Of a stretch of DNA of 64,000 bases, positions 1-64,000 are shown one piece after another. The stretch comes from an uncultured Clostridia bacterium. Lineage in GTDB: Bacteria > Bacillota > Clostridia > Oscillospirales > Ruminococcaceae. The number at the start of each line of letters is the position of its first letter. The stretch's first letter is position 1. The position numbers and the translations under genes were made by a program. The stretch spans positions 1-64,000 of the forward strand of contig CANRJB010000014.1 in assembly GCA_947630845.1 (NCBI GenBank), read 5' to 3'. A model generated the notes under the pieces. That model was given only the letters and a program-made list of their open reading frames with translations, did no database searches and was not told the origin of the DNA.

Positions 1-293
1 CTCTGTTTCTGTTTGCGAGGTTTGTTCCTGAGCTTCTGCGCCTGTTGCTGCATTTGCTCACGGGTAAACTCGCCACGCTTTTTGCCCTGCCCCTTGCCGA
101 GATATTCTGAAAATGCTCTCTTAAAATCCTCTGTTTTCGCAGCGGAAAAGAAAACATGATATGTCGGCGGATCATTTTTATCTTTTTTAAGAGCAAAATC
201 AACATCATATTTTCGTGCTATTTTCAGAAAATCCCCGATATTTCGGTCTGAAACGGCTATACTGTCAAGTTTTGAAACAAATCTTTTCTGCAA
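1..293 (-). pseudogene. DUF3801/PcfB-like conjugation protein, 5'-truncated and cut by the window edge
   Basis: Reading the minus strand from about 293 gives one open frame running off the left edge. It contains FLKIARKYDVDFALKKDK, then YHVFFSAAKTEDFKRAFSEY, then a Lys/Gln-rich tail. This order matches the central and C-terminal part of DUF3801 (PcfB-like) proteins encoded in integrative conjugative elements, where they sit beside the relaxase and coupling protein. The usual N-terminal part is missing: a TAA stop lies in frame at 294-296 just before the first plausible codon (TTG), and no ribosome binding site is visible. I therefore read it as the broken end of a transferred element. Family assignment is from memory of the family pattern and moderately sure. 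Confidence 0.5.
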
Positions 294-339
294 TTATTTA
301 TAGATCGCGCATACTTTTTCCTAACTCACTCAAAAGCTG

Positions 340-368
340 TTGACTTTTTGAATAAGCTGGTGTATAAT
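340..368 (+). promoter_or_regulatory. SigA-type promoter of the CPBP protease gene
   Basis: TTGACT at 340-345 and TATAAT at 363-368 are separated by 17 bp. Transcription would start near 375, downstream of a TTG at 348 that would otherwise extend the gene, so the promoter helps decide the start at 429. Confidence 0.8.
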
Positions 369-428
369 ATTGATGTAGTGAAGATATTATTATCTTCGTA
401 TAAATCAGAAATTGAGGAGAAGGTATCT

Positions 429-1094
429 ATGGTCAAGAAAAATGAATGGCTTTATTTAATAGTAGGTTTTTTAGGTGCTATGTTGGGCTTGCTTGGTGTC
501 GTATTGTTCAATCAGTTTGTACTTATGTCCTTACCTTTAGGATTAAGAATGGTGAGCATGATATTTGTTTATTGGTTGATCGCACTGGTTCCTGCAATTA
601 TAATGGTTGTTAATAAAGATAAGTTGGCGGATTATGGATTCAGCAGGGGAAAAATAATGCTTCAAATTATTGTAGGTGTTATAATAGGTGTTGCAATGTC
701 ATTGATATTCACACTAATACCACATCTATTGGGATTTGGTGAATATGTAGATAGCGAAAAAAGATATGAATACTTGTGGCAATTCATTTATGAATTCTTT
801 TATTGTATATTTGCAGTTGGTTTTGTTGAAGAATTTGTATTTCGAGGATTCGTTTATGGAAAAATCAAAAACATTGGTCAAAAAGATATGATAGCCATTA
901 TCGGATCATCTGTTCTTTTTGGAGTATTCCATTTATTTAGCGGCAATATTATTCAAATGCTAATGACGGTGTGTTTAGGTGTGTTTTTCTGCTTTTGCAG
1001 ATTAAAAGTAAAATATTGCTCTATCTTATCCTTGATAATAGCGCATGGAGTATATGATGCCTTGATAACTGTTTTGTCGTCTATTTTACCATAG
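429..1094 (+). CDS. CPBP family intramembrane metalloprotease
   Basis: A 221-residue polytopic membrane protein. The Abi/CPBP signature is present: EEFVFR with Glu134, Glu135 and Arg139, a second motif FGVFH ending in His168, and a late HGVYD. These are the residues that bind metal and form the active site in the CaaX-protease/bacteriocin-processing (CPBP) family; the proteins cleave membrane peptides or give bacteriocin self-immunity. The ATG at 429 was chosen because GAGGAGAAGG sits just upstream (414-423) and the promoter lies at 340-368. The gene is alone, AT-rich compared with the DNA to its right, and next to a conjugation-gene fragment, so horizontal transfer is likely. The substrate is unknown. 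Confidence 0.85.
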   Translation: MVKKNEWLYLIVGFLGAMLGLLGVVLFNQFVLMSLPLGLRMVSMIFVYWLIALVPAIIMVVNKDKLADYGFSRGKIMLQIIVGVIIGVAMSLIFTLIPHLLGFGEYVDSEKRYEYLWQFIYEFFYCIFAVGFVEEFVFRGFVYGKIKNIGQKDMIAIIGSSVLFGVFHLFSGNIIQMLMTVCLGVFFCFCRLKVKYCSILSLIIAHGVYDALITVLSSILP

Positions 1095-1171
1095 TAATGA
1101 TGCATAGATTTTCAATAGGCAAATTCAGATTTATAAGGGGGAGCAACTACTCAGAACCTCATATTCACGGC

Positions 1172-1197
1172 AGACGGTATCTTCGACCGTCTTTTTT
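1172..1197 (+). terminator. Intrinsic terminator after the CPBP gene
   Basis: Stem AGACGGT / ACCGTCT with a short loop is followed by a run of T. It ends the CPBP transcript. Confidence 0.7.
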
Positions 1198-1227
1198 CTT
1201 CTCTGTTTGTCCATTTTCATTCGCATC

Positions 1228-1509
1228 TCATTCGTAGTCGAACAACATATTGGCGATGTACAACTTATTGGCAGCATAAACGCTACCATAAGGTTTCTGC
1301 ACTTTGTGAAGAAACTTTCTGCTGTTCAGCTCTCTGACCGCATCGTCTATCTCTTCCTGTGTGAAGTGAGATAGCTTAACGCAATGACGGAGTTCCTCGG
1401 CTGTTGAGTAGTCCATCTCAGGGCAGTTAAGCATGACGGTCAGCAATTCCTCGCTGGCATCTGCCCGAAAGCCGTAATTGAGCAGACTGATCGATGTAGG
1501 GTTTGGCAT
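1228..1509 (-). CDS. Small hypothetical protein, possible winged-helix fold
   Basis: I do not recognise this 93-residue protein. The start at 1509 (MPNPTSISLL) is preceded by a strong AAGGAGG; an open frame continues upstream but without its own ribosome site. The pattern of short helices, TAEELRHCVKLSHFTQEEI followed by a basic segment and an aromatic end (MLFDYE), resembles a small winged-helix or accessory regulator, but no motif proves this. It lies between the conjugation fragment and the repeat-rich stretch at 1690-1995, so it is probably part of the mobile-element remnant. Confidence 0.6.
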   Translation of the reverse strand: MPNPTSISLLNYGFRADASEELLTVMLNCPEMDYSTAEELRHCVKLSHFTQEEIDDAVRELNSRKFLHKVQKPYGSVYAANKLYIANMLFDYE

Positions 1510-1692
1510 AGAAAGACCTCCTTGACATAGTTCATCTGAAATAAAAAAGCTCCTCATCGACCTGTTTGCATACAGGCTCAGTGAGAAGCGTTGTGCAGTA
1601 TTCAATTTTAGGCATAAAAATAGCGGACAGCGCTTCACTTCTATGAAACACCATCCGCTTTGTCCATTATTCAGTTTTCTTTGTCAACAGGC

Positions 1693-1993
1693 TTCTACCG
1701 TTTTAAGGGCGTTTTCGGTATCTACCAAGTTTCTACCAAAATTCTCCAAAATGCTTGTATTTTCAGAACAGCGCTGTTACGCTGTTTTTGAGCTTTCTAC
1801 CACCCAAAAGCTCCGTAGAATCGGAATTTTTGTGTGACTCAGTGTGACTCGGTGGTACTCAGTGTGAAATTGGTTTGGTTACATACATATAATATCGAAA
1901 AAAATTTGATGAGAAAAAGAGAACGAAAGTTGAACGATTTTGGTAGAAAAATCGGTAGAAAAAAATCGGATTTCGATACTATATTCATCTACC
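1693..1993. repeat. Cluster of TTTCTACC / GGTAGAAA octamers and ACTCAGTGTGA repeats
   Basis: Copies of (T/A)TCTACC lie at 1693-1699, 1720-1726, 1730-1737, 1794-1801 and 1987-1993, with GGTAGAAA (the reverse complement) at 1942-1949 and 1954-1961. Between them GTGTGACTC occurs at 1832-1840 and 1842-1850, and ACTCAGTGTGA at 1837-1847 and 1857-1867. The stretch 1510-2063 has no convincing gene. The layout, several short arm-type sites in both orientations around a core of other repeats at the border between mobile and core genes, looks like an integrase attachment region. That role is inference; no integrase gene is in the window. Confidence 0.45.
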
Positions 1994-2063
1994 GAAAATG
2001 CTGAAAAAAATCTTGATTATGGTATTTGAACGAAATAAAAACAAATTTGTTCATATAATGTCA

Positions 2064-2092
2064 TTGACTTCATCCGGATTTTATGGTATAAT
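2064..2092 (+). promoter_or_regulatory. SigA-type promoter of the MBL nuclease operon
   Basis: TTGACT (2064-2069) and TATAAT (2087-2092) with 17 bp between. Start of transcription near 2099 falls inside or just before the AGGAGG at 2101-2106, so the leader is only about 15 nt. Confidence 0.8.
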
Positions 2093-2113
2093 ATTGGAAA
2101 AGGAGGAATTCCT

Positions 2114-3709
2114 ATGAAAATGCAGTTTATCGGCGCAGCTCATGAAGTTACCGGGAGCTGTACCTATCTTGAGATTGGCAATACAAAGCTGCTTGTTGAT
2201 TTTGGCATGGAACAAGGGAGAGATGTCTATGAGAATGCCCGTATTCCCTGTGCGCCGGGAGAGATCGATTATGTACTCCTGACCCATGCGCATATCGACC
2301 ATTCCGGCTTGCTGCCGCTGCTGTATGCCGGAGGCTTTTCCGGGGAGATCCATACCACACAGGGGACGGCATCGCTTTGCAGCATTATGCTCCGTGACAG
2401 TGCCCACATTCAGGAATTTGAAGCTCAATGGCGCAGCCGCAAGGCACAGCGTAAAGGCGAAGAACCCTATGTTCCTCTGTATACCATGCAGGATGCCATC
2501 GGTTCAATTGAAATGCTCCGGCAGCACAGGTATGATGAACGCTTCGCATTATGTGAAGGTGTGGACGTGCGGTTCATTGATGCCGGTCATCTGCTTGGGT
2601 CGGCAAGCATCGAAATATGGGCGACAGAGGGTAAGGAGACACGGAAAATTGTCTTTTCCGGTGATATTGGCAATATTAACCAACCTCTCATCCGTGATCC
2701 GCAGTTCATCAAGGATGCGGACTATGTGGTGATGGAATCCACTTACGGTAACCGTCACCATGAGCGACCAAAAGACTATGCATCTGCCCTTGCACAGGTG
2801 ATCCAGATGACTTTTGACAGAGGGGGAAGTGTCATCATCCCGTCCTTTGCCGTCGGCAGAACACAGGAGTTGCTGTACTTCCTGCGTCAGATCAAGGAAC
2901 AAGGCATGGTGCGTGACCACGACGGCTTTCCGGTCTACATGGACAGCCCGCTTGCCATCGAAGCAACGAGCATCTTTGTCCGGAACCAGAATAGCTGCTA
3001 TGATGAAGAGGCACTTAGCTTTGTGAAGGCAGGTATCAACCCCATTGCCTTCCCCGACCTTCAGCTCATCACCACGCCGGAGGAATCCCGGAGCATCAAT
3101 TTTGACAAACGCTGCAAGGTCATCATTTCGGCTTCGGGCATGTGCGAAGCCGGACGCATCAAGCATCACCTCAAGCACAATCTCTGGCAGCCGCAGAATA
3201 CCATCCTGTTTGTCGGCTATCAGGCATACGGCACACTCGGGCGTTCACTCGTGGAGGGGGCAACATCGGTCAAGCTGTTCGGTGAGACTGTGCATGTTGC
3301 TGCCCAGATCAAGGAGCTGCCCGGCATCAGCGGTCATGCTGATGTGGATGGGCTGACGGCATGGATCGCAGCCATCCGTGATGTGAAGCGTGTATTTGTC
3401 AATCATGGCGAAAGCGAAGCGGCAGATGCCTTCACAGATCATTTGCGCAATGATCTGGGGCTGAATGCCTATGCCCCATACAGCGGCACGGAATTTGACC
3501 CCATCGCTGATGAGATCACACTCGAAGCCGTCCCGAAACCCATCGCCAGAAAATCTGGCAGCAGCAAGGCAAATACTGTCTACCAGCGTCTGCTTGCTGC
3601 ATCTGACCGTTTGACAAAACTCATACGTCTGAGTGAGGGCAGGACAAATAAAGATCTTGCCAAGCTCACTGACCAGATCACAGAGCTTTGCAATAAATTT
3701 GAGAAATAG
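2114..3709 (+). CDS. MBL-fold beta-CASP ribonuclease (YSH1/COG1236 type)
   Basis: A 531-residue metallo-beta-lactamase-fold protein. THAHIDH gives the metal ligands His58, His60, Asp62 and His63; GHLLGSA and FSGDIG supply further ligands; SFAVGRTQELL starts the beta-CASP insert; SASGMCEAGRIKHH and GHADVDGL form the C-terminal RMMBL part. Enzymes of this group (COG1236, related to RNase J and eukaryotic CPSF73) act on RNA ends. Start ATG 2114 has AGGAGG eight bases upstream. It is first in an operon with an AIM24 protein (12 bp gap) and an amidohydrolase (14 bp gap). Exact RNA target unknown; it could also be called an MBL-fold exonuclease. Confidence 0.9.
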   Translation: MKMQFIGAAHEVTGSCTYLEIGNTKLLVDFGMEQGRDVYENARIPCAPGEIDYVLLTHAHIDHSGLLPLLYAGGFSGEIHTTQGTASLCSIMLRDSAHIQEFEAQWRSRKAQRKGEEPYVPLYTMQDAIGSIEMLRQHRYDERFALCEGVDVRFIDAGHLLGSASIEIWATEGKETRKIVFSGDIGNINQPLIRDPQFIKDADYVVMESTYGNRHHERPKDYASALAQVIQMTFDRGGSVIIPSFAVGRTQELLYFLRQIKEQGMVRDHDGFPVYMDSPLAIEATSIFVRNQNSCYDEEALSFVKAGINPIAFPDLQLITTPEESRSINFDKRCKVIISASGMCEAGRIKHHLKHNLWQPQNTILFVGYQAYGTLGRSLVEGATSVKLFGETVHVAAQIKELPGISGHADVDGLTAWIAAIRDVKRVFVNHGESEAADAFTDHLRNDLGLNAYAPYSGTEFDPIADEITLEAVPKPIARKSGSSKANTVYQRLLAASDRLTKLIRLSEGRTNKDLAKLTDQITELCNKFEK

Positions 3710-3721
3710 GAGAAATGTAAG

Positions 3722-4399
3722 ATGAAGTATGAAATTCAAGGGAAACCATGCCCGGCAGCGATCTGTACCCTCGAAGCAGGAGAGAGTGTAATCTGTCAGA
3801 AGGGTGCTATGTCATGGATGACACCGAATATGTCCATGCAGACTAAGGGTGGCGGCATCGGTAAGATGTTCAGCCGTGCAATTTCGGGAGAATCTATGTT
3901 CCAGAATATCTACACCGCACAGGGCGGACAGGGACAGATTGCTTTTGCCTCATCTGTTCCGGGCGAGATCATGCCTGTGGAGCTATCCCCTAACAAAACG
4001 ATCGTTGCCCAGAAATCCGCTTTTTTAGCATCGAGCGAATCTGTCAGCTATGAGCTGTTTTTCCAGAAAAAACTCGGCGCAGGTTTCTTTGGCGGTGAGG
4101 GCTTTATCATGCAGAAATTCAGCGGCAACGGTATTCTTCTGCTTGAGATCGACGGCAACCTGATCACATATGACCTCGAACAGGGACAATCTATGCTGCT
4201 TGACACAGGGCATCTTGCCGCAATGGAGGCAACATGTTCCGTGGACATTGAGACTGTAAAGGGCGTTGGTAATGCCCTGCTCGGCGGCGAAGGATTCTTC
4301 AATACCAAGGTAACAGGTCCCGGACGCATCTGGATCCAGACCATGCCGATCTATACATTGGCATCTGCCATCTCACGTTTTATCCCCCATTCCAACTAA
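3722..4399 (+). CDS. AIM24 / TIGR00266 family protein
   Basis: A 225-residue protein with the TIGR00266/AIM24 pattern: an early GAMSWMTPN, a Gly-rich GGGIGKMFSR followed by GESMFQN, GEGFIMQKFSGNG in the middle, and GEGFFNTKVTGPG near the end. The fold is a TRAP-like beta-sandwich; the biochemical role of bacterial members is not established. No signal peptide is visible. AGGAGAAATG lies just before the start, and the gene is co-transcribed with the upstream nuclease. Confidence 0.85.
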   Translation: MKYEIQGKPCPAAICTLEAGESVICQKGAMSWMTPNMSMQTKGGGIGKMFSRAISGESMFQNIYTAQGGQGQIAFASSVPGEIMPVELSPNKTIVAQKSAFLASSESVSYELFFQKKLGAGFFGGEGFIMQKFSGNGILLLEIDGNLITYDLEQGQSMLLDTGHLAAMEATCSVDIETVKGVGNALLGGEGFFNTKVTGPGRIWIQTMPIYTLASAISRFIPHSN

Positions 4400-4413
4400 A
4401 GGGGGACGGATCA

Positions 4414-5616
4414 ATGATGAAGGAATTACTCAGCGAAGCACAGCAGCTCCAGCCGGAGCTTGTGTCTGTCCGCCGCACCATCCATCAGCACCCGGAAACG
4501 GGATTTGATGTGGTGCAGACCAAGGCGATCGTTAAGAAAAAACTAACGGAAATGGGCTATATTCCACAGGATATGGGAAAGGCTGGGCTTGTGGCAGAGA
4601 TTGGAACACCCGGTAAGACCATTCTGCTGCGTGCGGATATGGATGCCCTGAATATGCAGGAACAGGCAGAGGTGGACTATTGCAGTCAGATTCCGGGTAA
4701 GATGCATGGCTGCGGTCACGATATGCATACTGCCATGCTGCTCGGTGCAGCAAAGCTTCTCAAGGCTCATGAACAGGAGCTGAAAGGTACTGTCCGTCTT
4801 GAATTTCAGCCTGCGGAGGAGATCTTCCAGGGTTCGCCTGATATGATCGCAGCAGGTGTGCTAAATCATGTCGATGCAGCAATGATGATCCACGTCACAG
4901 CCGGCATGCCCCTGCCATCGGGGACATTTCTGGTGGCAGGAGGCGGCATTTCCTCCACATCCTGCGAACAGTATCACATCACCGTAAAAGGAAAAGGCGG
5001 TCACGGTTCTACGCCGCATGAAGCCATTGACCCCATCACAGCAGCAGCACACATCCATATTGCCCTTCAGGAAATCAATGCCCGGGAGCTTGAAGGCAAT
5101 CAGTTCGGTATCTTCACGACCGGACGGTTCGAGGCTGGAAAGGCATCAAATGTCATTCCTGATACTGCCGAAATGTGGGGTACGATCCGCACCACAGATG
5201 CCGACAATGCCGTCGGGAAGCTCATCCGAACCCGTATGGAGGAGATCAGCAAAGGTACGGCAGCAGCATTCCGGTGTACGGCAGAGGTGGAATTTTATGA
5301 CTATTGCCCATGTATGGTGATTGATCCGACACTGTCGGCAGATGTACTGCGTTACATGCAGGCACTGTTCGGAGAACGGGCAATGGATCTGTCAGTCGTA
5401 TCCGGCGGCAAGGCTGGCGGCGGTAGTGAGGACTTTGCGTTTGTAAGTCATCATGTGCCGACGGTGAGCATGTTCCTGTCAGCCGGAAGTACTTTGGACG
5501 GCTACATGTTCGGTCAGCATCATCCGAAGGTACGGTTTGATGATTCCGTTCTGTACTGCGGCAGTGCAGCCTTTGCATACAATGCGATACAGTGGCTTGC
5601 AGAACATTCTGCCTGA
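4414..5616 (+). CDS. M20 family amidohydrolase (hippurate hydrolase-like)
   Basis: A 400-residue M20D peptidase/amidohydrolase. Visible motifs are the start HQHPETGFD, metal-binding LLRADMDAL and GCGHDMHTAMLLGA, catalytic EE in FQPAEEIFQG, dimerisation-domain KGKGGHGSTPHEAIDP, and a C-terminal HHPKVRFDD with a metal His. The family removes N-acyl groups from amino acids or acts on small peptides; the substrate cannot be read from sequence. It is the last gene of the operon and ends before an inverted repeat that also terminates the opposing ABC permease gene. Two ATG codons are adjacent at 4414; AAGGGGGA lies upstream. Confidence 0.9.
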   Translation: MMKELLSEAQQLQPELVSVRRTIHQHPETGFDVVQTKAIVKKKLTEMGYIPQDMGKAGLVAEIGTPGKTILLRADMDALNMQEQAEVDYCSQIPGKMHGCGHDMHTAMLLGAAKLLKAHEQELKGTVRLEFQPAEEIFQGSPDMIAAGVLNHVDAAMMIHVTAGMPLPSGTFLVAGGGISSTSCEQYHITVKGKGGHGSTPHEAIDPITAAAHIHIALQEINARELEGNQFGIFTTGRFEAGKASNVIPDTAEMWGTIRTTDADNAVGKLIRTRMEEISKGTAAAFRCTAEVEFYDYCPCMVIDPTLSADVLRYMQALFGERAMDLSVVSGGKAGGGSEDFAFVSHHVPTVSMFLSAGSTLDGYMFGQHHPKVRFDDSVLYCGSAAFAYNAIQWLAEHSA

Positions 5617-5658
5617 TACAAATTATCATCCTACTTCGATGGATGCACTCTGATAAAG

Positions 5659-5694
5659 CAAGAACGGCTATGAGAAGACTCACAGCCGTTCTTG
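5659..5694. terminator. Bidirectional terminator between convergent operons
   Basis: Perfect 11-bp inverted repeat CAAGAACGGCT (5659-5669) / AGCCGTTCTTG (5684-5694), followed by TTTATTT on the plus strand and preceded by AT-rich sequence. It lies between the convergent amidohydrolase and permease genes. Confidence 0.7.
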
Positions 5695-5695
5695 T

Positions 5696-7723
5696 TTATT
5701 TCTGCTCCCTGATCATCGACTTGCTGCAAAGATAGGTCACAAGGAAATATCCGCCGTAGATCAGCAGAATCAGAAGCCCCACTGTCAGCATGGACTGTCC
5801 GATGCCGCTTGTTCCAAACATCTCCAGAAAAATCATCGCAAACTTCATCCCAAAGTATGAATGCAGTGCCGCCAACAACATCGGCAGCAGAAAGAAGATG
5901 CCTGTCTGACAAAACAACGATCTGGAAATATCCCGTTCCTCCACGCCAATTTTCCGAAGCATTTCGTAATGACGGATGCTGTCTGCTGTTTCGGAAAGCT
6001 GTTTGAGCGCAAGAATTGCTCCGCATGCGACAAGAAACACCAGTCCGATATACAATCCGATAAAAGCCACAATTGCGCCCAAGCCGATCGAAGCATTCGC
6101 CATGTCCTGCCGGGAATTGATGCTAATATGATTCAGCTCCTCGCTGAAAGCAGTATAATCGGCAAGAAACTGCTTTTCCGATTTTATTTTTTCCTGCTTG
6201 TTTCCGTCCGGATAATTTCCGAATACATATTCGGTCTGTGGCATCTGTCCTTCTACCACGCTGTCTGGTACAATAAAAATACCCACATTCAATGGCTGTA
6301 CCGAAAGCTCAACAAAGCCATCCCGACACTCCGGATATTTGCTGTGCAGCTCATGCCCGAATATCGTCATTTTGGTATCATATGCCAGACGCATATCACG
6401 CACCTTCATCATGGAATCAAAATTGCCAATGATCACATATTCCCCTTCATCAAGCTCGATCTGCTCTCTGCCGTAAAGCTGCATGAGAGCATTGTACTCA
6501 CTCACCGGAAAAACATCTTCCAGCGTACTATAATCCAAGAATAGGTATTTGTCCATTACTTCATCCAGTGATCCGCTTTCCGCAAAGAAATCACCGAATG
6601 TAAAATCCTCTGAACGATAACAGTGTAATTTCGTATAATCCGCAAATGCAGCTGGAATATCCCAACCCCTTGCTCTTGCGTCCTCGATCAGTCCTGTTCC
6701 ATTCCGGTTTTCTGCTTCATCCACCCGATAATAGGTGAGTTCCACATCCACCGGACACATGTCATCAAGATTCTTGTTCAGCGAGTTGCGGATGGAAAAA
6801 CAACCCAGCAGAGCGCAGATCGTCACAAACAGCATCAGACAGATGACAGTCATAGAAAACACCATCGTATTGATGCGGCTGCCGATCTGCCGGATGGTGA
6901 AGACGTTGAGCTTGTGGAAATATAACGCCTTGATGCCCGAAACAATGCGCATCAACAGCCCCGACACCGACCAGAACAGCACAAACGTTGATACTGCTCC
7001 CAGTGCGGTCATTCCTACAAATTTTTCCTGCGTGAGTTCTGATTGGCTGTAGCAGACCTGATAGTACGCATAGCCAAGACCGAAAGCAGCCAGAAAAAAC
7101 AACAGCGTGCAGAACAGCATGTTTTTCAGATGCAGCTTTTCCGTTTTTTTCTCCGACTGTAAAAGATCAATGAGCTTGCACTTTCCGATCATGAAACCAT
7201 TACATATCATCACGACCAGATACATGATCCCGAAATTGAGTATGGTCTTTCCGATGGCTTCTGTGGAGATGATGAAATGATAGCTCGTCATGTCCGCTTC
7301 AAACAGATTTACCACCAGCGCACTCATGAGCTGTGACAGCCCGATGCCGGCAACCAATCCGGCAGCCAGTGAACCAATACCGATAAACAGCGTCTCAAAA
7401 AAGAGAAGAACGGAAATTTTTCCCTTGCTCATGCCAAGCAGAAGATAGAGTGCAAATTCCCTGTTCCTGCGTTTCATCAGAAAACGACTTGCATACACGA
7501 TCAGCAGCCCCAATACAAAGGCAACGAATACGCTGACACTACTCATTGACGTTTCCAATAGCTTTGTTATGCTGCGATCCTCGATGACGACCATTGCAGT
7601 CTGGGTATTGACGGCATTGAACACATAGAAGATAGACACGCCGATGAGGAGTGTAAAGAAATAGATGGCATAATCCCGGATACACCGCCGGAGATTGCGC
7701 AGGGAGAGCCGGAACAGCATCAT
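5696..7723 (-). CDS. BceB-type ABC transporter permease (FtsX-like)
   Basis: A 675-residue permease with the layout of BceB/FtsX-like peptide transporters: one N-terminal membrane segment, three more, further pairs, then a large extracellular domain of roughly 200 residues (about 310-520) and final segments. MSKGKISVLLFFETLFIGIG is a typical coupling region, and ENRNGTG-like polar sequence lies in the outer domain. In this family the outer domain recognises lipid-II-binding antimicrobial peptides and signals to the intramembrane-sensing kinase. The gene overlaps the ATPase gene by 4 bp, so the two are translated together. Confidence 0.9.
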   Translation of the reverse strand: MMLFRLSLRNLRRCIRDYAIYFFTLLIGVSIFYVFNAVNTQTAMVVIEDRSITKLLETSMSSVSVFVAFVLGLLIVYASRFLMKRRNREFALYLLLGMSKGKISVLLFFETLFIGIGSLAAGLVAGIGLSQLMSALVVNLFEADMTSYHFIISTEAIGKTILNFGIMYLVVMICNGFMIGKCKLIDLLQSEKKTEKLHLKNMLFCTLLFFLAAFGLGYAYYQVCYSQSELTQEKFVGMTALGAVSTFVLFWSVSGLLMRIVSGIKALYFHKLNVFTIRQIGSRINTMVFSMTVICLMLFVTICALLGCFSIRNSLNKNLDDMCPVDVELTYYRVDEAENRNGTGLIEDARARGWDIPAAFADYTKLHCYRSEDFTFGDFFAESGSLDEVMDKYLFLDYSTLEDVFPVSEYNALMQLYGREQIELDEGEYVIIGNFDSMMKVRDMRLAYDTKMTIFGHELHSKYPECRDGFVELSVQPLNVGIFIVPDSVVEGQMPQTEYVFGNYPDGNKQEKIKSEKQFLADYTAFSEELNHISINSRQDMANASIGLGAIVAFIGLYIGLVFLVACGAILALKQLSETADSIRHYEMLRKIGVEERDISRSLFCQTGIFFLLPMLLAALHSYFGMKFAMIFLEMFGTSGIGQSMLTVGLLILLIYGGYFLVTYLCSKSMIREQK

Positions 7724-8466
7724 TCCCCACCTCCCAGAAGCGTCACCACATCAATGATCTTGTCAAAGAATTGTTTCCGGGTATCTGTCCCACGGGTAAT
7801 CTGATTGAAGAGTCTGCCGTCCTTGATAAAGAGAACCCGTCCAGCATAGCTTGCAGTGAAGGAATCGTGTGTCACCATCATGATGGTGGCATTGTGTTCG
7901 ATGTTGAGATAGCGGAAACGTTCAAGGAGCAGACGTGCAGATTTGGAATCAAGCGCACCTGTCGGCTCATCCGCAAGAATGATTCGTGGACTGGTGACTA
8001 TGGCACGGGCAGATGCAACACGCTGTTTCTGACCGCCGGACATCTGGTAGGGGTACTTGTGCAGGACATCGGTGATGCCGAGTTGTTTGGCGACGGTGTT
8101 CACGGATTCATCAATATTTTTTGCATTCTGAATGGAAAGCGCAAGAGAGATATTCTCGTATGCTGTGAGAGTATCGAGCAGGTTGAAATCCTGAAAGATG
8201 AAACCAAGCTTCTCCCGGCGGAAACGGTTCAATGCCTTGCCCCTGAGCAGGGTGATGTCGGTGTTTTCAAGAAAGATATGCCCTGCTGTTACCCGGTCAA
8301 TGGTGGAGATGCAGTTGAGCAGCGTGGTCTTGCCGCTGCCGGATGCACCCATGATGGCAACAAATTCCCCCTCCTCTACCGTGAAGGACAGGTCATCGAG
8401 TGCCTTTGTCAGACTGGACTTGCTGCCGTAGTATTTTTCGATCTGTTGGATTCTGAGCAGTTCCAT
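7720..8466 (-). CDS. BceA-type ABC transporter ATP-binding protein
   Basis: A 248-residue ATPase. Walker A is GASGSGKTT, the signature is MSGGQKQRVASARA, and Walker B is IILADEPTGALD followed by an H-loop in MMVTHDSF. This is the MacB/BceA class that drives the FtsX-like permease encoded next (4-bp overlap). GGAGGTTTCTAAA precedes the ATG. A 96-bp gap separates it from the upstream kinase gene and holds a candidate regulator-binding site. Together the pair should free cell-wall lipid targets from peptide antibiotics such as bacitracin; the actual drug is not predictable. Confidence 0.92.
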   Translation of the reverse strand: MELLRIQQIEKYYGSKSSLTKALDDLSFTVEEGEFVAIMGASGSGKTTLLNCISTIDRVTAGHIFLENTDITLLRGKALNRFRREKLGFIFQDFNLLDTLTAYENISLALSIQNAKNIDESVNTVAKQLGITDVLHKYPYQMSGGQKQRVASARAIVTSPRIILADEPTGALDSKSARLLLERFRYLNIEHNATIMMVTHDSFTASYAGRVLFIKDGRLFNQITRGTDTRKQFFDKIIDVVTLLGGGE

Positions 8467-8535
8467 TTTAGAAACCTCCTTATGCAGTATGATTCTATCT
8501 TATCACAACAGATCAGGTTTGTCGTGCGTTTTATC

Positions 8536-8550
8536 TTACAGAACATTACA
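8536..8550 (-). promoter_or_regulatory. Candidate response-regulator site before the ABC genes
   Basis: On the minus strand TGTAA occurs twice with a 10-bp period (complement TTACA at 8536-8540 and 8546-8550). OmpR-family regulators bind direct repeats of about one helical turn, and BceR-like sites contain TGTAA half-sites. The repeats lie in the 96-bp space between kinase and ATPase genes, where autoregulated transporter promoters usually sit. No clear -35/-10 pair was found, so this is a tentative call. Confidence 0.4.
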
Positions 8551-8562
8551 AAATTGAAACTT

Positions 8563-9576
8563 TTATCGAGTATAAAAATCATTCTTTCTGAACGTGATCG
8601 AAAGCTCTGTGTATTTTCCTTCCTCCGACTGCACGGAAATATCATGTCCCAGCCTGTTGCAGAGATTGCGGACGATGTACAGCCCCATGCCCGTGGATCT
8701 GGCAAAGACTCTGCCATTGTGTCCGGTGAAGGATTTTGTAAAGATGTGCGGCAAGTCGTCTGCCGGAATGCCGATGCCGTTGTCATAGAAGTGCAACACT
8801 GTCCGGTCGGACAGATCTTTTGCCGTAATGCGGATGAACGGATCTTCTTTCCCTGATGTATAGCGCAGACTGTTGGCAATGAACTGCCCTAAGATAAATT
8901 CCAGCCATTTCCCGTCCGTCAGCACCTGTACATCCAGTTGTTCCGTTTCCAGCCGCACCCCATGCAAAAGCAGATCTTCCCGATTGCGGAGTGCTGCATT
9001 GGAAACAATGCGTTTCAGGGATACAGGCTTGATGAGGTAGTCCTTTTCAGCATGCTCCGCACGGGCAAAGTAAAGGACAGTATCGGTATAGCTGTCTATG
9101 CGGCGGAGCTGTTCAAGTGCTTTGCTGCCAAATTCACTTCTGTGGTTGTGCATCATCAGAGACAGGCTTGCAACCGGAAGCTTGATCTCATGCACCCAAA
9201 GCTCTATAAATTCCTGAAATTCCCTGTTCTGCTGACGGTATCCGGCAACATGCTCATACATGGACTTATTTGTCTCATGCAGGACATCACACAAGATCTG
9301 ACCCTCCAAAAAATCCGGTTGTTCAAGCAATTCCTGAATCAGATATTTATTGTCAAGCTCTGCAAGCGAACGCAGCATCCCGTCATAAAACTGTTTCTTC
9401 CGACATAGCTCCCATATCTCAGTTCCGATGACCACTGCCCACATCATCATCAACAGAAAGAAAATCAGCTCACCCTGTATCCGGAATGCTACCAGAAAGA
9501 TCCCCATCACCAGAGACAAAGCTCCGTATATCACCCATATACCCACTCTTTCCCTTGCGTACGCTTTCACACTCAT
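8563..9576 (-). CDS. BceS-type intramembrane-sensing histidine kinase
   Basis: A 337-residue kinase. Two membrane helices (about 13-31 and 37-53) with almost no external loop mark the intramembrane-sensing type. The phosphoacceptor region is ELWVHEIKLPVASL with His129; the ATPase part has an N box near GQFIANSLRYT, G1 DNGIGIPADDL and G2 STGMGLYIV. Such kinases have no own ligand pocket and read the state of the BceAB transporter. It overlaps the response regulator gene by 4 bp. All four genes of the module point the same way. Confidence 0.92.
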   Translation of the reverse strand: MSVKAYARERVGIWVIYGALSLVMGIFLVAFRIQGELIFFLLMMMWAVVIGTEIWELCRKKQFYDGMLRSLAELDNKYLIQELLEQPDFLEGQILCDVLHETNKSMYEHVAGYRQQNREFQEFIELWVHEIKLPVASLSLMMHNHRSEFGSKALEQLRRIDSYTDTVLYFARAEHAEKDYLIKPVSLKRIVSNAALRNREDLLLHGVRLETEQLDVQVLTDGKWLEFILGQFIANSLRYTSGKEDPFIRITAKDLSDRTVLHFYDNGIGIPADDLPHIFTKSFTGHNGRVFARSTGMGLYIVRNLCNRLGHDISVQSEEGKYTELSITFRKNDFYTR

Positions 9577-10235
9577 AACAGAATATACCCCATTTTCTTT
9601 CGTGTCTCAATGGCATCCGGACAGCCAATTGCTGCAAGCTTAGTACGCAGGCGGCTGACATTCACACTCAATGCATTGTCGTTGACAAATTCATCATTGT
9701 CCCACAATGCCGTCATGAGTGCATCACGAGTCACAATTTCACCCTGACGGTCAAGAAGAAGCTGAAAAATAATCATTTCATTCTTGGTCAGGATCTGCTC
9801 CTGTGTGCCTGTGCTGAGGCAGCCCTTTGCGACATTGATCTCTATATTCCGGTAGGTCGTGCGCACCTGCACCCTGCTCGTGCGTTTGAGTACGGCAGAG
9901 ATGTGCAGCAAAAGTATGGTCGGATGATAGGGCTTTGTGATGTAATCATCCGCTCCTGAGCTGAGTGACAGTGCCTCATCCATTTCTGAGGTGCGGCTTG
10001 TGAGCATGATGACAGGTGTGCTGCTATTCCTGCGCAGCTCCCGGAGCAGCATTTCGCCGTTCATCTGCGGCAGATTGATGTCCAGCAAAATAAGGTCGGC
10101 ATCGGTCGCACGCAGAAAGTCCAATGATCGTGAAAAATCCGTCAGCTCCTCCGTCTCATACCCTGCATTCTTCAATAAGGCACACAGCTCCGTGCGCATC
10201 GGTTCGTCATCCTCTACGATACAGATCTTGTTCAT
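9573..10235 (-). CDS. BceR-type OmpR family response regulator
   Basis: A 220-residue regulator. The receiver domain begins KICIVEDDEP, the phosphorylated residue is Asp52 in LILLDINLPQMNG, with Thr in MLTSR and Lys in YITKPYHP. The C-terminal winged helix ends with SVNVSRLRTKL and GYILL, as in OmpR/PhoB proteins. Two adjacent ATGs (10238 and 10235) follow AGGAG at 10243-10247; the second has the better 7-base spacing. It is expected to switch on the ABC transporter genes downstream when the kinase is stimulated. Confidence 0.92.
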   Translation of the reverse strand: MNKICIVEDDEPMRTELCALLKNAGYETEELTDFSRSLDFLRATDADLILLDINLPQMNGEMLLRELRRNSSTPVIMLTSRTSEMDEALSLSSGADDYITKPYHPTILLLHISAVLKRTSRVQVRTTYRNIEINVAKGCLSTGTQEQILTKNEMIIFQLLLDRQGEIVTRDALMTALWDNDEFVNDNALSVNVSRLRTKLAAIGCPDAIETRKKMGYILL

Positions 10236-10412
10236 CATACCACTCCTATCAGATAGTATTGTCTCGGGATCAGGGTGTCGTCTCATATCATTTTTCTATG
10301 CCGCAGGCGGTGCAGAGAATCAATATATTTATTATAACATTTTTTTCATACTTGTCAAGTAAGAATTTTATTTTATGTTTTTTAACAGAGTAGATATAAG
10401 AATGGAAAACTC

Positions 10413-10441
10413 TTTACTTTTTCATCATCTTATGTTATAAT
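10413..10441 (+). promoter_or_regulatory. Promoter of the RCC1-dockerin gene
   Basis: TTTACT (10413-10418), 17 bp, TATAAT (10436-10441), with an extended TGN before the -10 box. Confidence 0.7.
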
Positions 10442-10486
10442 GTTTAATTGTAAGCATATTTTGCAAAACCCATAAAGGAGGTCATT

Positions 10487-12121
10487 ATGAAATCCAAACA
10501 ATTCACAGCTGCTGCACTTGCTGCCGTGATATCGCTGACAAGTGCTATTCAGGGCTATGCCATGCGGTCGGCAGCTGAGGAAACTGAAGCACAGCCATCA
10601 GTTTCCAGAAACGGCATGAACATCGAGGAAACAAATTCCTTCGGCAAAATGTTCACATCTGAGCCGAATACCAATCAGGCAGAACAGCTCGAAAACAATG
10701 GCTGCAACATCCTCTCCGCCGGAACGGCAGAGGTCATGCAGGACGAACAGGAGACAACTGTCACCCCTTCTGCGGATTCAGATACTCCACCTGAAACCAG
10801 CGAACCTTCTACAGAACCTGACCCACCGGCACAGTTGAGAGTGGCTTCGGTCAGTCTTGGAGATGAACATAATGCTGCCATCACTACAGACGGCAGTCTG
10901 TATACTTGGGGAAGTAATAATTATGGTCAGCTCGGAGACGGCACAGCCACAAACAGATCTACTCCTGTGAAAATCATGGACAATGTGGCTTCGGTCAGTC
11001 TTGAGGGGGTTCATAGTGCCGCCATCACCACAGACGGCAGTCTGTATACTTGGGGAGCTAACGGGCTTGGTCGGCTTGGAGACGGAACAAACACAAACAG
11101 GTCTGCTCCTGTGAAAATCATGGACAATGTGGCTTCGGTCAGTCTTGGAGATTATCATAGTGCCGCCATCACCACAGATGGCAGTCTGTATACTTGGGGA
11201 AATAATTATAGTGGTCAGCTTGGAGACGGTACAACTACAAACCGATCTACTCCTGTGAAAATCATGGACAATGTGGTTGCAGTCAGCCTTGGGAGCAGTC
11301 ATAGTGCTGCCATCACCACAGACGACAGTCTGTATACTTGGGGAAGTAATTATTATCATCAGATCGGAGACGGCACAAACACAGACAGGCATTCTCCTGT
11401 GAAAATCATGGACAATGTGGCTTCGGTCAGTCTTGGAGCTTTTCACAGTGCTGTCATCACCACAGACGGCAGTCTGTATACTTGGGGAGATAATAGTGAT
11501 GGTCAGCTCGGAGACGGTACAACTACAGACAGATATACTCCTGTGAAAATCATGGATAACGTGGCTTCGGTCAGTCTTGGGAATTATTATGGTGCCGTCA
11601 TCACTACAGATGGCAGTCTGTATATGTGGGGAAATAATTATTTTGGTCAGCTTGGAAACGGCGAGAGTGGAAAGGATGAAAATGGAGAATATTTAAAAAA
11701 TACAGTTCCCATTAAAATCATTGACAATGTAGCTTCTGTCGCTCTTGGATGGATGCATAGTGCCGCCATCACCACAGATGGCAGTCTGTATACTTGGGGA
11801 GATAATTATAACGGTCGGCTTGGAGACGGCACAACAGAAAATAAAGCAGTACCGACAAAAATAGAAATTCCCACAGAGGACACCAATCTTGGCGATGTCA
11901 ATGGGGACGGTGTGATAGATACTTCCGATGCTGCCGCCATCCTCGTGGAAATTGCATCCCTTGGTGCAGGCAATGCTGCGTCCTTCACTGATGCACAGCT
12001 CACCGCCGCCGACATTAACCAGAGTGGTGCGCTGGAAACCTCTGATGCTGCCGCCATCCTCTCCTACACTGCCGCCCTTGGCGCAGGGAATGAAGATGTG
12101 AAGCTGGAAGATTTTGGATAA
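10487..12121 (+). CDS. Secreted RCC1-repeat beta-propeller protein with dockerin
   Basis: A 544-residue secreted protein. A signal peptide (MKSKQFTAAALAAVISLTSA) is followed by a Thr/Pro/Glu-rich stretch (about 50-118), then seven near-identical 45-55-residue RCC1 repeats (about 120-465) of the type SVSLGDYHSAAITTDGSLYT...WGNN..GQLGDGT. Seven repeats make one closed seven-bladed propeller. A type I dockerin-like pair ends the protein: GDVNGDGVIDTSDAAAIL and ADINQSGALETSDAAAIL, each followed by GAG. RCC1 propellers bind proteins and are not catalytic, so a surface adhesion or assembly role is likely. It does not share an operon with its neighbours. AAAGGAGG precedes the ATG. Confidence 0.88.
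   Translation: MKSKQFTAAALAAVISLTSAIQGYAMRSAAEETEAQPSVSRNGMNIEETNSFGKMFTSEPNTNQAEQLENNGCNILSAGTAEVMQDEQETTVTPSADSDTPPETSEPSTEPDPPAQLRVASVSLGDEHNAAITTDGSLYTWGSNNYGQLGDGTATNRSTPVKIMDNVASVSLEGVHSAAITTDGSLYTWGANGLGRLGDGTNTNRSAPVKIMDNVASVSLGDYHSAAITTDGSLYTWGNNYSGQLGDGTTTNRSTPVKIMDNVVAVSLGSSHSAAITTDDSLYTWGSNYYHQIGDGTNTDRHSPVKIMDNVASVSLGAFHSAVITTDGSLYTWGDNSDGQLGDGTTTDRYTPVKIMDNVASVSLGNYYGAVITTDGSLYMWGNNYFGQLGNGESGKDENGEYLKNTVPIKIIDNVASVALGWMHSAAITTDGSLYTWGDNYNGRLGDGTTENKAVPTKIEIPTEDTNLGDVNGDGVIDTSDAAAILVEIASLGAGNAASFTDAQLTAADINQSGALETSDAAAILSYTAALGAGNEDVKLEDFG
10847..11860 (+). repeat. Seven tandem DNA repeats coding for RCC1 blades
   Basis: Blocks of about 147 bp repeat with high nucleotide identity (for example GACGGCAGTCTGTATACTTG and GTGAAAATCATGGACAATGT recur). 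The identity at DNA level suggests recent duplication or gene conversion within the gene; the sixth-to-seventh interval is longer because of an insertion with ESGKDENGEYLKN. Confidence 0.85.
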
Positions 12122-12134
12122 TTACAGAAAGAAA

Positions 12135-12163
12135 GCGGTGTTCCGGACGGAATGCCGTTTTTC
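12135..12163 (+). terminator. Intrinsic terminator after the RCC1 gene
   Basis: GCGGTGTTCC / GGAATGCCGT pairs with G-U wobbles around a GGAC-type loop and is followed by TTTTT. Confidence 0.65.
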
Positions 12164-12232
12164 CTTAGCTCAAAAAAGAGTTATCATATAGGTGCAGACA
12201 TACAGTAGATCTGAAAAAAGCAATAGTGAGTA

Positions 12233-12261
12233 TTGACAAAAATTCAAAAATATTATATAAT
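12233..12261 (+). promoter_or_regulatory. Promoter of the hybrid kinase gene
   Basis: TTGACA (12233-12238), 17 bp, TATAAT (12256-12261): a near-perfect SigA site. The leader of about 60 nt contains an inverted repeat GCAAAAAAC (12292-12300) / GTTTTTTGC (12306-12314) before the ribosome site. Confidence 0.85.
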
Positions 12262-12330
12262 ATAATTGTCTAACTGTAAATTTGAGTTTCAGCAAAAAAC
12301 CTTATGTTTTTTGCAGAAAGGCGGATATAA

Positions 12331-15300
12331 ATGAAAAAAACGAAAAAACTTTCCGGCAGACTTATCGCATTGTTTTCGTCTGTTCTGATGACCTTCTTTT
12401 GTCTTAGAATGTATCAGCCGCTGTATGCTGATGCAGCAAGCAAAACAATCTGTATTCCCTACGGCTTCAATACTTTTTTGTCCGTGAGTGATGACGGCGA
12501 AGTATCGGGCTATTATGCTGAATACCTTGAAGAACTTGCTGATATCAACAACTGGAAATACGAATACATCAATGCAACATGGACAGAGGCAGTCGAAATG
12601 CTCGAAAGCGGAGAGATTGACTTCCTTTTCCCCACAAACTACAGCGAGGAACGAGACGAAACAATGGATTTTTCATCTATTCCGATCGGATATACGTCTG
12701 TCGGTATATTCGCACTTCAGAGCAGTGACTACAACTACGAGGATTTTGATTCATTCAATGGGGCAAGGGTAGCCTGTGCAGAAAACTCCACAAATGCTGA
12801 GGAATTTGATATATATGCCAAAGATCACGGATTTTCCTATGATTTGATTCCCTGTAAGACAAATGATGAAATGATCGAGGCAGTCGAAAACGGCGATGCC
12901 GATCTTGCTGTATTCAGTGCAGCAAATGAGTTTCCCGGCTCTAAACTCGTTGCCACATTCAGTTCTGCCCCCGTCTTTTTCACTGTAAAAGAAGGGAATA
13001 CAGAGCTGCTCTCCGAAATAGACAGCGGTATGCAGGAGATCATCAGGGAAAATATTGATCTTGTTTCTGAAACGCTGAAAAAAACACTTGTCGGAAATAA
13101 CGGCAATGTCAGCGCATTCACTTCCGAAGAAAAAACCATTGTGGATTCCGGCAAAGAAATTATTGTCGGATTTTATGAGCAAAGCGAACCGCTTGCCTAT
13201 GTTGATGACGATGGTAATTACAAGGGAATTTATATTGATTTTCTGAAATATATTATGGAAGAATCCGGAGTAAACCTCGTTCCATATCCGATAACCCGCA
13301 ATATCAAATGGCAGGATCTGGTAAAAAACGGCGATATTGATTTTTACATAGGCTCATCCGATACTATTGCATTTCAGAACGATGAAGTCTGCGCAACGAA
13401 GTCGTTTATGGAGTATTCCATTTTCCTTGTAATGAAGAGAGACAAAACGCTCAGCAGCATCAAAAAGCCTGTTATCTCAATGACCTACGCACGTACAAGC
13501 TGGGCAGAATATCTCGAAGAACAGTTCGGAAAGGAGCTTGAATTCAAATACTATAACACCCCCAAAGAATGTATGTTTTCCGTGGCAAAAGGCGAATCGG
13601 ATGCTGCGCTTATCAGTAACCTTGAATACAACTATCACATGAAGAATCAGCACTTTTCCAACCTTGTCTATTCGATGCAGTACCGCTATCCGACAAAGAT
13701 CACTATGGCAGCTTCTTCTGACATTGACCCGAATACCCTCTCTCTTGTGAATAAGATGATCACGATTGCCGATCCGGACTATATTGACGAAATAACCGAC
13801 AGTGCTCTTATGCTTCCGTATCATTCCTATTCGTTCGGTGATTATCTGTACAATTACCGTTTCACGATACTGACGATCGGCACTATGCTGGTAATCGTAG
13901 TTGCTTTCACATTATTCTACAGAAACAAGATGAAACTGAAAGAGGAGACAAGACAAAAGGAAGAAAAGATGCTCAGGATACTTGCCGCACTCAGCAGCGA
14001 CTATTCTGCTATCTACTTTACCGATCTCGACACGAATCACTGCAATGTCATACGATTCCCGGAGAACGGTGCAAATGCTGTATTCCAGAAGGACAAGCAT
14101 TCAGAAGCAATGGAGGTGTACATGAATTACAGTATATCTCCGGAATATCATGATGTGATACGTCCATACTGCGACCCCAAAAATATAATTGAAAGATTTA
14201 AGAAAGAAAAGGCTTTCTATATCCGTTATCAGGTACTGCCATCAAGCAAAAATACAAAATATTATGAGATGTGTTTCGTAAATGTCAGCGAGGACGAAAG
14301 TCATAAAATGGTTTTCGGCATACGCTGTATAGATGAGCTTGTCAAGGCTGAACAGAAACAACATCAGATGCTTGAAGATGCTCTGAAGAGTGCAAACCGT
14401 GCAAATACCGCAAAATCCGACTTCCTGTCAATGATGTCCCATGATATAAGAACGCCTATGAACGCTATCATCGGCATGACCGCCATTGCCTCGGCTCATG
14501 CGGATGAACCAGACTGCGTGCGTGATGCTCTGGGCAAAATTGCAAGCTCAAGTCAGTATCTGCTCAGTCTGATAAATGATGTTCTCGATATGAGCAAGAT
14601 AGAATCGGGCAAATTCAAGCTGACACAGGAGAATTTTGACCTCAGTGTACTCCTGAATGAGCTTATTGAGATGATAAAACCGCAGATAGAAAAGCATAAC
14701 CACAAACTTACCGTTGATATAGCAAACATCAAACATAAAGAAGTGATCGGTGACAAGCTCAGGTTACAGCAGATATTCATGAATCTGATGAGCAATGCGA
14801 TCAAGTATACTCCGGACGGCGGAAATATCTGGTTCACCGTAAATGAAAGAAATATCCGCAACAAAGCATCTGCGTGCTTTGAATTTGTATTCAGGGACAG
14901 CGGTATCGGAATGTCAGAGGAACTTATGGAACACGTCTTTGAACCCTTTGTCCGTGCCGAAGATCTGCGTATCAGCAAAACACAGGGTACGGGTCTGGGA
15001 TTGCCTATCACGAGAAATATCATCCAGATGATGAACGGAACAATAGAGGTAAAAAGTGAATTGAAAAAGGGCTCGGAATTTCTCGTTACGATTTTCCTGA
15101 TGAGACAGGAAATTTCAAAGAGCAGCGACACTTCCGAAAATACTAACGATGTGAACAAGATACGCAAAAGAGATTACAGCGGCAAGCGTATCCTGCTTGT
15201 GGAGGACAACGACCTGAACCGTGAGATTGCAAAAGAAATTCTTGAAATGTCGGGACTTACTGTTGAGGAAGCCGAGGACGGACAGATCGCCTTTGATAAA

Positions 15301-15555
15301 TTTTCGGAGTCGGATGACGGCTATTATAACATGATCTTCATGGATATTCAGATGCCGAATCTGAACGGATATGATGCAACACGGGCGATACGCAATCTGA
15401 AATCCACATATGCCGAAGAAATACCAATCGTTGCCATGACCGCAAATGCGTTTGTTGAGGACATCAAGGCATCGGAAGCAGCAGGAATGAATGCGCATCT
15501 TTCAAAGCCTATCGATTTTGGAAAGCTGGATCAGATACTGGAAAAATACCTGTAA
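12331..15555 (+). CDS. Hybrid histidine kinase with two solute-binding (SBP_bac_3) domains
   Basis: A 1074-residue BvgS-like sensor. After a signal/anchor helix come two periplasmic family-3 solute-binding domains (about 36-255 and 265-500), the second with GFYEQSEPLAYVDDDGNYKG. A membrane helix lies near 510-530, then a PAS-like segment, HisKA with SMMSHDIRTPMNAIIG (His about 702), an ATPase with DSGIGMSEELMEHVFEPF and GTGLGLPI, and a receiver domain with ILLVEDNDLNREIA and phosphoacceptor Asp near 1003 in FMDIQMPN. Two-domain sensors of this type bind amino acids or similar small molecules. No output domain and no partner regulator or Hpt protein is encoded nearby, so the output is unknown. 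Confidence 0.92.
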   Translation: MKKTKKLSGRLIALFSSVLMTFFCLRMYQPLYADAASKTICIPYGFNTFLSVSDDGEVSGYYAEYLEELADINNWKYEYINATWTEAVEMLESGEIDFLFPTNYSEERDETMDFSSIPIGYTSVGIFALQSSDYNYEDFDSFNGARVACAENSTNAEEFDIYAKDHGFSYDLIPCKTNDEMIEAVENGDADLAVFSAANEFPGSKLVATFSSAPVFFTVKEGNTELLSEIDSGMQEIIRENIDLVSETLKKTLVGNNGNVSAFTSEEKTIVDSGKEIIVGFYEQSEPLAYVDDDGNYKGIYIDFLKYIMEESGVNLVPYPITRNIKWQDLVKNGDIDFYIGSSDTIAFQNDEVCATKSFMEYSIFLVMKRDKTLSSIKKPVISMTYARTSWAEYLEEQFGKELEFKYYNTPKECMFSVAKGESDAALISNLEYNYHMKNQHFSNLVYSMQYRYPTKITMAASSDIDPNTLSLVNKMITIADPDYIDEITDSALMLPYHSYSFGDYLYNYRFTILTIGTMLVIVVAFTLFYRNKMKLKEETRQKEEKMLRILAALSSDYSAIYFTDLDTNHCNVIRFPENGANAVFQKDKHSEAMEVYMNYSISPEYHDVIRPYCDPKNIIERFKKEKAFYIRYQVLPSSKNTKYYEMCFVNVSEDESHKMVFGIRCIDELVKAEQKQHQMLEDALKSANRANTAKSDFLSMMSHDIRTPMNAIIGMTAIASAHADEPDCVRDALGKIASSSQYLLSLINDVLDMSKIESGKFKLTQENFDLSVLLNELIEMIKPQIEKHNHKLTVDIANIKHKEVIGDKLRLQQIFMNLMSNAIKYTPDGGNIWFTVNERNIRNKASACFEFVFRDSGIGMSEELMEHVFEPFVRAEDLRISKTQGTGLGLPITRNIIQMMNGTIEVKSELKKGSEFLVTIFLMRQEISKSSDTSENTNDVNKIRKRDYSGKRILLVEDNDLNREIAKEILEMSGLTVEEAEDGQIAFDKFSESDDGYYNMIFMDIQMPNLNGYDATRAIRNLKSTYAEEIPIVAMTANAFVEDIKASEAAGMNAHLSKPIDFGKLDQILEKYL

Positions 15556-15632
15556 GAAAGAAACTGCCTGATGCGTCTAAGGAATTGCTTCTCATGACAA
15601 GAGATATGGCTTTGAACAAGGATAAGATCCCA

Positions 15633-15664
15633 AAACCTCGCCGATGAGTCCGGCGAGGTTTTTA
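15633..15664 (+). terminator. Intrinsic terminator after the hybrid kinase gene
   Basis: Perfect stem AACCTCGCCG / CGGCGAGGTT with loop ATGAGTC-like and a T run. Confidence 0.8.
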
Positions 15665-15718
15665 ATTTCCGTTGGGACGGAGGATTACCTGATGCTTACT
15701 TTTGGACAGGCATATAAT

Positions 15719-15758
15719 AACAGGCAGATACTTCCACTATGTGAAGCATCTGCCTGTT
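15719..15758. terminator. Long hairpin between convergent genes
   Basis: AACAGGCAGATACTTC pairs with GAAGCATCTGCCTGTT with one mismatch. It lies downstream of the 47-residue peptide gene on the minus strand and of the kinase gene on the plus strand. There is no strong T run, so it may act as a 3' end stabiliser as well as a terminator. Confidence 0.45.
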
Positions 15759-15802
15759 CTGTTTCATAGCCTACTATAAGAAGGCGTGTCTTTTAACTCC
15801 TT

Positions 15803-15946
15803 TCAGAAAGACGATTTGATCGGAGTCTCATTCAAGTCCAGATTGGAAGGCATTTGGTTTATATTGGATGTTGTAATAACATCCTCATTTGCAAATGCAA
15901 TCACTTCCATTTCAGGAGTACAGTAAACAGCTTTCATTCTGCTCAT
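15803..15946 (-). CDS. 47-residue peptide of unknown function
   Basis: A short open frame 17 bp after the large transglutaminase-like gene on the same strand. It reads MSRMKAVYCTPEMEVIAF, then ANEDVITTSNINQ, ending in IKSSF. AAGAAAG precedes the ATG, which is a weak ribosome site. The pattern tyrosine-x-x-Pro-x-x-Glu-Val-Ile followed by EDVITTS resembles short uncharacterised peptides that I recall from gut Clostridia. It has no signal peptide, no membrane helix and only one Cys, so it is not an obvious bacteriocin or modified-peptide precursor. Codon use and position favour a real gene. Start could also be the ATG at 15937. Confidence 0.55.
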   Translation of the reverse strand: MSRMKAVYCTPEMEVIAFANEDVITTSNINQMPSNLDLNETPIKSSF

Positions 15947-15963
15947 CTTCTTTCTTAAATATT

Positions 15964-18900
15964 TTATTTACTTGCATAAGCCTTAGCAGCAATATAGTAG
16001 TTATAGAGATTAGACACCAGATTCTTGAGATTTTGATCTGCTGTAGCATCATTCATAACCGTGTAAACATAGCTCATGGGGCTGTAGCTGATTGTGTAAT
16101 CTCCAATCATTTCACTGACCGGTACACCGAGGTCATCCGCTTTGATACCATCGCTTTGTCTATAGTAGAAACCTTCATTGGATTTAGATTCTGTCAGACC
16201 AAAGCTTTTTGCGGTTTCTGCATCAGTTTTGAAGTAGTGACGGATATAAGTATCGGAATCCAGTATCAGGCTTGAACCGATATAGCTTACATTCCCTTCA
16301 AGCGTATCCTCGCCAGATGCTTCCGGTTTATAGTCATTAAGAGCTTCAACTTTCACTTGCTTATCATCAGAAAGATCATCAACCTTGCCGCCCTCCTTGA
16401 AGAACTGTTTTGCAGCCTCACCGTAGTTGAGCATTTCCGTGACAACATCTTTGGCTTTGACAAATTTCTCAGCATCCTGTGAGCCAGTATTTTCATCGTC
16501 AGCTTTTTTCAGAATCGAGTCAGCATAATCAGCTACTGCATAATGATATCTTGTACCAACCTTATCAGATGAATGCACACGGAATGTAATTTCTGAATGG
16601 ATATCCTTTGCAGGTATCTGTGCCGTAAACTTATACAGGATACGCTCGGTGTTTCCTTCAGAGATTGTTACTTTGTTTTGTTCAGAGATTTTTACTTCCT
16701 GCAGATGATTTTCACCCGCTTCACCCGGCAGATTAAATTCAACGTAAGTATTCTTATCCGATACAACGGAATTATCAAGATCAAGATAAACATTCAGCAA
16801 GATATTGCCATCCAGTCCAATGTTAGCCATTTCAAAGGAGCTAATGCCATCTTTCTTGACACCGCATAAATCACCGTTAGCTGTCTTATCCATGCATTTA
16901 CCATTTTCAAGGTTGAAGTGATGTGTGGAGATCGACGGCTTGATGACTTCTGCATTCTCTTTTTTCTCTACTTCATAGACACTCTCTGCCATGAAGGTTG
17001 CTTCAACAATAGATGCTTCATGTTCATTGATGTCATCATAGGGCAGTTCAATGACTGTTCCATTTCTGTCATTATCGTCAATCTCATAGGAAACGCCGCC
17101 AATTGTTACAGTGTCAATTACAAAACCTTTTTTCGGCTCAATAGTGATTTCTGCCTTCTCGCCCTTATAAAGCGTAACTGTGCCGCTCATAGTTTTACTT
17201 TCTTTATTGTCTGCTGAAATTTGACTTTCTTCTTTCTCTGCCGAAATTGTACCGTTTGTTACAGATGGGAGAATTATGGTTCTTTTCTCGTTTTCTGCTT
17301 CGATTTCTTCTCTCAGTTCAGCGTCAGGGATTTCATCAATGTCAACCGGAACAATGGCAAACGGGCTGAACGAATCGCACCATACAACCAGACCATATTC
17401 TGTAATTTCACAAGGAATCTCATTGACACCTGTGATATTTCCTTTCTCATCCTTTGAAAAATGGTAAACCTTGAAAGTCTTGCCTGCATCATCCGGACCA
17501 TAGCCAGCCGGGAAACCGAGTGTCACACGGACTGCCTGACCTGTGCTTACGATCTGTGATTTGCAGAGTGTGAGGTTGATATTGTAGTACTCTGCATTCT
17601 CAAAATCAGCAGCATTACCCATTTTTTTAACATCAGGTTCATCCCCCATCATTTCCAACATATCCTCTTTCTGTTCGGGGTTTGCATCTGTAGCAACAAG
17701 AACCATTCTGTGTGTAAGATCTTTGAGAGCCTCGTTCAAATCAGCAAATCCATCTGTCATATCGCTTGTATCGCCATTCAACGTTGCTTTGCTGAAATCA
17801 AAACCGCTGAGGTCATCCATAAGAGTGGGCTTACCGAATACGTTCCAATCGTAACCCTGTGACTGGAAAGCATGTGCTGCACATCTGTGAGCTGCGAGGA
17901 AGCTGATAGCGATTGGTTCTTTGCCCGATACCGTATATACTTCATCTTGCTTTGTGGATGAATCTTTTGCCGCTACTGTTGTAGAAACATCTTTTCCTCT
18001 AAGACCTTTCACATCAAATTCATAGAAGATATTGTCATCAGCATACATTATACTTGGTGTGAAGTCGAACTGATAGCCGATAACAGATTTATCACCTGCA
18101 TTTTCAAGAACTGTTGCCAAATCAAATGATTCTTCTGTATTGTTAATAGCTTTAACGTCATGAACAGTTACCTTTGCTTCATCATCTTTTGTTATAAGCT
18201 GAAGTTCTGCATTTACAGGGCTGCTTACAGAACCATCTTCAAATACAAGTCTGAAGTTGTCTACACAGCTGTTATCAAAACCAGATCTGTTAGAAAGGTT
18301 ATGCATATCCTGAATATTCATTCTAAGGGATATTTTGTTGCCGTTTCCTGTTACATAGTCGCTGTCCATAAAGAGATACTGGTCAAATTTTGCGTTTATT
18401 GTCTGTGCGCCATCATCAATCAGTAATGCACTCTGAAGAGATGGTGTAACTTCTTTCGGATAGGGAGGAGCTTTATAGAAACCGTTAGCATTGTAAATGG
18501 CATCACTTGTTGCAGCGTAGTCTGAAGAAGTACCATAATAAACAGTATCTTCAAAAGCCTCAGAACTATAAGTTTGCATAGGAATTCTTGTAACTGCAAA
18601 CTTCACATAGGGAACTTGCGGAAGTTCTAATACAAGATGCTCATCAGTAGTATAGAAAGCCTGTCTGCCTGCTTCTATTGCTTCTGCATCAGTTTTAAAG
18701 TAAGGACAAATCCAATCAGCCGGATTTCCTTTTCCACCCTGATCCATATCAGCATTAGCACCCATATATACCATTCCGGTCCAGCCATAGTCGCCAATTT
18801 CAGCTTTTGCTACTTTTTCTTCATAACCGGGTTCATTTTTTCCAGCACTGAAGCTCTTTGATGTTATTGTACCACTTCTGTCTGTGAGGCTGTCATACAT

Positions 18901-20070
18901 GAAGTAATATCCCTGTTTTTCTGCCTCGTAAAGTCCCATGCCCTTATAGCTGATTGTGAATTTACCGCTCTTTTCACCTTCAAGTTCAGACTGTTCATAA
19001 TGAATCATAAGACCATTAGAATTTAATACTACTTCAGAACCATAGTTGTCATAGTTAAGTTCAGGATAAGTAAATTCATAGTTTGATTCAGAACGGATTC
19101 CGCTGGGAGCGTACTTAACAGCCATTTTGTTTTCGCCCTTGAGGAGATACTCGTGGTTTTCGTAGCCGTCAACGCCTACATCATTAAGACCTTTCTTGCT
19201 GTTTGTCGGGTCGTCGATTGTCGGGTCAACTGCATACCATTTACCATCAAGTTCTACATATGTCCACATATGAAGTTCATAGGACTCAGCATCGGGTCTG
19301 TATGCACCCTGAACAAGCACGCAAGGGATTCCTTTTTCGTCCATGAATGCCTTGAAAAGTCTTGCGTAGCCCTCACATACAGCTTTATGATTAACGAGTG
19401 AACCGTAAGCTGTCCTGATGAGGTACTGGTTTGTGTCGTCCTGAGAGAATTTGTTTTCAAGTCTGTAGGATGTATTCTTTGTGATGTAGTCGTGTGCTGC
19501 TGTAATGAAATCTTTGCCTTCGCCTGTAAGTGAGCTGTAAGCTTCATTAAATGCGTTATCGTATGTTGTTATTGCCTGTTTAACTTCATCAGCAGATGTG
19601 AAAGATTCTGTCCAGTAATTAGAACGTCTGCCAGCACCGAGATAAAGATGATATTCGTTGTCGACTTTCTTGATTCTGACCGAAAGTGCAGAGAAGTCAA
19701 CGTAAAATAGTTCAGGATGATCAGCAGTGAATGCGTCTCTTGCTGCGCCGTAAATGTTCAGGACATTTCCACCGCCGTCTGCAAACTTCTCAACATCTTT
19801 AGAAGTAAAGATATCATTTACTACCAAATCATAATCGTTGCCCTTAGCAAAGCAACTATCCGCTCCACCTTCAGCCATCTTCTCCATGGCATGATAGAAT
19901 TTCTGGTAATCCCCTTCTTTTTCCTGATCAAACTGCTGATAGAAGTACAATTCTGACTGTACCGATGCTTCTGCTCTGGAATGTATAGTAAGCATTCCGT
20001 CCACGGAAGGGAGGGCAGAAGCTGCCATTGTCAATGCAAGTAAACCTGCGATCCATTTTTTGTTTTTCAT
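15964..20070 (-). CDS. Large secreted protein with transglutaminase-like domain
   Basis: A 1368-residue exported protein. The signal peptide is MKNKKWIAGLLALTMAASA. A transglutaminase/papain-like domain spans about 60-300; the triad is intact: Cys232 in KAVCEGYARL, His267 in LHMWTYV and Asp282 in YAVDPTIDDP. This fold cleaves or crosslinks proteins or peptidoglycan. Beta-rich middle regions follow, and the last 150 residues contain SLILDSDTYIRHYFKT and SYSPMSYVYTVMND, a C-terminal domain seen in surface proteins of gut Clostridia. No dockerin or sorting signal is present. Start 20070 has GAGGTGATC upstream; a GTG at 20079 lies inside that site and is less likely. It is followed by the 47-residue peptide gene. 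Confidence 0.85.
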   Translation of the reverse strand: MKNKKWIAGLLALTMAASALPSVDGMLTIHSRAEASVQSELYFYQQFDQEKEGDYQKFYHAMEKMAEGGADSCFAKGNDYDLVVNDIFTSKDVEKFADGGGNVLNIYGAARDAFTADHPELFYVDFSALSVRIKKVDNEYHLYLGAGRRSNYWTESFTSADEVKQAITTYDNAFNEAYSSLTGEGKDFITAAHDYITKNTSYRLENKFSQDDTNQYLIRTAYGSLVNHKAVCEGYARLFKAFMDEKGIPCVLVQGAYRPDAESYELHMWTYVELDGKWYAVDPTIDDPTNSKKGLNDVGVDGYENHEYLLKGENKMAVKYAPSGIRSESNYEFTYPELNYDNYGSEVVLNSNGLMIHYEQSELEGEKSGKFTISYKGMGLYEAEKQGYYFMYDSLTDRSGTITSKSFSAGKNEPGYEEKVAKAEIGDYGWTGMVYMGANADMDQGGKGNPADWICPYFKTDAEAIEAGRQAFYTTDEHLVLELPQVPYVKFAVTRIPMQTYSSEAFEDTVYYGTSSDYAATSDAIYNANGFYKAPPYPKEVTPSLQSALLIDDGAQTINAKFDQYLFMDSDYVTGNGNKISLRMNIQDMHNLSNRSGFDNSCVDNFRLVFEDGSVSSPVNAELQLITKDDEAKVTVHDVKAINNTEESFDLATVLENAGDKSVIGYQFDFTPSIMYADDNIFYEFDVKGLRGKDVSTTVAAKDSSTKQDEVYTVSGKEPIAISFLAAHRCAAHAFQSQGYDWNVFGKPTLMDDLSGFDFSKATLNGDTSDMTDGFADLNEALKDLTHRMVLVATDANPEQKEDMLEMMGDEPDVKKMGNAADFENAEYYNINLTLCKSQIVSTGQAVRVTLGFPAGYGPDDAGKTFKVYHFSKDEKGNITGVNEIPCEITEYGLVVWCDSFSPFAIVPVDIDEIPDAELREEIEAENEKRTIILPSVTNGTISAEKEESQISADNKESKTMSGTVTLYKGEKAEITIEPKKGFVIDTVTIGGVSYEIDDNDRNGTVIELPYDDINEHEASIVEATFMAESVYEVEKKENAEVIKPSISTHHFNLENGKCMDKTANGDLCGVKKDGISSFEMANIGLDGNILLNVYLDLDNSVVSDKNTYVEFNLPGEAGENHLQEVKISEQNKVTISEGNTERILYKFTAQIPAKDIHSEITFRVHSSDKVGTRYHYAVADYADSILKKADDENTGSQDAEKFVKAKDVVTEMLNYGEAAKQFFKEGGKVDDLSDDKQVKVEALNDYKPEASGEDTLEGNVSYIGSSLILDSDTYIRHYFKTDAETAKSFGLTESKSNEGFYYRQSDGIKADDLGVPVSEMIGDYTISYSPMSYVYTVMNDATADQNLKNLVSNLYNYYIAAKAYASK

Positions 20071-20102
20071 AACGATCACCTCGTGCCATATATTATGATA
20101 TT

Positions 20103-20131
20103 ATTTTACACCAATTTTTTTGGTTTGTCAA
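20103..20131 (-). promoter_or_regulatory. Promoter of the transglutaminase-like gene
   Basis: On the minus strand TTGACA (20131-20126), 17 bp, TAAAAT (20108-20103). Confidence 0.75.
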
Positions 20132-20483
20132 GAGGTTTTTCGGAAAAAGATAAAGATTAACCGTCTGTTCATATTGCATAAAGGTTTTTTCATAAATCGA
20201 TTGAGAAGGCTTGGTATTTCGGTGATTTTTGCCAAATCATCAATCATTCGTTGTGAAACATGCACAAAATCATTACAAAACAGAATCAACAGGAAGGCTG
20301 CTGCCGTTCATAAATTTCAGAATTGTGAATAGCAAAATTTTGTTGTAACAAATAATCCGATTTTTATACATATTTACACTTCACTCTATGCTGAACACGG
20401 CAAAATTGTTTATAACATACATGGCAGACGCTTCTCTGTCATTTAATTCTTGCCAAATTATGGAAATTAGTATTTGGAAATAA
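20132..20483. other. AT-rich intergenic stretch without visible gene
   Basis: No frame here has a ribosome site or recognisable protein. The only structure seen is a short palindrome CAAAATTTTG near 20335. It separates the transglutaminase promoter from the end of the glycogen operon. Confidence 0.6.
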
Positions 20484-20515
20484 ATGAGGGTATCCGCCAA
20501 AACGGACACCCTCAT
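20484..20515. terminator. Hairpin at the end of the glycogen operon
   Basis: ATGAGGGTATCCG (20484-20496) pairs with CGGACACCCTCAT (20503-20515) with one G-U pair. On the minus strand TTTATTT follows, and on the plus strand ACTTTTTAAT follows, so it may work in both directions. Confidence 0.65.
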
Positions 20516-20526
20516 ACTTTTTAATA

Positions 20527-21945
20527 TTACTGATTGCAAAGCTCCTTGTACAAACCGATATACGAATCTGCCGAATTACTCCAACTAAAATCACTCAGCA
20601 TGGCACGCTTTACAAGTGCAGTCCACTGCTCTGCATCATCATAGTTCTCCCTCGCACGACGGCATGCATCAAGCATATCATGTGCATTATAGGTCTTAAA
20701 GGAAAAGCCGTTTCCATCATGATTGCCGTCATCTTTGACAGAATCACGCAGACCGCCTGTCTCACGTACGATCGGAATCGTACCGTAACGCATCGATATC
20801 ATCTGTGCCAGACCACATGGCTCGCTCTGTGACGGCATCAGGAACATGTCCGCACCGGCATAGATCTTCTTCGCCAAGTCAGGCTGAAAACCTAATGTGA
20901 CACTCACCACATCGGGATAACGCCAACGCATCTCAGAGAAGAAGTCCTCATAAATCTTCTCTCCGCTGCCCAGAATTACGAATTTATAGCCCAGTTTCAG
21001 AATATCTTCAAAGACATACCGAATCAGGTCAATTCCCTTATGGGATACAAATCGGGTCACAATACCAATAACAGGCTCATCGCCCTCCTGCAATGCCAGC
21101 TCGGAAAGCAACGCCTCCTTGCAGACTTTTTTGCCAGCAGGTTTCTTGGCAGAGAATTTTTTGGCAATCAGACCATCCTTCTGAGGATCGTAGAGATCTG
21201 TGTCAATACCATTCATGATGCCGCAGAGCTTATACTGCTTATTGACCAGAATCCTGTCTAATCCGTGTGAATACCACGGATCAAGAATCTCCCATGCATA
21301 GCTCGGACTGACAGTCGTGATCTTATCTGCCGTTTCGATCGCACCCTTCATCATATTGATTGCCCCGTCATAATCGAGGATGCCCATATGATACAGCGGA
21401 ATACCCATAACTTCATTGAGGACTTCCCTGCCATAGTTGCCTTGGTACTGAATATTATGAATGGTGAATACATGCTTGATATTCTGATAGCCTTGCTGGT
21501 ATTTATAAAACACCTGATAGAACACCGGGATCAAGGCAGTCTGCCAGTCATTCTCATTGATGATGTCCGGCGCAAAGTCAACATAGCGGAGCATCTCCAG
21601 AACGGCTCTGGAAAAGAACACAAACCGCTCACAATCATCATAGAATCCGTAAAGTCCTTCACGTCCGAAGTAATACTCATTGTCAATGAAATAATACGTC
21701 ACACCGTTCCAGATGGCAGTGAAAATACCACAGTATTGTTTTCTCCATGACACATCAACTGTGATGTTGGTCAGAAACGTGAGCTGTGCCCGCAGCTCGG
21801 GACGCATGGTTTTATAGAGCGGAATGACGACCCGGCAGTCATGTCCCTTGCTGCGAATGGCAGCAGGCAACGAACCTATGACATCTGCCAGACCACCAGA
21901 GGCAGCAAACGGTACTGCCTCACTTGCGGCAAACAGGATATTCAA
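20527..21945 (-). CDS. glgA: Glycogen synthase (ADP-glucose type)
   Basis: A 472-residue GT5 glycosyltransferase that extends alpha-1,4-glucan from ADP-glucose. The N-terminal GT5 domain starts MNILFAASEAVPF, and the C-terminal GT1-like half shows GIVTRFVSHKGIDL, MFLMPSQSEPCGLAQM and RETGGLRDSV. The usual KTGGL nucleotide-binding motif is AASGGL here, so the Lys equivalent to E. coli Lys15 is Ala15; I recall such variants in Clostridia. Last gene of glgB-glgC-glgD-glgA, 19 bp after glgD. Confidence 0.95.
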   Translation of the reverse strand: MNILFAASEAVPFAASGGLADVIGSLPAAIRSKGHDCRVVIPLYKTMRPELRAQLTFLTNITVDVSWRKQYCGIFTAIWNGVTYYFIDNEYYFGREGLYGFYDDCERFVFFSRAVLEMLRYVDFAPDIINENDWQTALIPVFYQVFYKYQQGYQNIKHVFTIHNIQYQGNYGREVLNEVMGIPLYHMGILDYDGAINMMKGAIETADKITTVSPSYAWEILDPWYSHGLDRILVNKQYKLCGIMNGIDTDLYDPQKDGLIAKKFSAKKPAGKKVCKEALLSELALQEGDEPVIGIVTRFVSHKGIDLIRYVFEDILKLGYKFVILGSGEKIYEDFFSEMRWRYPDVVSVTLGFQPDLAKKIYAGADMFLMPSQSEPCGLAQMISMRYGTIPIVRETGGLRDSVKDDGNHDGNGFSFKTYNAHDMLDACRRARENYDDAEQWTALVKRAMLSDFSWSNSADSYIGLYKELCNQ

Positions 21946-21964
21946 GTAGCATCACTCCCAAACA

Positions 21965-23092
21965 TCAGATTTTAGCATTCTTGCCGATATAAAGAGGATA
22001 ACTCTCTGAACCGGTCAGTACTCTGCCGTTGGCTGTCTCCACATTCTTGTCGGTAATAACAGCCGTCAGTGAGCAATTTGCGTCAATGGATGTACCCTGC
22101 ATCAGGACACAGTCCTTCACAACACTGCCCTTTCCGACCTTGACACCACGGAACAGGATGCTGTTTTCAACTGTACCTTCAATGATGCATCCATCAGCTA
22201 TGAGAGAATTTTTGACCTTCGATTCCAGACCGTACTTCACAGGACCATTGTCGCCGATCTTGGTGTAGATCGGATAATCCGGCTTGAAGAGAGCATCCCT
22301 GTTTTCCTTTTTAAGAAGTGCCATGTTAGCCTCATAGTAGCTCTTAACGGAATCAATTCTGGAAAAATATCCACTAAATTCATAGCCCATGATATTAAAT
22401 TCTGTCGCTCTTGCCTGAAGGCAGTCCCGGATCAAGCTATACTGATTACGGCTTGCAGCATCCTTGACAAGCTTTGCCAGAAAATCTTTGCGCATCACAT
22501 ACATATCCAGACAAATCTTACAGTTGCCGGAGAGCTGCGGATCAATAAGGACATTCTGAATCCTGCCGTCTGCATCCATCTCCAGTACATCAACACAGGC
22601 ACCAGATTCCTCGCTATAAGTATAGTTGCCATAAACAACAGTAATATCCGCATTTTTCTCAATGTGCTTATTTACGACATCCGCAAAATCAATGTTGCAG
22701 ACAAAGTCGCAGTCAGAAAGTACAACATACTCACACTTGGAATGTTCCACAAATCCCCAGACATTATTAAGTGCCTCAAGACGTCCTCTGTAGACTCCCT
22801 CACCAGTATTCTGACTGAACGGGGGAAGCAGATTCAGACCACCCTTCTTTCTTGCCAGATCCCACTCACGACCTGTACCGAGATGGTCAAGCAGAGATCC
22901 ATAATTGGACTTTGTGATCACACCGACCTCCGTGATGCCCGAATTGACCATGTTGGAAAGCGGAAAGTCGATCAAACGGTATCTGCCGCCAAACAGCACA
23001 GAACCCATCGTTCTTTTCTTTGTCAGTTCGACTACGGTCGAGTCATGCAGGGATGCAAAGACCAGACCGAGTACATTATAATTCACGCCCAT
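21965..23092 (-). CDS. glgD: Glucose-1-phosphate adenylyltransferase subunit GlgD
   Basis: A 375-residue paralogue of GlgC. It lacks the Gly-rich nucleotide loop of GlgC: the N-terminus reads LGLVFASLHDSTVVELTKKR instead. It keeps YRLIDFPLSNMVNSGI and the left-handed helix repeats at the end (GCIIEGTVENSILFRGVKV). In Bacillus-type glycogen operons GlgD is a non-catalytic partner that raises GlgC activity. AAGGAGG precedes the ATG; the gap to glgC is 12 bp. Confidence 0.93.
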   Translation of the reverse strand: MGVNYNVLGLVFASLHDSTVVELTKKRTMGSVLFGGRYRLIDFPLSNMVNSGITEVGVITKSNYGSLLDHLGTGREWDLARKKGGLNLLPPFSQNTGEGVYRGRLEALNNVWGFVEHSKCEYVVLSDCDFVCNIDFADVVNKHIEKNADITVVYGNYTYSEESGACVDVLEMDADGRIQNVLIDPQLSGNCKICLDMYVMRKDFLAKLVKDAASRNQYSLIRDCLQARATEFNIMGYEFSGYFSRIDSVKSYYEANMALLKKENRDALFKPDYPIYTKIGDNGPVKYGLESKVKNSLIADGCIIEGTVENSILFRGVKVGKGSVVKDCVLMQGTSIDANCSLTAVITDKNVETANGRVLTGSESYPLYIGKNAKI

Positions 23093-23104
23093 TATGTAGC
23101 CTCC

Positions 23105-24307
23105 TTACACATTCTCAGAGATAATATCCTTCGGCTTTACGACAGCATTTTTGGAAACTGTCACATTGTGACCGACAACAGCAATGCCCCAATCATCCCT
23201 GTTTTCAATGCTTTCAGGGCTGACACCGATCCTTGCACCAGACTCTACAACACAGTTTTCTCCGACGATGGCATATTCTATCACTGCACCCGACTTGACA
23301 ACTGTACCCGGCATGAGGATGGAGTAGTTGACAATTGCCCCTTCCTCGATGGTAACACCTGAGAAGATGACGGAGAAATCCACCTCACCGCTGATACTTG
23401 AGCCTTCTGTAATCATAGAATTTTCGATCTGAGCAGACTCACCGATATACTGCGGAGGCATATTGTTGTGACGTGCATAGACCTTCCATTTCGGATCATA
23501 GAGATCCAATGGTACAGATGGGCTGAGCAGATCCATATTTGCTTCCCAGAGAGAGTCCAGCGTGCCGACATCCTTCCAATAGCCGTCAAAGGTGTAAGCA
23601 AACAGGCGTTCCTGATTTGCGAGCATTGCCGGAATGATATCCTTACCGAAGTCCTTGGATCCGGTATTGGCATTTTCGTTCTCAATGAGATATTTCTTGA
23701 GCTTCTGCCATGTAAACACATAAATACCCATGGAAGCAAGTGTCGATTCCGGTTCCTTTGGTTTTTCAGTAAAGCAAACGACACGGTTCTCCGCATCACA
23801 TGTCATAATGCCAAAACGGGATGCCTCCTCCATCGGCACATCAATGACTGCAATCGTACCATCTGCATTGTTCTTCTCGTGGAAATCCACCAGAACAGAA
23901 TAATCCATCTTATAGATATGGTCGCCGCCAAGTATGATCACATATTCCGGATCATAACGCTCAATGAACCGCATATTCTGGTAAATGGCATTTGCCGTTC
24001 CCTGAAACCAGTCAGCACCTTCTTTTGTCTCGAATGGAGACAGTACATGCACACCGCCATACATTCTGTCCAGATCCCACGGCTGACCATTGCCGATGTA
24101 ATCATTCAGCACCAACGGCTGGTACTGTGTCAGCACGCCGACAGTATCAATACCGGAATTGGTGCAGTTAGACAGTGCAAAGTCGATGATGCGGTACTTG
24201 CCGCCGTAAGGGACAGCAGGCTTTGCCACATTCTGCGTCAGAGCATACAATCTGCTGCCCTGTCCGCCAGCCAACAGCATAGCGATGACTTTTTTCTTAG
24301 CGTTCAT
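23105..24307 (-). CDS. glgC: Glucose-1-phosphate adenylyltransferase catalytic subunit
   Basis: A 400-residue enzyme making ADP-glucose from ATP and glucose-1-phosphate. Motifs are [14 protein letters not shown] (nucleotide loop), [41 protein letters not shown] and a C-terminal beta-helix with hexapeptide repeats. The ATG at 24307 is used because AGGAGG lies seven bases upstream; an in-frame ATG farther up has no such site. Commits glucose to glycogen together with GlgD. Confidence 0.95.
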
Positions 24308-24357
24308 AATATTCCTCCTAATATAACTCACATTTCGTGTTTATTGATCCTGTAGTC

Positions 24358-26352
24358 TTATTCTTCTGTCACATCGTCATGTGCAGATGCCTTTTCTTTG
24401 GCAGCGGCTTTTTCATCTGCCTTTTTATCCGCAAGCTCTGCAATGGAAGCGGTCTTTTTCTTTTCCGGAAGCACCCGTTTCAGATAGAGGACAGACAGTG
24501 CCGGCAGTGTCAGGGAAATCGTCTGATCAAAACCATGCATCCCATATTCAAGAGTCTCATAAGTTTTCTTAGCCAGTCCATGACCGCCGAACTCCTCTGC
24601 ATCTGTACTGAACAGCAGCTCATACGTCCCTTCAAACGGAACACCGATCTTATAATCCTCACGGGTCACAGGCACAAAGTTGCACACAGCGATCAGCTCG
24701 CTGCCGTCATCTGCAATACGGCGGAACGCAATGACACTCTGCTTATAGTCATCATGGGAGATCCAGCTAAAACCGCCCCATGAATCATCATTGTCCCAGA
24801 GCGCAGGTGTATTGAGATAGAGTGCATTAAGAGCAGCTACAAAATCCTGTGTCTGCTTATGCTCCGGCTTTTCAAGCAGCTCCCAGTCGAGATCTGTCTG
24901 GAAATTCCATTCATTGACCTGTGCAAATTCCTGTCCCATAAAGAGCATTTTCTTGCCGGGATGTGCCATCATGTAGGCAAGAAACGCACGGTAGGATGAA
25001 AACTTATCCCCCTCAAGCCCGGGCATTTTCCGGATCATGGAACATTTGCCATAGACGATCTCATCATGTGAGATCGGCAGAATATAGTTTTCTGAGAAAC
25101 AGTAAAAGAAGGAGAATGTGAGCTTATCATGATTGAACGCACGATAGATCGGGTCAAGTGACATATATTGGAGCATGTCATTCATCCACCCCATATTCCA
25201 CTTGAAATTGAATCCAAGACCACCGATATCGGTCGGCTTTGTGACAAGCGGCCATGCGGTAGATTCTTCTGCGATCATGAGTACATCAGGATGCTTTGCA
25301 AACACAGCTTCATTCAGGTGACGGAAAAACTCAACTGCTTCAAGATTTTCGTTGCCGCCGTTGATGTTGGCAGTCCATTCGCCGTCTCTCCGGTCGTAAT
25401 CCAGATAGAGCATGGAAGCCACTGCATCAACTCGCAGCCCGTCCAGATGCATTTCATCAAGCCAATAGCAGGCACTGGAGATCAGGAAAGAGCAGACTTC
25501 CCCCTTCCCATAATCAAAGACCCTCGTTCCCCATGACTTATGTTCCATCTTCTTCGGGTCGGTGTACTCATAGCAATACGTCCCATCAAACTCACACAGA
25601 CCGGATGCATCCTTCGGAAAATGCGCCGGCACCCAGTCGAGGATGACACCGATACCTGCCTGATGGAAAAGATCGATCATTTCACGGAACAGATCGGGAG
25701 TACCATAGCGAGAGGTAGGTGCGAAATACCCTGTGACCTGATAGCCCCACGACCCGTCAAACGGATATTCTGTCAGCGGCATGAATTCGATGTGTGTATA
25801 TGACATCTTCTTCATGTAGGGAATCATCTGCTTGGCAAAAGTGACATAATCAAGAACGGATTCATCCGGATTATGCCGCCATGAATCAAGGTGTACTTCA
25901 TAAACATTCATGGGGTGCTTATAGACAACCTGTTTTTTCTTTTCCTTAAACCATGCGTCATCCTTCCACTCATAGCTGCTCTCATAGATTTTGGAGGCAG
26001 TCCCGGGACGAGTTTCAAAATGTGCACCATAGGGATCAGACTTTGTAAGGATCTGACCGGTTCTGGTTTCAATGCTGAATTTGTAGATATCAAACTGGGC
26101 AAGTCCGGGAATCACAGTCTCCCAGATCCCATCAGCAATCAACTTCATGGGGTTACTTTTACGATCCCATTCGTTAAAGTCCCCGACGACTGAAACACTG
26201 GCAGCATTCGGTGCCCACACACGGAAACGATGCTGCTTGACGCCGTCTTCCATCACAGGATGTACACCGAAAAACTTATATCCTTCGCTGTTCTTACCCT
26301 GATAAAAAAGATAGAGCGGAAAATCATTTGGATTGCTATTTTTTGAATTCAT
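24358..26352 (-). CDS. glgB: 1,4-alpha-glucan branching enzyme
   Basis: A 664-residue GH13 enzyme. An N-terminal CBM48 domain (RVWAPNAASVSVVGDFNEW) precedes the barrel with GLRVDAVASMLY (nucleophile Asp), IAEESTAWP (acid Glu) and PISHDEIVYGK. The last 30 residues are a Lys/Ala/Glu-rich tail not needed in the family. It adds alpha-1,6 branches to glycogen. Start ATG 26352 follows AAGGGGGG; longer reading would enter the promoter. First gene of the operon, 50 bp before glgC. Confidence 0.95.
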   Translation of the reverse strand: MNSKNSNPNDFPLYLFYQGKNSEGYKFFGVHPVMEDGVKQHRFRVWAPNAASVSVVGDFNEWDRKSNPMKLIADGIWETVIPGLAQFDIYKFSIETRTGQILTKSDPYGAHFETRPGTASKIYESSYEWKDDAWFKEKKKQVVYKHPMNVYEVHLDSWRHNPDESVLDYVTFAKQMIPYMKKMSYTHIEFMPLTEYPFDGSWGYQVTGYFAPTSRYGTPDLFREMIDLFHQAGIGVILDWVPAHFPKDASGLCEFDGTYCYEYTDPKKMEHKSWGTRVFDYGKGEVCSFLISSACYWLDEMHLDGLRVDAVASMLYLDYDRRDGEWTANINGGNENLEAVEFFRHLNEAVFAKHPDVLMIAEESTAWPLVTKPTDIGGLGFNFKWNMGWMNDMLQYMSLDPIYRAFNHDKLTFSFFYCFSENYILPISHDEIVYGKCSMIRKMPGLEGDKFSSYRAFLAYMMAHPGKKMLFMGQEFAQVNEWNFQTDLDWELLEKPEHKQTQDFVAALNALYLNTPALWDNDDSWGGFSWISHDDYKQSVIAFRRIADDGSELIAVCNFVPVTREDYKIGVPFEGTYELLFSTDAEEFGGHGLAKKTYETLEYGMHGFDQTISLTLPALSVLYLKRVLPEKKKTASIAELADKKADEKAAAKEKASAHDDVTEE

Positions 26353-26374
26353 AGCGTAACCCCCCTTTATACTT

Positions 26375-26403
26375 ATTTTATCAGAAAATGCCCCGTCTTT
26401 CAA
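26375..26403 (-). promoter_or_regulatory. Promoter of the glycogen operon
   Basis: On the minus strand TTGAAA (26403-26398), 17 bp, TAAAAT (26380-26375), about 20 bp before the glgB start region. Confidence 0.65.
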
Positions 26404-26478
26404 GTATTTTCCTTGCTCGTGTCAAAATTTCATATAGTCCGATAATTTTTAGCTCCCATTTTTATTCATTTTGCACAA

Positions 26479-28755
26479 TTAAATTGATGCCTCCACGGCG
26501 ATATTACCATTTTTTGCCTGCTTATTGGTGACAAAATTCGTCAAATCTGACGGAATTTGTGAACAAATCCTTGCGGCAATCACTGTCATATCATCCCTTG
26601 CCGTTCCTCCCAAGAATACACCTGCCTTCTCACAGACTGCCCTCGTCAGATCCGTAAGTGATATCCCCTGCCGGAGAAGCTGGGAGATGTAAGGATATTC
26701 CGCCTCACCAATTCCATCCGACAGCATTACGATGCAATCCTGTGAATAGGCAGTCAGATGCTGTCTTGACGGCATGGCATCCGGCACAATTCCTACCGGA
26801 AAACTCTGCGATGCCACACGCTGCACCTGTCCCCTTCTACAGAATAAAGTTGCCGCTGCACCTGATTTATACAATGTCAGCTCTCCGGAATCTGCATCTA
26901 AGATCAGCACATCGAGCGTTGCAAAATTCTCTGTATTGGTTTCTGACAAAAGCAGCGTATTTACCAATCGGATAGCAGTTTCCGGCGGCATTTCACTGCA
27001 TATCATCCGCCGCAGCGTTCTCACAGCAATGCGTGATGCAAGTGATGCTGTGCTGCCGCTGCCCATACCATCCGACAGTACCAGATACTGATTTCCCTTT
27101 CCATCTGTAAAGGCATCTGCCTGATCGCCGCAGCGCACATGATCAGGGGCATTGACACTGCATATCTCATACTCCAGTGAATACGGCGGCTCCTGATACA
27201 GACAGATCCTGCTCCCGGTATCCTGTCGGATAAGCATACTCCCGAATCCGATCCCAAGCTTTGCAGACAACAGCTCCATTACGGAATTCAGTGGAAACTC
27301 CTCCTGCTGTGTGTAGATCTCTGCCGTGTATCGTCCGCTCCGAAGACGGCGTACATAGCATGCTGCCTCTGCACATGCACATCTTTGCAGAATCTGCCGG
27401 AGTACATTCGTCTCAGCAATACACTCGCTCTCTGAACGCCTTTTTGCCGCATCACATGCCATATTTTCCAATAGCAGCAGGTATTCCAGTGTAATGGAAC
27501 GATTCTGAAGCATATGAACACGCTGCATCTGGGAAAGGGCATTATTCATTGCGCATACTGATGCTGTCTCCATCAGACTTGTCCTGCGGATACAGGATTG
27601 CAGAACAGACGGCATCCTTTGCGGCGTATGTAAAAGCTGCCGGAACGCCTGATGCATCTGTTCAGCCTGCTGTTTCCAACAGGTATCATGATTCTGACAG
27701 CTGACACATACCTTGCAGCGGATCCGGAGCGTGGCATCCTCCGGTTCAGGGATCGTCAGCCGGCGCATAACCGCAGCTGTTTCCTCATGCAGCTCATGCA
27801 GTGTCTCACTCAAAAAACGTTCCTGACGGATGATACCTCCCCGTTCAGAGGGTACTTCTGTGATGATGAACCGCTCCAGCTCCACATGACCACAAAGACC
27901 ATAGACAGTACATGAGATCACCAACTCGATCAATACTTTAGCAAGCCCCATGCTGCTGTCAAGCACCGCACTGCTCAGTGCCTGTATCAGAAAAAATACA
28001 GGAATAAACAGTGCATTCGGCAATTTTGACAGAAAGCCCATCAGCATGGCTGTCACCGGCAGGAACAGCATCGGCATCCCCAGTTTCACACTGCAAAGAG
28101 TGATGCCACATGCTGTCAGGGCACCACAGAGCGTACCGCCATGCTGCCGGAGCTGCCTTGCACACAGAAGTGTCAAAGCCGTTCCTAATGCCCTGCCCAC
28201 ATTGCAAAAGCTCAGGTCAACACCGCATAATGCTGTTACCATCAACAGATAACAGGTGGCAAAGGTAAAACTCTTTGCCGGCTTCATGGCAATACGTCTC
28301 TGCTCACGGAGCGTTTCTGCCGCATCTGCTAAAAAGAAAGCTGCCACTCCCGTCATCAGAGCTGCTAACAGATACAGCGGCAGCATTCCGCCAGAGTGAA
28401 AAATCAGATCGGAAGTAAACCCTCCGACTGCACAGCCGAATGCCGTCATGATCGCCATTCCGTGTGGACGGAACCGGTCACGGAACAGAATCCGCAAACA
28501 AGTGACTGCCACCAGACAGATCAGAAGAAACTGCATCCCTTCAGGCATATCCGTGGCAGTATATGCCACCAGTCCCCCTAACAGAATTGCAAACGCATAT
28601 AGCGGTGGACATACTCCTGCAACCGCCGCTGCCAATGGGGATGCTACACCACTCACTGTGCCGATGGAAAGCAGAAAGCCGCCTCCTGCGGCGGCAGCAC
28701 AGCAGAGCGGCACTCTCACCACATCTCTTTGCCAGATCGTTTGTAACCATTTCAT
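26479..28755 (-). CDS. spoIIE: Stage II sporulation protein E-like PP2C phosphatase
   Basis: A 758-residue protein. About ten membrane helices (10-290) are followed by a linker with Cys-rich CKVCVSCQNHDTCWK, and a C-terminal PP2C/SpoIIE phosphatase domain (about 540-735) with DAFTDGKGNQYLVLSDGMGSG and CIVMLSDGIGEAE. SpoIIE dephosphorylates SpoIIAA and so activates sigma-F in the forespore. ATG 28755 is chosen for GGGAGAGG six bases upstream. No other sporulation gene is in the window, so whether this organism sporulates is open. Its leader holds a terminator-like hairpin. Confidence 0.9.
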   Translation of the reverse strand: MKWLQTIWQRDVVRVPLCCAAAAGGGFLLSIGTVSGVASPLAAAVAGVCPPLYAFAILLGGLVAYTATDMPEGMQFLLICLVAVTCLRILFRDRFRPHGMAIMTAFGCAVGGFTSDLIFHSGGMLPLYLLAALMTGVAAFFLADAAETLREQRRIAMKPAKSFTFATCYLLMVTALCGVDLSFCNVGRALGTALTLLCARQLRQHGGTLCGALTACGITLCSVKLGMPMLFLPVTAMLMGFLSKLPNALFIPVFFLIQALSSAVLDSSMGLAKVLIELVISCTVYGLCGHVELERFIITEVPSERGGIIRQERFLSETLHELHEETAAVMRRLTIPEPEDATLRIRCKVCVSCQNHDTCWKQQAEQMHQAFRQLLHTPQRMPSVLQSCIRRTSLMETASVCAMNNALSQMQRVHMLQNRSITLEYLLLLENMACDAAKRRSESECIAETNVLRQILQRCACAEAACYVRRLRSGRYTAEIYTQQEEFPLNSVMELLSAKLGIGFGSMLIRQDTGSRICLYQEPPYSLEYEICSVNAPDHVRCGDQADAFTDGKGNQYLVLSDGMGSGSTASLASRIAVRTLRRMICSEMPPETAIRLVNTLLLSETNTENFATLDVLILDADSGELTLYKSGAAATLFCRRGQVQRVASQSFPVGIVPDAMPSRQHLTAYSQDCIVMLSDGIGEAEYPYISQLLRQGISLTDLTRAVCEKAGVFLGGTARDDMTVIAARICSQIPSDLTNFVTNKQAKNGNIAVEASI

Positions 28756-28784
28756 CGCTATCCTCTCCCTTGTAATAGTCATAG

Positions 28785-28804
28785 AAAAACCGGAGCTTGT
28801 CCGG
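28785..28804 (-). terminator. Terminator-like hairpin in the spoIIE leader
   Basis: On the minus strand CCGGA (28804-28800), loop CAAGC, TCCGG (28794-28790) and then TTTTT (28789-28785). It lies between a TATAAT box at 28824-28819 and the spoIIE start at 28755. It may end read-through from rsmA or act as an attenuator. The matching TTGACA is 21 bp from the TATAAT, too far for a standard promoter. Confidence 0.5.
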
Positions 28805-28859
28805 CATCTCCTATTCTCATTATACAGGAAAGAGGCAGGAAGTTTTGTCAAAACGCACT

Positions 28860-28939
28860 GTTACTTCCTGTGTCTTTACGCCGAGTGAAAGTTATTTCCT
28901 GCGTTTCCGCCGGATTCAGTCAGTTGCCTGTTATTTCCC
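28860..28939. repeat. Imperfect tandem repeats after rsmA
   Basis: GTTA(C/T)TTCCTG(T/C)G begins two neighbouring blocks of about 31 bp (28860 and 28891), and GTTATTTCC recurs at 28930 inside the rsmA end. CAGGAAGT (from 28837) also pairs with ACTTCCTG (to 28870). Function unknown; it may be a duplicated 3' end. Confidence 0.4.
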
Positions 28940-29789
28940 CATACATCCCTTCACAGAGCAGCACAAGTGATTCCATCGGAAGTGCTTCGATCCGGATCGT
29001 CGGAGCGATGCCTGCATCTGAAAAAATTTGCTGCATTCTGCTTTTTGAAATATGGAACTGACCGGCAAGCACACTGGAAAGCTGCTTACGCCGCTGTGAA
29101 AAACCTGCTTTCACCATGCGGAAAAACAGCCCTTCATCCGAAAGCTGCCATGGATCGTCCGGATGCAGACGAATCTGAATAACTGCCGAATCCACGTTCG
29201 GCGCAGGCATAAATGAACCTCTGCTCACATCAAACAGCTTCTCTGCTGTTCCGTAATAAGCAACTGCAACCGAAACTGCCCCTGCTTCCCTGCTCCCGAT
29301 CGGCGCACAGAGCCGGATCGCAGCTTCCTTCTGTACCATGACTGTTATGGTGTCGATGGGCAGTTTTTCTTCCAGTAAGCGCATAATAATGGGAGAGGTA
29401 ATATAGTACGGCAGATTGGCACAAACTGCCACATGCAAACCGCTGAATTCCTTTTCAATCAGTGTTTTCAGGTCGTACTTCATGGCATCACCATGGAAAA
29501 TGCGAATATTATCATACTCCGACAGCGTTTCATCCAAGATGGGAAACAACCGCTCATCTAGCTCCACTGCGGCAACTTTATCTGCACGCTTTGCAAGTTC
29601 TGCGGTCAGTGTGCCAATGCCTGTCCCGATCTCCAGAATGCCATATCCCTGCTCCGCATGCCCCATCTGCGCAATCCGGGGACAGACGGTGGGATTGATG
29701 AGAAAATTCTGTCCGAGCGATTTAGAGAATTGAAACCCATGCCGCTCCAGTAATGCTCTGATATAGCCGATATCCGTCAGCCGTTCCAT
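28920..29789 (-). CDS. rsmA: 16S rRNA (A1518/A1519) dimethyltransferase
   Basis: A 289-residue KsgA-type enzyme that adds four methyl groups to the two adenines of helix 45 during 30S maturation. Motifs are SLGQNFLINP, SAM-binding GILEIGTGIGTLTAEL, and catalytic NLPYYITSPI. Start 29789 lies inside the end of the upstream flavoprotein gene (13-bp overlap) and follows a GGGGGG-type ribosome site. It belongs to the long minus-strand operon starting with trmL. Confidence 0.95.
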   Translation of the reverse strand: MERLTDIGYIRALLERHGFQFSKSLGQNFLINPTVCPRIAQMGHAEQGYGILEIGTGIGTLTAELAKRADKVAAVELDERLFPILDETLSEYDNIRIFHGDAMKYDLKTLIEKEFSGLHVAVCANLPYYITSPIIMRLLEEKLPIDTITVMVQKEAAIRLCAPIGSREAGAVSVAVAYYGTAEKLFDVSRGSFMPAPNVDSAVIQIRLHPDDPWQLSDEGLFFRMVKAGFSQRRKQLSSVLAGQFHISKSRMQQIFSDAGIAPTIRIEALPMESLVLLCEGMYGEITGN

Positions 29790-31381
29790 TCTGCACCCCC
29801 CATATCCTGTAGAATTGCCTCTGCACAATGCATCCCGTCAACCGCTGCTGATGTGATGCCGCCTGCATAGCCTGCACCCTCTCCGCAAGGGTACAGTCCT
29901 CTGACAGCGATGCTGTTATAATCCGCTCCACGCAGGATACGAACCGGCGAGGAGCTTCTCGATTCCACTCCTGTCAGAACCGCATCCGCTGCCGCAAAAC
30001 CATGCAGTCTCTTGTCCATCTCCGGAATGCCAAGCCGCAGCGTTTCACAGACATAATCCGGCAGATACTGGTCAGGTGATGCAAACGCTGTGCCGGGGGT
30101 ATAGGTCGGCAGCACCCGTCCGAACCCTGTTGATTCCCCATGATGCAGAAAATCCTCCACAAGACACACCGGTGCTGCATAATTGCCGCCGCCTGCAAGA
30201 TAGGCTGCACGTTCGATCTGCCTTTGTAAAGCAATGCCTGCAAGCGGATGTTGGCTCCCGAAATCTTCCGGTGTGATGCCGACCAGAAGCGCACTGTTGG
30301 CATTCCTGCCATCTCGTGCAAACAGGCTCATGCCGTTGACAGCAAGTCTCCCCTCCTCTGATGCTGCCGCCACGACCTCTCCGCCCGGACACATACAAAA
30401 TGTGTACAGACTTCTTCCGTTTTCCAGATGGACTGCAAGCTTATAATCCGCTGCACCCAATGCCGGATGGTGTGCAAATTCACCGTAACATGCCCGGTCA
30501 ATGTCCTCCTGCAAATGCTCAATGCGGACACCCATAGAAAAAGGTTTCTGTGCCATTGGTAGTCCCTTGTCGCAGAGCATCTGCATGGTGTCCCTTGCAC
30601 TGTGTCCTAATGCTAACACCATATGCTGACAAGGGATCTCCACTTCCTTGCCGTCATGTATACACTGTACTGAGCGCAGCTGCCCATTTCGTTCAGAGTA
30701 TCCGGTACACATTGCATGAAAATGCACCTCACCTCCCATGGAAATGACTGCATTGCGAAGATTCCGGACGACTGTGGTAAGTCTGTCTGTGCCGATGTGG
30801 GGCTTTGCCTGCCAGAGTATTTCATCCGGCGCACCAAATTTCACAAATAATTCCAGTATGAACCGGATACGGCTGTCCTTGATGCCAGTGTTGAGTTTTC
30901 CGTCAGAAAATGTACCTGCACCGCCTTCACCAAACTGGACATTGCTTTCCTCCAGCAGCACCCCTGTACGGCGGAATGTCTCAACATGCTGCATCCTCTC
31001 CTCAACCGGAAACCCACGCTCCAGCACAACCGGACGCAGCCCTGCCTTCGCAAGGACATACGCCGCCAACATGCCACCCGGTCCGAATCCTACTACGACC
31101 GGACGCTCTGCACTCTGACAGGTCGGGATGCGATAGGGATGTTCTGTCACCCTCTGCACATCCTTCATGTTACGTTTCAGGAGCTGCTGTTCCCCGTCTA
31201 CCAGTACATCGGCTGTACAGAGAAATGTAATATTGTCCTTATGCCTTGCATCAACAGAACGACGGCGCAGTACAATTTTCTTGATCGCAGCAGTCGGAAC
31301 ATGCAATTTCTTTGCCGCTGCATTCTGGAGCATTACTTCTTCATAATTCAGCGGCAGTCGGATGTTCTGTATCCGGATCAT
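29777..31381 (-). CDS. FAD-dependent dehydrogenase (COG2509 type)
   Basis: A 534-residue flavoprotein. An N-terminal helical domain with MIRIQNIRLPLNYEEVML precedes the Rossmann FAD fold VVVGFGPGGMLAAYVLAKAG; further signatures are FGEGGAGTFSDGKLNTGIKD and the C-terminal GLYPCGEGAGYAGGITSAAVDG. This is the uncharacterised NAD(FAD)-utilising dehydrogenase family COG2509, widespread in Clostridia. ATG 31381 overlaps the stop of the upstream gene by 4 bp. Substrate unknown. Confidence 0.88.
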   Translation of the reverse strand: MIRIQNIRLPLNYEEVMLQNAAAKKLHVPTAAIKKIVLRRRSVDARHKDNITFLCTADVLVDGEQQLLKRNMKDVQRVTEHPYRIPTCQSAERPVVVGFGPGGMLAAYVLAKAGLRPVVLERGFPVEERMQHVETFRRTGVLLEESNVQFGEGGAGTFSDGKLNTGIKDSRIRFILELFVKFGAPDEILWQAKPHIGTDRLTTVVRNLRNAVISMGGEVHFHAMCTGYSERNGQLRSVQCIHDGKEVEIPCQHMVLALGHSARDTMQMLCDKGLPMAQKPFSMGVRIEHLQEDIDRACYGEFAHHPALGAADYKLAVHLENGRSLYTFCMCPGGEVVAAASEEGRLAVNGMSLFARDGRNANSALLVGITPEDFGSQHPLAGIALQRQIERAAYLAGGGNYAAPVCLVEDFLHHGESTGFGRVLPTYTPGTAFASPDQYLPDYVCETLRLGIPEMDKRLHGFAAADAVLTGVESRSSSPVRILRGADYNSIAVRGLYPCGEGAGYAGGITSAAVDGMHCAEAILQDMGGAEWNG

Positions 31382-32589
31382 GTCCCCTCTCCTTTCCGTG
31401 CAACGGCAGATGCTGCGGCTGCACCGCTTGCCCAGCACCAGTGCAGATGATAGCCGCCGCATTTTGCATGTACATCGACAGCTTCTCCCGTAACATACAG
31501 ACCCGGATATGCCCTGACCTGCAAATTTTCATCCAACGCACTCCCATGAACACCGCCGGCAGTTGCTTGTGCCTGTGAAAAATCTGCAAGCCCTGTGATG
31601 GGAAAGCGAAAATCATGCATGACATTTGCAATAGCATGGAGTTGTGCGCCGGACATATGACTGCACGGCATATCCGCACGGATGCCACAGCGTTTCAGAA
31701 TGGCTCTGTCAAGGGATTTCTGCAACAATCCCGTGAGCATATCCTCACTGGTACTACGATACTTCAATGTCTGACAGGCGTATAGTTTCGCCAAAGTTGC
31801 TTCCGTGTCCTCCTCAGGCATGCAGTTCACAGAAAGCTGATGACCGGTAAAACGGTTGGGGAGCTTTGCAGACAGATCAAAGACACAGATGCCGGACAGA
31901 GCATTCTCTGTAAATTGAATTTCCCCATATTCCGTACATACCGCAGTTTCTCCGTCCAACAATGTTACACTTCCCTTCACACGTACACCCTTGAGCAGAT
32001 GCACCAGATCTCTGTCTGAACGAATCGGACATAAAATCGGATGGGGAGGTGTCATGGGGATATGCAGATCTTTTAGCAGTTTCCATGCACTTCCATCTGT
32101 ACCGAATTTCGGGGCAGCATATCCTCCGGCAGCAAATATGACATTACGGCTGTTGTACTGTTTCTCAGCCGTCTGTACCTGAAAGTATTCTTTTTTCTGT
32201 AAGGAAAGCACTTCCTGACCGCAGACTTCTGCAATGTTGTCCTGCAATATCCGTTGACGGAATGCATCGAGAACGGATGCTGCTGTATTACTGTGAGGAT
32301 AGAGTCGCCCTTGTGCATCCTCATGGCAATACAGCCCAAGATTCTCAAAAAATTCCCGTACATCCCCGAATTTGTCCAGAATATGACCGACCGGATAGCT
32401 GCCTGTATAATCCTGATCCGTGATGCCAGTATGACTGAGATTGCATCTGCCATTTCCGGTGGCAAGCATTTTTTTTCCGGTACGGGGGAGTTTTTCGAGA
32501 ATGACAATATCCTGCACGCCAAGAGATGCCGCAGTCACCGCTGCTGCAAGTCCCGATGCACCGCCGCCGATGATTATCAGTTCAGACAT
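31378..32589 (-). CDS. HI0933/BaiN family flavoprotein
   Basis: A 403-residue FAD enzyme. It begins with the dinucleotide fold IIIGGGASGLAAAVTAASLG and has LATGNGRCNLSHTG and a C-terminal GLYVTGEAVDVHAKCGGYH, the signatures of the HI0933 family that includes BaiN and aminoacetone-oxidase-annotated proteins. The reaction is not known for most members. GGAGG lies upstream of the ATG; it overlaps the serine hydrolase gene by 13 bp and the next flavoprotein gene by 4 bp. Confidence 0.9.
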   Translation of the reverse strand: MSELIIIGGGASGLAAAVTAASLGVQDIVILEKLPRTGKKMLATGNGRCNLSHTGITDQDYTGSYPVGHILDKFGDVREFFENLGLYCHEDAQGRLYPHSNTAASVLDAFRQRILQDNIAEVCGQEVLSLQKKEYFQVQTAEKQYNSRNVIFAAGGYAAPKFGTDGSAWKLLKDLHIPMTPPHPILCPIRSDRDLVHLLKGVRVKGSVTLLDGETAVCTEYGEIQFTENALSGICVFDLSAKLPNRFTGHQLSVNCMPEEDTEATLAKLYACQTLKYRSTSEDMLTGLLQKSLDRAILKRCGIRADMPCSHMSGAQLHAIANVMHDFRFPITGLADFSQAQATAGGVHGSALDENLQVRAYPGLYVTGEAVDVHAKCGGYHLHWCWASGAAAASAVARKGEGT

Positions 32590-33362
32590 GATGCTAACCT
32601 CCGGACAATATCACTCTGAATGGAGCTGTCTTTTTGTTTACTATTAAAGGCAATGACTGCCCTCTGTTTTGGATAGAGCATGCACCGCTGTCCCCATTTG
32701 CCGCTCATGTAAAAAGAATCCCCATCCAACCAGAACCCGAGTCCGTACTGCTTACTGTATGGATGCAGCATGGTTGACAACCATTCCTCCGGATAGAATT
32801 TGTTATCGAGTATGGACAGCCCGATTTTTGCTAAATCCTGCGTTTTCAGGTATAGTCCGCTTGCACCGAAGAAATGCCCCTCCGGATCGGATTCAAACCG
32901 GTATTCTGTAATACCAAGCGGCGAAAATATTCTGCGTACAATGTATTCATGCAAGTACTCCCCTGCTGCCTCCTCTGCCATCCGTCCGGCAAGGTAATAA
33001 TTGGCATTATTATAGAAAAAACAGGATTCTCCCACCGTCTGTGCAAGACATGCTGACAGGTAATCCGGACATGTCCGTCTGTCAGAAAACAGCAGTTCTG
33101 TATTCAGCCCCGAACGCATAGAAAGGAGTTTTTCCAATGTCAGCCCGGAGACATCGCATGCCGGAGTATGCAGTACCTCTCCGACCGTTCTGTCAAGCGA
33201 AATTTTACCCTCTGCAATGAGCATTCCAACAGCAAGCGACACCAGACTTTTCGTAATGGAGTACTGTGGGTATAATGTATCTGTCTGCGGCGTCTGGACG
33301 ATGATCGCACCGTTCTGTATGACAACGGCAGACAGGACATCCCCCATGTCAGACATGCTCAT
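32577..33362 (-). CDS. Class C beta-lactamase-like serine hydrolase
   Basis: A 261-residue protein with the SxxK motif SITK (Ser35, Lys38), the YxN-like YNN before YYLAGRMAEE, and a C-terminal GKWGQRCMLYP in place of the KTG strand. It has no signal peptide, so it should act in the cytoplasm. The fold is that of class C beta-lactamases and esterases; the substrate is open. Start ATG 33362 overlaps the end of the degV gene by 14 bp and uses GGAG within that gene. Confidence 0.8.
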   Translation of the reverse strand: MSMSDMGDVLSAVVIQNGAIIVQTPQTDTLYPQYSITKSLVSLAVGMLIAEGKISLDRTVGEVLHTPACDVSGLTLEKLLSMRSGLNTELLFSDRRTCPDYLSACLAQTVGESCFFYNNANYYLAGRMAEEAAGEYLHEYIVRRIFSPLGITEYRFESDPEGHFFGASGLYLKTQDLAKIGLSILDNKFYPEEWLSTMLHPYSKQYGLGFWLDGDSFYMSGKWGQRCMLYPKQRAVIAFNSKQKDSSIQSDIVRRLASCLN

Positions 33363-34230
33363 CTTGCTTCTCCAACATGGCAACAGCCGTCAGGTCATAG
33401 CCGGCATTGATGGCAACGGCTGACCCGATTTTGGAAATATCTGCCGGCGGATAACCGAGTTTCTCCGTCAATGCTGCGGCAACCTGTTCTGCATACTCTG
33501 CACTTCTGCCATGAATAACCAGATAAGGAGAATCCTTCTGAATGACACTGCATATTTTGTCTGTGATACGGGGAACAATATTCTTCTCACCCCGTATCTT
33601 TTCTGACACTGAAATATCCCCGTGAGAAATGCGTATCAGCGGTCTTAGCCCCAGCAGCTCCCCAGCAAACGCTGACGCAGCGGTCAGGCGTCCTGATTTC
33701 TTGACAAATTTCAGCGTCATCGGAAGAAAATACACACCCACATTATCCAGCCAATGATGCAGATATTCTAAAATTTCCTCTACACTTTTCCCATCATCTG
33801 CCATTTTTTTCGCCTGCATAACAGGGTAGCCGTAGGTCATGGTATAGTTACCGGAATCAAGGATGTGGATGCGCATTCTGTTTCTGGCATCCGGATAGTC
33901 CTCATATAATGTTTCACGGGCATTGCAGGCATTCTGATAGGTCGCAGAGCCTTTTGCATTGATGCTCACATAAATGACATCCGTGTATCCTTCATCATAG
34001 TATTTGTGAAATATTTCTATAAAAGTAAATGCTGTGATCTGTGAGGTGGACGGCAGTTCGTTGGAATGTTCAAGCAGATCATAGAATTCCTCTTTAGAAA
34101 GATCACGCTGTTCCTGATAGGAATCACCGTCTACTGTCAGCATGAAGCTGAGCATGTCCACACCGGCTGCCTCCGTCTGTATAAGCGGAAGATCGCTTGC
34201 GGTATCGGTCAGAAATTTGATTTTTGTCAT
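33349..34230 (-). CDS. DegV family fatty-acid-binding protein
   Basis: A 293-residue DegV protein. It begins KIKFLTDTASDLP and has PSTSQITAFTF, ISINAKGSATYQNACNA and the C-terminal IGSAVAINAGYDLTAV. DegV/FakB proteins bind fatty acids and present them to the FakA kinase; no fakA is in the window. ATG 34230 overlaps the trmL stop by 4 bp. Confidence 0.9.
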   Translation of the reverse strand: MTKIKFLTDTASDLPLIQTEAAGVDMLSFMLTVDGDSYQEQRDLSKEEFYDLLEHSNELPSTSQITAFTFIEIFHKYYDEGYTDVIYVSINAKGSATYQNACNARETLYEDYPDARNRMRIHILDSGNYTMTYGYPVMQAKKMADDGKSVEEILEYLHHWLDNVGVYFLPMTLKFVKKSGRLTAASAFAGELLGLRPLIRISHGDISVSEKIRGEKNIVPRITDKICSVIQKDSPYLVIHGRSAEYAEQVAAALTEKLGYPPADISKIGSAVAINAGYDLTAVAMLEKQDEHV

Positions 34231-34748
34231 GTTAATTCCTCCTGTTCTTCCCATGTATAACGAGTCAGATTGCCCTCTGCGGTCATATCTGGATATCCCC
34301 ACTGCCGCAGCACCTCATAGGCAGCAATGGCAACAGAATTGGATAAATTCAGACTGCGCAGTGTGGGGCGCATCGGAATGCGCACTGCCGTGTCCGGATT
34401 CCTGACAAGCAGTTCTTCCGGTAAGCCTGCATCCTCCCGTCCGAACATCAGATAGATCTCTCCCTGCGGATACCGGACATCACTGTGACAATGACGGCTT
34501 TTTGTTGTAAAATAATAGATCACATCATCGCTATGTTTTTCAAAGAAATCGGCAAGGCTGTTGTATTCATAAATTTCCAGTTTGTCCCAGTAATCCAGTC
34601 CGGCACGCTTTAACTGTTTATCTGTAATGGTAAATCCATAGGGCTTTATGAGGTGCAGAACTGCGCCTGTCACAGCACAGGTTCTTGAAATATTGCCGGT
34701 ATTCTGCGGAATCTGCGGCTCACAGAGAACAATATGCAATTTTGTCAT
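34227..34748 (-). CDS. trmL: tRNA (cytidine(34)-2'-O)-methyltransferase
   Basis: A 173-residue SPOUT methyltransferase that modifies the wobble base of tRNA-Leu. It shows LCEPQIPQNTGNISRTC at the start, LMFGREDAGLPEELL in the knot, and RIPMRPTLRSLNLSNSVAIA at the end, all typical for TrmL. First gene of the minus-strand operon leading to spoIIE; TGGAG precedes the ATG. The promoter was not identified with confidence. Confidence 0.93.
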   Translation of the reverse strand: MTKLHIVLCEPQIPQNTGNISRTCAVTGAVLHLIKPYGFTITDKQLKRAGLDYWDKLEIYEYNSLADFFEKHSDDVIYYFTTKSRHCHSDVRYPQGEIYLMFGREDAGLPEELLVRNPDTAVRIPMRPTLRSLNLSNSVAIAAYEVLRQWGYPDMTAEGNLTRYTWEEQEELT

Positions 34749-34837
34749 AGCCTGACTCCATTTCTAAAATGTACTGTGATAAACACCCTGTTTTCCGGAC
34801 ATACTATTGTCAGAATCCGCAAAAGGAGGGATTTATC

Positions 34838-35011
34838 ATGAATATGAAAGCAATTGTCAAGGGCATCTCTGTCGGTGCGACTGTCGGAACTGCATGCTTT
34901 ATGCTGTTTCGCTCGACTGACAAGAAAAAGCGCAGCATCAAGCGTCATGCAGGTCAGATGATGCGTGCAGCAGGAGCTGTACTCGATGATTTTACTTCTG
35001 TAATGAAGTGA
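34838..35011 (+). CDS. Small hypothetical protein, 57 residues
   Basis: An unrecognised small protein with a clear ribosome site (AAAAGGAGGG) before ATG 34838. It has a short hydrophobic stretch (AIVKGISVGATVGTACFMLF) and a very basic middle (KKKRSIKRHAGQMM), ending DDFTSVMK. This suggests a small membrane-anchored or membrane-surface protein. It is divergent from trmL and followed by a hairpin. Confidence 0.7.
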   Translation: MNMKAIVKGISVGATVGTACFMLFRSTDKKKRSIKRHAGQMMRAAGAVLDDFTSVMK

Positions 35012-35022
35012 TGCAGAATGAC

Positions 35023-35046
35023 TGCCGTCCTTGCAAAAGGACGGCA
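35023..35046. terminator. Hairpin after the small protein gene
   Basis: Perfect 10-bp stem TGCCGTCCTT / AAGGACGGCA with a GCAA loop. There is no T run on the plus strand, so it may be a weak or factor-assisted terminator. Confidence 0.5.
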
Positions 35047-35210
35047 TCTGTATATGCTCCGGTTTACATAAAAATATAGCTTTTTGGCTTCATTTCCAAT
35101 TTATCGGAATCATATTGATAATCTCCGCAGACATCTGAGATAATCGCATGAAACGATAATTAGCATGCAGGTATTGGTATCAACACCAATTTCAGGTGAT
35201 ATAATTGATA

Positions 35211-35636
35211 TTAGCATGATTTTTGGTTCTTCCGATACGCAAGATACCCTTCCAATATGATGACCGCTGCCACCGCATCCACCACTGCCTTACGTTTTTT
35301 TCCTCTTGTATTGGTGACGTTGAGGTACTGATGTGCCGAAACTGTCGTGCAGCGTTCATCCCACAGCACATAGTCCAATCCCGTCAGCTCATGCAGCAGT
35401 TCTGCAAATTTCTGACATTTTTCTGCCCGTTCCCCGATGGAATTATTCATATTCTTCGGATAGCCAACCACGAGTAAATCCACCTTCTGTGCCTTTGCCG
35501 CTTCTGCAACTGCCTGCGCACAGCGTTCAAAATCATGCTCCTGCACTACCGTCAGCGGCGATGCCAGTAATTCGCTCCGGTCGCAGACAGCAAGTCCCGT
35601 CCGGGCATCTCCGAAATCCACACCCATGATCTTCAT
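35211..35636 (-). CDS. ruvX: RuvX/YqgF family nuclease
   Basis: A 141-residue RNase H-fold protein with MGVDFGDARTGLAVCD at the start, VVGYPKNMNNSIGERAEKC, LWDERCTTVSA and KKRKAVVDAVAAVIILEGYL. YqgF proteins trim the 5' end of pre-16S rRNA and resemble Holliday junction resolvases. It starts six bases after the pyrD stop, so it is read from the pyr operon. Confidence 0.92.
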   Translation of the reverse strand: MKIMGVDFGDARTGLAVCDRSELLASPLTVVQEHDFERCAQAVAEAAKAQKVDLLVVGYPKNMNNSIGERAEKCQKFAELLHELTGLDYVLWDERCTTVSAHQYLNVTNTRGKKRKAVVDAVAAVIILEGYLAYRKNQKSC

Positions 35637-35642
35637 GTTCTG

Positions 35643-36554
35643 TCACCATGGCTGCACTGTACCAATAATATCACGCACAGATGCAATGTGGTTCGTATTC
35701 AGAAATTCATCCATCTCCCGGATGATTTTCACTGGCGCATACGGATCAGTAAAGCAAGCCATGCCCACCTGTACCGCAGATGCCCCTGCCATCATCAACT
35801 CAATGGCATCCTCCCCGGAGGAAACCCCCCCCATGCCGATGACCGGGATCTGTACTGCATTGGCAACCTGCCACACCATCCGCACAGCAACTGGAAAAAT
35901 TGCCGGACCGGACAACCCACCAACATTGTTATGCAGCACAGGACGCCGTGAACGGATGTCAATGCGCATTCCAAGCAGCGTGTTGATGAGGGAAACAGCA
36001 TCAGCACCGGCTGCTTCTACCGCTTTCGCAATGTCTGTTATGCTCGTGACATTCGGGGAGAGTTTGACAACGAGCGGTTTGGTCGTTGCCTTGCGGACGG
36101 ATGCAGTCACCTGCTCTGCCATTATGCAGGATGTACCGAACGCCGCACCGCCCTGCTTCACGTTCGGGCAGGAGATATTCAACTCGATCATATGTACATC
36201 GGTTCTGTCTAATTTAGCAGCCACCTCAGCGCATTCTTCCGGTGTAGAACCGGCGATATTGGCAAGGATAACGGTATCCTTTGTCAACAGATCCGGTAAT
36301 TCTCTCTCAATAAATGCATCAATGCCCGGATTCTGCAAACCCACGGAATTGAGCATTCCAGCAGGGGTTTCTGCAATTCTTGGTGCAAGATTTCCTGTGC
36401 GAAGCGACCCCGTTGTCCCCTTTGTTGCAATGCCGCCAAGTGCAGACAGTGGGTAAAATTCTTCATATTCCCGTCCATAGCCGAATACACCCGATGCCGG
36501 GATGATGGGGTTTTTGAACGTCACGCCGCAGAGATCCACAGATAGATCAGCCAT
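35643..36554 (-). CDS. pyrD: Dihydroorotate dehydrogenase, catalytic subunit (class 1B)
   Basis: A 303-residue FMN enzyme that oxidises dihydroorotate, working with PyrK and NAD. Motifs are VTFKNPIIPASGVFGYG, NSVGLQNPG, IELNISCPNVKQGG (catalytic Cys of the B class), VKLSPNVTSI and IPVIGMGGVSSGEDAIELM. The ATG at 36554 overlaps the pyrK stop as TAATG; a GTG two codons earlier (36560) is also possible. Second-last gene of the operon. Confidence 0.95.
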   Translation of the reverse strand: MADLSVDLCGVTFKNPIIPASGVFGYGREYEEFYPLSALGGIATKGTTGSLRTGNLAPRIAETPAGMLNSVGLQNPGIDAFIERELPDLLTKDTVILANIAGSTPEECAEVAAKLDRTDVHMIELNISCPNVKQGGAAFGTSCIMAEQVTASVRKATTKPLVVKLSPNVTSITDIAKAVEAAGADAVSLINTLLGMRIDIRSRRPVLHNNVGGLSGPAIFPVAVRMVWQVANAVQIPVIGMGGVSSGEDAIELMMAGASAVQVGMACFTDPYAPVKIIREMDEFLNTNHIASVRDIIGTVQPW

Positions 36555-37330
36555 TACCACTGTACCTCCTCTGCCCTGAATACAGGACCGTTTTTGCAGA
36601 CATGCAGATATTTTTCATTGCCGTCTGCATCCTTTGTCCGGCAAGCACATCCGAGACATGCACCAATACCGCATGCCATCCGTTCTTCGAGAGAGACTTC
36701 ACAGTATGTCCCACTTTCGATACATGCCCTTGCAACTGCTTTTAACATTGCCTGCGGTCCACAGGCATAGACAGCATTCACACCCTCACGCAGCAGATCT
36801 GACAGTGGTGCAGTCACAAAGCCCTTCACTGTCCCGGCAGAGCCATCCTCGGTACAACAAATCGTCTTTGCGCAATACTGCGCCAGATCCTCTTGCAGAA
36901 TAACCTGCGGAAAGCTCCGAAAACCGGAAATGACTGTTGCTTTGCTTCCGTAATATGCTGCAAGCGGCAGCATGGGCGGCACACCGATGCCGCCGCCGAC
37001 CAGTACCACATGCTCCGCCTCCGGAAATAACGTAAATCCATGCCCTAACGGTGCGATCATGTCCATGAAATCACCCTTGTTGAGTCCGGCAAGGGACTCC
37101 GTTCCCTTGCCACGGACGGCAAATACCAATCGCAGCATGCCCTTCTCCTTGTCGATGCCGGCAATGGATATGGGTCTGCGCAGTCCATAGCCTTTTGGCA
37201 GAATATGGACAAATTGCCCGGGCTTGGCATTCTCTGCGACTGCCGGACAGTACAGCGTAAAACTGTACGTATCCTGTGCAATTGCCTGCTTCTCTGAAAT
37301 GGGATATACTCCCTGTGTGTAATTTGTCAT
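36554..37330 (-). CDS. pyrK: Dihydroorotate dehydrogenase electron transfer subunit
   Basis: A 258-residue ferredoxin-reductase-like protein with FAD-binding LRRPISIAG, NAD-binding VVLVGGGIGVPPMLPLAAY, and the [2Fe-2S] cysteines in MACGIGACLGCACRTK with a fourth Cys in HVCKNGPVF. It passes electrons from PyrD to NAD. Start 37330 follows GGAG in the gap after the lipoprotein gene. Confidence 0.95.
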   Translation of the reverse strand: MTNYTQGVYPISEKQAIAQDTYSFTLYCPAVAENAKPGQFVHILPKGYGLRRPISIAGIDKEKGMLRLVFAVRGKGTESLAGLNKGDFMDMIAPLGHGFTLFPEAEHVVLVGGGIGVPPMLPLAAYYGSKATVISGFRSFPQVILQEDLAQYCAKTICCTEDGSAGTVKGFVTAPLSDLLREGVNAVYACGPQAMLKAVARACIESGTYCEVSLEERMACGIGACLGCACRTKDADGNEKYLHVCKNGPVFRAEEVQW

Positions 37331-37343
37331 GTCACTGCTCCGT

Positions 37344-37955
37344 TCATTCGGCTGTGGACTGGTCGTTATCGTCAAAGGTAGTCTCCGGTCTTATCTCAAA
37401 AATAAAGCTCGGATACCACTTGTCATTCAGTTCAATGACACTTGCCTGCTTTCCGGCAACGCCTGCACCGTCCTCTTTTTGCTCCTGCATGAAATAATAG
37501 TTATAATGCACCAGTCCCTGTACGTTCAGTCCTGTCATTTCTGAAAGCGTCTCGATCTCCTGTTCCTCTGTTTCCAGTACGGAACCGGGCAGCATCGTCC
37601 ATGTGCTGTCCTTTTCACCGAATCTTTCTCTGCTGTCCTTCAGAACCCCGAAATAATCATCCAGATATCTCTGAAAAGTAGCATCATCCAGCAGATTAGT
37701 ATAGGAGGCATACTTCTCCTCACTGAGGTCAAGAGACGCTGCTGTCATCTTGGGGGCAGCTGCCTTTTCGTCAGCAGAAAAGAGCGTATTCATGGCTGTT
37801 TTGTCCCCTGCCAGACAGACATCCAGATAGGCATGATAAGCTTCTTCCGCCGTAGGGTAGCCGTTTTGCACCTGTACTGTCTGCTGCGGTTCTTCTTTGC
37901 TGCACCCTGCCAGAATACAGGAAGCAGCCAGTAATATACATAGTGTCCGTTTCAT
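37344..37955 (-). CDS. Putative lipoprotein within the pyrimidine operon
   Basis: I do not recognise this 203-residue protein. It begins with a lipoprotein signal, CILLAASCILAGCSKEEP, so it should be anchored outside the cell at the Cys. The mature part has a helical region starting PTAEEAYHAYLDVCLAGD and a beta-rich end (ASVIELNDKWYPSFIFEI), resembling DUF4878/NTF2-like lipoproteins. It lies 9 bp after carB and 13 bp before pyrK. Its presence between pyrimidine genes is unexpected and no pathway role is apparent. Confidence 0.7.
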   Translation of the reverse strand: MKRTLCILLAASCILAGCSKEEPQQTVQVQNGYPTAEEAYHAYLDVCLAGDKTAMNTLFSADEKAAAPKMTAASLDLSEEKYASYTNLLDDATFQRYLDDYFGVLKDSRERFGEKDSTWTMLPGSVLETEEQEIETLSEMTGLNVQGLVHYNYYFMQEQKEDGAGVAGKQASVIELNDKWYPSFIFEIRPETTFDDNDQSTAE

Positions 37956-37964
37956 ATTCTACTC

Positions 37965-40900
37965 CTAAATCTTGGTAATATCCACCAGTTCCACGTCATC
38001 CATAGACCGCCCGGAGCGCAGCACATTTGCAAGTGCATTTGCCGTGTCCACGGCGGTCAGGGAGCAAATGGAACGCTCTACAGACTTCCGCCGCATCCGC
38101 ACGGAATCCCTTGCAGGCATCCTGCCCTTTGCAGAGGTAGAGATCATATAGTGAATTTTGCCGCTGTCCAACAGGTCAAGGGTGTTCGGGCTGCCCTCGG
38201 AGATTTTCCGCACTGTGTTGGTGGCGATCATATTCTTGTTCAGGTAGCTTGCTGTGCCGCTTGTTGCATACAGCTCAAAACCCATCCGGGAAAATTTGTC
38301 AGCAATGCGCACCATTTCCCTTTTCTCTGAATCACGTACTGAAATAAGTACACCGCCTTCCTTCTTCAGATCATAACCGGCTGCCACAAGCCCTTTCAGC
38401 AGCGCATCTTCAAAACTCCTGCCGATGCCAAGGCATTCGCCGGTAGATTTCATTTCCGGACCGAGCATTGTGTCCACATCCTGCAACTTCTCAAAGCTGA
38501 ATACAGGCACTTTGACAGCAACATAGTCCCCTTCCGGGTACAGTCCGCTTTCGTAGCCAAGTTCTTTCAGTGTTGTCCCGAACATGATCTTCGTCGCAAT
38601 ATCCACCATCGGGATGCCCGTCACCTTGCTGATATAAGGTACAGTACGGGACGAACGGGGATTGACCTCGATCACATAGACCTCACCACGATACACGACA
38701 TACTGGATATTGACCAGCCCCACCACATTGAGTGCAAGGGACAGGCGGCGTGTGTATTCAATGATGGTTTCACGTACTTTCTTTGACAGATTCTGCGCAG
38801 GATATATGGATATGGAATCACCCGAATGTACGCCGGCACGCTCGATATGTTCCATAATACCCGGAATCAGGAAATCCTTGCCGTCACAGATGGCATCCAC
38901 TTCCACCTCTGTACCCATCATATATTTGTCGATAAGAACAGGATTTTCGATCATGTGAGAGGTGATGATACCCATGTACTCCACAACATCCTGCTCAGAA
39001 TGGGCAATGATCATGTTCTGACCGCCCAGTACATAAGACGGACGCAGCAGCACCGGATAACCGAGCTTGTCCGCTACCTTGACTGCTTCCTTTGTTGTCA
39101 TGACCGTGAAGCCTTCCGGACGGGGAATCCCACATTGTTCAAGCAGCTCGTCAAAGCGTTCCCTGTCTTCGGCAGCATCAATATTGTCCGCAGATGTTCC
39201 CAGAATGTTCACGCCGCTGTCCGCCAGATGCCGTGTCAGCTTGATTGCCGTCTGTCCGCCGAATTGGACAACGACCCCATACGGCTGCTCAGTCGCAATG
39301 ATATTATCCACATCTTCCGGTGTCAGGGGGTCAAAGTACAGTCTGTCACCGGTGTCAAAATCAGTGGATACCGTCTCTGGATTGTTATTGCATATCACAG
39401 CTTCGTAGCCCAGTTCCTTCAACGTCCACACACAATGCACTGAACAATAATCAAACTCGATACCCTGCCCGATGCGGATAGGACCGGAACCGAACACGAT
39501 AACCTTTTTCTTGCCGGAATCTGTCCGGTCAATGAACTGCTTTGCTTCGTTTTCCTCATCATAGGTGGAGTAGAAATAGGGTGTTTCCGCCTTGAATTCG
39601 CCGGCGCAGGTATCTACCATTTTGTAGACAGCATTACGGTGCAGGGGGCATTTCTGTCCGGACATACGCTCGATGGTCTTGTCCAGATAGCCGTATTTCT
39701 TGGCTGTCAGGTACTTTTCCTCCGTCAGCGTCCCCTCCGCAAGCCAGCTCTCCAGCTCCACAAGGTTCATCAGCTTCTCCAGAAACCATTCATCAATAAG
39801 TGTTATTTCATGAATCTGTGCTACAGAAACGCCTTTCTTGAGTGCTGCAAAAACCTGAAACGACCGCTCATCTTCCACACCGTTTTTCAGTAGCATGAGC
39901 AACTCGTCTACACTCATTTTCTCATACTTCTTCATGTTCATGGAATCTACGCCAAGCTCTGTAGAACGCACTGCCTTCATCATTGCTTGTTCAAAACTCG
40001 TACCGATCGCCATGACTTCACCGGTCGCCTTCATCTGTGTGCCAAGGGTTCGCTTAGCATAGACAAACTTGTCAAATGCCCACTTCGGGAATTTGATGAC
40101 CACATAGTCCAGTGCCGGTTCAAAGCAGGCATATGTTTTTCCAGTGACCTGATTGATGATTTCATCTAACGTATAGCCGATGGCAATTCTCGTAGCGACC
40201 TTTGCGATCGGATAACCTGTTGCTTTGGATGCCAGTGCAGAGGAACGGGACACTCTCGGATTGACTTCAATGACCGCATACTCCATACTCTCCGGATGCA
40301 GAGCAAACTGACAGTTGCATCCGCCCTCCACTTTTAGTTCGGAAATGATATTCAGCGATGCCGTCCGGAGCATCTGGTATTCCCTGTCGGACAGGGTGAC
40401 TGCCGGGGCGATTACAATGCTGTCGCCTGTATGCACACCAACAGGATCAAAGTTTTCCATGGAGCAGACTGTGATGACATTCCCCTTCCGGTCACGGATG
40501 ACCTCAAACTCGATTTCCTTCCAACCGCTGATGCATTTTTCGATCAGCACCTGTGTGATGGGAGACAGGCGCAGTCCATTGGTGGAAATGTCACGGAGCT
40601 GCTCTTCATTATCGGCAATGCCGCCGCCTGTGCCGCCGAGTGTGAATGCAGGACGCACAATGACCGGATATCCGATCTCTTTGGCAAATGCCACTGCATC
40701 TTCTACCGTCTCCACGACCTTTGATGGGATGCATGGTTCGCCGATCTTCTCCATCGTATCTTTGAATGCCTGTCTGTCCTCTGCCTTGTGTATGGTTTCA
40801 GGGTTTGCACCAAGGAGTCTGACATTGTGGCTGTCAAGAAAGCCTTCTTCTGCAAGCTGCATAGAAAGCGTCAGACCGGTCTGTCCGCCAAGAGTGGAAA

Positions 40901-41159
40901 GCACACTGTCGGGCTGCTCGATTTCAATGACCCGCTTGACCACATCCAGTGTCAGCGGTTCAATATAGATCTTGTCTGCCATTGCCTTGTCAGTCATGAT
41001 GGTTGCAGGGTTTGAATTGATGAGTACGACTTCCAGTCCCTCCTGCTTTAATGCCCGGCATGCCTGCGCTCCGGCATAGTCAAACTCTGCTGCCTGCCCG
41101 ATGATGATAGGACCTGAACCAATTACCAGTACCTTCTTGATATCACTGCGCAGCCCCAT
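37965..41159 (-). CDS. carB: Carbamoyl phosphate synthase large subunit
   Basis: A 1064-residue enzyme with two homologous ATP-grasp halves: VLVIGSGPIIIGQAAEFDYAG opens the first and VIVFGSGPIRIGQGIEFDYC the second; both have EVNPR-type metal sites (IEVNPRVSRSSALASK and VIEVNPRSSRTVPYISK). A C-terminal MGS-like domain receives regulation. It makes carbamoyl phosphate for pyrimidines and arginine. ATG 41159 is one base after the carA stop. Confidence 0.96.
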   Translation of the reverse strand: MGLRSDIKKVLVIGSGPIIIGQAAEFDYAGAQACRALKQEGLEVVLINSNPATIMTDKAMADKIYIEPLTLDVVKRVIEIEQPDSVLSTLGGQTGLTLSMQLAEEGFLDSHNVRLLGANPETIHKAEDRQAFKDTMEKIGEPCIPSKVVETVEDAVAFAKEIGYPVIVRPAFTLGGTGGGIADNEEQLRDISTNGLRLSPITQVLIEKCISGWKEIEFEVIRDRKGNVITVCSMENFDPVGVHTGDSIVIAPAVTLSDREYQMLRTASLNIISELKVEGGCNCQFALHPESMEYAVIEVNPRVSRSSALASKATGYPIAKVATRIAIGYTLDEIINQVTGKTYACFEPALDYVVIKFPKWAFDKFVYAKRTLGTQMKATGEVMAIGTSFEQAMMKAVRSTELGVDSMNMKKYEKMSVDELLMLLKNGVEDERSFQVFAALKKGVSVAQIHEITLIDEWFLEKLMNLVELESWLAEGTLTEEKYLTAKKYGYLDKTIERMSGQKCPLHRNAVYKMVDTCAGEFKAETPYFYSTYDEENEAKQFIDRTDSGKKKVIVFGSGPIRIGQGIEFDYCSVHCVWTLKELGYEAVICNNNPETVSTDFDTGDRLYFDPLTPEDVDNIIATEQPYGVVVQFGGQTAIKLTRHLADSGVNILGTSADNIDAAEDRERFDELLEQCGIPRPEGFTVMTTKEAVKVADKLGYPVLLRPSYVLGGQNMIIAHSEQDVVEYMGIITSHMIENPVLIDKYMMGTEVEVDAICDGKDFLIPGIMEHIERAGVHSGDSISIYPAQNLSKKVRETIIEYTRRLSLALNVVGLVNIQYVVYRGEVYVIEVNPRSSRTVPYISKVTGIPMVDIATKIMFGTTLKELGYESGLYPEGDYVAVKVPVFSFEKLQDVDTMLGPEMKSTGECLGIGRSFEDALLKGLVAAGYDLKKEGGVLISVRDSEKREMVRIADKFSRMGFELYATSGTASYLNKNMIATNTVRKISEGSPNTLDLLDSGKIHYMISTSAKGRMPARDSVRMRRKSVERSICSLTAVDTANALANVLRSGRSMDDVELVDITKI

Positions 41160-41160
41160 G

Positions 41161-42282
41161 TTATTCAGCCTCCTTCTTGTATGCATCCATGCGTGACGTG
41201 AATTCATCAAACAGATATGCTGTATCCAGCGGTCCGCCGTGTGCTTCCGGATGGAACTGCACCGTAAATGCATCCACTGCCTTGTAGCGTACTCCCTCAC
41301 ATGTCCGGTCATTGGCATTGATATGTGATACCTCAGCAATTTCCGGCGGAAGGCTCTCCCCTACAACTGCATAACCATGATTCTGGCTGGTAACATAGGT
41401 CGTGCCGCTTGCAAGGTCAATGACCGGCTGGTTTGCACCTCTGTGACCGTATTTCAGCTTTTCCGTCCGTGCGCCCTGTGATAGTGCCATGAGCTGATGC
41501 CCCAGACAGATACCGAACATCGGAATGCCAAGTGCTGCAATGTCCTTCAGATTGGCAATGATTTCTACATTTTCTGACGGGTCGCCGGGTCCGTTTGACA
41601 ACATGATGCCGTCCGGCTGCAATGTCCTGACATTCTCCGCCTTGGTATCTGCCGGAACGACGATCACCTCACAGCCACGGTTCACAAGAGACTGCCGGAT
41701 ATATCGCTTGTAGCCAAAATCAAACAGCACGACACGATATTTGGGTTTCTCCGGTGCATACACACGCTGCTCGGTTTCAGTCACATGTTTTACTGCATCT
41801 GTAATAGTATAGGAGCGAATCTGTGCAAGCAGCTCCGCCATTTTTTCATTGGGTTCTTCCGTGGTGATTGCACCGTTCATGACACCGGCTTCACGCAGAG
41901 TCCTCGTCAGACGGCGGGTGTCGATGTCATACAGACCAATGATATTGTGCGATTTCAGGAATCCGTCAATTGTCCCTTCACAGCGGAAATTAGACGGGGT
42001 ATTGCACCATTCCCGGACAATATAGCCGCTGACATAGGACTGTGCCGATTCATAATCCTCTGCATTCACACCATAATTTCCAATGAGCGGAAATGTCTGC
42101 GTAACGATCTGCCCGTAATAGCTCGGATCCGTCAGCGTTTCCTGATAGCCGGTCATGCCTGTCGTGAACACGACTTCTCCAATGACCGTTCCCTCTGCTC
42201 CGAAGCATTTCCCCCTGAACACCTGACCGTCCGCAAGGACAAGATATGCAGGTTTGCCGTTTTTGATCAGTGCCATGAACAT
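41161..42282 (-). CDS. carA: Carbamoyl phosphate synthase small subunit
   Basis: A 373-residue glutamine amidotransferase. The N-terminal domain has AYLVLADGQVFRGKCFGAEG and TGYQETLTDPSY; the class I amidotransferase shows SNGPGDPSE, catalytic Cys in MFGICLGHQLMAL and His-Glu in QFHPEAHGGPLDT. It supplies ammonia to CarB. AGAAAGGA lies before ATG 42282; MALIKNG at 42276 is an alternative start. Confidence 0.95.
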   Translation of the reverse strand: MFMALIKNGKPAYLVLADGQVFRGKCFGAEGTVIGEVVFTTGMTGYQETLTDPSYYGQIVTQTFPLIGNYGVNAEDYESAQSYVSGYIVREWCNTPSNFRCEGTIDGFLKSHNIIGLYDIDTRRLTRTLREAGVMNGAITTEEPNEKMAELLAQIRSYTITDAVKHVTETEQRVYAPEKPKYRVVLFDFGYKRYIRQSLVNRGCEVIVVPADTKAENVRTLQPDGIMLSNGPGDPSENVEIIANLKDIAALGIPMFGICLGHQLMALSQGARTEKLKYGHRGANQPVIDLASGTTYVTSQNHGYAVVGESLPPEIAEVSHINANDRTCEGVRYKAVDAFTVQFHPEAHGGPLDTAYLFDEFTSRMDAYKKEAE

Positions 42283-42304
42283 ACATCCTTTCTGAACATC
42301 TCTT

Positions 42305-43225
42305 TTATAGATCAATATGCGATGTGATGTCGTCACGCATCCGCAGTACCTCCCGGCGTGCTGCTTTTGCAAAATCTCTCGGGTCACAGCCTTCTTTCTG
42401 ATAAGCACACATCACAGCCCTTGACGAATTGACGATGCCGCCCAGACCATTCTTATCAAATGCCGCAGCTACACCTTCAGCACCACCGCCCTGTGCGCCA
42501 TAGCCCGGTACAAGGAAGAAAGTGTGCGGCAGACGTTCCCGCAGTTCCCTGAGCTGTGCCGGATAGGTCGCACCAACGACTGCTCCGACTGCGGAATAAC
42601 CATATTTTCCGATAGTGTCAGCTCCCCATTTTTCACAGAGATCTCCCATTCTTGCATACAGCGGCACGCCGTCCATAAGCTGATCCTGCAATTCGCCGCT
42701 TGACGGATTAGAAGTCTTGACAAGGACAAAAATGCCTTTGTCCTTCTCCTTGCATACCTCCAGCAAGGGAGTGATGCCGTCCGAGCCAAGATAGCCGTTT
42801 ACGGTCAGGGCATCTGCACCAAAGGGAGAAAAGGCATTCTCCCCGACCTGTACCGAACCCAGATGTGCTGCTGTATAGGCTTGCATGGTCGCTCCGATGT
42901 CATTGCGCTTGCCGTCAGTGATGACGAACATGCCCTTCAGTCTGGCATAACGGATCGTCTTTTCGAGAGTTTCCATGCCATTGTAACCATACATTTCGTA
43001 GTAAGCTGCCTGCGGCTTGATTGCCGGAACGATATCGCAGATCTCGTCAATGATCGCCTTGTTGAAAGCAAAAATTGCCTTTGCTGCCGAATACAGACTG
43101 CACCCGTCCTCCTCCATGTATTCCTGAATCAGAAATTCCGGCACATAGTCAAGTTTCGGATCAAGTCCGACAACGGACGGATTTCTGGTTTCCTTGATCT
43201 TTTCGATCAGTCTGTCAAATCCCAT
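42305..43225 (-). CDS. pyrF: Orotidine 5'-phosphate decarboxylase (type 2)
   Basis: A 306-residue enzyme converting OMP to UMP. VVGLDPKLDYVPEF and catalytic FVITDGKRNDIGATMQAY identify the long type 2 class. The C-terminal phosphate-binding region has PGYGAQGGGAEG and VNSSRAVMCAY. AAAGGAG precedes the ATG; it is 50 bp after pyrC and 22 bp before carA. Confidence 0.95.
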   Translation of the reverse strand: MGFDRLIEKIKETRNPSVVGLDPKLDYVPEFLIQEYMEEDGCSLYSAAKAIFAFNKAIIDEICDIVPAIKPQAAYYEMYGYNGMETLEKTIRYARLKGMFVITDGKRNDIGATMQAYTAAHLGSVQVGENAFSPFGADALTVNGYLGSDGITPLLEVCKEKDKGIFVLVKTSNPSSGELQDQLMDGVPLYARMGDLCEKWGADTIGKYGYSAVGAVVGATYPAQLRELRERLPHTFFLVPGYGAQGGGAEGVAAAFDKNGLGGIVNSSRAVMCAYQKEGCDPRDFAKAARREVLRMRDDITSHIDL

Positions 43226-43275
43226 AAGTAATCTCCTTTCAGAATGGTTCTGGTCGATAGGTTAATTTCTCATAA

Positions 43276-44541
43276 TCATCCCTGTTCATAGCGGATCATT
43301 CCCTCTGTGACAGTCATGACGACTTTTCCCGTCAGCTCCATGTTGCGGAATGCGGTATTGCAGGACTTGCTGTGAAACCGTTCCGGCTCTACTGTCCACT
43401 TCTGCTGTGTATCCACTAAAATCAGATTCGCCGTTCTGCCTTCCTGCAAGCACTCCGGCTTGATACCAAGTATCTCTCTCGGACGGATACTCATTTTCTC
43501 AACAATCTGCATAAGACTTAGCTTTCCTGTATGATACAGCGAAGTCAGTATCGCTGCAAGCGAAGTCTCCAGTCCGACAATGCCATTCGGCGCATGTTCA
43601 AAATCTGCCTTTTCTTCCTGTGTATGGGGCGCATGGTCGGTGATGATGCAGTCGATCGTTCCGTCCAGTACTGCGGCTTCGATGGCTGCCCTGTCGCTTT
43701 CCTCACGCAGCGGCGGATTCATACGGTCATTCGCACTCCGGGAACGGAGTTTCTCATGCGTCAGCATCAGGTAGTGCGGTGCAGTCTCACAGGTGACATT
43801 GACCCCAAGCTGTTTTGCAGCACGGATGATCTCTACGCTGCCTTTTGTGCTGACGTGACAGATGTGGATACGTCCCCCCATAGATGCCGCAAGCACGATC
43901 TCACGGGCAGTGATGTAATCCTCCGATGCCCTGTCCATCCCCCTGACACCAAGCTCCTCAGAAATGCTGCCCTTGTGCATAATGCCGCCGTTGATGATGT
44001 CCAGATCCTCGCAGTGGGATGCGATCAGCATGCCCTCCTGCTTTGCCTTCTCCAGTGCAAGCCGCATCAGTTCAGCATTTTTCACCGGTCTGCCGTCATC
44101 AGAAAGACATACAGATCCATTGGCTTTCAGCTCTGCAAAATCTGTCAGCTCTTCGCCCTTCATGCCCTTAGTAATACAGGCTGCCGGGTAGACCGAAACA
44201 CCTGTGTCCTTTGCTTTTTCCAGAATGTAGCGCAGCACCTCCGGCGAATCCACTGGCGGCGTGGTGTTCGGCATGCACAGTACGCCTGTTACACCCCCGG
44301 CAAGAGCGGCTTTGCATCCGGTCAGGATATCCTCTTTATGAGTCTGTCCGGGATCACGAAAATGCACATGCATATCAAACAATCCCGGCATCGCCGTCAG
44401 ACCGGTGCCGTTGATCACTCTATCGCACGGCTCCGAAATTCCCTGTCCCATGCGGATGATCTTCCCATTGTCAATCAGAATATCAGTCACTTTATCCAGT
44501 CCCCTGTCCACGGCGTGGACATTCTGAATCAGCAGTTTCAT
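43276..44541 (-). CDS. pyrC: Dihydroorotase (class I)
   Basis: A 421-residue amidohydrolase. Metal-binding DMHVHFRDPGQTHKEDI, MPNTTPPVDSPE, SHCEDLDIINGG, HICHVSTKGSVE and ITDHAPHTQEEK are all present, so the enzyme should be active in closing carbamoyl aspartate. It overlaps the end of pyrR by 4 bp. Confidence 0.95.
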   Translation of the reverse strand: MKLLIQNVHAVDRGLDKVTDILIDNGKIIRMGQGISEPCDRVINGTGLTAMPGLFDMHVHFRDPGQTHKEDILTGCKAALAGGVTGVLCMPNTTPPVDSPEVLRYILEKAKDTGVSVYPAACITKGMKGEELTDFAELKANGSVCLSDDGRPVKNAELMRLALEKAKQEGMLIASHCEDLDIINGGIMHKGSISEELGVRGMDRASEDYITAREIVLAASMGGRIHICHVSTKGSVEIIRAAKQLGVNVTCETAPHYLMLTHEKLRSRSANDRMNPPLREESDRAAIEAAVLDGTIDCIITDHAPHTQEEKADFEHAPNGIVGLETSLAAILTSLYHTGKLSLMQIVEKMSIRPREILGIKPECLQEGRTANLILVDTQQKWTVEPERFHSKSCNTAFRNMELTGKVVMTVTEGMIRYEQG

Positions 44542-45086
44542 GGTGCGCTCCTTTCCTCCGGCTGACAGATGCAGACATGTTCTTCGCCGTCCAGCTCCCT
44601 GACAGATACCTTCACAGTCTCATTGCGTGAAGTCGGCAGATTCTTTCCCACATAGTCCGGTCGGATGGGCACTTCCCGGTGTCCCCTGTCCACCAGAACC
44701 GCAAGCTGCACAGTCCGGGGTCTGCCATGCCTTATGACAGCATCGATCGCAGCTCTTGTACTGCGTCCTGTATACAGTACATCATCACAAATGACAACAT
44801 GTCTGTCCTTCGTTGAAAACGGGATCACTGTCTTATCCACATGACTGCTGTCCGGCGGGATATCATCCCGGTAGGGTGTGATATCCAATACACCACAGTC
44901 CACGCTGATCCCCTCCAACTCCTGTATCTTGTCTGCGATACGCTGAGCGATGACAGCACCTCTTGACAGAATACCCACAAGACATACATCTTCTGCGCCC
45001 TTATTGTGCTCTATGATCTCATAGGTGATGCGTGCCATAGCACGGCGGATGGCATTTTCATCCATGATAATGGTATGTTTTCCCAA
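44538..45086 (-). CDS. pyrR: Pyrimidine operon regulator / uracil phosphoribosyltransferase
   Basis: A 182-residue PyrR. The PRPP loop is VVICDDVLYTGRSTRAAID, preceded by a basic ILSRGAVIAQRIADKI and followed by VDRGHREVPIRPDYVGKN, as in Bacillus PyrR. It binds UMP and then the pyr leader RNA to cause termination. A TTG at 45086 is taken as start because GGAGG lies eight bases upstream and the length then fits the family; an ATG eight codons later is possible but has no ribosome site. Confidence 0.93.
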   Translation of the reverse strand: MGKHTIIMDENAIRRAMARITYEIIEHNKGAEDVCLVGILSRGAVIAQRIADKIQELEGISVDCGVLDITPYRDDIPPDSSHVDKTVIPFSTKDRHVVICDDVLYTGRSTRAAIDAVIRHGRPRTVQLAVLVDRGHREVPIRPDYVGKNLPTSRNETVKVSVRELDGEEHVCICQPEERSAP

Positions 45087-45105
45087 AACTTTCACCTCCG
45101 CTATC

Positions 45106-45140
45106 AAAAAACGCTGACCTGCCGGCAGACAGATCAGCGT
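45106..45140 (-). terminator. pyr leader attenuator terminator
   Basis: On the minus strand ACGCTGATCTG pairs with CAGGTCAGCGT (one bulge or mismatch) around TCTGCCGG, followed by TTTTTT. It sits just before the pyrR ribosome site, so formation would shut off the whole operon. Confidence 0.8.
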
Positions 45141-45202
45141 GTATGGCTTTCCCCTATGCACGGAAATCCCGTGTTTCAGGCATATTTTCTCCGCAATCTG
45201 AT

Positions 45203-45232
45203 GCCTTGTCTGCCTCTCTGGACAGGATTAAA
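45203..45232 (-). promoter_or_regulatory. PyrR-binding RNA element in the pyr leader
   Basis: On the minus strand ATCCTGTCCAGAGAGGCAGA occurs shortly after the promoter. The TCCAGAGAGGC core is the conserved PyrR recognition loop of pyr attenuators in Firmicutes. UMP-bound PyrR binding here favours the terminator at 45106-45140. Confidence 0.8.
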
Positions 45233-45248
45233 GGTTTCATCTCACTCT

Positions 45249-45277
45249 ATTATACCACATTTTGTACCGTTTGGCAA
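45249..45277 (-). promoter_or_regulatory. Promoter of the pyrimidine operon
   Basis: On the minus strand TTGCCA (45277-45272), 17 bp, TATAAT (45254-45249). Confidence 0.8.
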
Positions 45278-45318
45278 GGGGGTAAGCAATTTTTTTCATT
45301 TCCACAGATCGCTGCCCT

Positions 45319-45468
45319 TCAGCAAACCACTGAAACATCCTGTAATGATGCCGCAAAGGCTTCTCTTGTGATCGGCAGAAGTAAAGATTGGCTTCTGCTT
45401 TCCAGATGAGACACTTTCCCCTCAAATGCAAAGACATCTCCTGACGTAAAATCGCTTACCAGTGCCAT
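45319..45468 (-). CDS. Possible small protein downstream of DUF4317 gene
   Basis: A 49-residue open frame begins 8 bp after the DUF4317 stop, on the same strand, with AAAGGAG three bases before the ATG. It starts MALVSDFTSGDVFAFEGKVS and ends LQDVSVVC. No motif is recognised. The position right after a co-directional gene favours translation, but the close ribosome spacing and short length leave doubt. Confidence 0.4.
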   Translation of the reverse strand: MALVSDFTSGDVFAFEGKVSHLESRSQSLLLPITREAFAASLQDVSVVC

Positions 45469-45476
45469 TCTCTCCT

Positions 45477-46604
45477 TTACATCTTCATCTGGAAACCATT
45501 GACAGTGATCTCCGGGTCTTCCAGTGAGATCATCAGAAAACGTCTGCCGTCGATCTCCCGTGTGGTGATCAAGTCGGTCGCATCGCCGCTGATGCTGACG
45601 GTCACGCTGCCGGTACTGAGCGTGGTCTTGGTATCTGTGAGGTTGGATGCGATGAAGAAATTACCCTCCGTTGCCTCCTGATACAACGCCTGTGCGGCTT
45701 CGGCGTGTTCCTGCGTTACGCCTGAATCCAGCAGGACATCCCGGACGAAGATATCGCTGACCACAGGCGGTTCGGGTTCATCCTTGAAAGTCTTGGCATA
45801 GTCCGAAATCTTCTCGTTGACACTTGCAATCACATTAAGATTCAGTTCATCCCCTACTGCCTTATCCAGAATGGCACGGAAAGTCTCCTTTTCCTCCTCT
45901 GCCGACAGGGTATAGTGACATCCAAGCACATCCTCCACGATGGAAACATTTGGTTCTTTTGGCTTTTTGGTAAAGTACATGACGTGGTTCACATCCGGTC
46001 CCCTGCCCGTGAAGGTCGGAAACAAGAAACCGTCCGTCGGGGCATCAGCAACCACACGGTCAAAACGAGTCTTGCGGATGATATTGTTCTCATCCTCATC
46101 ATAGATCAGTCCATCTACTCTCGATTCCACAGGGCAGACAGCAGCTACCAGAAAATGAAAATCATGGCTGTCATATTTGTTTTTCTCCCCGAACTTATTC
46201 TTCTCAAATACTGTATATGTACACTGGGCAATGAACACGGCATAGGGCAGCGGATACACCATTTTTTCCGAAATATGAGAAATGTACTTGTCCATCTGTT
46301 CCTCGTCGTCCAGTCCCTTTTCGAGAAGCTGCCAGAGCAGATTCTGCTGCTGATCTTCCTCATAGACCTCGTTAGGAAACTCGTACTCGATCAGCCCTTT
46401 GCCAAGTTTACCTTTCAGCACTTTGGCAAGCGTGGTGTACAGCACGCTCATCTCTTCCTCCGGTATCTCCGCAAAACTCCGGACACTGCGGCATTTCAGT
46501 GTCTTTTCGGAATCAATGAAAGTGGAAAACAACCTCCGGATGACAAGCAAGTCATCTGCCGGAAGAAAATGTTTTTTCAACTCTGTGAGATCTTTCTGGT
46601 TCAT
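45477..46604 (-). CDS. DUF4317 domain-containing protein
   Basis: A 375-residue protein matching DUF4317: it begins MNQKDLTELKKHFLPADDL, has CRSVRSFAEIPEEEM and LVAAVCPVESRVDGLIYDED, and ends with a small beta domain. The family is common in Clostridia and has no known function. ATG 46604 is chosen because AAAGGAG lies seven bases upstream. No signal peptide or membrane helix is visible. Confidence 0.9.
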   Translation of the reverse strand: MNQKDLTELKKHFLPADDLLVIRRLFSTFIDSEKTLKCRSVRSFAEIPEEEMSVLYTTLAKVLKGKLGKGLIEYEFPNEVYEEDQQQNLLWQLLEKGLDDEEQMDKYISHISEKMVYPLPYAVFIAQCTYTVFEKNKFGEKNKYDSHDFHFLVAAVCPVESRVDGLIYDEDENNIIRKTRFDRVVADAPTDGFLFPTFTGRGPDVNHVMYFTKKPKEPNVSIVEDVLGCHYTLSAEEEKETFRAILDKAVGDELNLNVIASVNEKISDYAKTFKDEPEPPVVSDIFVRDVLLDSGVTQEHAEAAQALYQEATEGNFFIASNLTDTKTTLSTGSVTVSISGDATDLITTREIDGRRFLMISLEDPEITVNGFQMKM

Positions 46605-46626
46605 ATCCATTCTCCTTTTCTTTTTG

Positions 46627-46698
46627 TTATATACTGATTTTTCTCTGCGCTTCCTGTTCATTCAGAAACTGCTCAAGCTGTTTCTTTAGCAGAGACAT
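46627..46698 (-). CDS. Possible leaderless 23-codon ORF before DUF4317
   Basis: MSLLKKQLEQFLNEQEAQRK then ISI and stop. Its ATG (46698) coincides with the start point predicted from the promoter at 46704-46732, so it would need leaderless translation; there is no ribosome site. The stretch is amphipathic and charged. It may be chance. Confidence 0.2.
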   Translation of the reverse strand: MSLLKKQLEQFLNEQEAQRKISI

Positions 46699-46703
46699 AT
46701 AAA

Positions 46704-46732
46704 ATAATACTTCTGTATCAAGCCGCAGTCAA
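46704..46732 (-). promoter_or_regulatory. Promoter of the DUF4317 gene
   Basis: On the minus strand TTGACT (46732-46727), 17 bp, TATTAT (46709-46704); leader of about 93 nt. Confidence 0.7.
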
Positions 46733-46775
46733 ACTTTTTCGTCCGCCCTATTCTGTATGTTTGCTGAAGCAGCTT

Positions 46776-49073
46776 TTATTTCCAGAACTGGAATATACAT
46801 TCCAGATCATAAGCCATTTCAGGATATTCATAATGATAATCATAAAACCGGAACATCTGTCCGTAAATCTGCACGCCGTTTATGAGCAGTGCCCAGAACA
46901 TGGAGAAGCATAGAAATATCTTGACCTGTTTTTTTACGATGTCCTGTGTTGCATGGGTAGATAAGAAAAACAGGATCGCATAAGCCCCAATTATCATTTC
47001 CCAGCCAAAATCTGCAATGTAACGGGTCGCATAACCGCTTTCCCAAATAAGAGCGATAATCACCAACGGAATGATAACACATGGAATACCGATATAGGTG
47101 AAAGCGGAAATTCTGGATTTCCTGTCGGGGAGCTTTCGCATTGCCCGTCCGGACAGGAAGTAAGCAAACATAGGGAGGGCAGTCCAGAAGATCCCGGAAG
47201 TGGAATAAGTCATCGGAGTATCAAAATAGAAGAAAGAACCGATGTCCATTTGCTGTACACTGGTATGGATGAATGGGTATGTTGTGGTGAAAACAGGTGC
47301 GTTAATCAGGTAGTTGTACAAGGGTATCATGGCGATCTGCCAGTGAAATTCAGTAGCTGTAAAATTGTTAATGGTAAGGGAATATTGGATGCCAAATTCA
47401 AATGGATTACCGAACCTTGCATAATTGTACCACATCTGCCCCAACCCAAGCAGAACCATTGGCAGAAGTGCAGACAGAAGATAGGAGAGCTTCTTTCTCC
47501 TCGGAAACGCAAGCAGAAAGAAGAATCCTGCACAGATGCAGTATAGTGCCAAAGTTGGACGACACAGCACAGCAATTGCGATCAGCAGAGAGGAAGCAGC
47601 GGTTTTTATCAGGGAAATATCCCCTTTTCCGATAATGTTAGCGGAAAGAAGGAAGTACACACCCCATGTCAGAAAAGCAAATCCTGCGGCAGTGGCAATT
47701 TCATAAAAATCCATTCTCCCGAGACTGTGCCAGATACCGCATGCAGACTGGAGCAAAATCAGACAGACGACGGCATTACCAACATTAAGCAAAGGGAAAA
47801 ATTTCCGGACAAAGCAGGAGTAGAGTGCAGTCAGCCCCATAATTCCGATGAGGGAAAATAACAGGATGGCAACATTGGTAGAAAAATAGTATCCTGTCAG
47901 CAGATGATAAGGCAAAAACAGCAGAATGACCGGAGCAATTCCATAATAGGAATAATACTTGCCCTGATAGTATACATGATCCCAACTTGCCTCAATATCC
48001 TGAACTTCTCTTTGAGTACGGTCGTAGATTTGTTCAAACTCTTTCACATGCTCACTCGGTTCTTCCAGCAGACTTACTGAACCGCTTGCAAACGCATCCA
48101 CAAGTTCTTGGGTGACTTGATTACCGCTTTCAAGTTTCCATAGTTTTTCTTTATCACTGGTTTTAGCTGACCACATTGAAAAGCCAACAATGCAGAATAC
48201 ACAGGTGATCACAAAAGCTGAAATGGCATAATTCCGCATATTCTGACTGAGGGTCTTCTGAAAAAAAGCTTCATGAAATAATGCGTAGATCAGACAACTG
48301 CCAAGCACAATTGCCCAGAATCTGACCCATGAAAGACGCATGGGAATCGGGACATTCAAGCTGAAAGAGGCAAGATCTATTCCTGTATCGTTTGCTCCCT
48401 GAATATTGATATGCATGTCAGATACATTTCCGGATGCTTCCACGTGGAGATAGGCAGAATCAGGACGATTTTTAATGATATGGGATGTGATGATATGATA
48501 ACGATAATCTCCGGTAGATGTTTCATCTTTCAGATCAATCGAATAATTTCCAAACTGGGTTTTTTCGGGAAAAACAGCTTGTGTATAGACAGTACCCACA
48601 GGAGCATTTATGTCTTTTAACGTGATCACAGCTTTCTCTCCCGCTTCAACGTGGATGACTTGGTTCTTTTCATCATAGCTGCCGCCGGATTCGATCAGAA
48701 CATCCTGTGCAGAAAAGTGCATTTCAGGATAATTGCCTGACCACAGCCGATATGTCGGAATATTAAATAATGTCACTTCCAGTATTGTGGCAACAGCAAT
48801 TGACTTAATGGCGAAAACAAACGTTTTTGAAGGAAACAGCCTGTTGGCGAAAGTCATCAGAGACGCCAATACAGCACCATCGCCGAGAAGAATAAACCCT
48901 TTGGAAAACTCGCCGAATTTTTTACCGGCAAACTCACTGCTAATGGCAAGTATAATATTAAGAATGGCAATTGCCAGAGCAATTTTATATTTTATGGATT
49001 TTTTAGCATCAGCTGTTTGAACAAACAGCCAGAACATCAGTACTGTCAATACGACCATGAAAACAAAAAACAT
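46776..49073 (-). CDS. Polytopic membrane protein, possible GT-C glycosyltransferase
   Basis: A 765-residue protein with three membrane helices at the start, an external beta-rich domain (about 115-260), and about ten more helices with loops. The conserved-looking segment YYQGKYYSYYGIAPVILLF before PYHLLTGYYF resembles uncharacterised membrane proteins annotated as glycosyltransferase-like. The first external loop shows no clear Asp/Glu pair of GT39 enzymes, so catalytic activity is uncertain. It stands alone; GGGAG precedes the ATG. Confidence 0.65.
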   Translation of the reverse strand: MFFVFMVVLTVLMFWLFVQTADAKKSIKYKIALAIAILNIILAISSEFAGKKFGEFSKGFILLGDGAVLASLMTFANRLFPSKTFVFAIKSIAVATILEVTLFNIPTYRLWSGNYPEMHFSAQDVLIESGGSYDEKNQVIHVEAGEKAVITLKDINAPVGTVYTQAVFPEKTQFGNYSIDLKDETSTGDYRYHIITSHIIKNRPDSAYLHVEASGNVSDMHINIQGANDTGIDLASFSLNVPIPMRLSWVRFWAIVLGSCLIYALFHEAFFQKTLSQNMRNYAISAFVITCVFCIVGFSMWSAKTSDKEKLWKLESGNQVTQELVDAFASGSVSLLEEPSEHVKEFEQIYDRTQREVQDIEASWDHVYYQGKYYSYYGIAPVILLFLPYHLLTGYYFSTNVAILLFSLIGIMGLTALYSCFVRKFFPLLNVGNAVVCLILLQSACGIWHSLGRMDFYEIATAAGFAFLTWGVYFLLSANIIGKGDISLIKTAASSLLIAIAVLCRPTLALYCICAGFFFLLAFPRRKKLSYLLSALLPMVLLGLGQMWYNYARFGNPFEFGIQYSLTINNFTATEFHWQIAMIPLYNYLINAPVFTTTYPFIHTSVQQMDIGSFFYFDTPMTYSTSGIFWTALPMFAYFLSGRAMRKLPDRKSRISAFTYIGIPCVIIPLVIIALIWESGYATRYIADFGWEMIIGAYAILFFLSTHATQDIVKKQVKIFLCFSMFWALLINGVQIYGQMFRFYDYHYEYPEMAYDLECIFQFWK

Positions 49074-49140
49074 ATATTGATTTCTCCCTTACTTTCTGAT
49101 TTACTTCAATTTTTTTCATCCTATGCACATAGTATGAAGA

Positions 49141-49170
49141 ATTATGTGAGGCAGTGATTGGCAAAGTCAA
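49141..49170 (-). promoter_or_regulatory. Probable promoter of the membrane protein gene
   Basis: On the minus strand TTGACT (49170-49165), 18 bp, CATAAT (49146-49141). The -35 box lies within an inverted repeat CAGTGATTG / CAATCGCTG (49152-49176). Confidence 0.45.
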
Positions 49171-49330
49171 TCGCTGTCTGCGTCACAGGCGTTTTCCTAT
49201 CATCAGACTGAGTTTGGACAACAGGAAATTAGTATTTAAGATTGTATGTTCAATTGGTGACAGTTATAATGACTGAAATGGCGGTCAGAAAGGTGGGCAT
49301 TACGCCGGTATTGGTTTAGATACATCATTC

Positions 49331-50326
49331 CTATTTTGTGATGTATTCTTCAATCGTAACATTTTCACCAGCACCGACTGCTGAGATGTACTGGAGTAGG
49401 AGAGCAGCATCACCTGTGTCCAGATCGCCGCCGTTGAGGTTAGCGGCAGACTTCTGTGCATCCGAGAAGGACGGCTGTATGCCTGCTCCGATTCTGGCAA
49501 TCTCTATCAGAATATTGGCGGCATCGCTCGTGTCAATTTGTCTGTCACCATTCACATCACCGAGAACAATATCCGTTATATTCGGAGTGGTTTCAGGTGT
49601 GGTCGTAGTAGTTTCAGGTGCAGTATATGTAGTCGTAGTAGTTTCAGGTGTAGTAGTTGTGGTCGTAGTGGTTTCAGGTGTAGTAGTTGTGGTCGTAGTG
49701 GTTTCAGGTGTGGTAGTGGTAGTCGTGGTGGTTTCGGGTGTGGTAGTGGTGGTCGTGGTGGTTTCGGGTGCAGGGGTGGTTTCTGAAAATTCCCTTGCTG
49801 CGATAAAAACCTGTGTGCAGTAATATCTGTTATTTGCGTAGGATACGCCAATGCCGACATAATTATAATTGGCATTCAGGATGTTACTCTTTGTGGCATC
49901 CTGCCCCATAAAGTAATTCATTGCCTGTTCCGGAATCGTACAGCCATAGACATAATTTTCCGAAGTTCTGCTGTAGGAAATGCCAAATTCGCTTAATACG
50001 GTACTTGCGGCACTGCCGTCAGGTCTTCTGTAATCGGCAGATTGAGTCAGTTCATCGCTGCGCTTCTGGGCAGCATTTGTCAGTGCCGGCATTTCTTTCA
50101 GTTCAGAAAGTCCGTTTGCGACACGTTGTTGATTGAGCAGTGTAAACACCTCACGTGCAAAGGTTTCTGTGTCCATTGTCTGCTCCATGCTGATTGCCGG
50201 AAGTGTTTCCGTATTCAGTGTATAAGCCCTTGCTGCAAAATCCGATTGCTGTGTTTTCTGCAAGCTGATGCCAAGTGTCAGGACAGATGCTGTAAGCAAG
50301 GCTGTGCATGCCATCCATTGTTTCAT
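49331..50326 (-). CDS. Secreted CAP-domain protein with dockerin, degenerate active site
   Basis: A 331-residue exported protein. Signal peptide (1-25), CAP/SCP domain (about 53-180) with NQQRVANGLSEL and SNILNANYNYVGIGV, a PETTTTTTTT repeat linker (about 184-245), and a dockerin: GDVNGDRQIDTSDAANIL then NLNGGDLDTGDAALLL, each ending near GAG. The CAP tetrad is altered: the His of the usual SHxRPDG is Tyr99 and the His of GHRxNIL is Thr145, while Glu123 remains. A binding rather than catalytic role is likely. The dockerin type matches those of the RCC1 and papain-fold proteins. Confidence 0.88.
   Translation of the reverse strand: MKQWMACTALLTASVLTLGISLQKTQQSDFAARAYTLNTETLPAISMEQTMDTETFAREVFTLLNQQRVANGLSELKEMPALTNAAQKRSDELTQSADYRRPDGSAASTVLSEFGISYSRTSENYVYGCTIPEQAMNYFMGQDATKSNILNANYNYVGIGVSYANNRYYCTQVFIAAREFSETTPAPETTTTTTTTPETTTTTTTTPETTTTTTTTPETTTTTTTTPETTTTTYTAPETTTTTPETTPNITDIVLGDVNGDRQIDTSDAANILIEIARIGAGIQPSFSDAQKSAANLNGGDLDTGDAALLLQYISAVGAGENVTIEEYITK
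49590..49775 (-). repeat. Tandem repeats coding for the Pro-Thr linker
   Basis: Units of about 33 bp encode PETTTTTTTT five times or more, with ACCACTACGACC-like cores. Likely to vary in copy number between strains. Confidence 0.8.
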
Positions 50327-50354
50327 AAGTATCTTTCCTTTCCCAAATCAATTT

Positions 50355-50366
50355 CCGGATATCCGG
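50355..50366. promoter_or_regulatory. Palindrome in the leader of the CAP gene
   Basis: Perfect 12-bp palindrome CCGGATATCCGG lies between the promoter and the ribosome site of the CAP-dockerin gene. It could be an operator or a small leader hairpin. Confidence 0.35.
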
Positions 50367-50374
50367 TTTACCTT

Positions 50375-50403
50375 ATTATAGCATATTCTCATAGTTATGT
50401 CAA
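50375..50403 (-). promoter_or_regulatory. Promoter of the CAP-dockerin gene
   Basis: On the minus strand TTGACA (50403-50398), 17 bp, TATAAT (50380-50375). CATTTAT occurs a further 18-28 bp upstream. Confidence 0.8.
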
Positions 50404-50433
50404 GCAAAACGCATGATCCGGAAAATAAATGTT

Positions 50434-50464
50434 GAAGCAGGAGCTTTCCGCAAGCCCCTGCTTC
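50434..50464 (-). terminator. Hairpin after the dockerin remnant
   Basis: GAAGCAGGAGCTT (50434-50446) pairs with AAGCCCCTGCTTC (50452-50464) with one imperfect pair. On the minus strand it is followed by AACATTTATTTT. It fits as the old terminator of the gene remnant just upstream. Confidence 0.5.
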
Positions 50465-50476
50465 ATCTACTGTTTA

Positions 50477-50590
50477 TCATTCTGTGACGCAGTCATCAAT
50501 CGTAACATCGAGACAAGGTCTGTGGGATGACAACTGCTGCAAAGCATAACTCTGTGTTATTTCAGACTTCTTGTACTGAGTCTCATCGTT
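50477..50590 (-). pseudogene. Remnant of a dockerin-protein gene C-terminus
   Basis: The minus frame ends ALQQLSSHRPCLDVTIDDC, then VTE and stop. Aligned without gaps to the end of the CAP-dockerin protein (LLQYISAVGAGENVTIEEY, then ITK) it keeps the L-Q-x-(I/L)-S and the VTI(D/E)(D/E) pattern. A stop closes the frame at 50591-50593 and there is no start. It lies in front of the CAP gene and before a terminator-like hairpin, so an old tandem copy of a dockerin gene is likely. The match is short. Confidence 0.4.
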
Positions 50591-50643
50591 CTATTGACAT
50601 TGCCAATCGTCAGTATACTATTTTGAAAAACCGGATAGAAATC

Positions 50644-52152
50644 TTACTGTTCTGTGCTGAAATCAAACTTATACGGATCATAACGCCTGTAAGCAGCATC
50701 ATTTCTCTTGGTGTCTGCTGTGCTTGCCCACTCGTCTGTCATTTCTTCAAAGGCATCACCGTATTTATCGTAATCCGCATTGAGACTTGCTGTTTCTGTC
50801 CAAAGGTCAGTATCTGTCATACGATCTTCAATATCATAGCGCACAACCAGATAATACTGCTCGTCCTCCTCCACAATGAAGGGCTTACCATAATCTGCTT
50901 CCTCGATCTCCAACAACTTGTTATAGACTTTTTTGCTTGGTGTATAAGTAATATCATCCTCACTGTCATAATCATCCGGATCAATGAGGGAAATGATGCT
51001 CTCATTGTCATAAGTCACAGTTTCTGTCTCAGTCTGTGTATCTGTTGTTTCCGTTTCGCCAGTCTCCTCATCAGATGCTGATGTGGTCTCAGTGTTACTT
51101 TCCTCATCAGACCCGACTGTTCCGGCTTCTGTAGACTCCTCAGCAACGGTGGTCGTCTCTGTTTCAGTTGTTTCCAATGTATCCTCTGTGTCACCTTCCT
51201 CATCCGTGCTGTCTTCCTCAGATGCAGCAGTCGTTTCTGTTTCAGCAGTTTCCTCCTCTGCGGTCTCATCAGGCACAGTTGTCTCTGCTTCAGTCTCACC
51301 CTCGGAGGCTTCTGTTTCTTCTGCGGCAGTCGTTTCTGCGGCTGCTGTAGTTCTGGGTGTCGTGGTGGTCGGTTCTTCAACACCGGCTGCTTCTTCGGAA
51401 ATGGAGGTCACATAATAACTGTAGTCCTCCTTCACATAATTCATCTCCGTCATGACTGCCCCGACGCCGCCTTCATCATAGGCATCCTCAACACGATCAC
51501 GGTATCCCTCGACCATCTTCATCATCTCCGCCTTGCCGTCGGATTTGAGCAGATTGCCTTCACCGTCCTTGAGGTCGATTGCCACATACTGACAACGAAT
51601 GTTATTTTCCTTGTAATACGTATATAGCTCGTCCTCCGTTACTCCTTCTTCACCGTCGATCCCATAGTAATACTCAAAGATCAGATCGCTCTTGGTGGAG
51701 GACACAAGTATCTTCCGGAAAGAATCTTCACTGATACCATTACGTTCCATGGCTTTCTTGTTGCCTGACCAGTAGTATTCCATCATCATGTCTGTGTAGC
51801 TGTCCTCATCTGCGCCCATCTCCAGACCCAGTTCGTCAAACTTCTGTTCTGTCAGTACAAAATCTACACAACTCTCTGTTGCCTTGTCCTGCACCCATGT
51901 ACGGACATCCTTCCCCTCAAGCGTCGCAGCCTTGACAGCATCCAGATCGGTCGTATCCAGATCCGGAGTTTCCTCAGACAGCTTGCTGAGTGCCTCATTA
52001 TAGGCAGAATTGGCAAAATAGATATACACACCAGCCGGCACTTCATAACCGTTGACAACCAGTGCCTGTCTTGTATTGCTGCCGCATGCTGTCAACCCGG
52101 CTGCCACGCCGAATGCGGTCAGAAATGCAGTCATACGCTTCAAAATGGACAT
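50644..52152 (-). CDS. PrsA/SurA-like foldase lipoprotein with acidic linker
   Basis: A 502-residue lipoprotein. The lipobox is LTAC after a short signal (MSILKRMTAFLTAFGVAAG). The N-terminal domain (VNGYEVPAGVYIYFANSAYN and following helices) resembles the SurA/PrsA chaperone domain. A very acidic Thr/Glu-rich segment of about 130 residues (251-381) separates it from a C-terminal beta domain with PSKKVYNKLLEIEEADYGK. The linker has the composition of cell-surface spacers and interrupts what would be the parvulin part. It probably helps secreted proteins fold. GGAGG precedes ATG 52152. Confidence 0.8.
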   Translation of the reverse strand: MSILKRMTAFLTAFGVAAGLTACGSNTRQALVVNGYEVPAGVYIYFANSAYNEALSKLSEETPDLDTTDLDAVKAATLEGKDVRTWVQDKATESCVDFVLTEQKFDELGLEMGADEDSYTDMMMEYYWSGNKKAMERNGISEDSFRKILVSSTKSDLIFEYYYGIDGEEGVTEDELYTYYKENNIRCQYVAIDLKDGEGNLLKSDGKAEMMKMVEGYRDRVEDAYDEGGVGAVMTEMNYVKEDYSYYVTSISEEAAGVEEPTTTTPRTTAAAETTAAEETEASEGETEAETTVPDETAEEETAETETTAASEEDSTDEEGDTEDTLETTETETTTVAEESTEAGTVGSDEESNTETTSASDEETGETETTDTQTETETVTYDNESIISLIDPDDYDSEDDITYTPSKKVYNKLLEIEEADYGKPFIVEEDEQYYLVVRYDIEDRMTDTDLWTETASLNADYDKYGDAFEEMTDEWASTADTKRNDAAYRRYDPYKFDFSTEQ

Positions 52153-52189
52153 ACTTCTACCTCCAGAAAAATAACATTCTAACTTCTCT

Positions 52190-52218
52190 ATTATACTACA
52201 GTTTTGCAAATAAGTCCA
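52190..52218 (-). promoter_or_regulatory. Promoter of the foldase gene
   Basis: On the minus strand TGGACT (52218-52213), 17 bp, TATAAT (52195-52190). Confidence 0.6.
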
Positions 52219-52231
52219 TAGGTTTTGCAAA
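52201..52231. promoter_or_regulatory. Twin TTTTGCAAA sites at the foldase promoter
   Basis: GTTTTGCAAA occurs at 52201-52210 (inside the promoter spacer) and at 52222-52231 (just upstream of the -35), 21 bp apart, that is two helical turns. TTTTGCAAAA is palindromic. This is a good shape for a repressor operator. Confidence 0.4.
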
Positions 52232-52472
52232 AAATTCCTGCTTTTTCACAGAATTTTCAGATATCTATTGTGATCCTTTGTATAAATGTGCTGATTCAGG
52301 AGCTGTGCAGAATAAATCTGTCATATAAAAAGAGATAGTATCATTCCAATCCGGGTGAAATTCAGCCTGACAGCTGTGAAGGAACAGAAACAGAGAATTC
52401 GTATGATGCGCTTATTTTCAGCATCATTTACTTGCAATGCAATAAAAAGTTTGTTTTAGATATAAATAGTTG
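52232..52472. other. Intergenic region between divergent foldase and esterase genes
   Basis: No gene is visible. A small inverted repeat TGATGC / GCATCA lies at 52404-52426, and CATTTA at 52425-52430 partly matches the decamer shared by the two promoters at 58504-58648. Confidence 0.5.
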
Positions 52473-52501
52473 TTGCAATTTTACTAAAAATCAGGTAAAA
52501 T
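52473..52501 (+). promoter_or_regulatory. Promoter of the double CE12 esterase gene
   Basis: TTGCAA (52473-52478), 17 bp, TAAAAT (52496-52501). Confidence 0.75.
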
Positions 52502-52549
52502 AGAAGCATAATGTTTTGCTCGTCATCAAAGACAATAAGGAGGAATTTT

Positions 52550-55489
52550 ATGCGACCTAAACGACTTCTCAGTACATTGCTTGCCTGTGTACTGGCAGTG
52601 ACCGGAATGAGCATTCCGGGAAAATCAGCAGCTGCTGAACCGGAATGGAAATTCGACCTCGGCGACGGCGGAGCAGCATCCGGATTTACGGGTGTCAGTG
52701 CAGCGGTCGGTTACAATGCCGCAGTTGGCTATGGCTTTTCGGACACATCCGGTGTTAAGGATGTGGCAGCTTCTGGCAGCGGTTCATGGAGCGATGCCGT
52801 GCAGTTCACATCTGACAAAACGACTTTCAATGTCGATTTGCCAAAGGGGCTTTATCAGGTTTCTGTTGCGACCGGCGATGTCAGCCGTACCAGCATCAAG
52901 GCAGAAGGGATGCTGCAACTCATCAATCTGACCGGAAACAATGCCTACGACAGCTTCCAGCTCCCCGTTACGGACGGACAGCTCAACATTCAGGCAGTTG
53001 CAGGACGAAATAATACCCCGTTTTCTATCAGCGCAATTGAGATCAAACAGCTCAATACCACAGGCGAAACCAACCCCACTATCTGGCTCTGCGGCGATTC
53101 CACGGTTGCCAACTACTACAATACCCCCGACACTGCACAGCATGGTTGGGGACAACTCCTCGGAAATTATCTCACCGGCACATCAGCAGAGGGCTATCAG
53201 GTACGCAACATGGCAGCAAGTGGTCAGTATGCAAAGGGCTTTGTGGATGCCGGACAATTCGATGCCATTGAAACCTATGGTAAAACCGGCGACTACTATG
53301 TCATTGCCATCGGCATCAACGACACCAACTATTCCAATGCCGATGAGTACACCGCCGTTGTGACAGACATGGTACAGCGTGCTGAAGCGAAAGGCATGGA
53401 GGTCATCCTCGTCAAACAGCAGGGTCGCAGAAGTGACCTCAATCGCAGTCCGCTCCTTGGCGGCAGATGGTTCGGCGGGCAGCTTGATGCCATTGGTGCG
53501 GCAGAAAATGTGAAGGTCGTTGATCTGTTCACACCGTGGCAGGAATTCGGGCTTTCTGTCGGTTTTGACGGCATGGCAGAATATTATGCCACAGATGATG
53601 ACCTGCACCAGAGCAAGGCAGGCTCGACCAAGCTTGCCGAGATCATGGCAGGACTTCTGTTCAGCGGAAGTCAGGGCACTTCACAAGGAGATGTTCTGGA
53701 GGATGTTCCGGAGATGTTCATGCTCCGAAACGGCTATACCAACCAGTATCTTTCCCTTGAAGCAGCATCGGCGGACGGCACAAACGTTTCACAGCAGGCA
53801 GCTCCCGGCATCGACAGCAAGGCTGCACTCTGGATGGCAGTTCCGGCAGAGGACAATTATTACTACCTTGTCAGTGCAGCCGATGAGACAAAACGCCTCG
53901 ATGTCTATGAAGCCAATGCTGCAAACGGCACAAACATTGGCATCTGGTCGGATACCGGTTCTGATGCACAGCTCTTCCATTTCCTGAAGCAGGAGGATGG
54001 CAGCTACATTATTGCAACCAAAGTTTCCGATGACAAGAGTGCTGTTGAGGTCAAGAATGCCTCTCTTGACAGCGGTATGAACATTCAGGAATGGGAACGC
54101 AATGGTCATGCATGTCAGACATGGTTCATTGACAATACAGTACTGTCTCAGCCGGATATTGTGCAGGGTGACCTGAATCAGGATGGCGTGGTGAATGTAT
54201 TGGATCTCGCACTTCTGAAGAAGGAGATCGCAGGCGGCACTCCGGGTCACACAGTACGGAGAGCATCTGACCTGAACGGAGATGTTGCCATAGATACGGC
54301 AGATGCGAAGCTGATGCAGAATTTCCTGCATGGAACGGGACATATCCAGAGTGCCGCAGAGGGCAAGAGCGTTTACTATGCAGTGGATCAGGCATTCAGC
54401 AAGGGCGTGACCGAGAGCAGCAATGCTGGCTTTACCTCTGATGCCTATGTGAATCTTGACAACAATACTGTCAGCTTCATTGAATTTCGTGTCAATGTGC
54501 CGAAAGACGGCAATTATCTCTGTACCTTCAACATTGCCAATGGCAGTACATCCAACCGACAGATGAAAATTGAGGTGGAGGGCAATACGGATTACTGGAT
54601 GCAGGACTTCCTCTCCACAGAGGCATGGACAACATGGATGGAGCGTGCCATTGTTCTTCCGCTGAAAACAGGCAGCAATCTCATTCGCCTGACATCAGCA
54701 ACAGCAGAAGGCGGACCGAATATCGACTATCTGCGCACGGAATGGACAGATGAACCGATCGCAGAGCCGTATCTTCCGCCGACAGAACCTGATCCGCCTG
54801 TTCCGGAAGGTAAGACTACCATTTATATTGCAGGTGATTCCACCGTGCAGTCCTACCGGGCAAGTTTTGCACCGCAGCAGGGGTGGGGGTATTACCTCGG
54901 GGACTATTTCACAGAGAATGTTGAAGTCTCCAACCATGCCATTGCCGGACGCAGTTCCAAGAGCTTCTATGACAACAACAGATTGCAGACGATTCTCGAT
55001 GCCATCCAACCGGGCGACTATCTGCTTGTACAGTTTGCCATCAACGATTCAGCAAGCGGCAATGCAGAACGTTATGCGCCGGTTTGCGGTAATGCAGAAA
55101 ATCCGACAGAGGGTTCGTATGAATGGTACATGTCTAAGTACATTCAGGGTGCAATTGACAAAGGTGCAACTCCCGTTCTTGTAACAACTGTCATCGGTCT
55201 GAAAGCATACTCCGGCGGCAAGTTTGTCAATAGCTACACCAACTACTGTGATGCCTGCAAGAGCCTTGCGGCAAAATACAAGATCCCCTGCATAGACCTG
55301 AACACGCTGATGGTCGATCACTACAACAGCATCGGCTATGATGCTGCCTACCAATACCATCTTTGCAGTGCGGTCGAGGGTTCTTCCGATATGACCCACT
55401 TCACTGAAACGGGAGCAAATGCAGTTGCCGGGCTTGTGGCAAATGCCATCAAGAAACTGGGACTTCCCATTTCCGCAGAGGTAAAATAG
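52550..55489 (+). CDS. Two-domain rhamnogalacturonan acetylesterase (CE12) with dockerin
   Basis: A 979-residue secreted enzyme. Order: signal peptide (1-29), beta domain (about 30-165), CE12 SGNH esterase with WLCGDSTVANYY (Ser near 181), IGIND and DDLH; ricin-like CBM13 (about 388-532); type I dockerin (537-598: GDLNQDGVVNVLDLALLKK and DLNGDVAIDTADAKLM); CBM35-like domain (607-737); second CE12 with IAGDSTVQSY, FAIND and SDMTH. Both triads are intact. It removes acetyl groups from pectin backbone so that lyases can act. AAGGAGG precedes ATG 52550. Confidence 0.92.
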   Translation: MRPKRLLSTLLACVLAVTGMSIPGKSAAAEPEWKFDLGDGGAASGFTGVSAAVGYNAAVGYGFSDTSGVKDVAASGSGSWSDAVQFTSDKTTFNVDLPKGLYQVSVATGDVSRTSIKAEGMLQLINLTGNNAYDSFQLPVTDGQLNIQAVAGRNNTPFSISAIEIKQLNTTGETNPTIWLCGDSTVANYYNTPDTAQHGWGQLLGNYLTGTSAEGYQVRNMAASGQYAKGFVDAGQFDAIETYGKTGDYYVIAIGINDTNYSNADEYTAVVTDMVQRAEAKGMEVILVKQQGRRSDLNRSPLLGGRWFGGQLDAIGAAENVKVVDLFTPWQEFGLSVGFDGMAEYYATDDDLHQSKAGSTKLAEIMAGLLFSGSQGTSQGDVLEDVPEMFMLRNGYTNQYLSLEAASADGTNVSQQAAPGIDSKAALWMAVPAEDNYYYLVSAADETKRLDVYEANAANGTNIGIWSDTGSDAQLFHFLKQEDGSYIIATKVSDDKSAVEVKNASLDSGMNIQEWERNGHACQTWFIDNTVLSQPDIVQGDLNQDGVVNVLDLALLKKEIAGGTPGHTVRRASDLNGDVAIDTADAKLMQNFLHGTGHIQSAAEGKSVYYAVDQAFSKGVTESSNAGFTSDAYVNLDNNTVSFIEFRVNVPKDGNYLCTFNIANGSTSNRQMKIEVEGNTDYWMQDFLSTEAWTTWMERAIVLPLKTGSNLIRLTSATAEGGPNIDYLRTEWTDEPIAEPYLPPTEPDPPVPEGKTTIYIAGDSTVQSYRASFAPQQGWGYYLGDYFTENVEVSNHAIAGRSSKSFYDNNRLQTILDAIQPGDYLLVQFAINDSASGNAERYAPVCGNAENPTEGSYEWYMSKYIQGAIDKGATPVLVTTVIGLKAYSGGKFVNSYTNYCDACKSLAAKYKIPCIDLNTLMVDHYNSIGYDAAYQYHLCSAVEGSSDMTHFTETGANAVAGLVANAIKKLGLPISAEVK

Positions 55490-55497
55490 CAAAAACA

Positions 55498-55525
55498 GAT
55501 CCCTGCTCATCCAGAGCAGGGATCT
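55498..55525 (-). terminator. Terminator of the PHP phosphatase transcript
   Basis: AGATCCCTGCTC pairs perfectly with its complement around ATCC/AG; on the minus strand GTTTTTG follows. It also lies at the end of the convergent esterase gene. Confidence 0.7.
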
Positions 55526-55527
55526 CG

Positions 55528-56301
55528 TCATGCATGTCTGGGCTTGAGGTGAGGCAGGAAGTTCACCAACGGCAATCCTGCCCTCGCTGACATAGTCTCA
55601 CAGTCGGAGACTGCGGAACGGTCATCAAGAAGGGACGGTGTATGGGCATCACAGCCAATGATTGCCCTGCATCCTTCATTTGCGGCGATCTGTAGAAAGC
55701 ATGGATCAGTGTAATGCCGCTGCTCCGCAACACCGTGCAGATTGATCTCGACCGGCACATCATGCTCTGCGAGCCATTTGCACAGTCTTGCATACTGTGT
55801 CTGATAAGCAGCACCCCTGAAACCCATCAGGTCAGGGTGTGCAGCATAGACAAAGCGTCCCGTTTCCAAGCCTTCGATCAGATGATCTACATAAGCTTCA
55901 AGCAGCTTTTCATCATCGGTAATAATGCCAACATATTCCCCATACGGTTCACGCTCCAGATAGTGCTGTCCGAGGATATGATAATCGACCGGATAATCTG
56001 CTAAGAGCCTGTCCTGAGCTTCCATCAGCTCCGGCAGATATTCCGTTTCAAAACCGATATAAATGGTAATGTCCTTTTTGTATTCATCCCGAAGCTTTGT
56101 CAGGGAAGTAAAATAATCGTCCACCTGACGCAATGACATGCGGATCGGCGACTCATATCCATCCGGAAAAACAAACGGGCAGTGATCCGAAAATCCAAGC
56201 ACCTGCATTCCATGCCGGATCGCATTTTCAATATAAGCTCTGTCCTCTCCGTTAGCGTGACCGCAGCGGTAGGTATGGGTGTGATAATTTGCAAGAATCA
56301 T
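55528..56301 (-). CDS. PHP-family histidinol-phosphatase (HisJ/HisK type)
   Basis: A 257-residue PHP metallo-phosphatase. It begins NYHTHTYRCGHANGEDRAYI and has LGFSDHCPF, YIGFETEYLPE, ILGQHYLE, VYAAHPDLMGF, EINLHGV and IIGCDAHTP, giving the full set of metal ligands. The usual reaction is histidinol phosphate hydrolysis, but other PHP substrates exist. Its ATG overlaps the stop of the papain-fold gene by 4 bp, so it is translated from that transcript, an unexpected pairing. No other his gene is in the window. Confidence 0.85.
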   Translation of the reverse strand: MILANYHTHTYRCGHANGEDRAYIENAIRHGMQVLGFSDHCPFVFPDGYESPIRMSLRQVDDYFTSLTKLRDEYKKDITIYIGFETEYLPELMEAQDRLLADYPVDYHILGQHYLEREPYGEYVGIITDDEKLLEAYVDHLIEGLETGRFVYAAHPDLMGFRGAAYQTQYARLCKWLAEHDVPVEINLHGVAEQRHYTDPCFLQIAANEGCRAIIGCDAHTPSLLDDRSAVSDCETMSARAGLPLVNFLPHLKPRHA

Positions 56302-58400
56302 CCGCCAGCCCCCTGTTCTGCGATCATGACCAGAATATCAGCTGCATCGCCTGTGTCTATCGTACCGCTTTTGTTGATATCGGCACGCTGCAAAAAGCCA
56401 TCATCCACATCCAGCTTTTCGCCTGCACCGATCTTTGCGATGTAGACCAGAATGTCCGCAGCATCTGCCGTATCCATCATACCATCCAGATTGATATCCC
56501 CGATCACAGCCGTACCGGATGTCAGAGTGTAGGATGTGTTCTCCAGACCATCCTGTGTAACTGTCAGCTGTTCAGGTGCAGTGACCTCAGTCATTTTTCC
56601 GGAGGGAAGTAAAACATCCCCACAAGTCACAGTGCCGGATGAAATAGGCATGAGCGCAGTCGTCCCCTCCGGAATGATGACAGAGTTGTCATTGATCTGT
56701 GCATATGCACATCCGTCTGCCGTTTTGCAGAGCAGACTGGAGAGAGATGCTTTCTGTACCGTATAGGTCTGTGTGTAGACCAGATGATCTCCTGTATCTG
56801 CATAGGCACTGATGGTCATTTCCTCTGTGATCGGAATGGGATCAGAGTAGGGAGTGAATGAGCTGCCGTTGACGGAATACAGGATATCTGCCCCTTCACA
56901 GGTATCCAGTGTGATGAGTGTACCGGCAGGGACAGCATGGTGATAATCAGAGAAGGTGACAGTTCCTGCATCTTTGGTCACTGCCTTCAGGCAGAGGTTG
57001 CCTTCCCGTTCGGTAGTGACAGAGGAGGTTTCCCCTTCAGCGATCTCCGTATTGACCGTCTCACGGCTGAACATATCCGTCCATGCCGTTCCGTCCGCAC
57101 TGACAAAGCTCTCGTCTGCATTGAAATCCCGGAGCAGCATATCCATCGTAAAGATGCTGTCAGCATAATCAGTCGAGCCGTCAGCGTTTACCCACTCCGT
57201 GTGGGAGGCATATTCACAGGGTATGAGATACCCCTGCACACTGGAGAAATGCACTACGATGGAAAACGGTTTGTCCTGTGTAATGGGAACGGGCTCATCC
57301 AATGTTATGGTCTGATAACCGGTCAGGTGCAGTGTAGTCTCTGTCAGACCGAAAGGCGTTCCCGAAGTCGGATCGGCAGCATCGGTCAGATCCGTATAGA
57401 CAGAGACAGAAATATCGGTATCTGCCTGCATGTTGCAGAGCATGATGTCCGTCACCCATCCATTCCGTTCGGCGGTAAAGACATTGGCAGCATAGACAGA
57501 GCTGTCCCCACCTTCCTGCAAAGCAAGTGCGCCGGAGTTTCCGTAGTCGTCATGTTGATAGAGCCGCATATCTGGTTCAGCAGGCTTGGCATCAAATGCG
57601 GTAATATCCGTCAGCGTCCCGTCGGCATAAGAGATCCAGAAGTAACCATATTCTCCGGAGGACAGTCCTCTGCTGTCCTTGACGAGCCATGCGCCGTCTG
57701 TTCCTGGGTCGGAAACAAAATTCTCCGCAGGGAAATTGTCATCCCATCCCACAATGCTGACTGCATGACTGACCGTCTGCGCACCGGCAGCAGTGTCGTA
57801 GTCAAAGAAATACGCATATTTCTCTGCATTCAGGCAAGGGGCACAGTCGGCATACCGGGCATCAAGTGCATGTCCGTCGTAGATCGACTCTTTGATCTCC
57901 TGCATCATATCAGCATTGCCGCATTGATAGGAATAGGTATATGCATCAGTTACACGATAGTCTGACTGCAACCGGACATCATCCAGCGTATAGGAAGTTT
58001 CCGTTACTGACATATCCCCATAGGGGCAGTCGCTTTCACTGACCGCACCGACCCATCCGATCAGCAGTCCGGTTTCCTGCCGGACATCATAACTCCCTTC
58101 GTCAAAAATGGAGACAGAACCGGCAGGATAGCCGAATGTCCCACAGTAAGTGTGATACGCAAGCTGCCATTCGGAAAGATCAATTTCCGGTTCGGCAGCG
58201 ATCTGTCCAGTTTCAATGGCATTCATCGCTGCAAAAGCCCATCCAGTCTCATAATCTCCCTGATCTTTGACTGCGCTGACAAGCCCTTTACTACGCAGAT
58301 CAAAGCTTTCCGGAAGCTGGATGGTGTCCGCTGCTGCGGATAATGGCAGAATGGGCAGCATTGCAAGACTGACAATGACTGCCAATACTCTCTTTTTCAT
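56298..58400 (-). CDS. Secreted papain-fold (C1) protein with dockerin, catalytic residues lost
   Basis: A 700-residue exported protein with signal peptide MKKRVLAVIVSLAMLPILPL. The C1A domain (about 30-260) has KDQGDYETGWAFAA: the catalytic Cys position is Gly53 (codon 58242-58244). The His is kept (His212 in SHAVSIVGWDD) but the Asn is Asp242 in WLVKDSRG, where WLVKNSWG is usual. A lectin-like domain (about 280-430) and a chitobiase-like segment follow, then a dockerin with GDINLDGMMDTADAADIL and ADINKSGTIDTGDAADIL. It is therefore probably a non-catalytic protein. The dockerin type equals those of the RCC1 and CAP proteins. Confidence 0.9.
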   Translation of the reverse strand: MKKRVLAVIVSLAMLPILPLSAAADTIQLPESFDLRSKGLVSAVKDQGDYETGWAFAAMNAIETGQIAAEPEIDLSEWQLAYHTYCGTFGYPAGSVSIFDEGSYDVRQETGLLIGWVGAVSESDCPYGDMSVTETSYTLDDVRLQSDYRVTDAYTYSYQCGNADMMQEIKESIYDGHALDARYADCAPCLNAEKYAYFFDYDTAAGAQTVSHAVSIVGWDDNFPAENFVSDPGTDGAWLVKDSRGLSSGEYGYFWISYADGTLTDITAFDAKPAEPDMRLYQHDDYGNSGALALQEGGDSSVYAANVFTAERNGWVTDIMLCNMQADTDISVSVYTDLTDAADPTSGTPFGLTETTLHLTGYQTITLDEPVPITQDKPFSIVVHFSSVQGYLIPCEYASHTEWVNADGSTDYADSIFTMDMLLRDFNADESFVSADGTAWTDMFSRETVNTEIAEGETSSVTTEREGNLCLKAVTKDAGTVTFSDYHHAVPAGTLITLDTCEGADILYSVNGSSFTPYSDPIPITEEMTISAYADTGDHLVYTQTYTVQKASLSSLLCKTADGCAYAQINDNSVIIPEGTTALMPISSGTVTCGDVLLPSGKMTEVTAPEQLTVTQDGLENTSYTLTSGTAVIGDINLDGMMDTADAADILVYIAKIGAGEKLDVDDGFLQRADINKSGTIDTGDAADILVMIAEQGAGG

Positions 58401-58448
58401 AACTCCTCCTTATTGAAGCAGATCCTGTTCTGTTTCATCACAAGAATT

Positions 58449-58477
58449 ATTATAGCACATCCTTCCGGAAAATGCAA
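58449..58477 (-). promoter_or_regulatory. Promoter of the papain-fold gene
   Basis: On the minus strand TTGCAT (58477-58472), 17 bp, TATAAT (58454-58449). Confidence 0.8.
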
Positions 58478-58503
58478 GAGAAAACACAGAAGCAGGGTAA
58501 ATA

Positions 58504-58513
58504 ACTATAAATG
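58504..58513 (-). promoter_or_regulatory. CATTTATAGT element upstream of the papain-fold promoter
   Basis: On the minus strand the decamer ends 26 bp before the -35 box. The same decamer, same orientation to its gene, is 27 bp before the pectate lyase -35 box. Likely activator or other regulator site. Confidence 0.5.
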
Positions 58514-58638
58514 AGCAAATCAAGCAACTTGCACAAATATTCCCTTGAACATCATATTTGAAGCATGGATCTCAGTGCTGTCATCAGGTGTTTTTCAGAA
58601 TTTATTTGTGCAGTATGACGAAACTTTTGAAATTTTAC

Positions 58639-58648
58639 CATTTATAGT
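58639..58648 (+). promoter_or_regulatory. CATTTATAGT element upstream of the pectate lyase promoter
   Basis: Perfect match to the element at 58504-58513 in the opposite direction. Its surroundings TTTTAC...GTAAAA form an inverted repeat. The space between the two elements (58514-58638) has no gene. Confidence 0.5.
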
Positions 58649-58675
58649 AAAAAATGAGAAAAATACAAAAACCGC

Positions 58676-58704
58676 TTGCATTTTTCACAGAATTATGATA
58701 AAAT
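58676..58704 (+). promoter_or_regulatory. Promoter of the pectate lyase gene
   Basis: TTGCAT (58676-58681), 17 bp, TAAAAT (58699-58704), the same -35 hexamer as the divergent gene. Confidence 0.8.
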
Positions 58705-58749
58705 TGTTAAAAAGGAGAAACAGTGACATTGATTTTATAGAAAGGACAA

Positions 58750-61437
58750 ATGAACATGAAGAAAAGAATCAGAAATATGCTGTCTGCTCTCACAGCATGT
58801 GCAACACTTTGTACATCCCTTGCCTTTCCTGTGCCGCAGTCTGCGGCAGCGGAGGGTATGATCGCTTTCCCGGGTGCTGTCGGCGGCGGCAGGTATGCAA
58901 CAGGCGGCAGAGGCGGAGAAGTTTACCACGTCACCAATCTTAATGACAGCGGTGAAGGCTCGTTCCGGGATGCCGTCAGCAAATCAAACCGTATCGTTGT
59001 GTTTGATGTCAGCGGCACGATCGAACTGAAGAGCAACATCCTCTGCCAAAGCAACATCACCATTGCCGGACAGACTGCTCCCGGCGGTTCGGGTATCACC
59101 TTGAAAAACTACAAGCTCGGCATGGCAGGCGACAACATCATCTGCCGCTTTCTCAGCTCCCGTCCCGGACCCTATGCCTCCACCAGCTCCGGCAACGATG
59201 CATGGGGCGGTGCAAAAGGCTCAAATTCCATCATTGACCACTGCTCCATGGGCTTCACGACCGATGAACAGTGGGGACTGTATTCTAATAACCAGTACTA
59301 CACTGTGCAGTATTCCGTCATCGGACCTGCGGATTCGTGGGGCGGTCACAGCAAGGGAGTACATGGATTCGGACTGATGATGGGAAAGGGTTATCTGACC
59401 TTTGACCACAATCTCATTATCCACAATGTTTCCCGTAACTTCCGGGGCAAGATGGAAGGACAGCAGACTGCTGATTTTACCAACAATGTCATCTACAACT
59501 GGGCATACCAGACTGCTTATGGCACGATCGGTCATCTGAATTATGTCAACAATACTCTCAAAATGGGAAACGGTACGACCGGCGGCAAACATTATGTCAA
59601 TGTGGACAGCAGCACCAAACCCGAAAATTTTAAAATTTACATTGCCGGCAACCGTATGCTCAATCAGGACGGCACTGTGTACGATGCCGTTACTGGCGAT
59701 AATTGGAACGGTATCACTGTCAAGGACGGCATTGGCATTACCAAAAATGACCTTGTGAGCAATACTGCCTTTGAGACACTTGTCAATGGGCAGAATGTCT
59801 CTACTGCCATGACCTGTGAGAGTGCAGAGAATTCCTATGAGCATGTTGTCACCTATGCCGGCAACGGAATTTCGCCTACACAGCGCACTACCATTGACCA
59901 GCAATGTGCAGAAGAAACACGTACCGGTACAGGCTATCACTCCGGAACAGCTTCCTATGATGCTGCCAATGACAGCGAAAAGGCAAACATTGATAAGTAC
60001 CACATCCAGTGCGGCGTGACCTACAGCTACCCCGACCCCGTCCTTACCAAAACCATCACTGATGCTGACAATGATGGTATGGATGATGAATGGGAGGAGC
60101 TGCGTGGACTTGACCCGTCCGACCCGACCGATACCAACGGTGACTACTGCGGACTGGGCTATACCAATATTGAATACTATATCAATGATCTCACTGTCAA
60201 TGCCTTCCCGGAGGGTGTGGTCACACTGTCTCCGGAAACGGGTACACCTCTGCCGGTGACCTCCGCATTTTCGCAGATTGAAGCAGAAAGTTTCACTGAA
60301 CAGGAAGGTGTCCGGACAGAGGACACCACGGACGACAATGGTGTGCAGAATATCGGCTTTGTGGAGAACGGTGATTATGTGATGTACAAGCGCATTGACT
60401 TTGAGGAAGGCGCAAGGAGTTTTACCATGCGTATATCCGGCAATGCATGTACAATGGAGCTGTATCTTGATAGTCTGAACACACCGGTCGCATCTGTACC
60501 ATTTGCAGGAACATCGGGATTTTCTGACTGGCAGACTATCAGCATGAATATCCCTGCGATCACGGGAACGCACAATCTGTATATAAAATTTATGGGCGGC
60601 GAAGGCTACCTGATGAATGTCAACTGGTTTACCTTCGGCAAAGAAACCCTGCCTCTCAATGGTGTACTCGTCAAGCAACTGACGGTCAAAGATGAAGAGC
60701 GTCTGACTGGCTGGACACTCGGACAGAATGCAGCTGTCGGTTCAGCAATTTTCGGGGACAGAGACTTTACCTTTACCACAATGCCGGATACCCTTGCCGG
60801 AGCAGAGCAGATCCTGACGGCATGCGACTCCAAGAATGCGGAAGGAGACTGTGCTGTCTTTACCGCAGGTGCAGATGCTGTGGTGTATATTGCACTGGAC
60901 GATCGTGTGGAGAATGTGCCGGAATGGATGGCGGAGTATACCAAAACCGAAATGACTCTTACAAGCTCCAATGATGTGGTGTTCGATGTATACAGCAGGT
61001 CTGTGAAAGAAGGCGAGGAAGTCACACTGGGTGCAAACGGACAGTCCTATCTGTGCGTGAACTATGCCGTCCTTGTCAAGGAGCAGGAGGAAACTCCCAC
61101 TGAACCTGAAAGCACAGAGCCTGTAACCGAAACCACTGAACCCGAATCGCAGCCTGAAGCCACAGAAACGTCGCAGGAAACGGATACTGAGCCTGCATCC
61201 ACCACATCTGTCCCGACAGAGACTACAGGTACAGCAGAACTGTACGGAGACGTAGATGAAGACGGGAAGGTGCAGATGGTTGATATGATCTTACTAAACA
61301 AATACCTGATGATCGGCACAGAAATTTCTCCACAGGGGCTGCTCAATGCTGATGTCAATCAGAACGGTGAGGTCATGCAGGATGATGCACTGAACATTCT
61401 GCGTGCGGTTATAAAATTGGTGACACTGCCGCTCTGA
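58750..61437 (+). CDS. Pectate lyase (PL1 type) with CBM and dockerin
   Basis: An 895-residue secreted enzyme. After the signal peptide (1-35) comes a parallel beta-helix lyase (about 36-440) with AFPGAVGGGRYATGGRGG, TNLNDSGEGSFRDAV, SIIDHCSMGF and SWGGHSKGVHG; a Ca-binding-like DADNDGMDDEWEELRGLDP; a CBM6-like domain (about 505-632, QIEAESFTEQEGV); a beta domain; a Thr/Glu-rich linker; and a dockerin (GDVDEDGKVQMVDMILLNKY and DVNQNGEVMQDDALNIL). It cleaves pectin backbone and would be carried on a cellulosome. AAAGGA precedes the start; ATG 58756 is an alternative. Confidence 0.9.
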   Translation: MNMKKRIRNMLSALTACATLCTSLAFPVPQSAAAEGMIAFPGAVGGGRYATGGRGGEVYHVTNLNDSGEGSFRDAVSKSNRIVVFDVSGTIELKSNILCQSNITIAGQTAPGGSGITLKNYKLGMAGDNIICRFLSSRPGPYASTSSGNDAWGGAKGSNSIIDHCSMGFTTDEQWGLYSNNQYYTVQYSVIGPADSWGGHSKGVHGFGLMMGKGYLTFDHNLIIHNVSRNFRGKMEGQQTADFTNNVIYNWAYQTAYGTIGHLNYVNNTLKMGNGTTGGKHYVNVDSSTKPENFKIYIAGNRMLNQDGTVYDAVTGDNWNGITVKDGIGITKNDLVSNTAFETLVNGQNVSTAMTCESAENSYEHVVTYAGNGISPTQRTTIDQQCAEETRTGTGYHSGTASYDAANDSEKANIDKYHIQCGVTYSYPDPVLTKTITDADNDGMDDEWEELRGLDPSDPTDTNGDYCGLGYTNIEYYINDLTVNAFPEGVVTLSPETGTPLPVTSAFSQIEAESFTEQEGVRTEDTTDDNGVQNIGFVENGDYVMYKRIDFEEGARSFTMRISGNACTMELYLDSLNTPVASVPFAGTSGFSDWQTISMNIPAITGTHNLYIKFMGGEGYLMNVNWFTFGKETLPLNGVLVKQLTVKDEERLTGWTLGQNAAVGSAIFGDRDFTFTTMPDTLAGAEQILTACDSKNAEGDCAVFTAGADAVVYIALDDRVENVPEWMAEYTKTEMTLTSSNDVVFDVYSRSVKEGEEVTLGANGQSYLCVNYAVLVKEQEETPTEPESTEPVTETTEPESQPEATETSQETDTEPASTTSVPTETTGTAELYGDVDEDGKVQMVDMILLNKYLMIGTEISPQGLLNADVNQNGEVMQDDALNILRAVIKLVTLPL

Positions 61438-61484
61438 AAAAACGGTTGAGATAAATCGGAAAGAAAATGGTATTATGACATCAA

Positions 61485-61520
61485 TTTCCCATCATCTGGC
61501 AGAAACCGGATGATGGGAAA
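61485..61520 (+). terminator. Hairpin after the pectate lyase gene
   Basis: TTTCCCATCATCTGG pairs with CCGGATGATGGGAAA (one G-U) around CAGAAA. No T run follows. Confidence 0.5.
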
Positions 61521-61574
61521 CCATCTGCTATACAGGCTGTGGATGTGATAGAATGACGAAAATTGCGGAAGCAC

Positions 61575-61603
61575 TTGCGTTTTCAGGGGAAATGTGGTAT
61601 ACT
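61575..61603 (+). promoter_or_regulatory. Promoter of the pan operon
   Basis: TTGCGT (61575-61580), 17 bp, TATACT (61598-61603). Confidence 0.7.
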
Positions 61604-61658
61604 ATATATGTACTGTATCTGTATGCAGAACGGTAACATTTTTGAAAGGAATGATTCT

Positions 61659-62507
61659 ATGAAACATACGGCTGCGACTTTGCTTGCGCAGAAGCAATCC
61701 GGTGAAAAAATCACGATGCTTACTGCCTACGACTACACCACTGCCCGTATTGAGGATGAATGCGGCGTGAATGCCATTCTTGTGGGGGATTCCCTCGGAA
61801 TGGTCATGCTTGGCTATGACACAACGCTGCCCGTTACCATGGAAGATATGCTCCACCATACAAAAGCAGTTGCACGGGGGGCAGAACATGCCTTTGTTGT
61901 GGCAGATATGCCGTTTCTCTCCTATCAGACAAGTGTATACGACGCTGTGGTGAATGCAGGAAGGCTGATAAAAGAGGGCGGCGCACAAGCTGTCAAACTT
62001 GAGGGCGGTGCAGCAGTCTGCAAACAGATCAATGCTATCGTGGAGGCATCCATCCCCGTTGTGGCACATATCGGCATGACTCCACAGTCTGTGAATGTGT
62101 TCGGCGGTTTCAAAGTGCAGGGCAAGAGCTATGAACGTGCTGTGCAGCTCATTGAGGATGCACACCGGGTACAGGAAGCAGGGGCATGTGCCGTGGTACT
62201 GGAATGTGTTCCGGCTAAGCTTGCGGAGCAGATCACAAAAGAGCTTGTCATTCCGACCATCGGCATCGGGGCAGGAAATGCCTGTGATGGGCAGGTGCTT
62301 GTCTATCAGGATATGCTCGGTCTGACAACGGGACATACCCCGAAGTTTGCGAAGAAATTTGCTGATGCCGGGAAACTGATGCGTGAAGGTTTTGCAGTAT
62401 ATATCGACGAAACAAAGTCCGGAGTATTTCCGGAACAGGAGCATTGTTTTCAGATCGGGGAGGATGTGATGGAGCGCATCCTGAACGAAAGGGGGCAGCA
62501 GTCATGA
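61659..62507 (+). CDS. panB: 3-methyl-2-oxobutanoate hydroxymethyltransferase
   Basis: A 282-residue enzyme making ketopantoate, first step of pantothenate synthesis. [39 protein letters not shown] and GHIGMTPQS-like [11 protein letters not shown] are visible. ATG 61659 has GAAAGGA upstream and lies downstream of the promoter. Overlaps panC by 4 bp. Confidence 0.95.
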
Positions 62508-63364
62508 AAATCGTCACCACAATACAGGAAGTCCGTGAGCAAGTGAAGGCATGGCGGAAGGAAGGGCAGACTGTTGGTCTGGTACCGACCATGGGCTATC
62601 TGCATGAGGGACATGCAAGTCTGATGGATGCCTCTGTCAGGGATAATGATAAGACCGTGATCTCTGTCTTTGTCAACCCGATGCAGTTCGGACCGACAGA
62701 GGATCTGGAGAGCTATCCCCGTGACCTTGCACATGATGCCGCTCTGGCAGAGGCGCATGGAGTTGACCTGATCTTTCACCCTGAACCGGAAGAAATGTAC
62801 CATGAGGGGTTTTCATCCTTTGTGGATATGACGGTGCTGACAGAGGAATTGTGTGGATTGAGCAGACCGGTGCATTTTCGTGGGGTGTGTACGGTCGTAG
62901 CGAAGCTGTTCAATATCGTACAGCCGGACAAGGCGTATTTTGGGAAGAAGGATGCACAGCAGCTTGCCGTGATCCGGCACATGGTGGATGATCTGAATAT
63001 GAATTTAGAGATCATCGGTTGTCCGATCGTGCGTGAGGAAGATGGTCTGGCAAAAAGCTCGCGTAATACCTATCTGAATCCCGAAGAACGCAAGGCTGCG
63101 CTGATTTTGTCGCAGGCAATTGCACTTGGTGCTGAATTGGTGCGCAGGGGAGAAACAGACTGCAAAGCCATCACGGACGCAATGAAGACAAAAATTGAAA
63201 CCGAGCCGCTTGCCCGTATTGACTACGTCAAGCTTGTGGATGCTGCAACCATGCAGCAGATCCCTGTGCTTGATCGTCCGGCATTGTGTGCGATCGCTGT
63301 TTTCATTGGCAGGACAAGGCTGATCGATAACTTCTTTACAGAGGATGTAGGTGGTGCAGTATGA
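62504..63364 (+). CDS. panC: Pantoate--beta-alanine ligase
   Basis: A 286-residue ATP-dependent ligase joining pantoate and beta-alanine. [39 protein letters not shown] and [11 protein letters not shown] are all conserved. Start ATG 62504 overlaps the panB stop (ATGA), and its stop overlaps panD. Confidence 0.96.
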
Positions 63365-63744
63365 CAATTTCCGTACTGAAGAGCAAGATCCACCGTGCTG
63401 TCATCACACAGGCGGAGCTGAATTATATCGGCAGTGTGACAATTGATGCTGATTTAATGGAAGCAGCTGGGCTGTATGAATATGAACATGTTCATATTGT
63501 CAACATCAACAACGGCAGCCGCATCGAGACTTATGTCATTGAAGGTGAGCGGGGAAGCGGTGTCATCTGCCTGAATGGTGCAGCAGCACGTTCCGGACAG
63601 CGAGGTGATCATGTGATTATCATGTCTTATGCAGATATGACTCCTGATGAGCATTCTACCCATGCACCGAGGGTCGTGTTTGTGGATGAGGAGAACAGGG
63701 CGGTTCGTGTGGTAAGATACGAGAAGCATGGAACGATGGTATAA
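63361..63744 (+). CDS. panD: Aspartate 1-decarboxylase proenzyme
   Basis: A 127-residue PanD that makes beta-alanine for PanC. Self-cleavage between Gly24 and Ser25 in YIGSVTID produces the pyruvoyl group. [17 protein letters not shown] and [13 protein letters not shown] are typical. panE-like ketopantoate reductase is not in the operon. Confidence 0.96.
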
Positions 63745-63790
63745 GCTGACAATGATAACCGTGCAGGTGATGTAAAAAGCACACCCAACT

Positions 63791-63848
63791 TTGAAACAGG
63801 ATGCCAAAAGGAAATGCAAAAGGCAATCTCCCGATCATCCTGTTTCAA
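63791..63848. repeat. 13-bp inverted repeat after panD
   Basis: TTGAAACAGGATG (63791-63803) and CATCCTGTTTCAA (63836-63848) are perfect complements separated by 32 bp. There is no T run; it may be a structured 3' end of the pan transcript. Confidence 0.6.
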
Positions 63849-63929
63849 TGGGGTGATGGAAAATTAGCAGCGAGCTGTGATTCATTCACAGGAAAAGATG
63901 ACATTTTATTAAAATTTTTCTTTTGGGTC

Positions 63930-63958
63930 TTGACAAATGTATAAAACTATGGTATAAT
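63930..63958 (+). promoter_or_regulatory. Promoter of the tRNA gene
   Basis: TTGACA (63930-63935), 17 bp, TATAAT (63953-63958); transcription would begin about 3 nt before the tRNA. Confidence 0.85.
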
Positions 63959-63967
63959 AATAATGTT

Positions 63968-64000
63968 GCTGGTATGGCTCAGTTGGTAGAGCAGCGCATT
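63968..64000 (+). tRNA. tRNA, 5' half, probably tRNA-Thr (cut by window end)
   Basis: GCTGGTA acceptor strand, TG, D arm GCTCAGTTGGTAGAGC, A, then anticodon stem GCGCA and loop TT. The window ends right before the anticodon, so the amino acid is inferred only from the GCTGGTA acceptor and general likeness to tRNA-Thr. Confidence 0.75.

What the first reader, a model, noticed from the sequence alone, without database searches (positions are those of the whole stretch)
10487..61437. Two dockerin classes: a GAG-type dockerin on non-catalytic proteins, ordinary dockerins on pectin enzymes
The RCC1, CAP and papain-fold proteins end in closely related repeats (DxxDAAxIL followed by GAG), while the CE12 esterase and pectate lyase carry different, standard type I repeats. 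The first group appears non-catalytic: RCC1 is a binding fold, and the CAP and papain folds lack key residues. This suggests a second cohesin partner and a surface complex made of binding modules.
Basis: partly seen in the sequence, partly recalled or inferred. Interest (0 to 1): 0.7.

Follow-up and report, generated by a model that had tools for sequence, protein, structure and literature searches.

The report
Surface-anchoring dockerins on non-carbohydrase proteins
A Ruminococcus-like bacterium uses one family of molecular plugs for a set of surface proteins and different families for its plant-digesting enzymes; the first family matches the known cell-wall-anchoring plugs of Ruminococcus flavefaciens, so it extends a known design and is not a new one.

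Summary
The three GAG-type dockerins in the window (RCC1, CAP, papain-fold proteins) are real and belong to a distinct class. In the window's own genome (2.03 Mb, 91.8% complete) I classified 70 dockerins: the deepest split is 20 GAG-type against 50 others, which divide again into 22 and 28. So there are three classes; the CE12 esterase and the putative pectate lyase sit in two different ones. GAG proteins show Pfam GH/PL domains in 0 of 20, the rest in 28 of 49 scanned. 'Non-catalytic' is too strong: the window's papain and CAP proteins lost key residues, but paralogues look intact. The partner is very probably a ScaE-type cohesin: the GAG profile best matches the ScaH dockerin of PDB 8ajy, whose partner chain is the ScaE-like wall anchor, and this genome has a sortase-anchored ScaE homologue beside an X-module gene with a GAG dockerin. 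The main scaffoldin's own dockerin is GAG-type too. This corresponds to R. flavefaciens FD-1 group 4, which others showed to bind ScaE. Binding was not tested here. Verdict: new member of a known kind, with a changed recognition dyad.

The parts
10487..12121 (+). RCC1-repeat protein with C-terminal GAG-type dockerin (dockerin 11888-12115)
   Evidence: ORF; Pfam RCC1/WD40_RLD and Dockerin_1; GAG profile E 1.2e-32
49331..50326 (-). CAP-domain protein, Thr-rich linker, GAG-type dockerin (dockerin 49340-49564)
   Evidence: ORF; Pfam CAP E 2.1e-11, dockerin below the Pfam cut-off; GAG profile E 2.7e-32; not in the PF00404 list at E<=0.001
56298..58400 (-). Papain-fold pseudo-peptidase + Lectin_like + GAG-type dockerin (dockerin 56301-56504)
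   Evidence: ORF; Pfam Peptidase_C1, Lectin_like; Cys to Gly, Asn to Asp; GAG profile E 3.7e-28
52511..55489 (+). CE12-like double GDSL esterase with an internal dockerin of the KK class, halves in reversed order (dockerin 54167-54328)
   Evidence: ORF; Pfam Lipase_GDSL_2, AGA-YXIM_GBD, RicinB, weak CBM_6; cluster 4 at k=5, part of the 28-member cluster at k=3
58750..61437 (+). Putative pectate lyase with CBM6/CBM35 and a QMVDM-class dockerin (dockerin 61243-61404)
   Evidence: ORF; Pfam CBM_6, CBM_35_2, Dockerin_1, no lyase family; 22-member cluster

Best explanation
The GAG-type dockerin is this species' version of the ScaE-binding, surface-anchoring dockerin (group 4 of R. flavefaciens FD-1; by a review's account, group 1 of R. 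champanellensis). Its symmetrical two repeats plug proteins into ScaE-type cohesins. One such cohesin (contig C6, 95789-96754) has a sortase signal and would be linked to the cell wall. Similar cohesins occur on a predicted lipoprotein (C2) and on an adaptor with an enzyme-class dockerin (C5). The class carries the main scaffoldin, an X-module protein next to ScaE, and 18 other proteins on which no plant-polysaccharide hydrolase domain was found: CAP, RCC1, LRR, papain, amidase, transglutaminase and others, five of them without any family. Enzymes use two other dockerin classes that, by analogy with FD-1, join the scaffoldins. Shown here: the classes, parent domains, ScaE homology and gene adjacency. 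Inferred: the binding, the localisation and the roles of the displayed proteins.
For: 70 own dockerins split first into 20 GAG and 50 others. The GAG profile's best PDB match is 8ajy_B, 'Dockerin from ScaH', E 1.2e-13; a group-2 dockerin, 9gvb_B, is also matched, E 1.8e-4. A profile of 19 ScaE homologues best matches 2zf9_A 'ScaE cell-surface anchored scaffoldin' (E 2.3e-10) and also 8ajy_A (E 1.7e-7), the chain paired with that dockerin. A GAG-family dockerin ORF (E<=1e-4) lies directly upstream on the same strand in 15 of these 19 loci, own genome included. The multi-cohesin scaffoldin ends in a GAG dockerin, which argues for a partner outside its own cohesins. Internal symmetry: median z 8.4 against 3.9 and 2.6 in the other classes. 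0 of 20 GAG proteins have Pfam GH/PL domains against 28 of 49 others, Fisher p 4.4e-6. In a second genome, 42 GAG-type proteins gave no GH, PL or CE among 12 Pfam families at E<=1e-5. FD-1 group 4 dockerins bind ScaE in published assays (PMC5301203, passages), and group 4a has 2 glycoside hydrolases among 40 members (PMC2930009, Table 2).
Against: No binding was tested. The Gly-Arg recognition dyad of the FD-1 group 4 dockerins that were mutated is absent: own members have Thr-x in 16 of 18 first and 16 of 18 second repeats (18 of the 20 aligned over both repeats). The own ScaE alone matched no cohesin in the PDB and PF00963 did not list it; only the 19-member profile links it. The CttA chain 4iu2_B is matched only at E 0.3. 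In FD-1 most dockerins from LRR proteins bound no tested cohesin (PMC5301203), and LRR parents are common in this class in the second genome (22 of 42). In a family sample, 3 of 14 genomes with GAG hits had no ScaE-type hit, one of them (G124) with 21 GAG hits.
Confidence: 0.82

Rival explanations
1. One reading: the GAG dockerin marks a surface complex built only of non-catalytic binding modules.
For: The window papain and CAP proteins have lost key residues; RCC1 and LRR parents are binding folds; a pseudo-papain type (ET[SG]WAF ... KD) recurs in L054, L055, L057, L068 and L070.
Against: Intact-looking papain (L048), beta-lactamase-like, amidase_3 and transglutaminase proteins carry GAG dockerins in the same genome; 24 of 28 papain-GAG ORFs in loci from other genomes keep Cys/His/Asn; one GAG protein of G020 has an Endonuclease_1 domain.
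Confidence: 0.08
2. GAG dockerins are received mainly by a membrane-anchored (lipoprotein) ScaE-type cohesin or by the adaptor with an enzyme-class dockerin, and wall-linked ScaE is reserved for the X-module dockerins. (This overlaps with the best explanation: the cohesin type is the same, the carrier differs.)
For: The own genome has a ScaE-type cohesin on a predicted lipoprotein, C2:95611-96198, E 3.3e-24, found in the same nadB-nadC-cohesin gene order in two relatives (gene names by eye), and an adaptor C5:109335-110753, E 1.3e-12. Own X-module dockerins have insertions that simple GAG dockerins lack.
Against: Published FD-1 group 4 dockerins without an X module also bind ScaE (PMC5301203, passages).
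Confidence: 0.25
3. GAG and enzyme dockerins bind the same scaffoldin cohesins; the sequence classes only reflect ancestry.
For: No binding data exist for this species; cohesins of broad specificity are known (recalled, from no call).
Against: Deepest split in the clustering; the scaffoldin's own dockerin is in the GAG class; in FD-1 the equivalent groups bind different cohesins (passages).
Confidence: 0.06
4. Many GAG repeats are degenerate calcium-binding ornaments that bind no cohesin.
For: One member has a single repeat (C6:99334-101130) and the C17 and C18 members have odd spacing; most LRR-protein dockerins of FD-1 bound no tested cohesin.
Against: Conservation of both repeats and of the dyad in most members.
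Confidence: 0.07

Closest known systems
R. flavefaciens FD-1 group 4a dockerins (ScaB, CttA, ScaF, ScaH, ScaI, peptidase-Doc), bound by ScaE
   Same: Symmetrical repeats; best profile match to the ScaH dockerin; parents include a scaffoldin, an X-module protein, LRR, peptidase, transglutaminase and unknown proteins, with few or no carbohydrases; a sortase-anchored ScaE homologue is present.
   Different: Recognition dyad Thr-x in place of Gly-Arg; RCC1, CAP, amidase and beta-lactamase-like parents here (a search of the paper library for 'dockerin' with 'RCC1' listed one paper, not on Ruminococcus by its title and abstract start).
R. champanellensis group 1 dockerins (as described in review PMC8865330, passages)
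   Same: Group 1 anchors to ScaE, group 2 holds mainly cellulases, groups 3 and 4 mostly hemicellulases: the same kind of division as GAG / QMVDM / KK here.
   Different: No sequence comparison was made.
R. flavefaciens group 2 dockerins (one repeat identified, bind ScaE and ScaH)
   Same: 9gvb_B is matched by the GAG profile (E 1.8e-4); one own member has a single C-terminal repeat.
   Different: The other own GAG dockerins have two repeats.
Type I-like dockerins of FD-1 groups 3 and 6 (bind ScaC)
   Same: Own KK class carries hemicellulases, esterases, PL11, a serpin and LRR; a subset has its halves in reversed order.
   Different: This is the class of the CE12 esterase, not of the GAG proteins; equivalence is by parent content, not tested by sequence.

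Membership tests
ScaE-binding group 4 dockerin | Two calcium-binding repeats with internal sequence symmetry | tested here: met
   Self-alignment of halves, median z 8.4 (19 GAG members) against 3.9 (KK, 26) and 2.6 (QMVDM, 21)
ScaE-binding group 4 dockerin | Sequence similarity to known ScaE-binding dockerins | tested here: met
   8ajy_B ScaH dockerin E 1.2e-13, next best 1.4e-5; CttA chain 4iu2_B only E 0.3
ScaE-binding group 4 dockerin | Gly-Arg recognition dyad | tested here: not met
   Thr-x in 16 of 18 first and 16 of 18 second repeats; Ala-Ser in G020 (39 and 37 of 42). The FD-1 paper says several, not all, group 4 dockerins have Gly-Arg, so I do not take it as strictly defining
ScaE-binding group 4 dockerin | Scaffoldin and X-module protein carry the same dockerin class | tested here: met
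   C15 scaffoldin and C6:93045 protein fall in the GAG cluster; the X modules were recognised by eye
ScaE-binding group 4 dockerin | Binding to ScaE cohesin | not testable with these tools
   Needs purified proteins; structure prediction was not accepted
ScaE anchoring scaffoldin | Signal peptide, one cohesin, linker, sortase signal | tested here: met
   322 aa, signal peptide and SPETG plus hydrophobic tail by eye, 19 homologues aligned; profile matches 2zf9_A ScaE E 2.3e-10, though the single sequence matched nothing relevant and the Gram_pos_anchor match was weak (E 0.06)
   Intact papain L048; amidase, beta-lactamase-like and transglutaminase motifs intact by eye

The most novel reading that the evidence does not exclude
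Across this genus the GAG dockerins form a second display system, free of plant-polysaccharide enzymes, with one lock and several mounts: the same ScaE-type cohesin on the wall (sortase), on the membrane (lipoprotein in a nadB-nadC gene order) and on an adaptor that hooks into the cellulosome. The recognition dyad drifts as a set within each genome (Gly-Arg in FD-1, Ala-Ser in G020, Thr-x here), so each species keeps a private key. Pseudo-proteases are kept as ligand-binding cargo.
Probability: 0.35. Interest if true: 0.55.

Novelty: new member of a known kind. Interest (0 to 1): 0.3.

Why it matters
It says that in a ruminococcal cellulosome producer the surface-anchoring dockerin class serves a whole set of non-carbohydrase proteins, and it names the probable receptor gene for each mount. 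It makes specificity testable with three cohesins and three dockerin classes from one genome. It also shows that Pfam's dockerin model at E<=0.001 misses 8 of 20 members of this class in this genome, so dockerin counts made with that model may be low.

Tried and rejected
Considered and rejected: (a) two classes only; clustering gives three. (b) A non-catalytic class; see intact-looking paralogues. (c) Finding the anchor with Pfam cohesin alone; PF00963 listed the ScaC-like and the multi-cohesin scaffoldin and the C5 lipoprotein, but not ScaE or the ScaA-like protein. The sortase-signal search gave only a weak lead to ScaE (E 0.06), and the single ScaE sequence matched no cohesin in the PDB. 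(d) I first took the C5:66088 lipoprotein for ScaE or a misassembly; it is a separate conserved protein. (e) Phylogenetic co-occurrence: 11 of 14 GAG genomes and 0 of 104 others have a hit of the ScaE cohesin profile (Fisher p 3.8e-13). This is weak evidence for pairing, since whole cellulosomes come and go together, relatives are not independent, and some of the 11 hits are cohesins of other scaffoldins. (f) The dead papain as a class feature: only the window copy and five loci of relatives.

Choices and dropped rows: the nine A1 dockerins were picked by eye. The Coh-GAG protein C4:12995 (weak) is not among the 20 or the 70. One dockerin fragment (C7:20312, 42 aa) was not scanned with Pfam, so 49 of 50 non-GAG proteins were. 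GAG proteins were scanned at E<=0.01 to 0.1 and 47 of the 49 others that I scanned outside the window at E<=1e-6 except the ScaA-like one (0.05), so the comparison does not favour the others. GAG fragments were cut by A1 hits and the others by PF00404 hits, a small asymmetry. A3 holds 19 of the 30 loci fetched, chosen for a full-length ORF with a sorting signal; L112 and L123, which also have one, were left out. The G020 tally used 42 proteins from regions around 37 of its 70 hits, the ones that one search listed, plus neighbours; some are cut by contig ends. The rotated-profile test used 5 of 10 loci whose split points my pattern found.

Led nowhere: alignment too variable; script errors or time limit, redone; paper searches, nothing relevant by title and abstract start.

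Full report
What the window is. The window is contig C14 of a 2.03 Mb genome in 43 contigs, 91.8% complete. Close relatives of the papain protein come largely from Ruminococcus and Oscillospiraceae MAGs, some with ruminant hosts in their titles. Five dockerin genes were found in the window: RCC1, CAP and papain proteins with GAG-type dockerins, a CE12-like esterase and a putative pectate lyase.

The classes. Pfam PF00404 lists 62 dockerin hits in the genome at E<=0.001. A profile of nine GAG dockerins, picked by eye (A1), adds eight more genes, including the window's CAP protein and the main scaffoldin. I compared 70 dockerins by local alignment and average linkage, without bootstrap. At two clusters the split is 20 GAG against 50. 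At three it is 20, 22 ('QMVDM', with the putative pectate lyase) and 28 ('KK', with the CE12 esterase). The CE12 dockerin belongs to a five-member subset with its halves in reversed order. A figure legend in PMC5301203 compares FD-1 group 3 and 6 dockerins through a half-switched version (passages).

Who carries what. I scanned 69 of the 70 parents with Pfam. QMVDM, 15 of 22 with GH or PL: GH9, GH48, GH5, GH26, GH10, pectate lyase; also the ScaA- and ScaC-like scaffoldins, so named here by position and modules. KK, 13 of 27 scanned with GH or PL: GH5, GH10, GH11, GH25, GH30, GH43, GH44, pectate lyase, PL11; also a serpin, LRR, C39 peptidase and transglutaminase. GAG, 0 of 20 with GH or PL: three CAP (one with LRR), one LRR alone, two RCC1, two papain+lectin, one beta-lactamase-like, one GDSL, one transglutaminase and one amidase (both with choline-binding repeats), one PPC, two X-module proteins (one being the scaffoldin), and five without a family besides the dockerin. 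Fisher p is 4.4e-6, or 1.1e-5 if GDSL/esterases are counted, 1 of 20 against 30 of 49. In a second genome, G020 (one contig has the length of a contig of isolate RUI441), 42 GAG-type proteins gave 22 with LRR_5, 2 CAP, 2 cohesin, 1 endonuclease and no GH, PL or CE among 12 families.

Catalytic or not. The window papain has Gly for Cys and Asp for Asn; its own-genome paralogue L048 keeps Cys, His and Asn. In loci fetched, 28 ORFs join a papain fold to a GAG dockerin at E<=1e-3: 24 keep Cys/His/Asn and 4 do not (L054, L055, L057, L068); L070 is a fifth dead copy without a dockerin match. So a pseudo-papain type recurs, but the class is not non-catalytic. The window CAP lacks two His that L015 has, and the GDSL protein L041 has Asp where the block-I Ser is expected (both by eye).

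The partner. The GAG profile against the PDB gives 8ajy_B, 'Dockerin from ScaH', at 1.2e-13, next best 1.4e-5, and also the FD-1 group-2 dockerin 9gvb_B. The other chain in both entries is 'Cell-wall anchoring protein'. In this genome, C6:95789-96754 encodes a 322-residue protein with signal peptide, a cohesin-like region, a Thr-rich linker and an SPETG sorting signal, directly after an X-module gene with a GAG dockerin. A search with it rings in 32 of 38 genus genomes, but some of those matches cover only the linker and sorting tail. An alignment of 19 homologues (A3) matches 2zf9_A 'ScaE' at 2.3e-10 and 8ajy_A at 1.7e-7. The own sequence alone does not. In 15 of the 19 loci a GAG-family dockerin ORF lies directly upstream on the same strand; of the other four, one locus has little upstream sequence. 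Other ScaE-type cohesins in this genome: a predicted lipoprotein (C2:95611-96198, E 3.3e-24), an adaptor with a QMVDM dockerin (C5:109335-110753), a weak Coh-GAG protein (C4:12995) and one cohesin of the main scaffoldin. That scaffoldin has four cohesins seen by Pfam and two further N-terminal repeats that look like cohesins by eye.

Literature. PMC2930009 (parts 1-3 of 5 read): FD-1 group 4a has 40 members, internal symmetry, two GH proteins, many LRR and unknown, a few peptidases, and cohesin proteins. PMC5301203 (passages): group 4 dockerins bind ScaE, with a dual-binding mode; most dockerins from LRR proteins bound no tested cohesin. PMC3573020 (part 1 of 4): an X-dockerin protein with NlpC/P60 modules. 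PMC4081043 (passages): overview of six strains. PMC8865330 (passages): R. champanellensis group 1 anchors to ScaE. Other papers were seen only in search listings. The arrangement here is therefore known in kind.

What differs. The dyad at the recognition site is Thr-x in this genome (16 of 18 in each repeat) and Ala-Ser in G020 (39 and 37 of 42). In 29 dockerins of papain loci from other genomes, 27 first repeats begin with Ala and the second residue varies. FD-1 members that were mutated have Gly-Arg. Parents here include RCC1, CAP and amidase proteins.

Limits. No binding, no structure prediction, a draft MAG, and classes defined from sequence only. In 118 family genomes, 14 have GAG hits and 11 have hits of the ScaE cohesin profile, all 11 within the 14; three GAG genomes have none.

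Noticed in passing
L018:9792-10661:- (own contig C5:66088-66960): Predicted lipoprotein (lipobox by eye) whose cohesin-like domain looks circularly permuted: Pfam cohesin positions 69-139 (weak, E 0.1) come before 2-59 (E 7e-6). It has relatives in 31 of 38 genus genomes and the same order in 10 of 10 loci read, own included; a rotated profile of 5 fits one scaffoldin cohesin nearly end to end, the natural order bridges two neighbouring cohesins. A paper search for cohesin, dockerin and 'circular permutation' listed three papers, none on this by title and abstract start.
   Followed up: partly
L037 (own C2:95611-96198): ScaE-type cohesin on a predicted lipoprotein directly after nadC; the same nadB-nadC-cohesin order, followed by a metG-like gene, in L146 and L147 (nad and metG names by eye).
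   Followed up: partly
L019:11336-12751:+ (own C5:109335-110753): Adaptor: ScaE-type cohesin plus enzyme-class (QMVDM) dockerin, which would bring GAG proteins into the enzyme complex.
   Followed up: partly
window 56298-58400; L054, L055, L057, L068, L070: Recurrent pseudo-papain type with ET[SG]WAF in place of the Cys motif and KD in place of KN.
   Followed up: partly
own genome: PF00404 at E<=0.001 misses 8 of 20 GAG-type dockerin genes.
   Followed up: yes
L041:6908-8638:-: GAG-dockerin GDSL-fold protein with Asp where the block-I Ser is expected, possibly another pseudo-enzyme (residue read by eye).
   Followed up: no
window 15964-20079 -: Large transglutaminase-like protein (1369 aa scanned) in which Pfam found no dockerin at E<=0.1.
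   Followed up: no
window 12331-15555 +: Hybrid sensor kinase with solute-binding-like sensor regions beside the RCC1-dockerin gene (read by eye).
   Followed up: no
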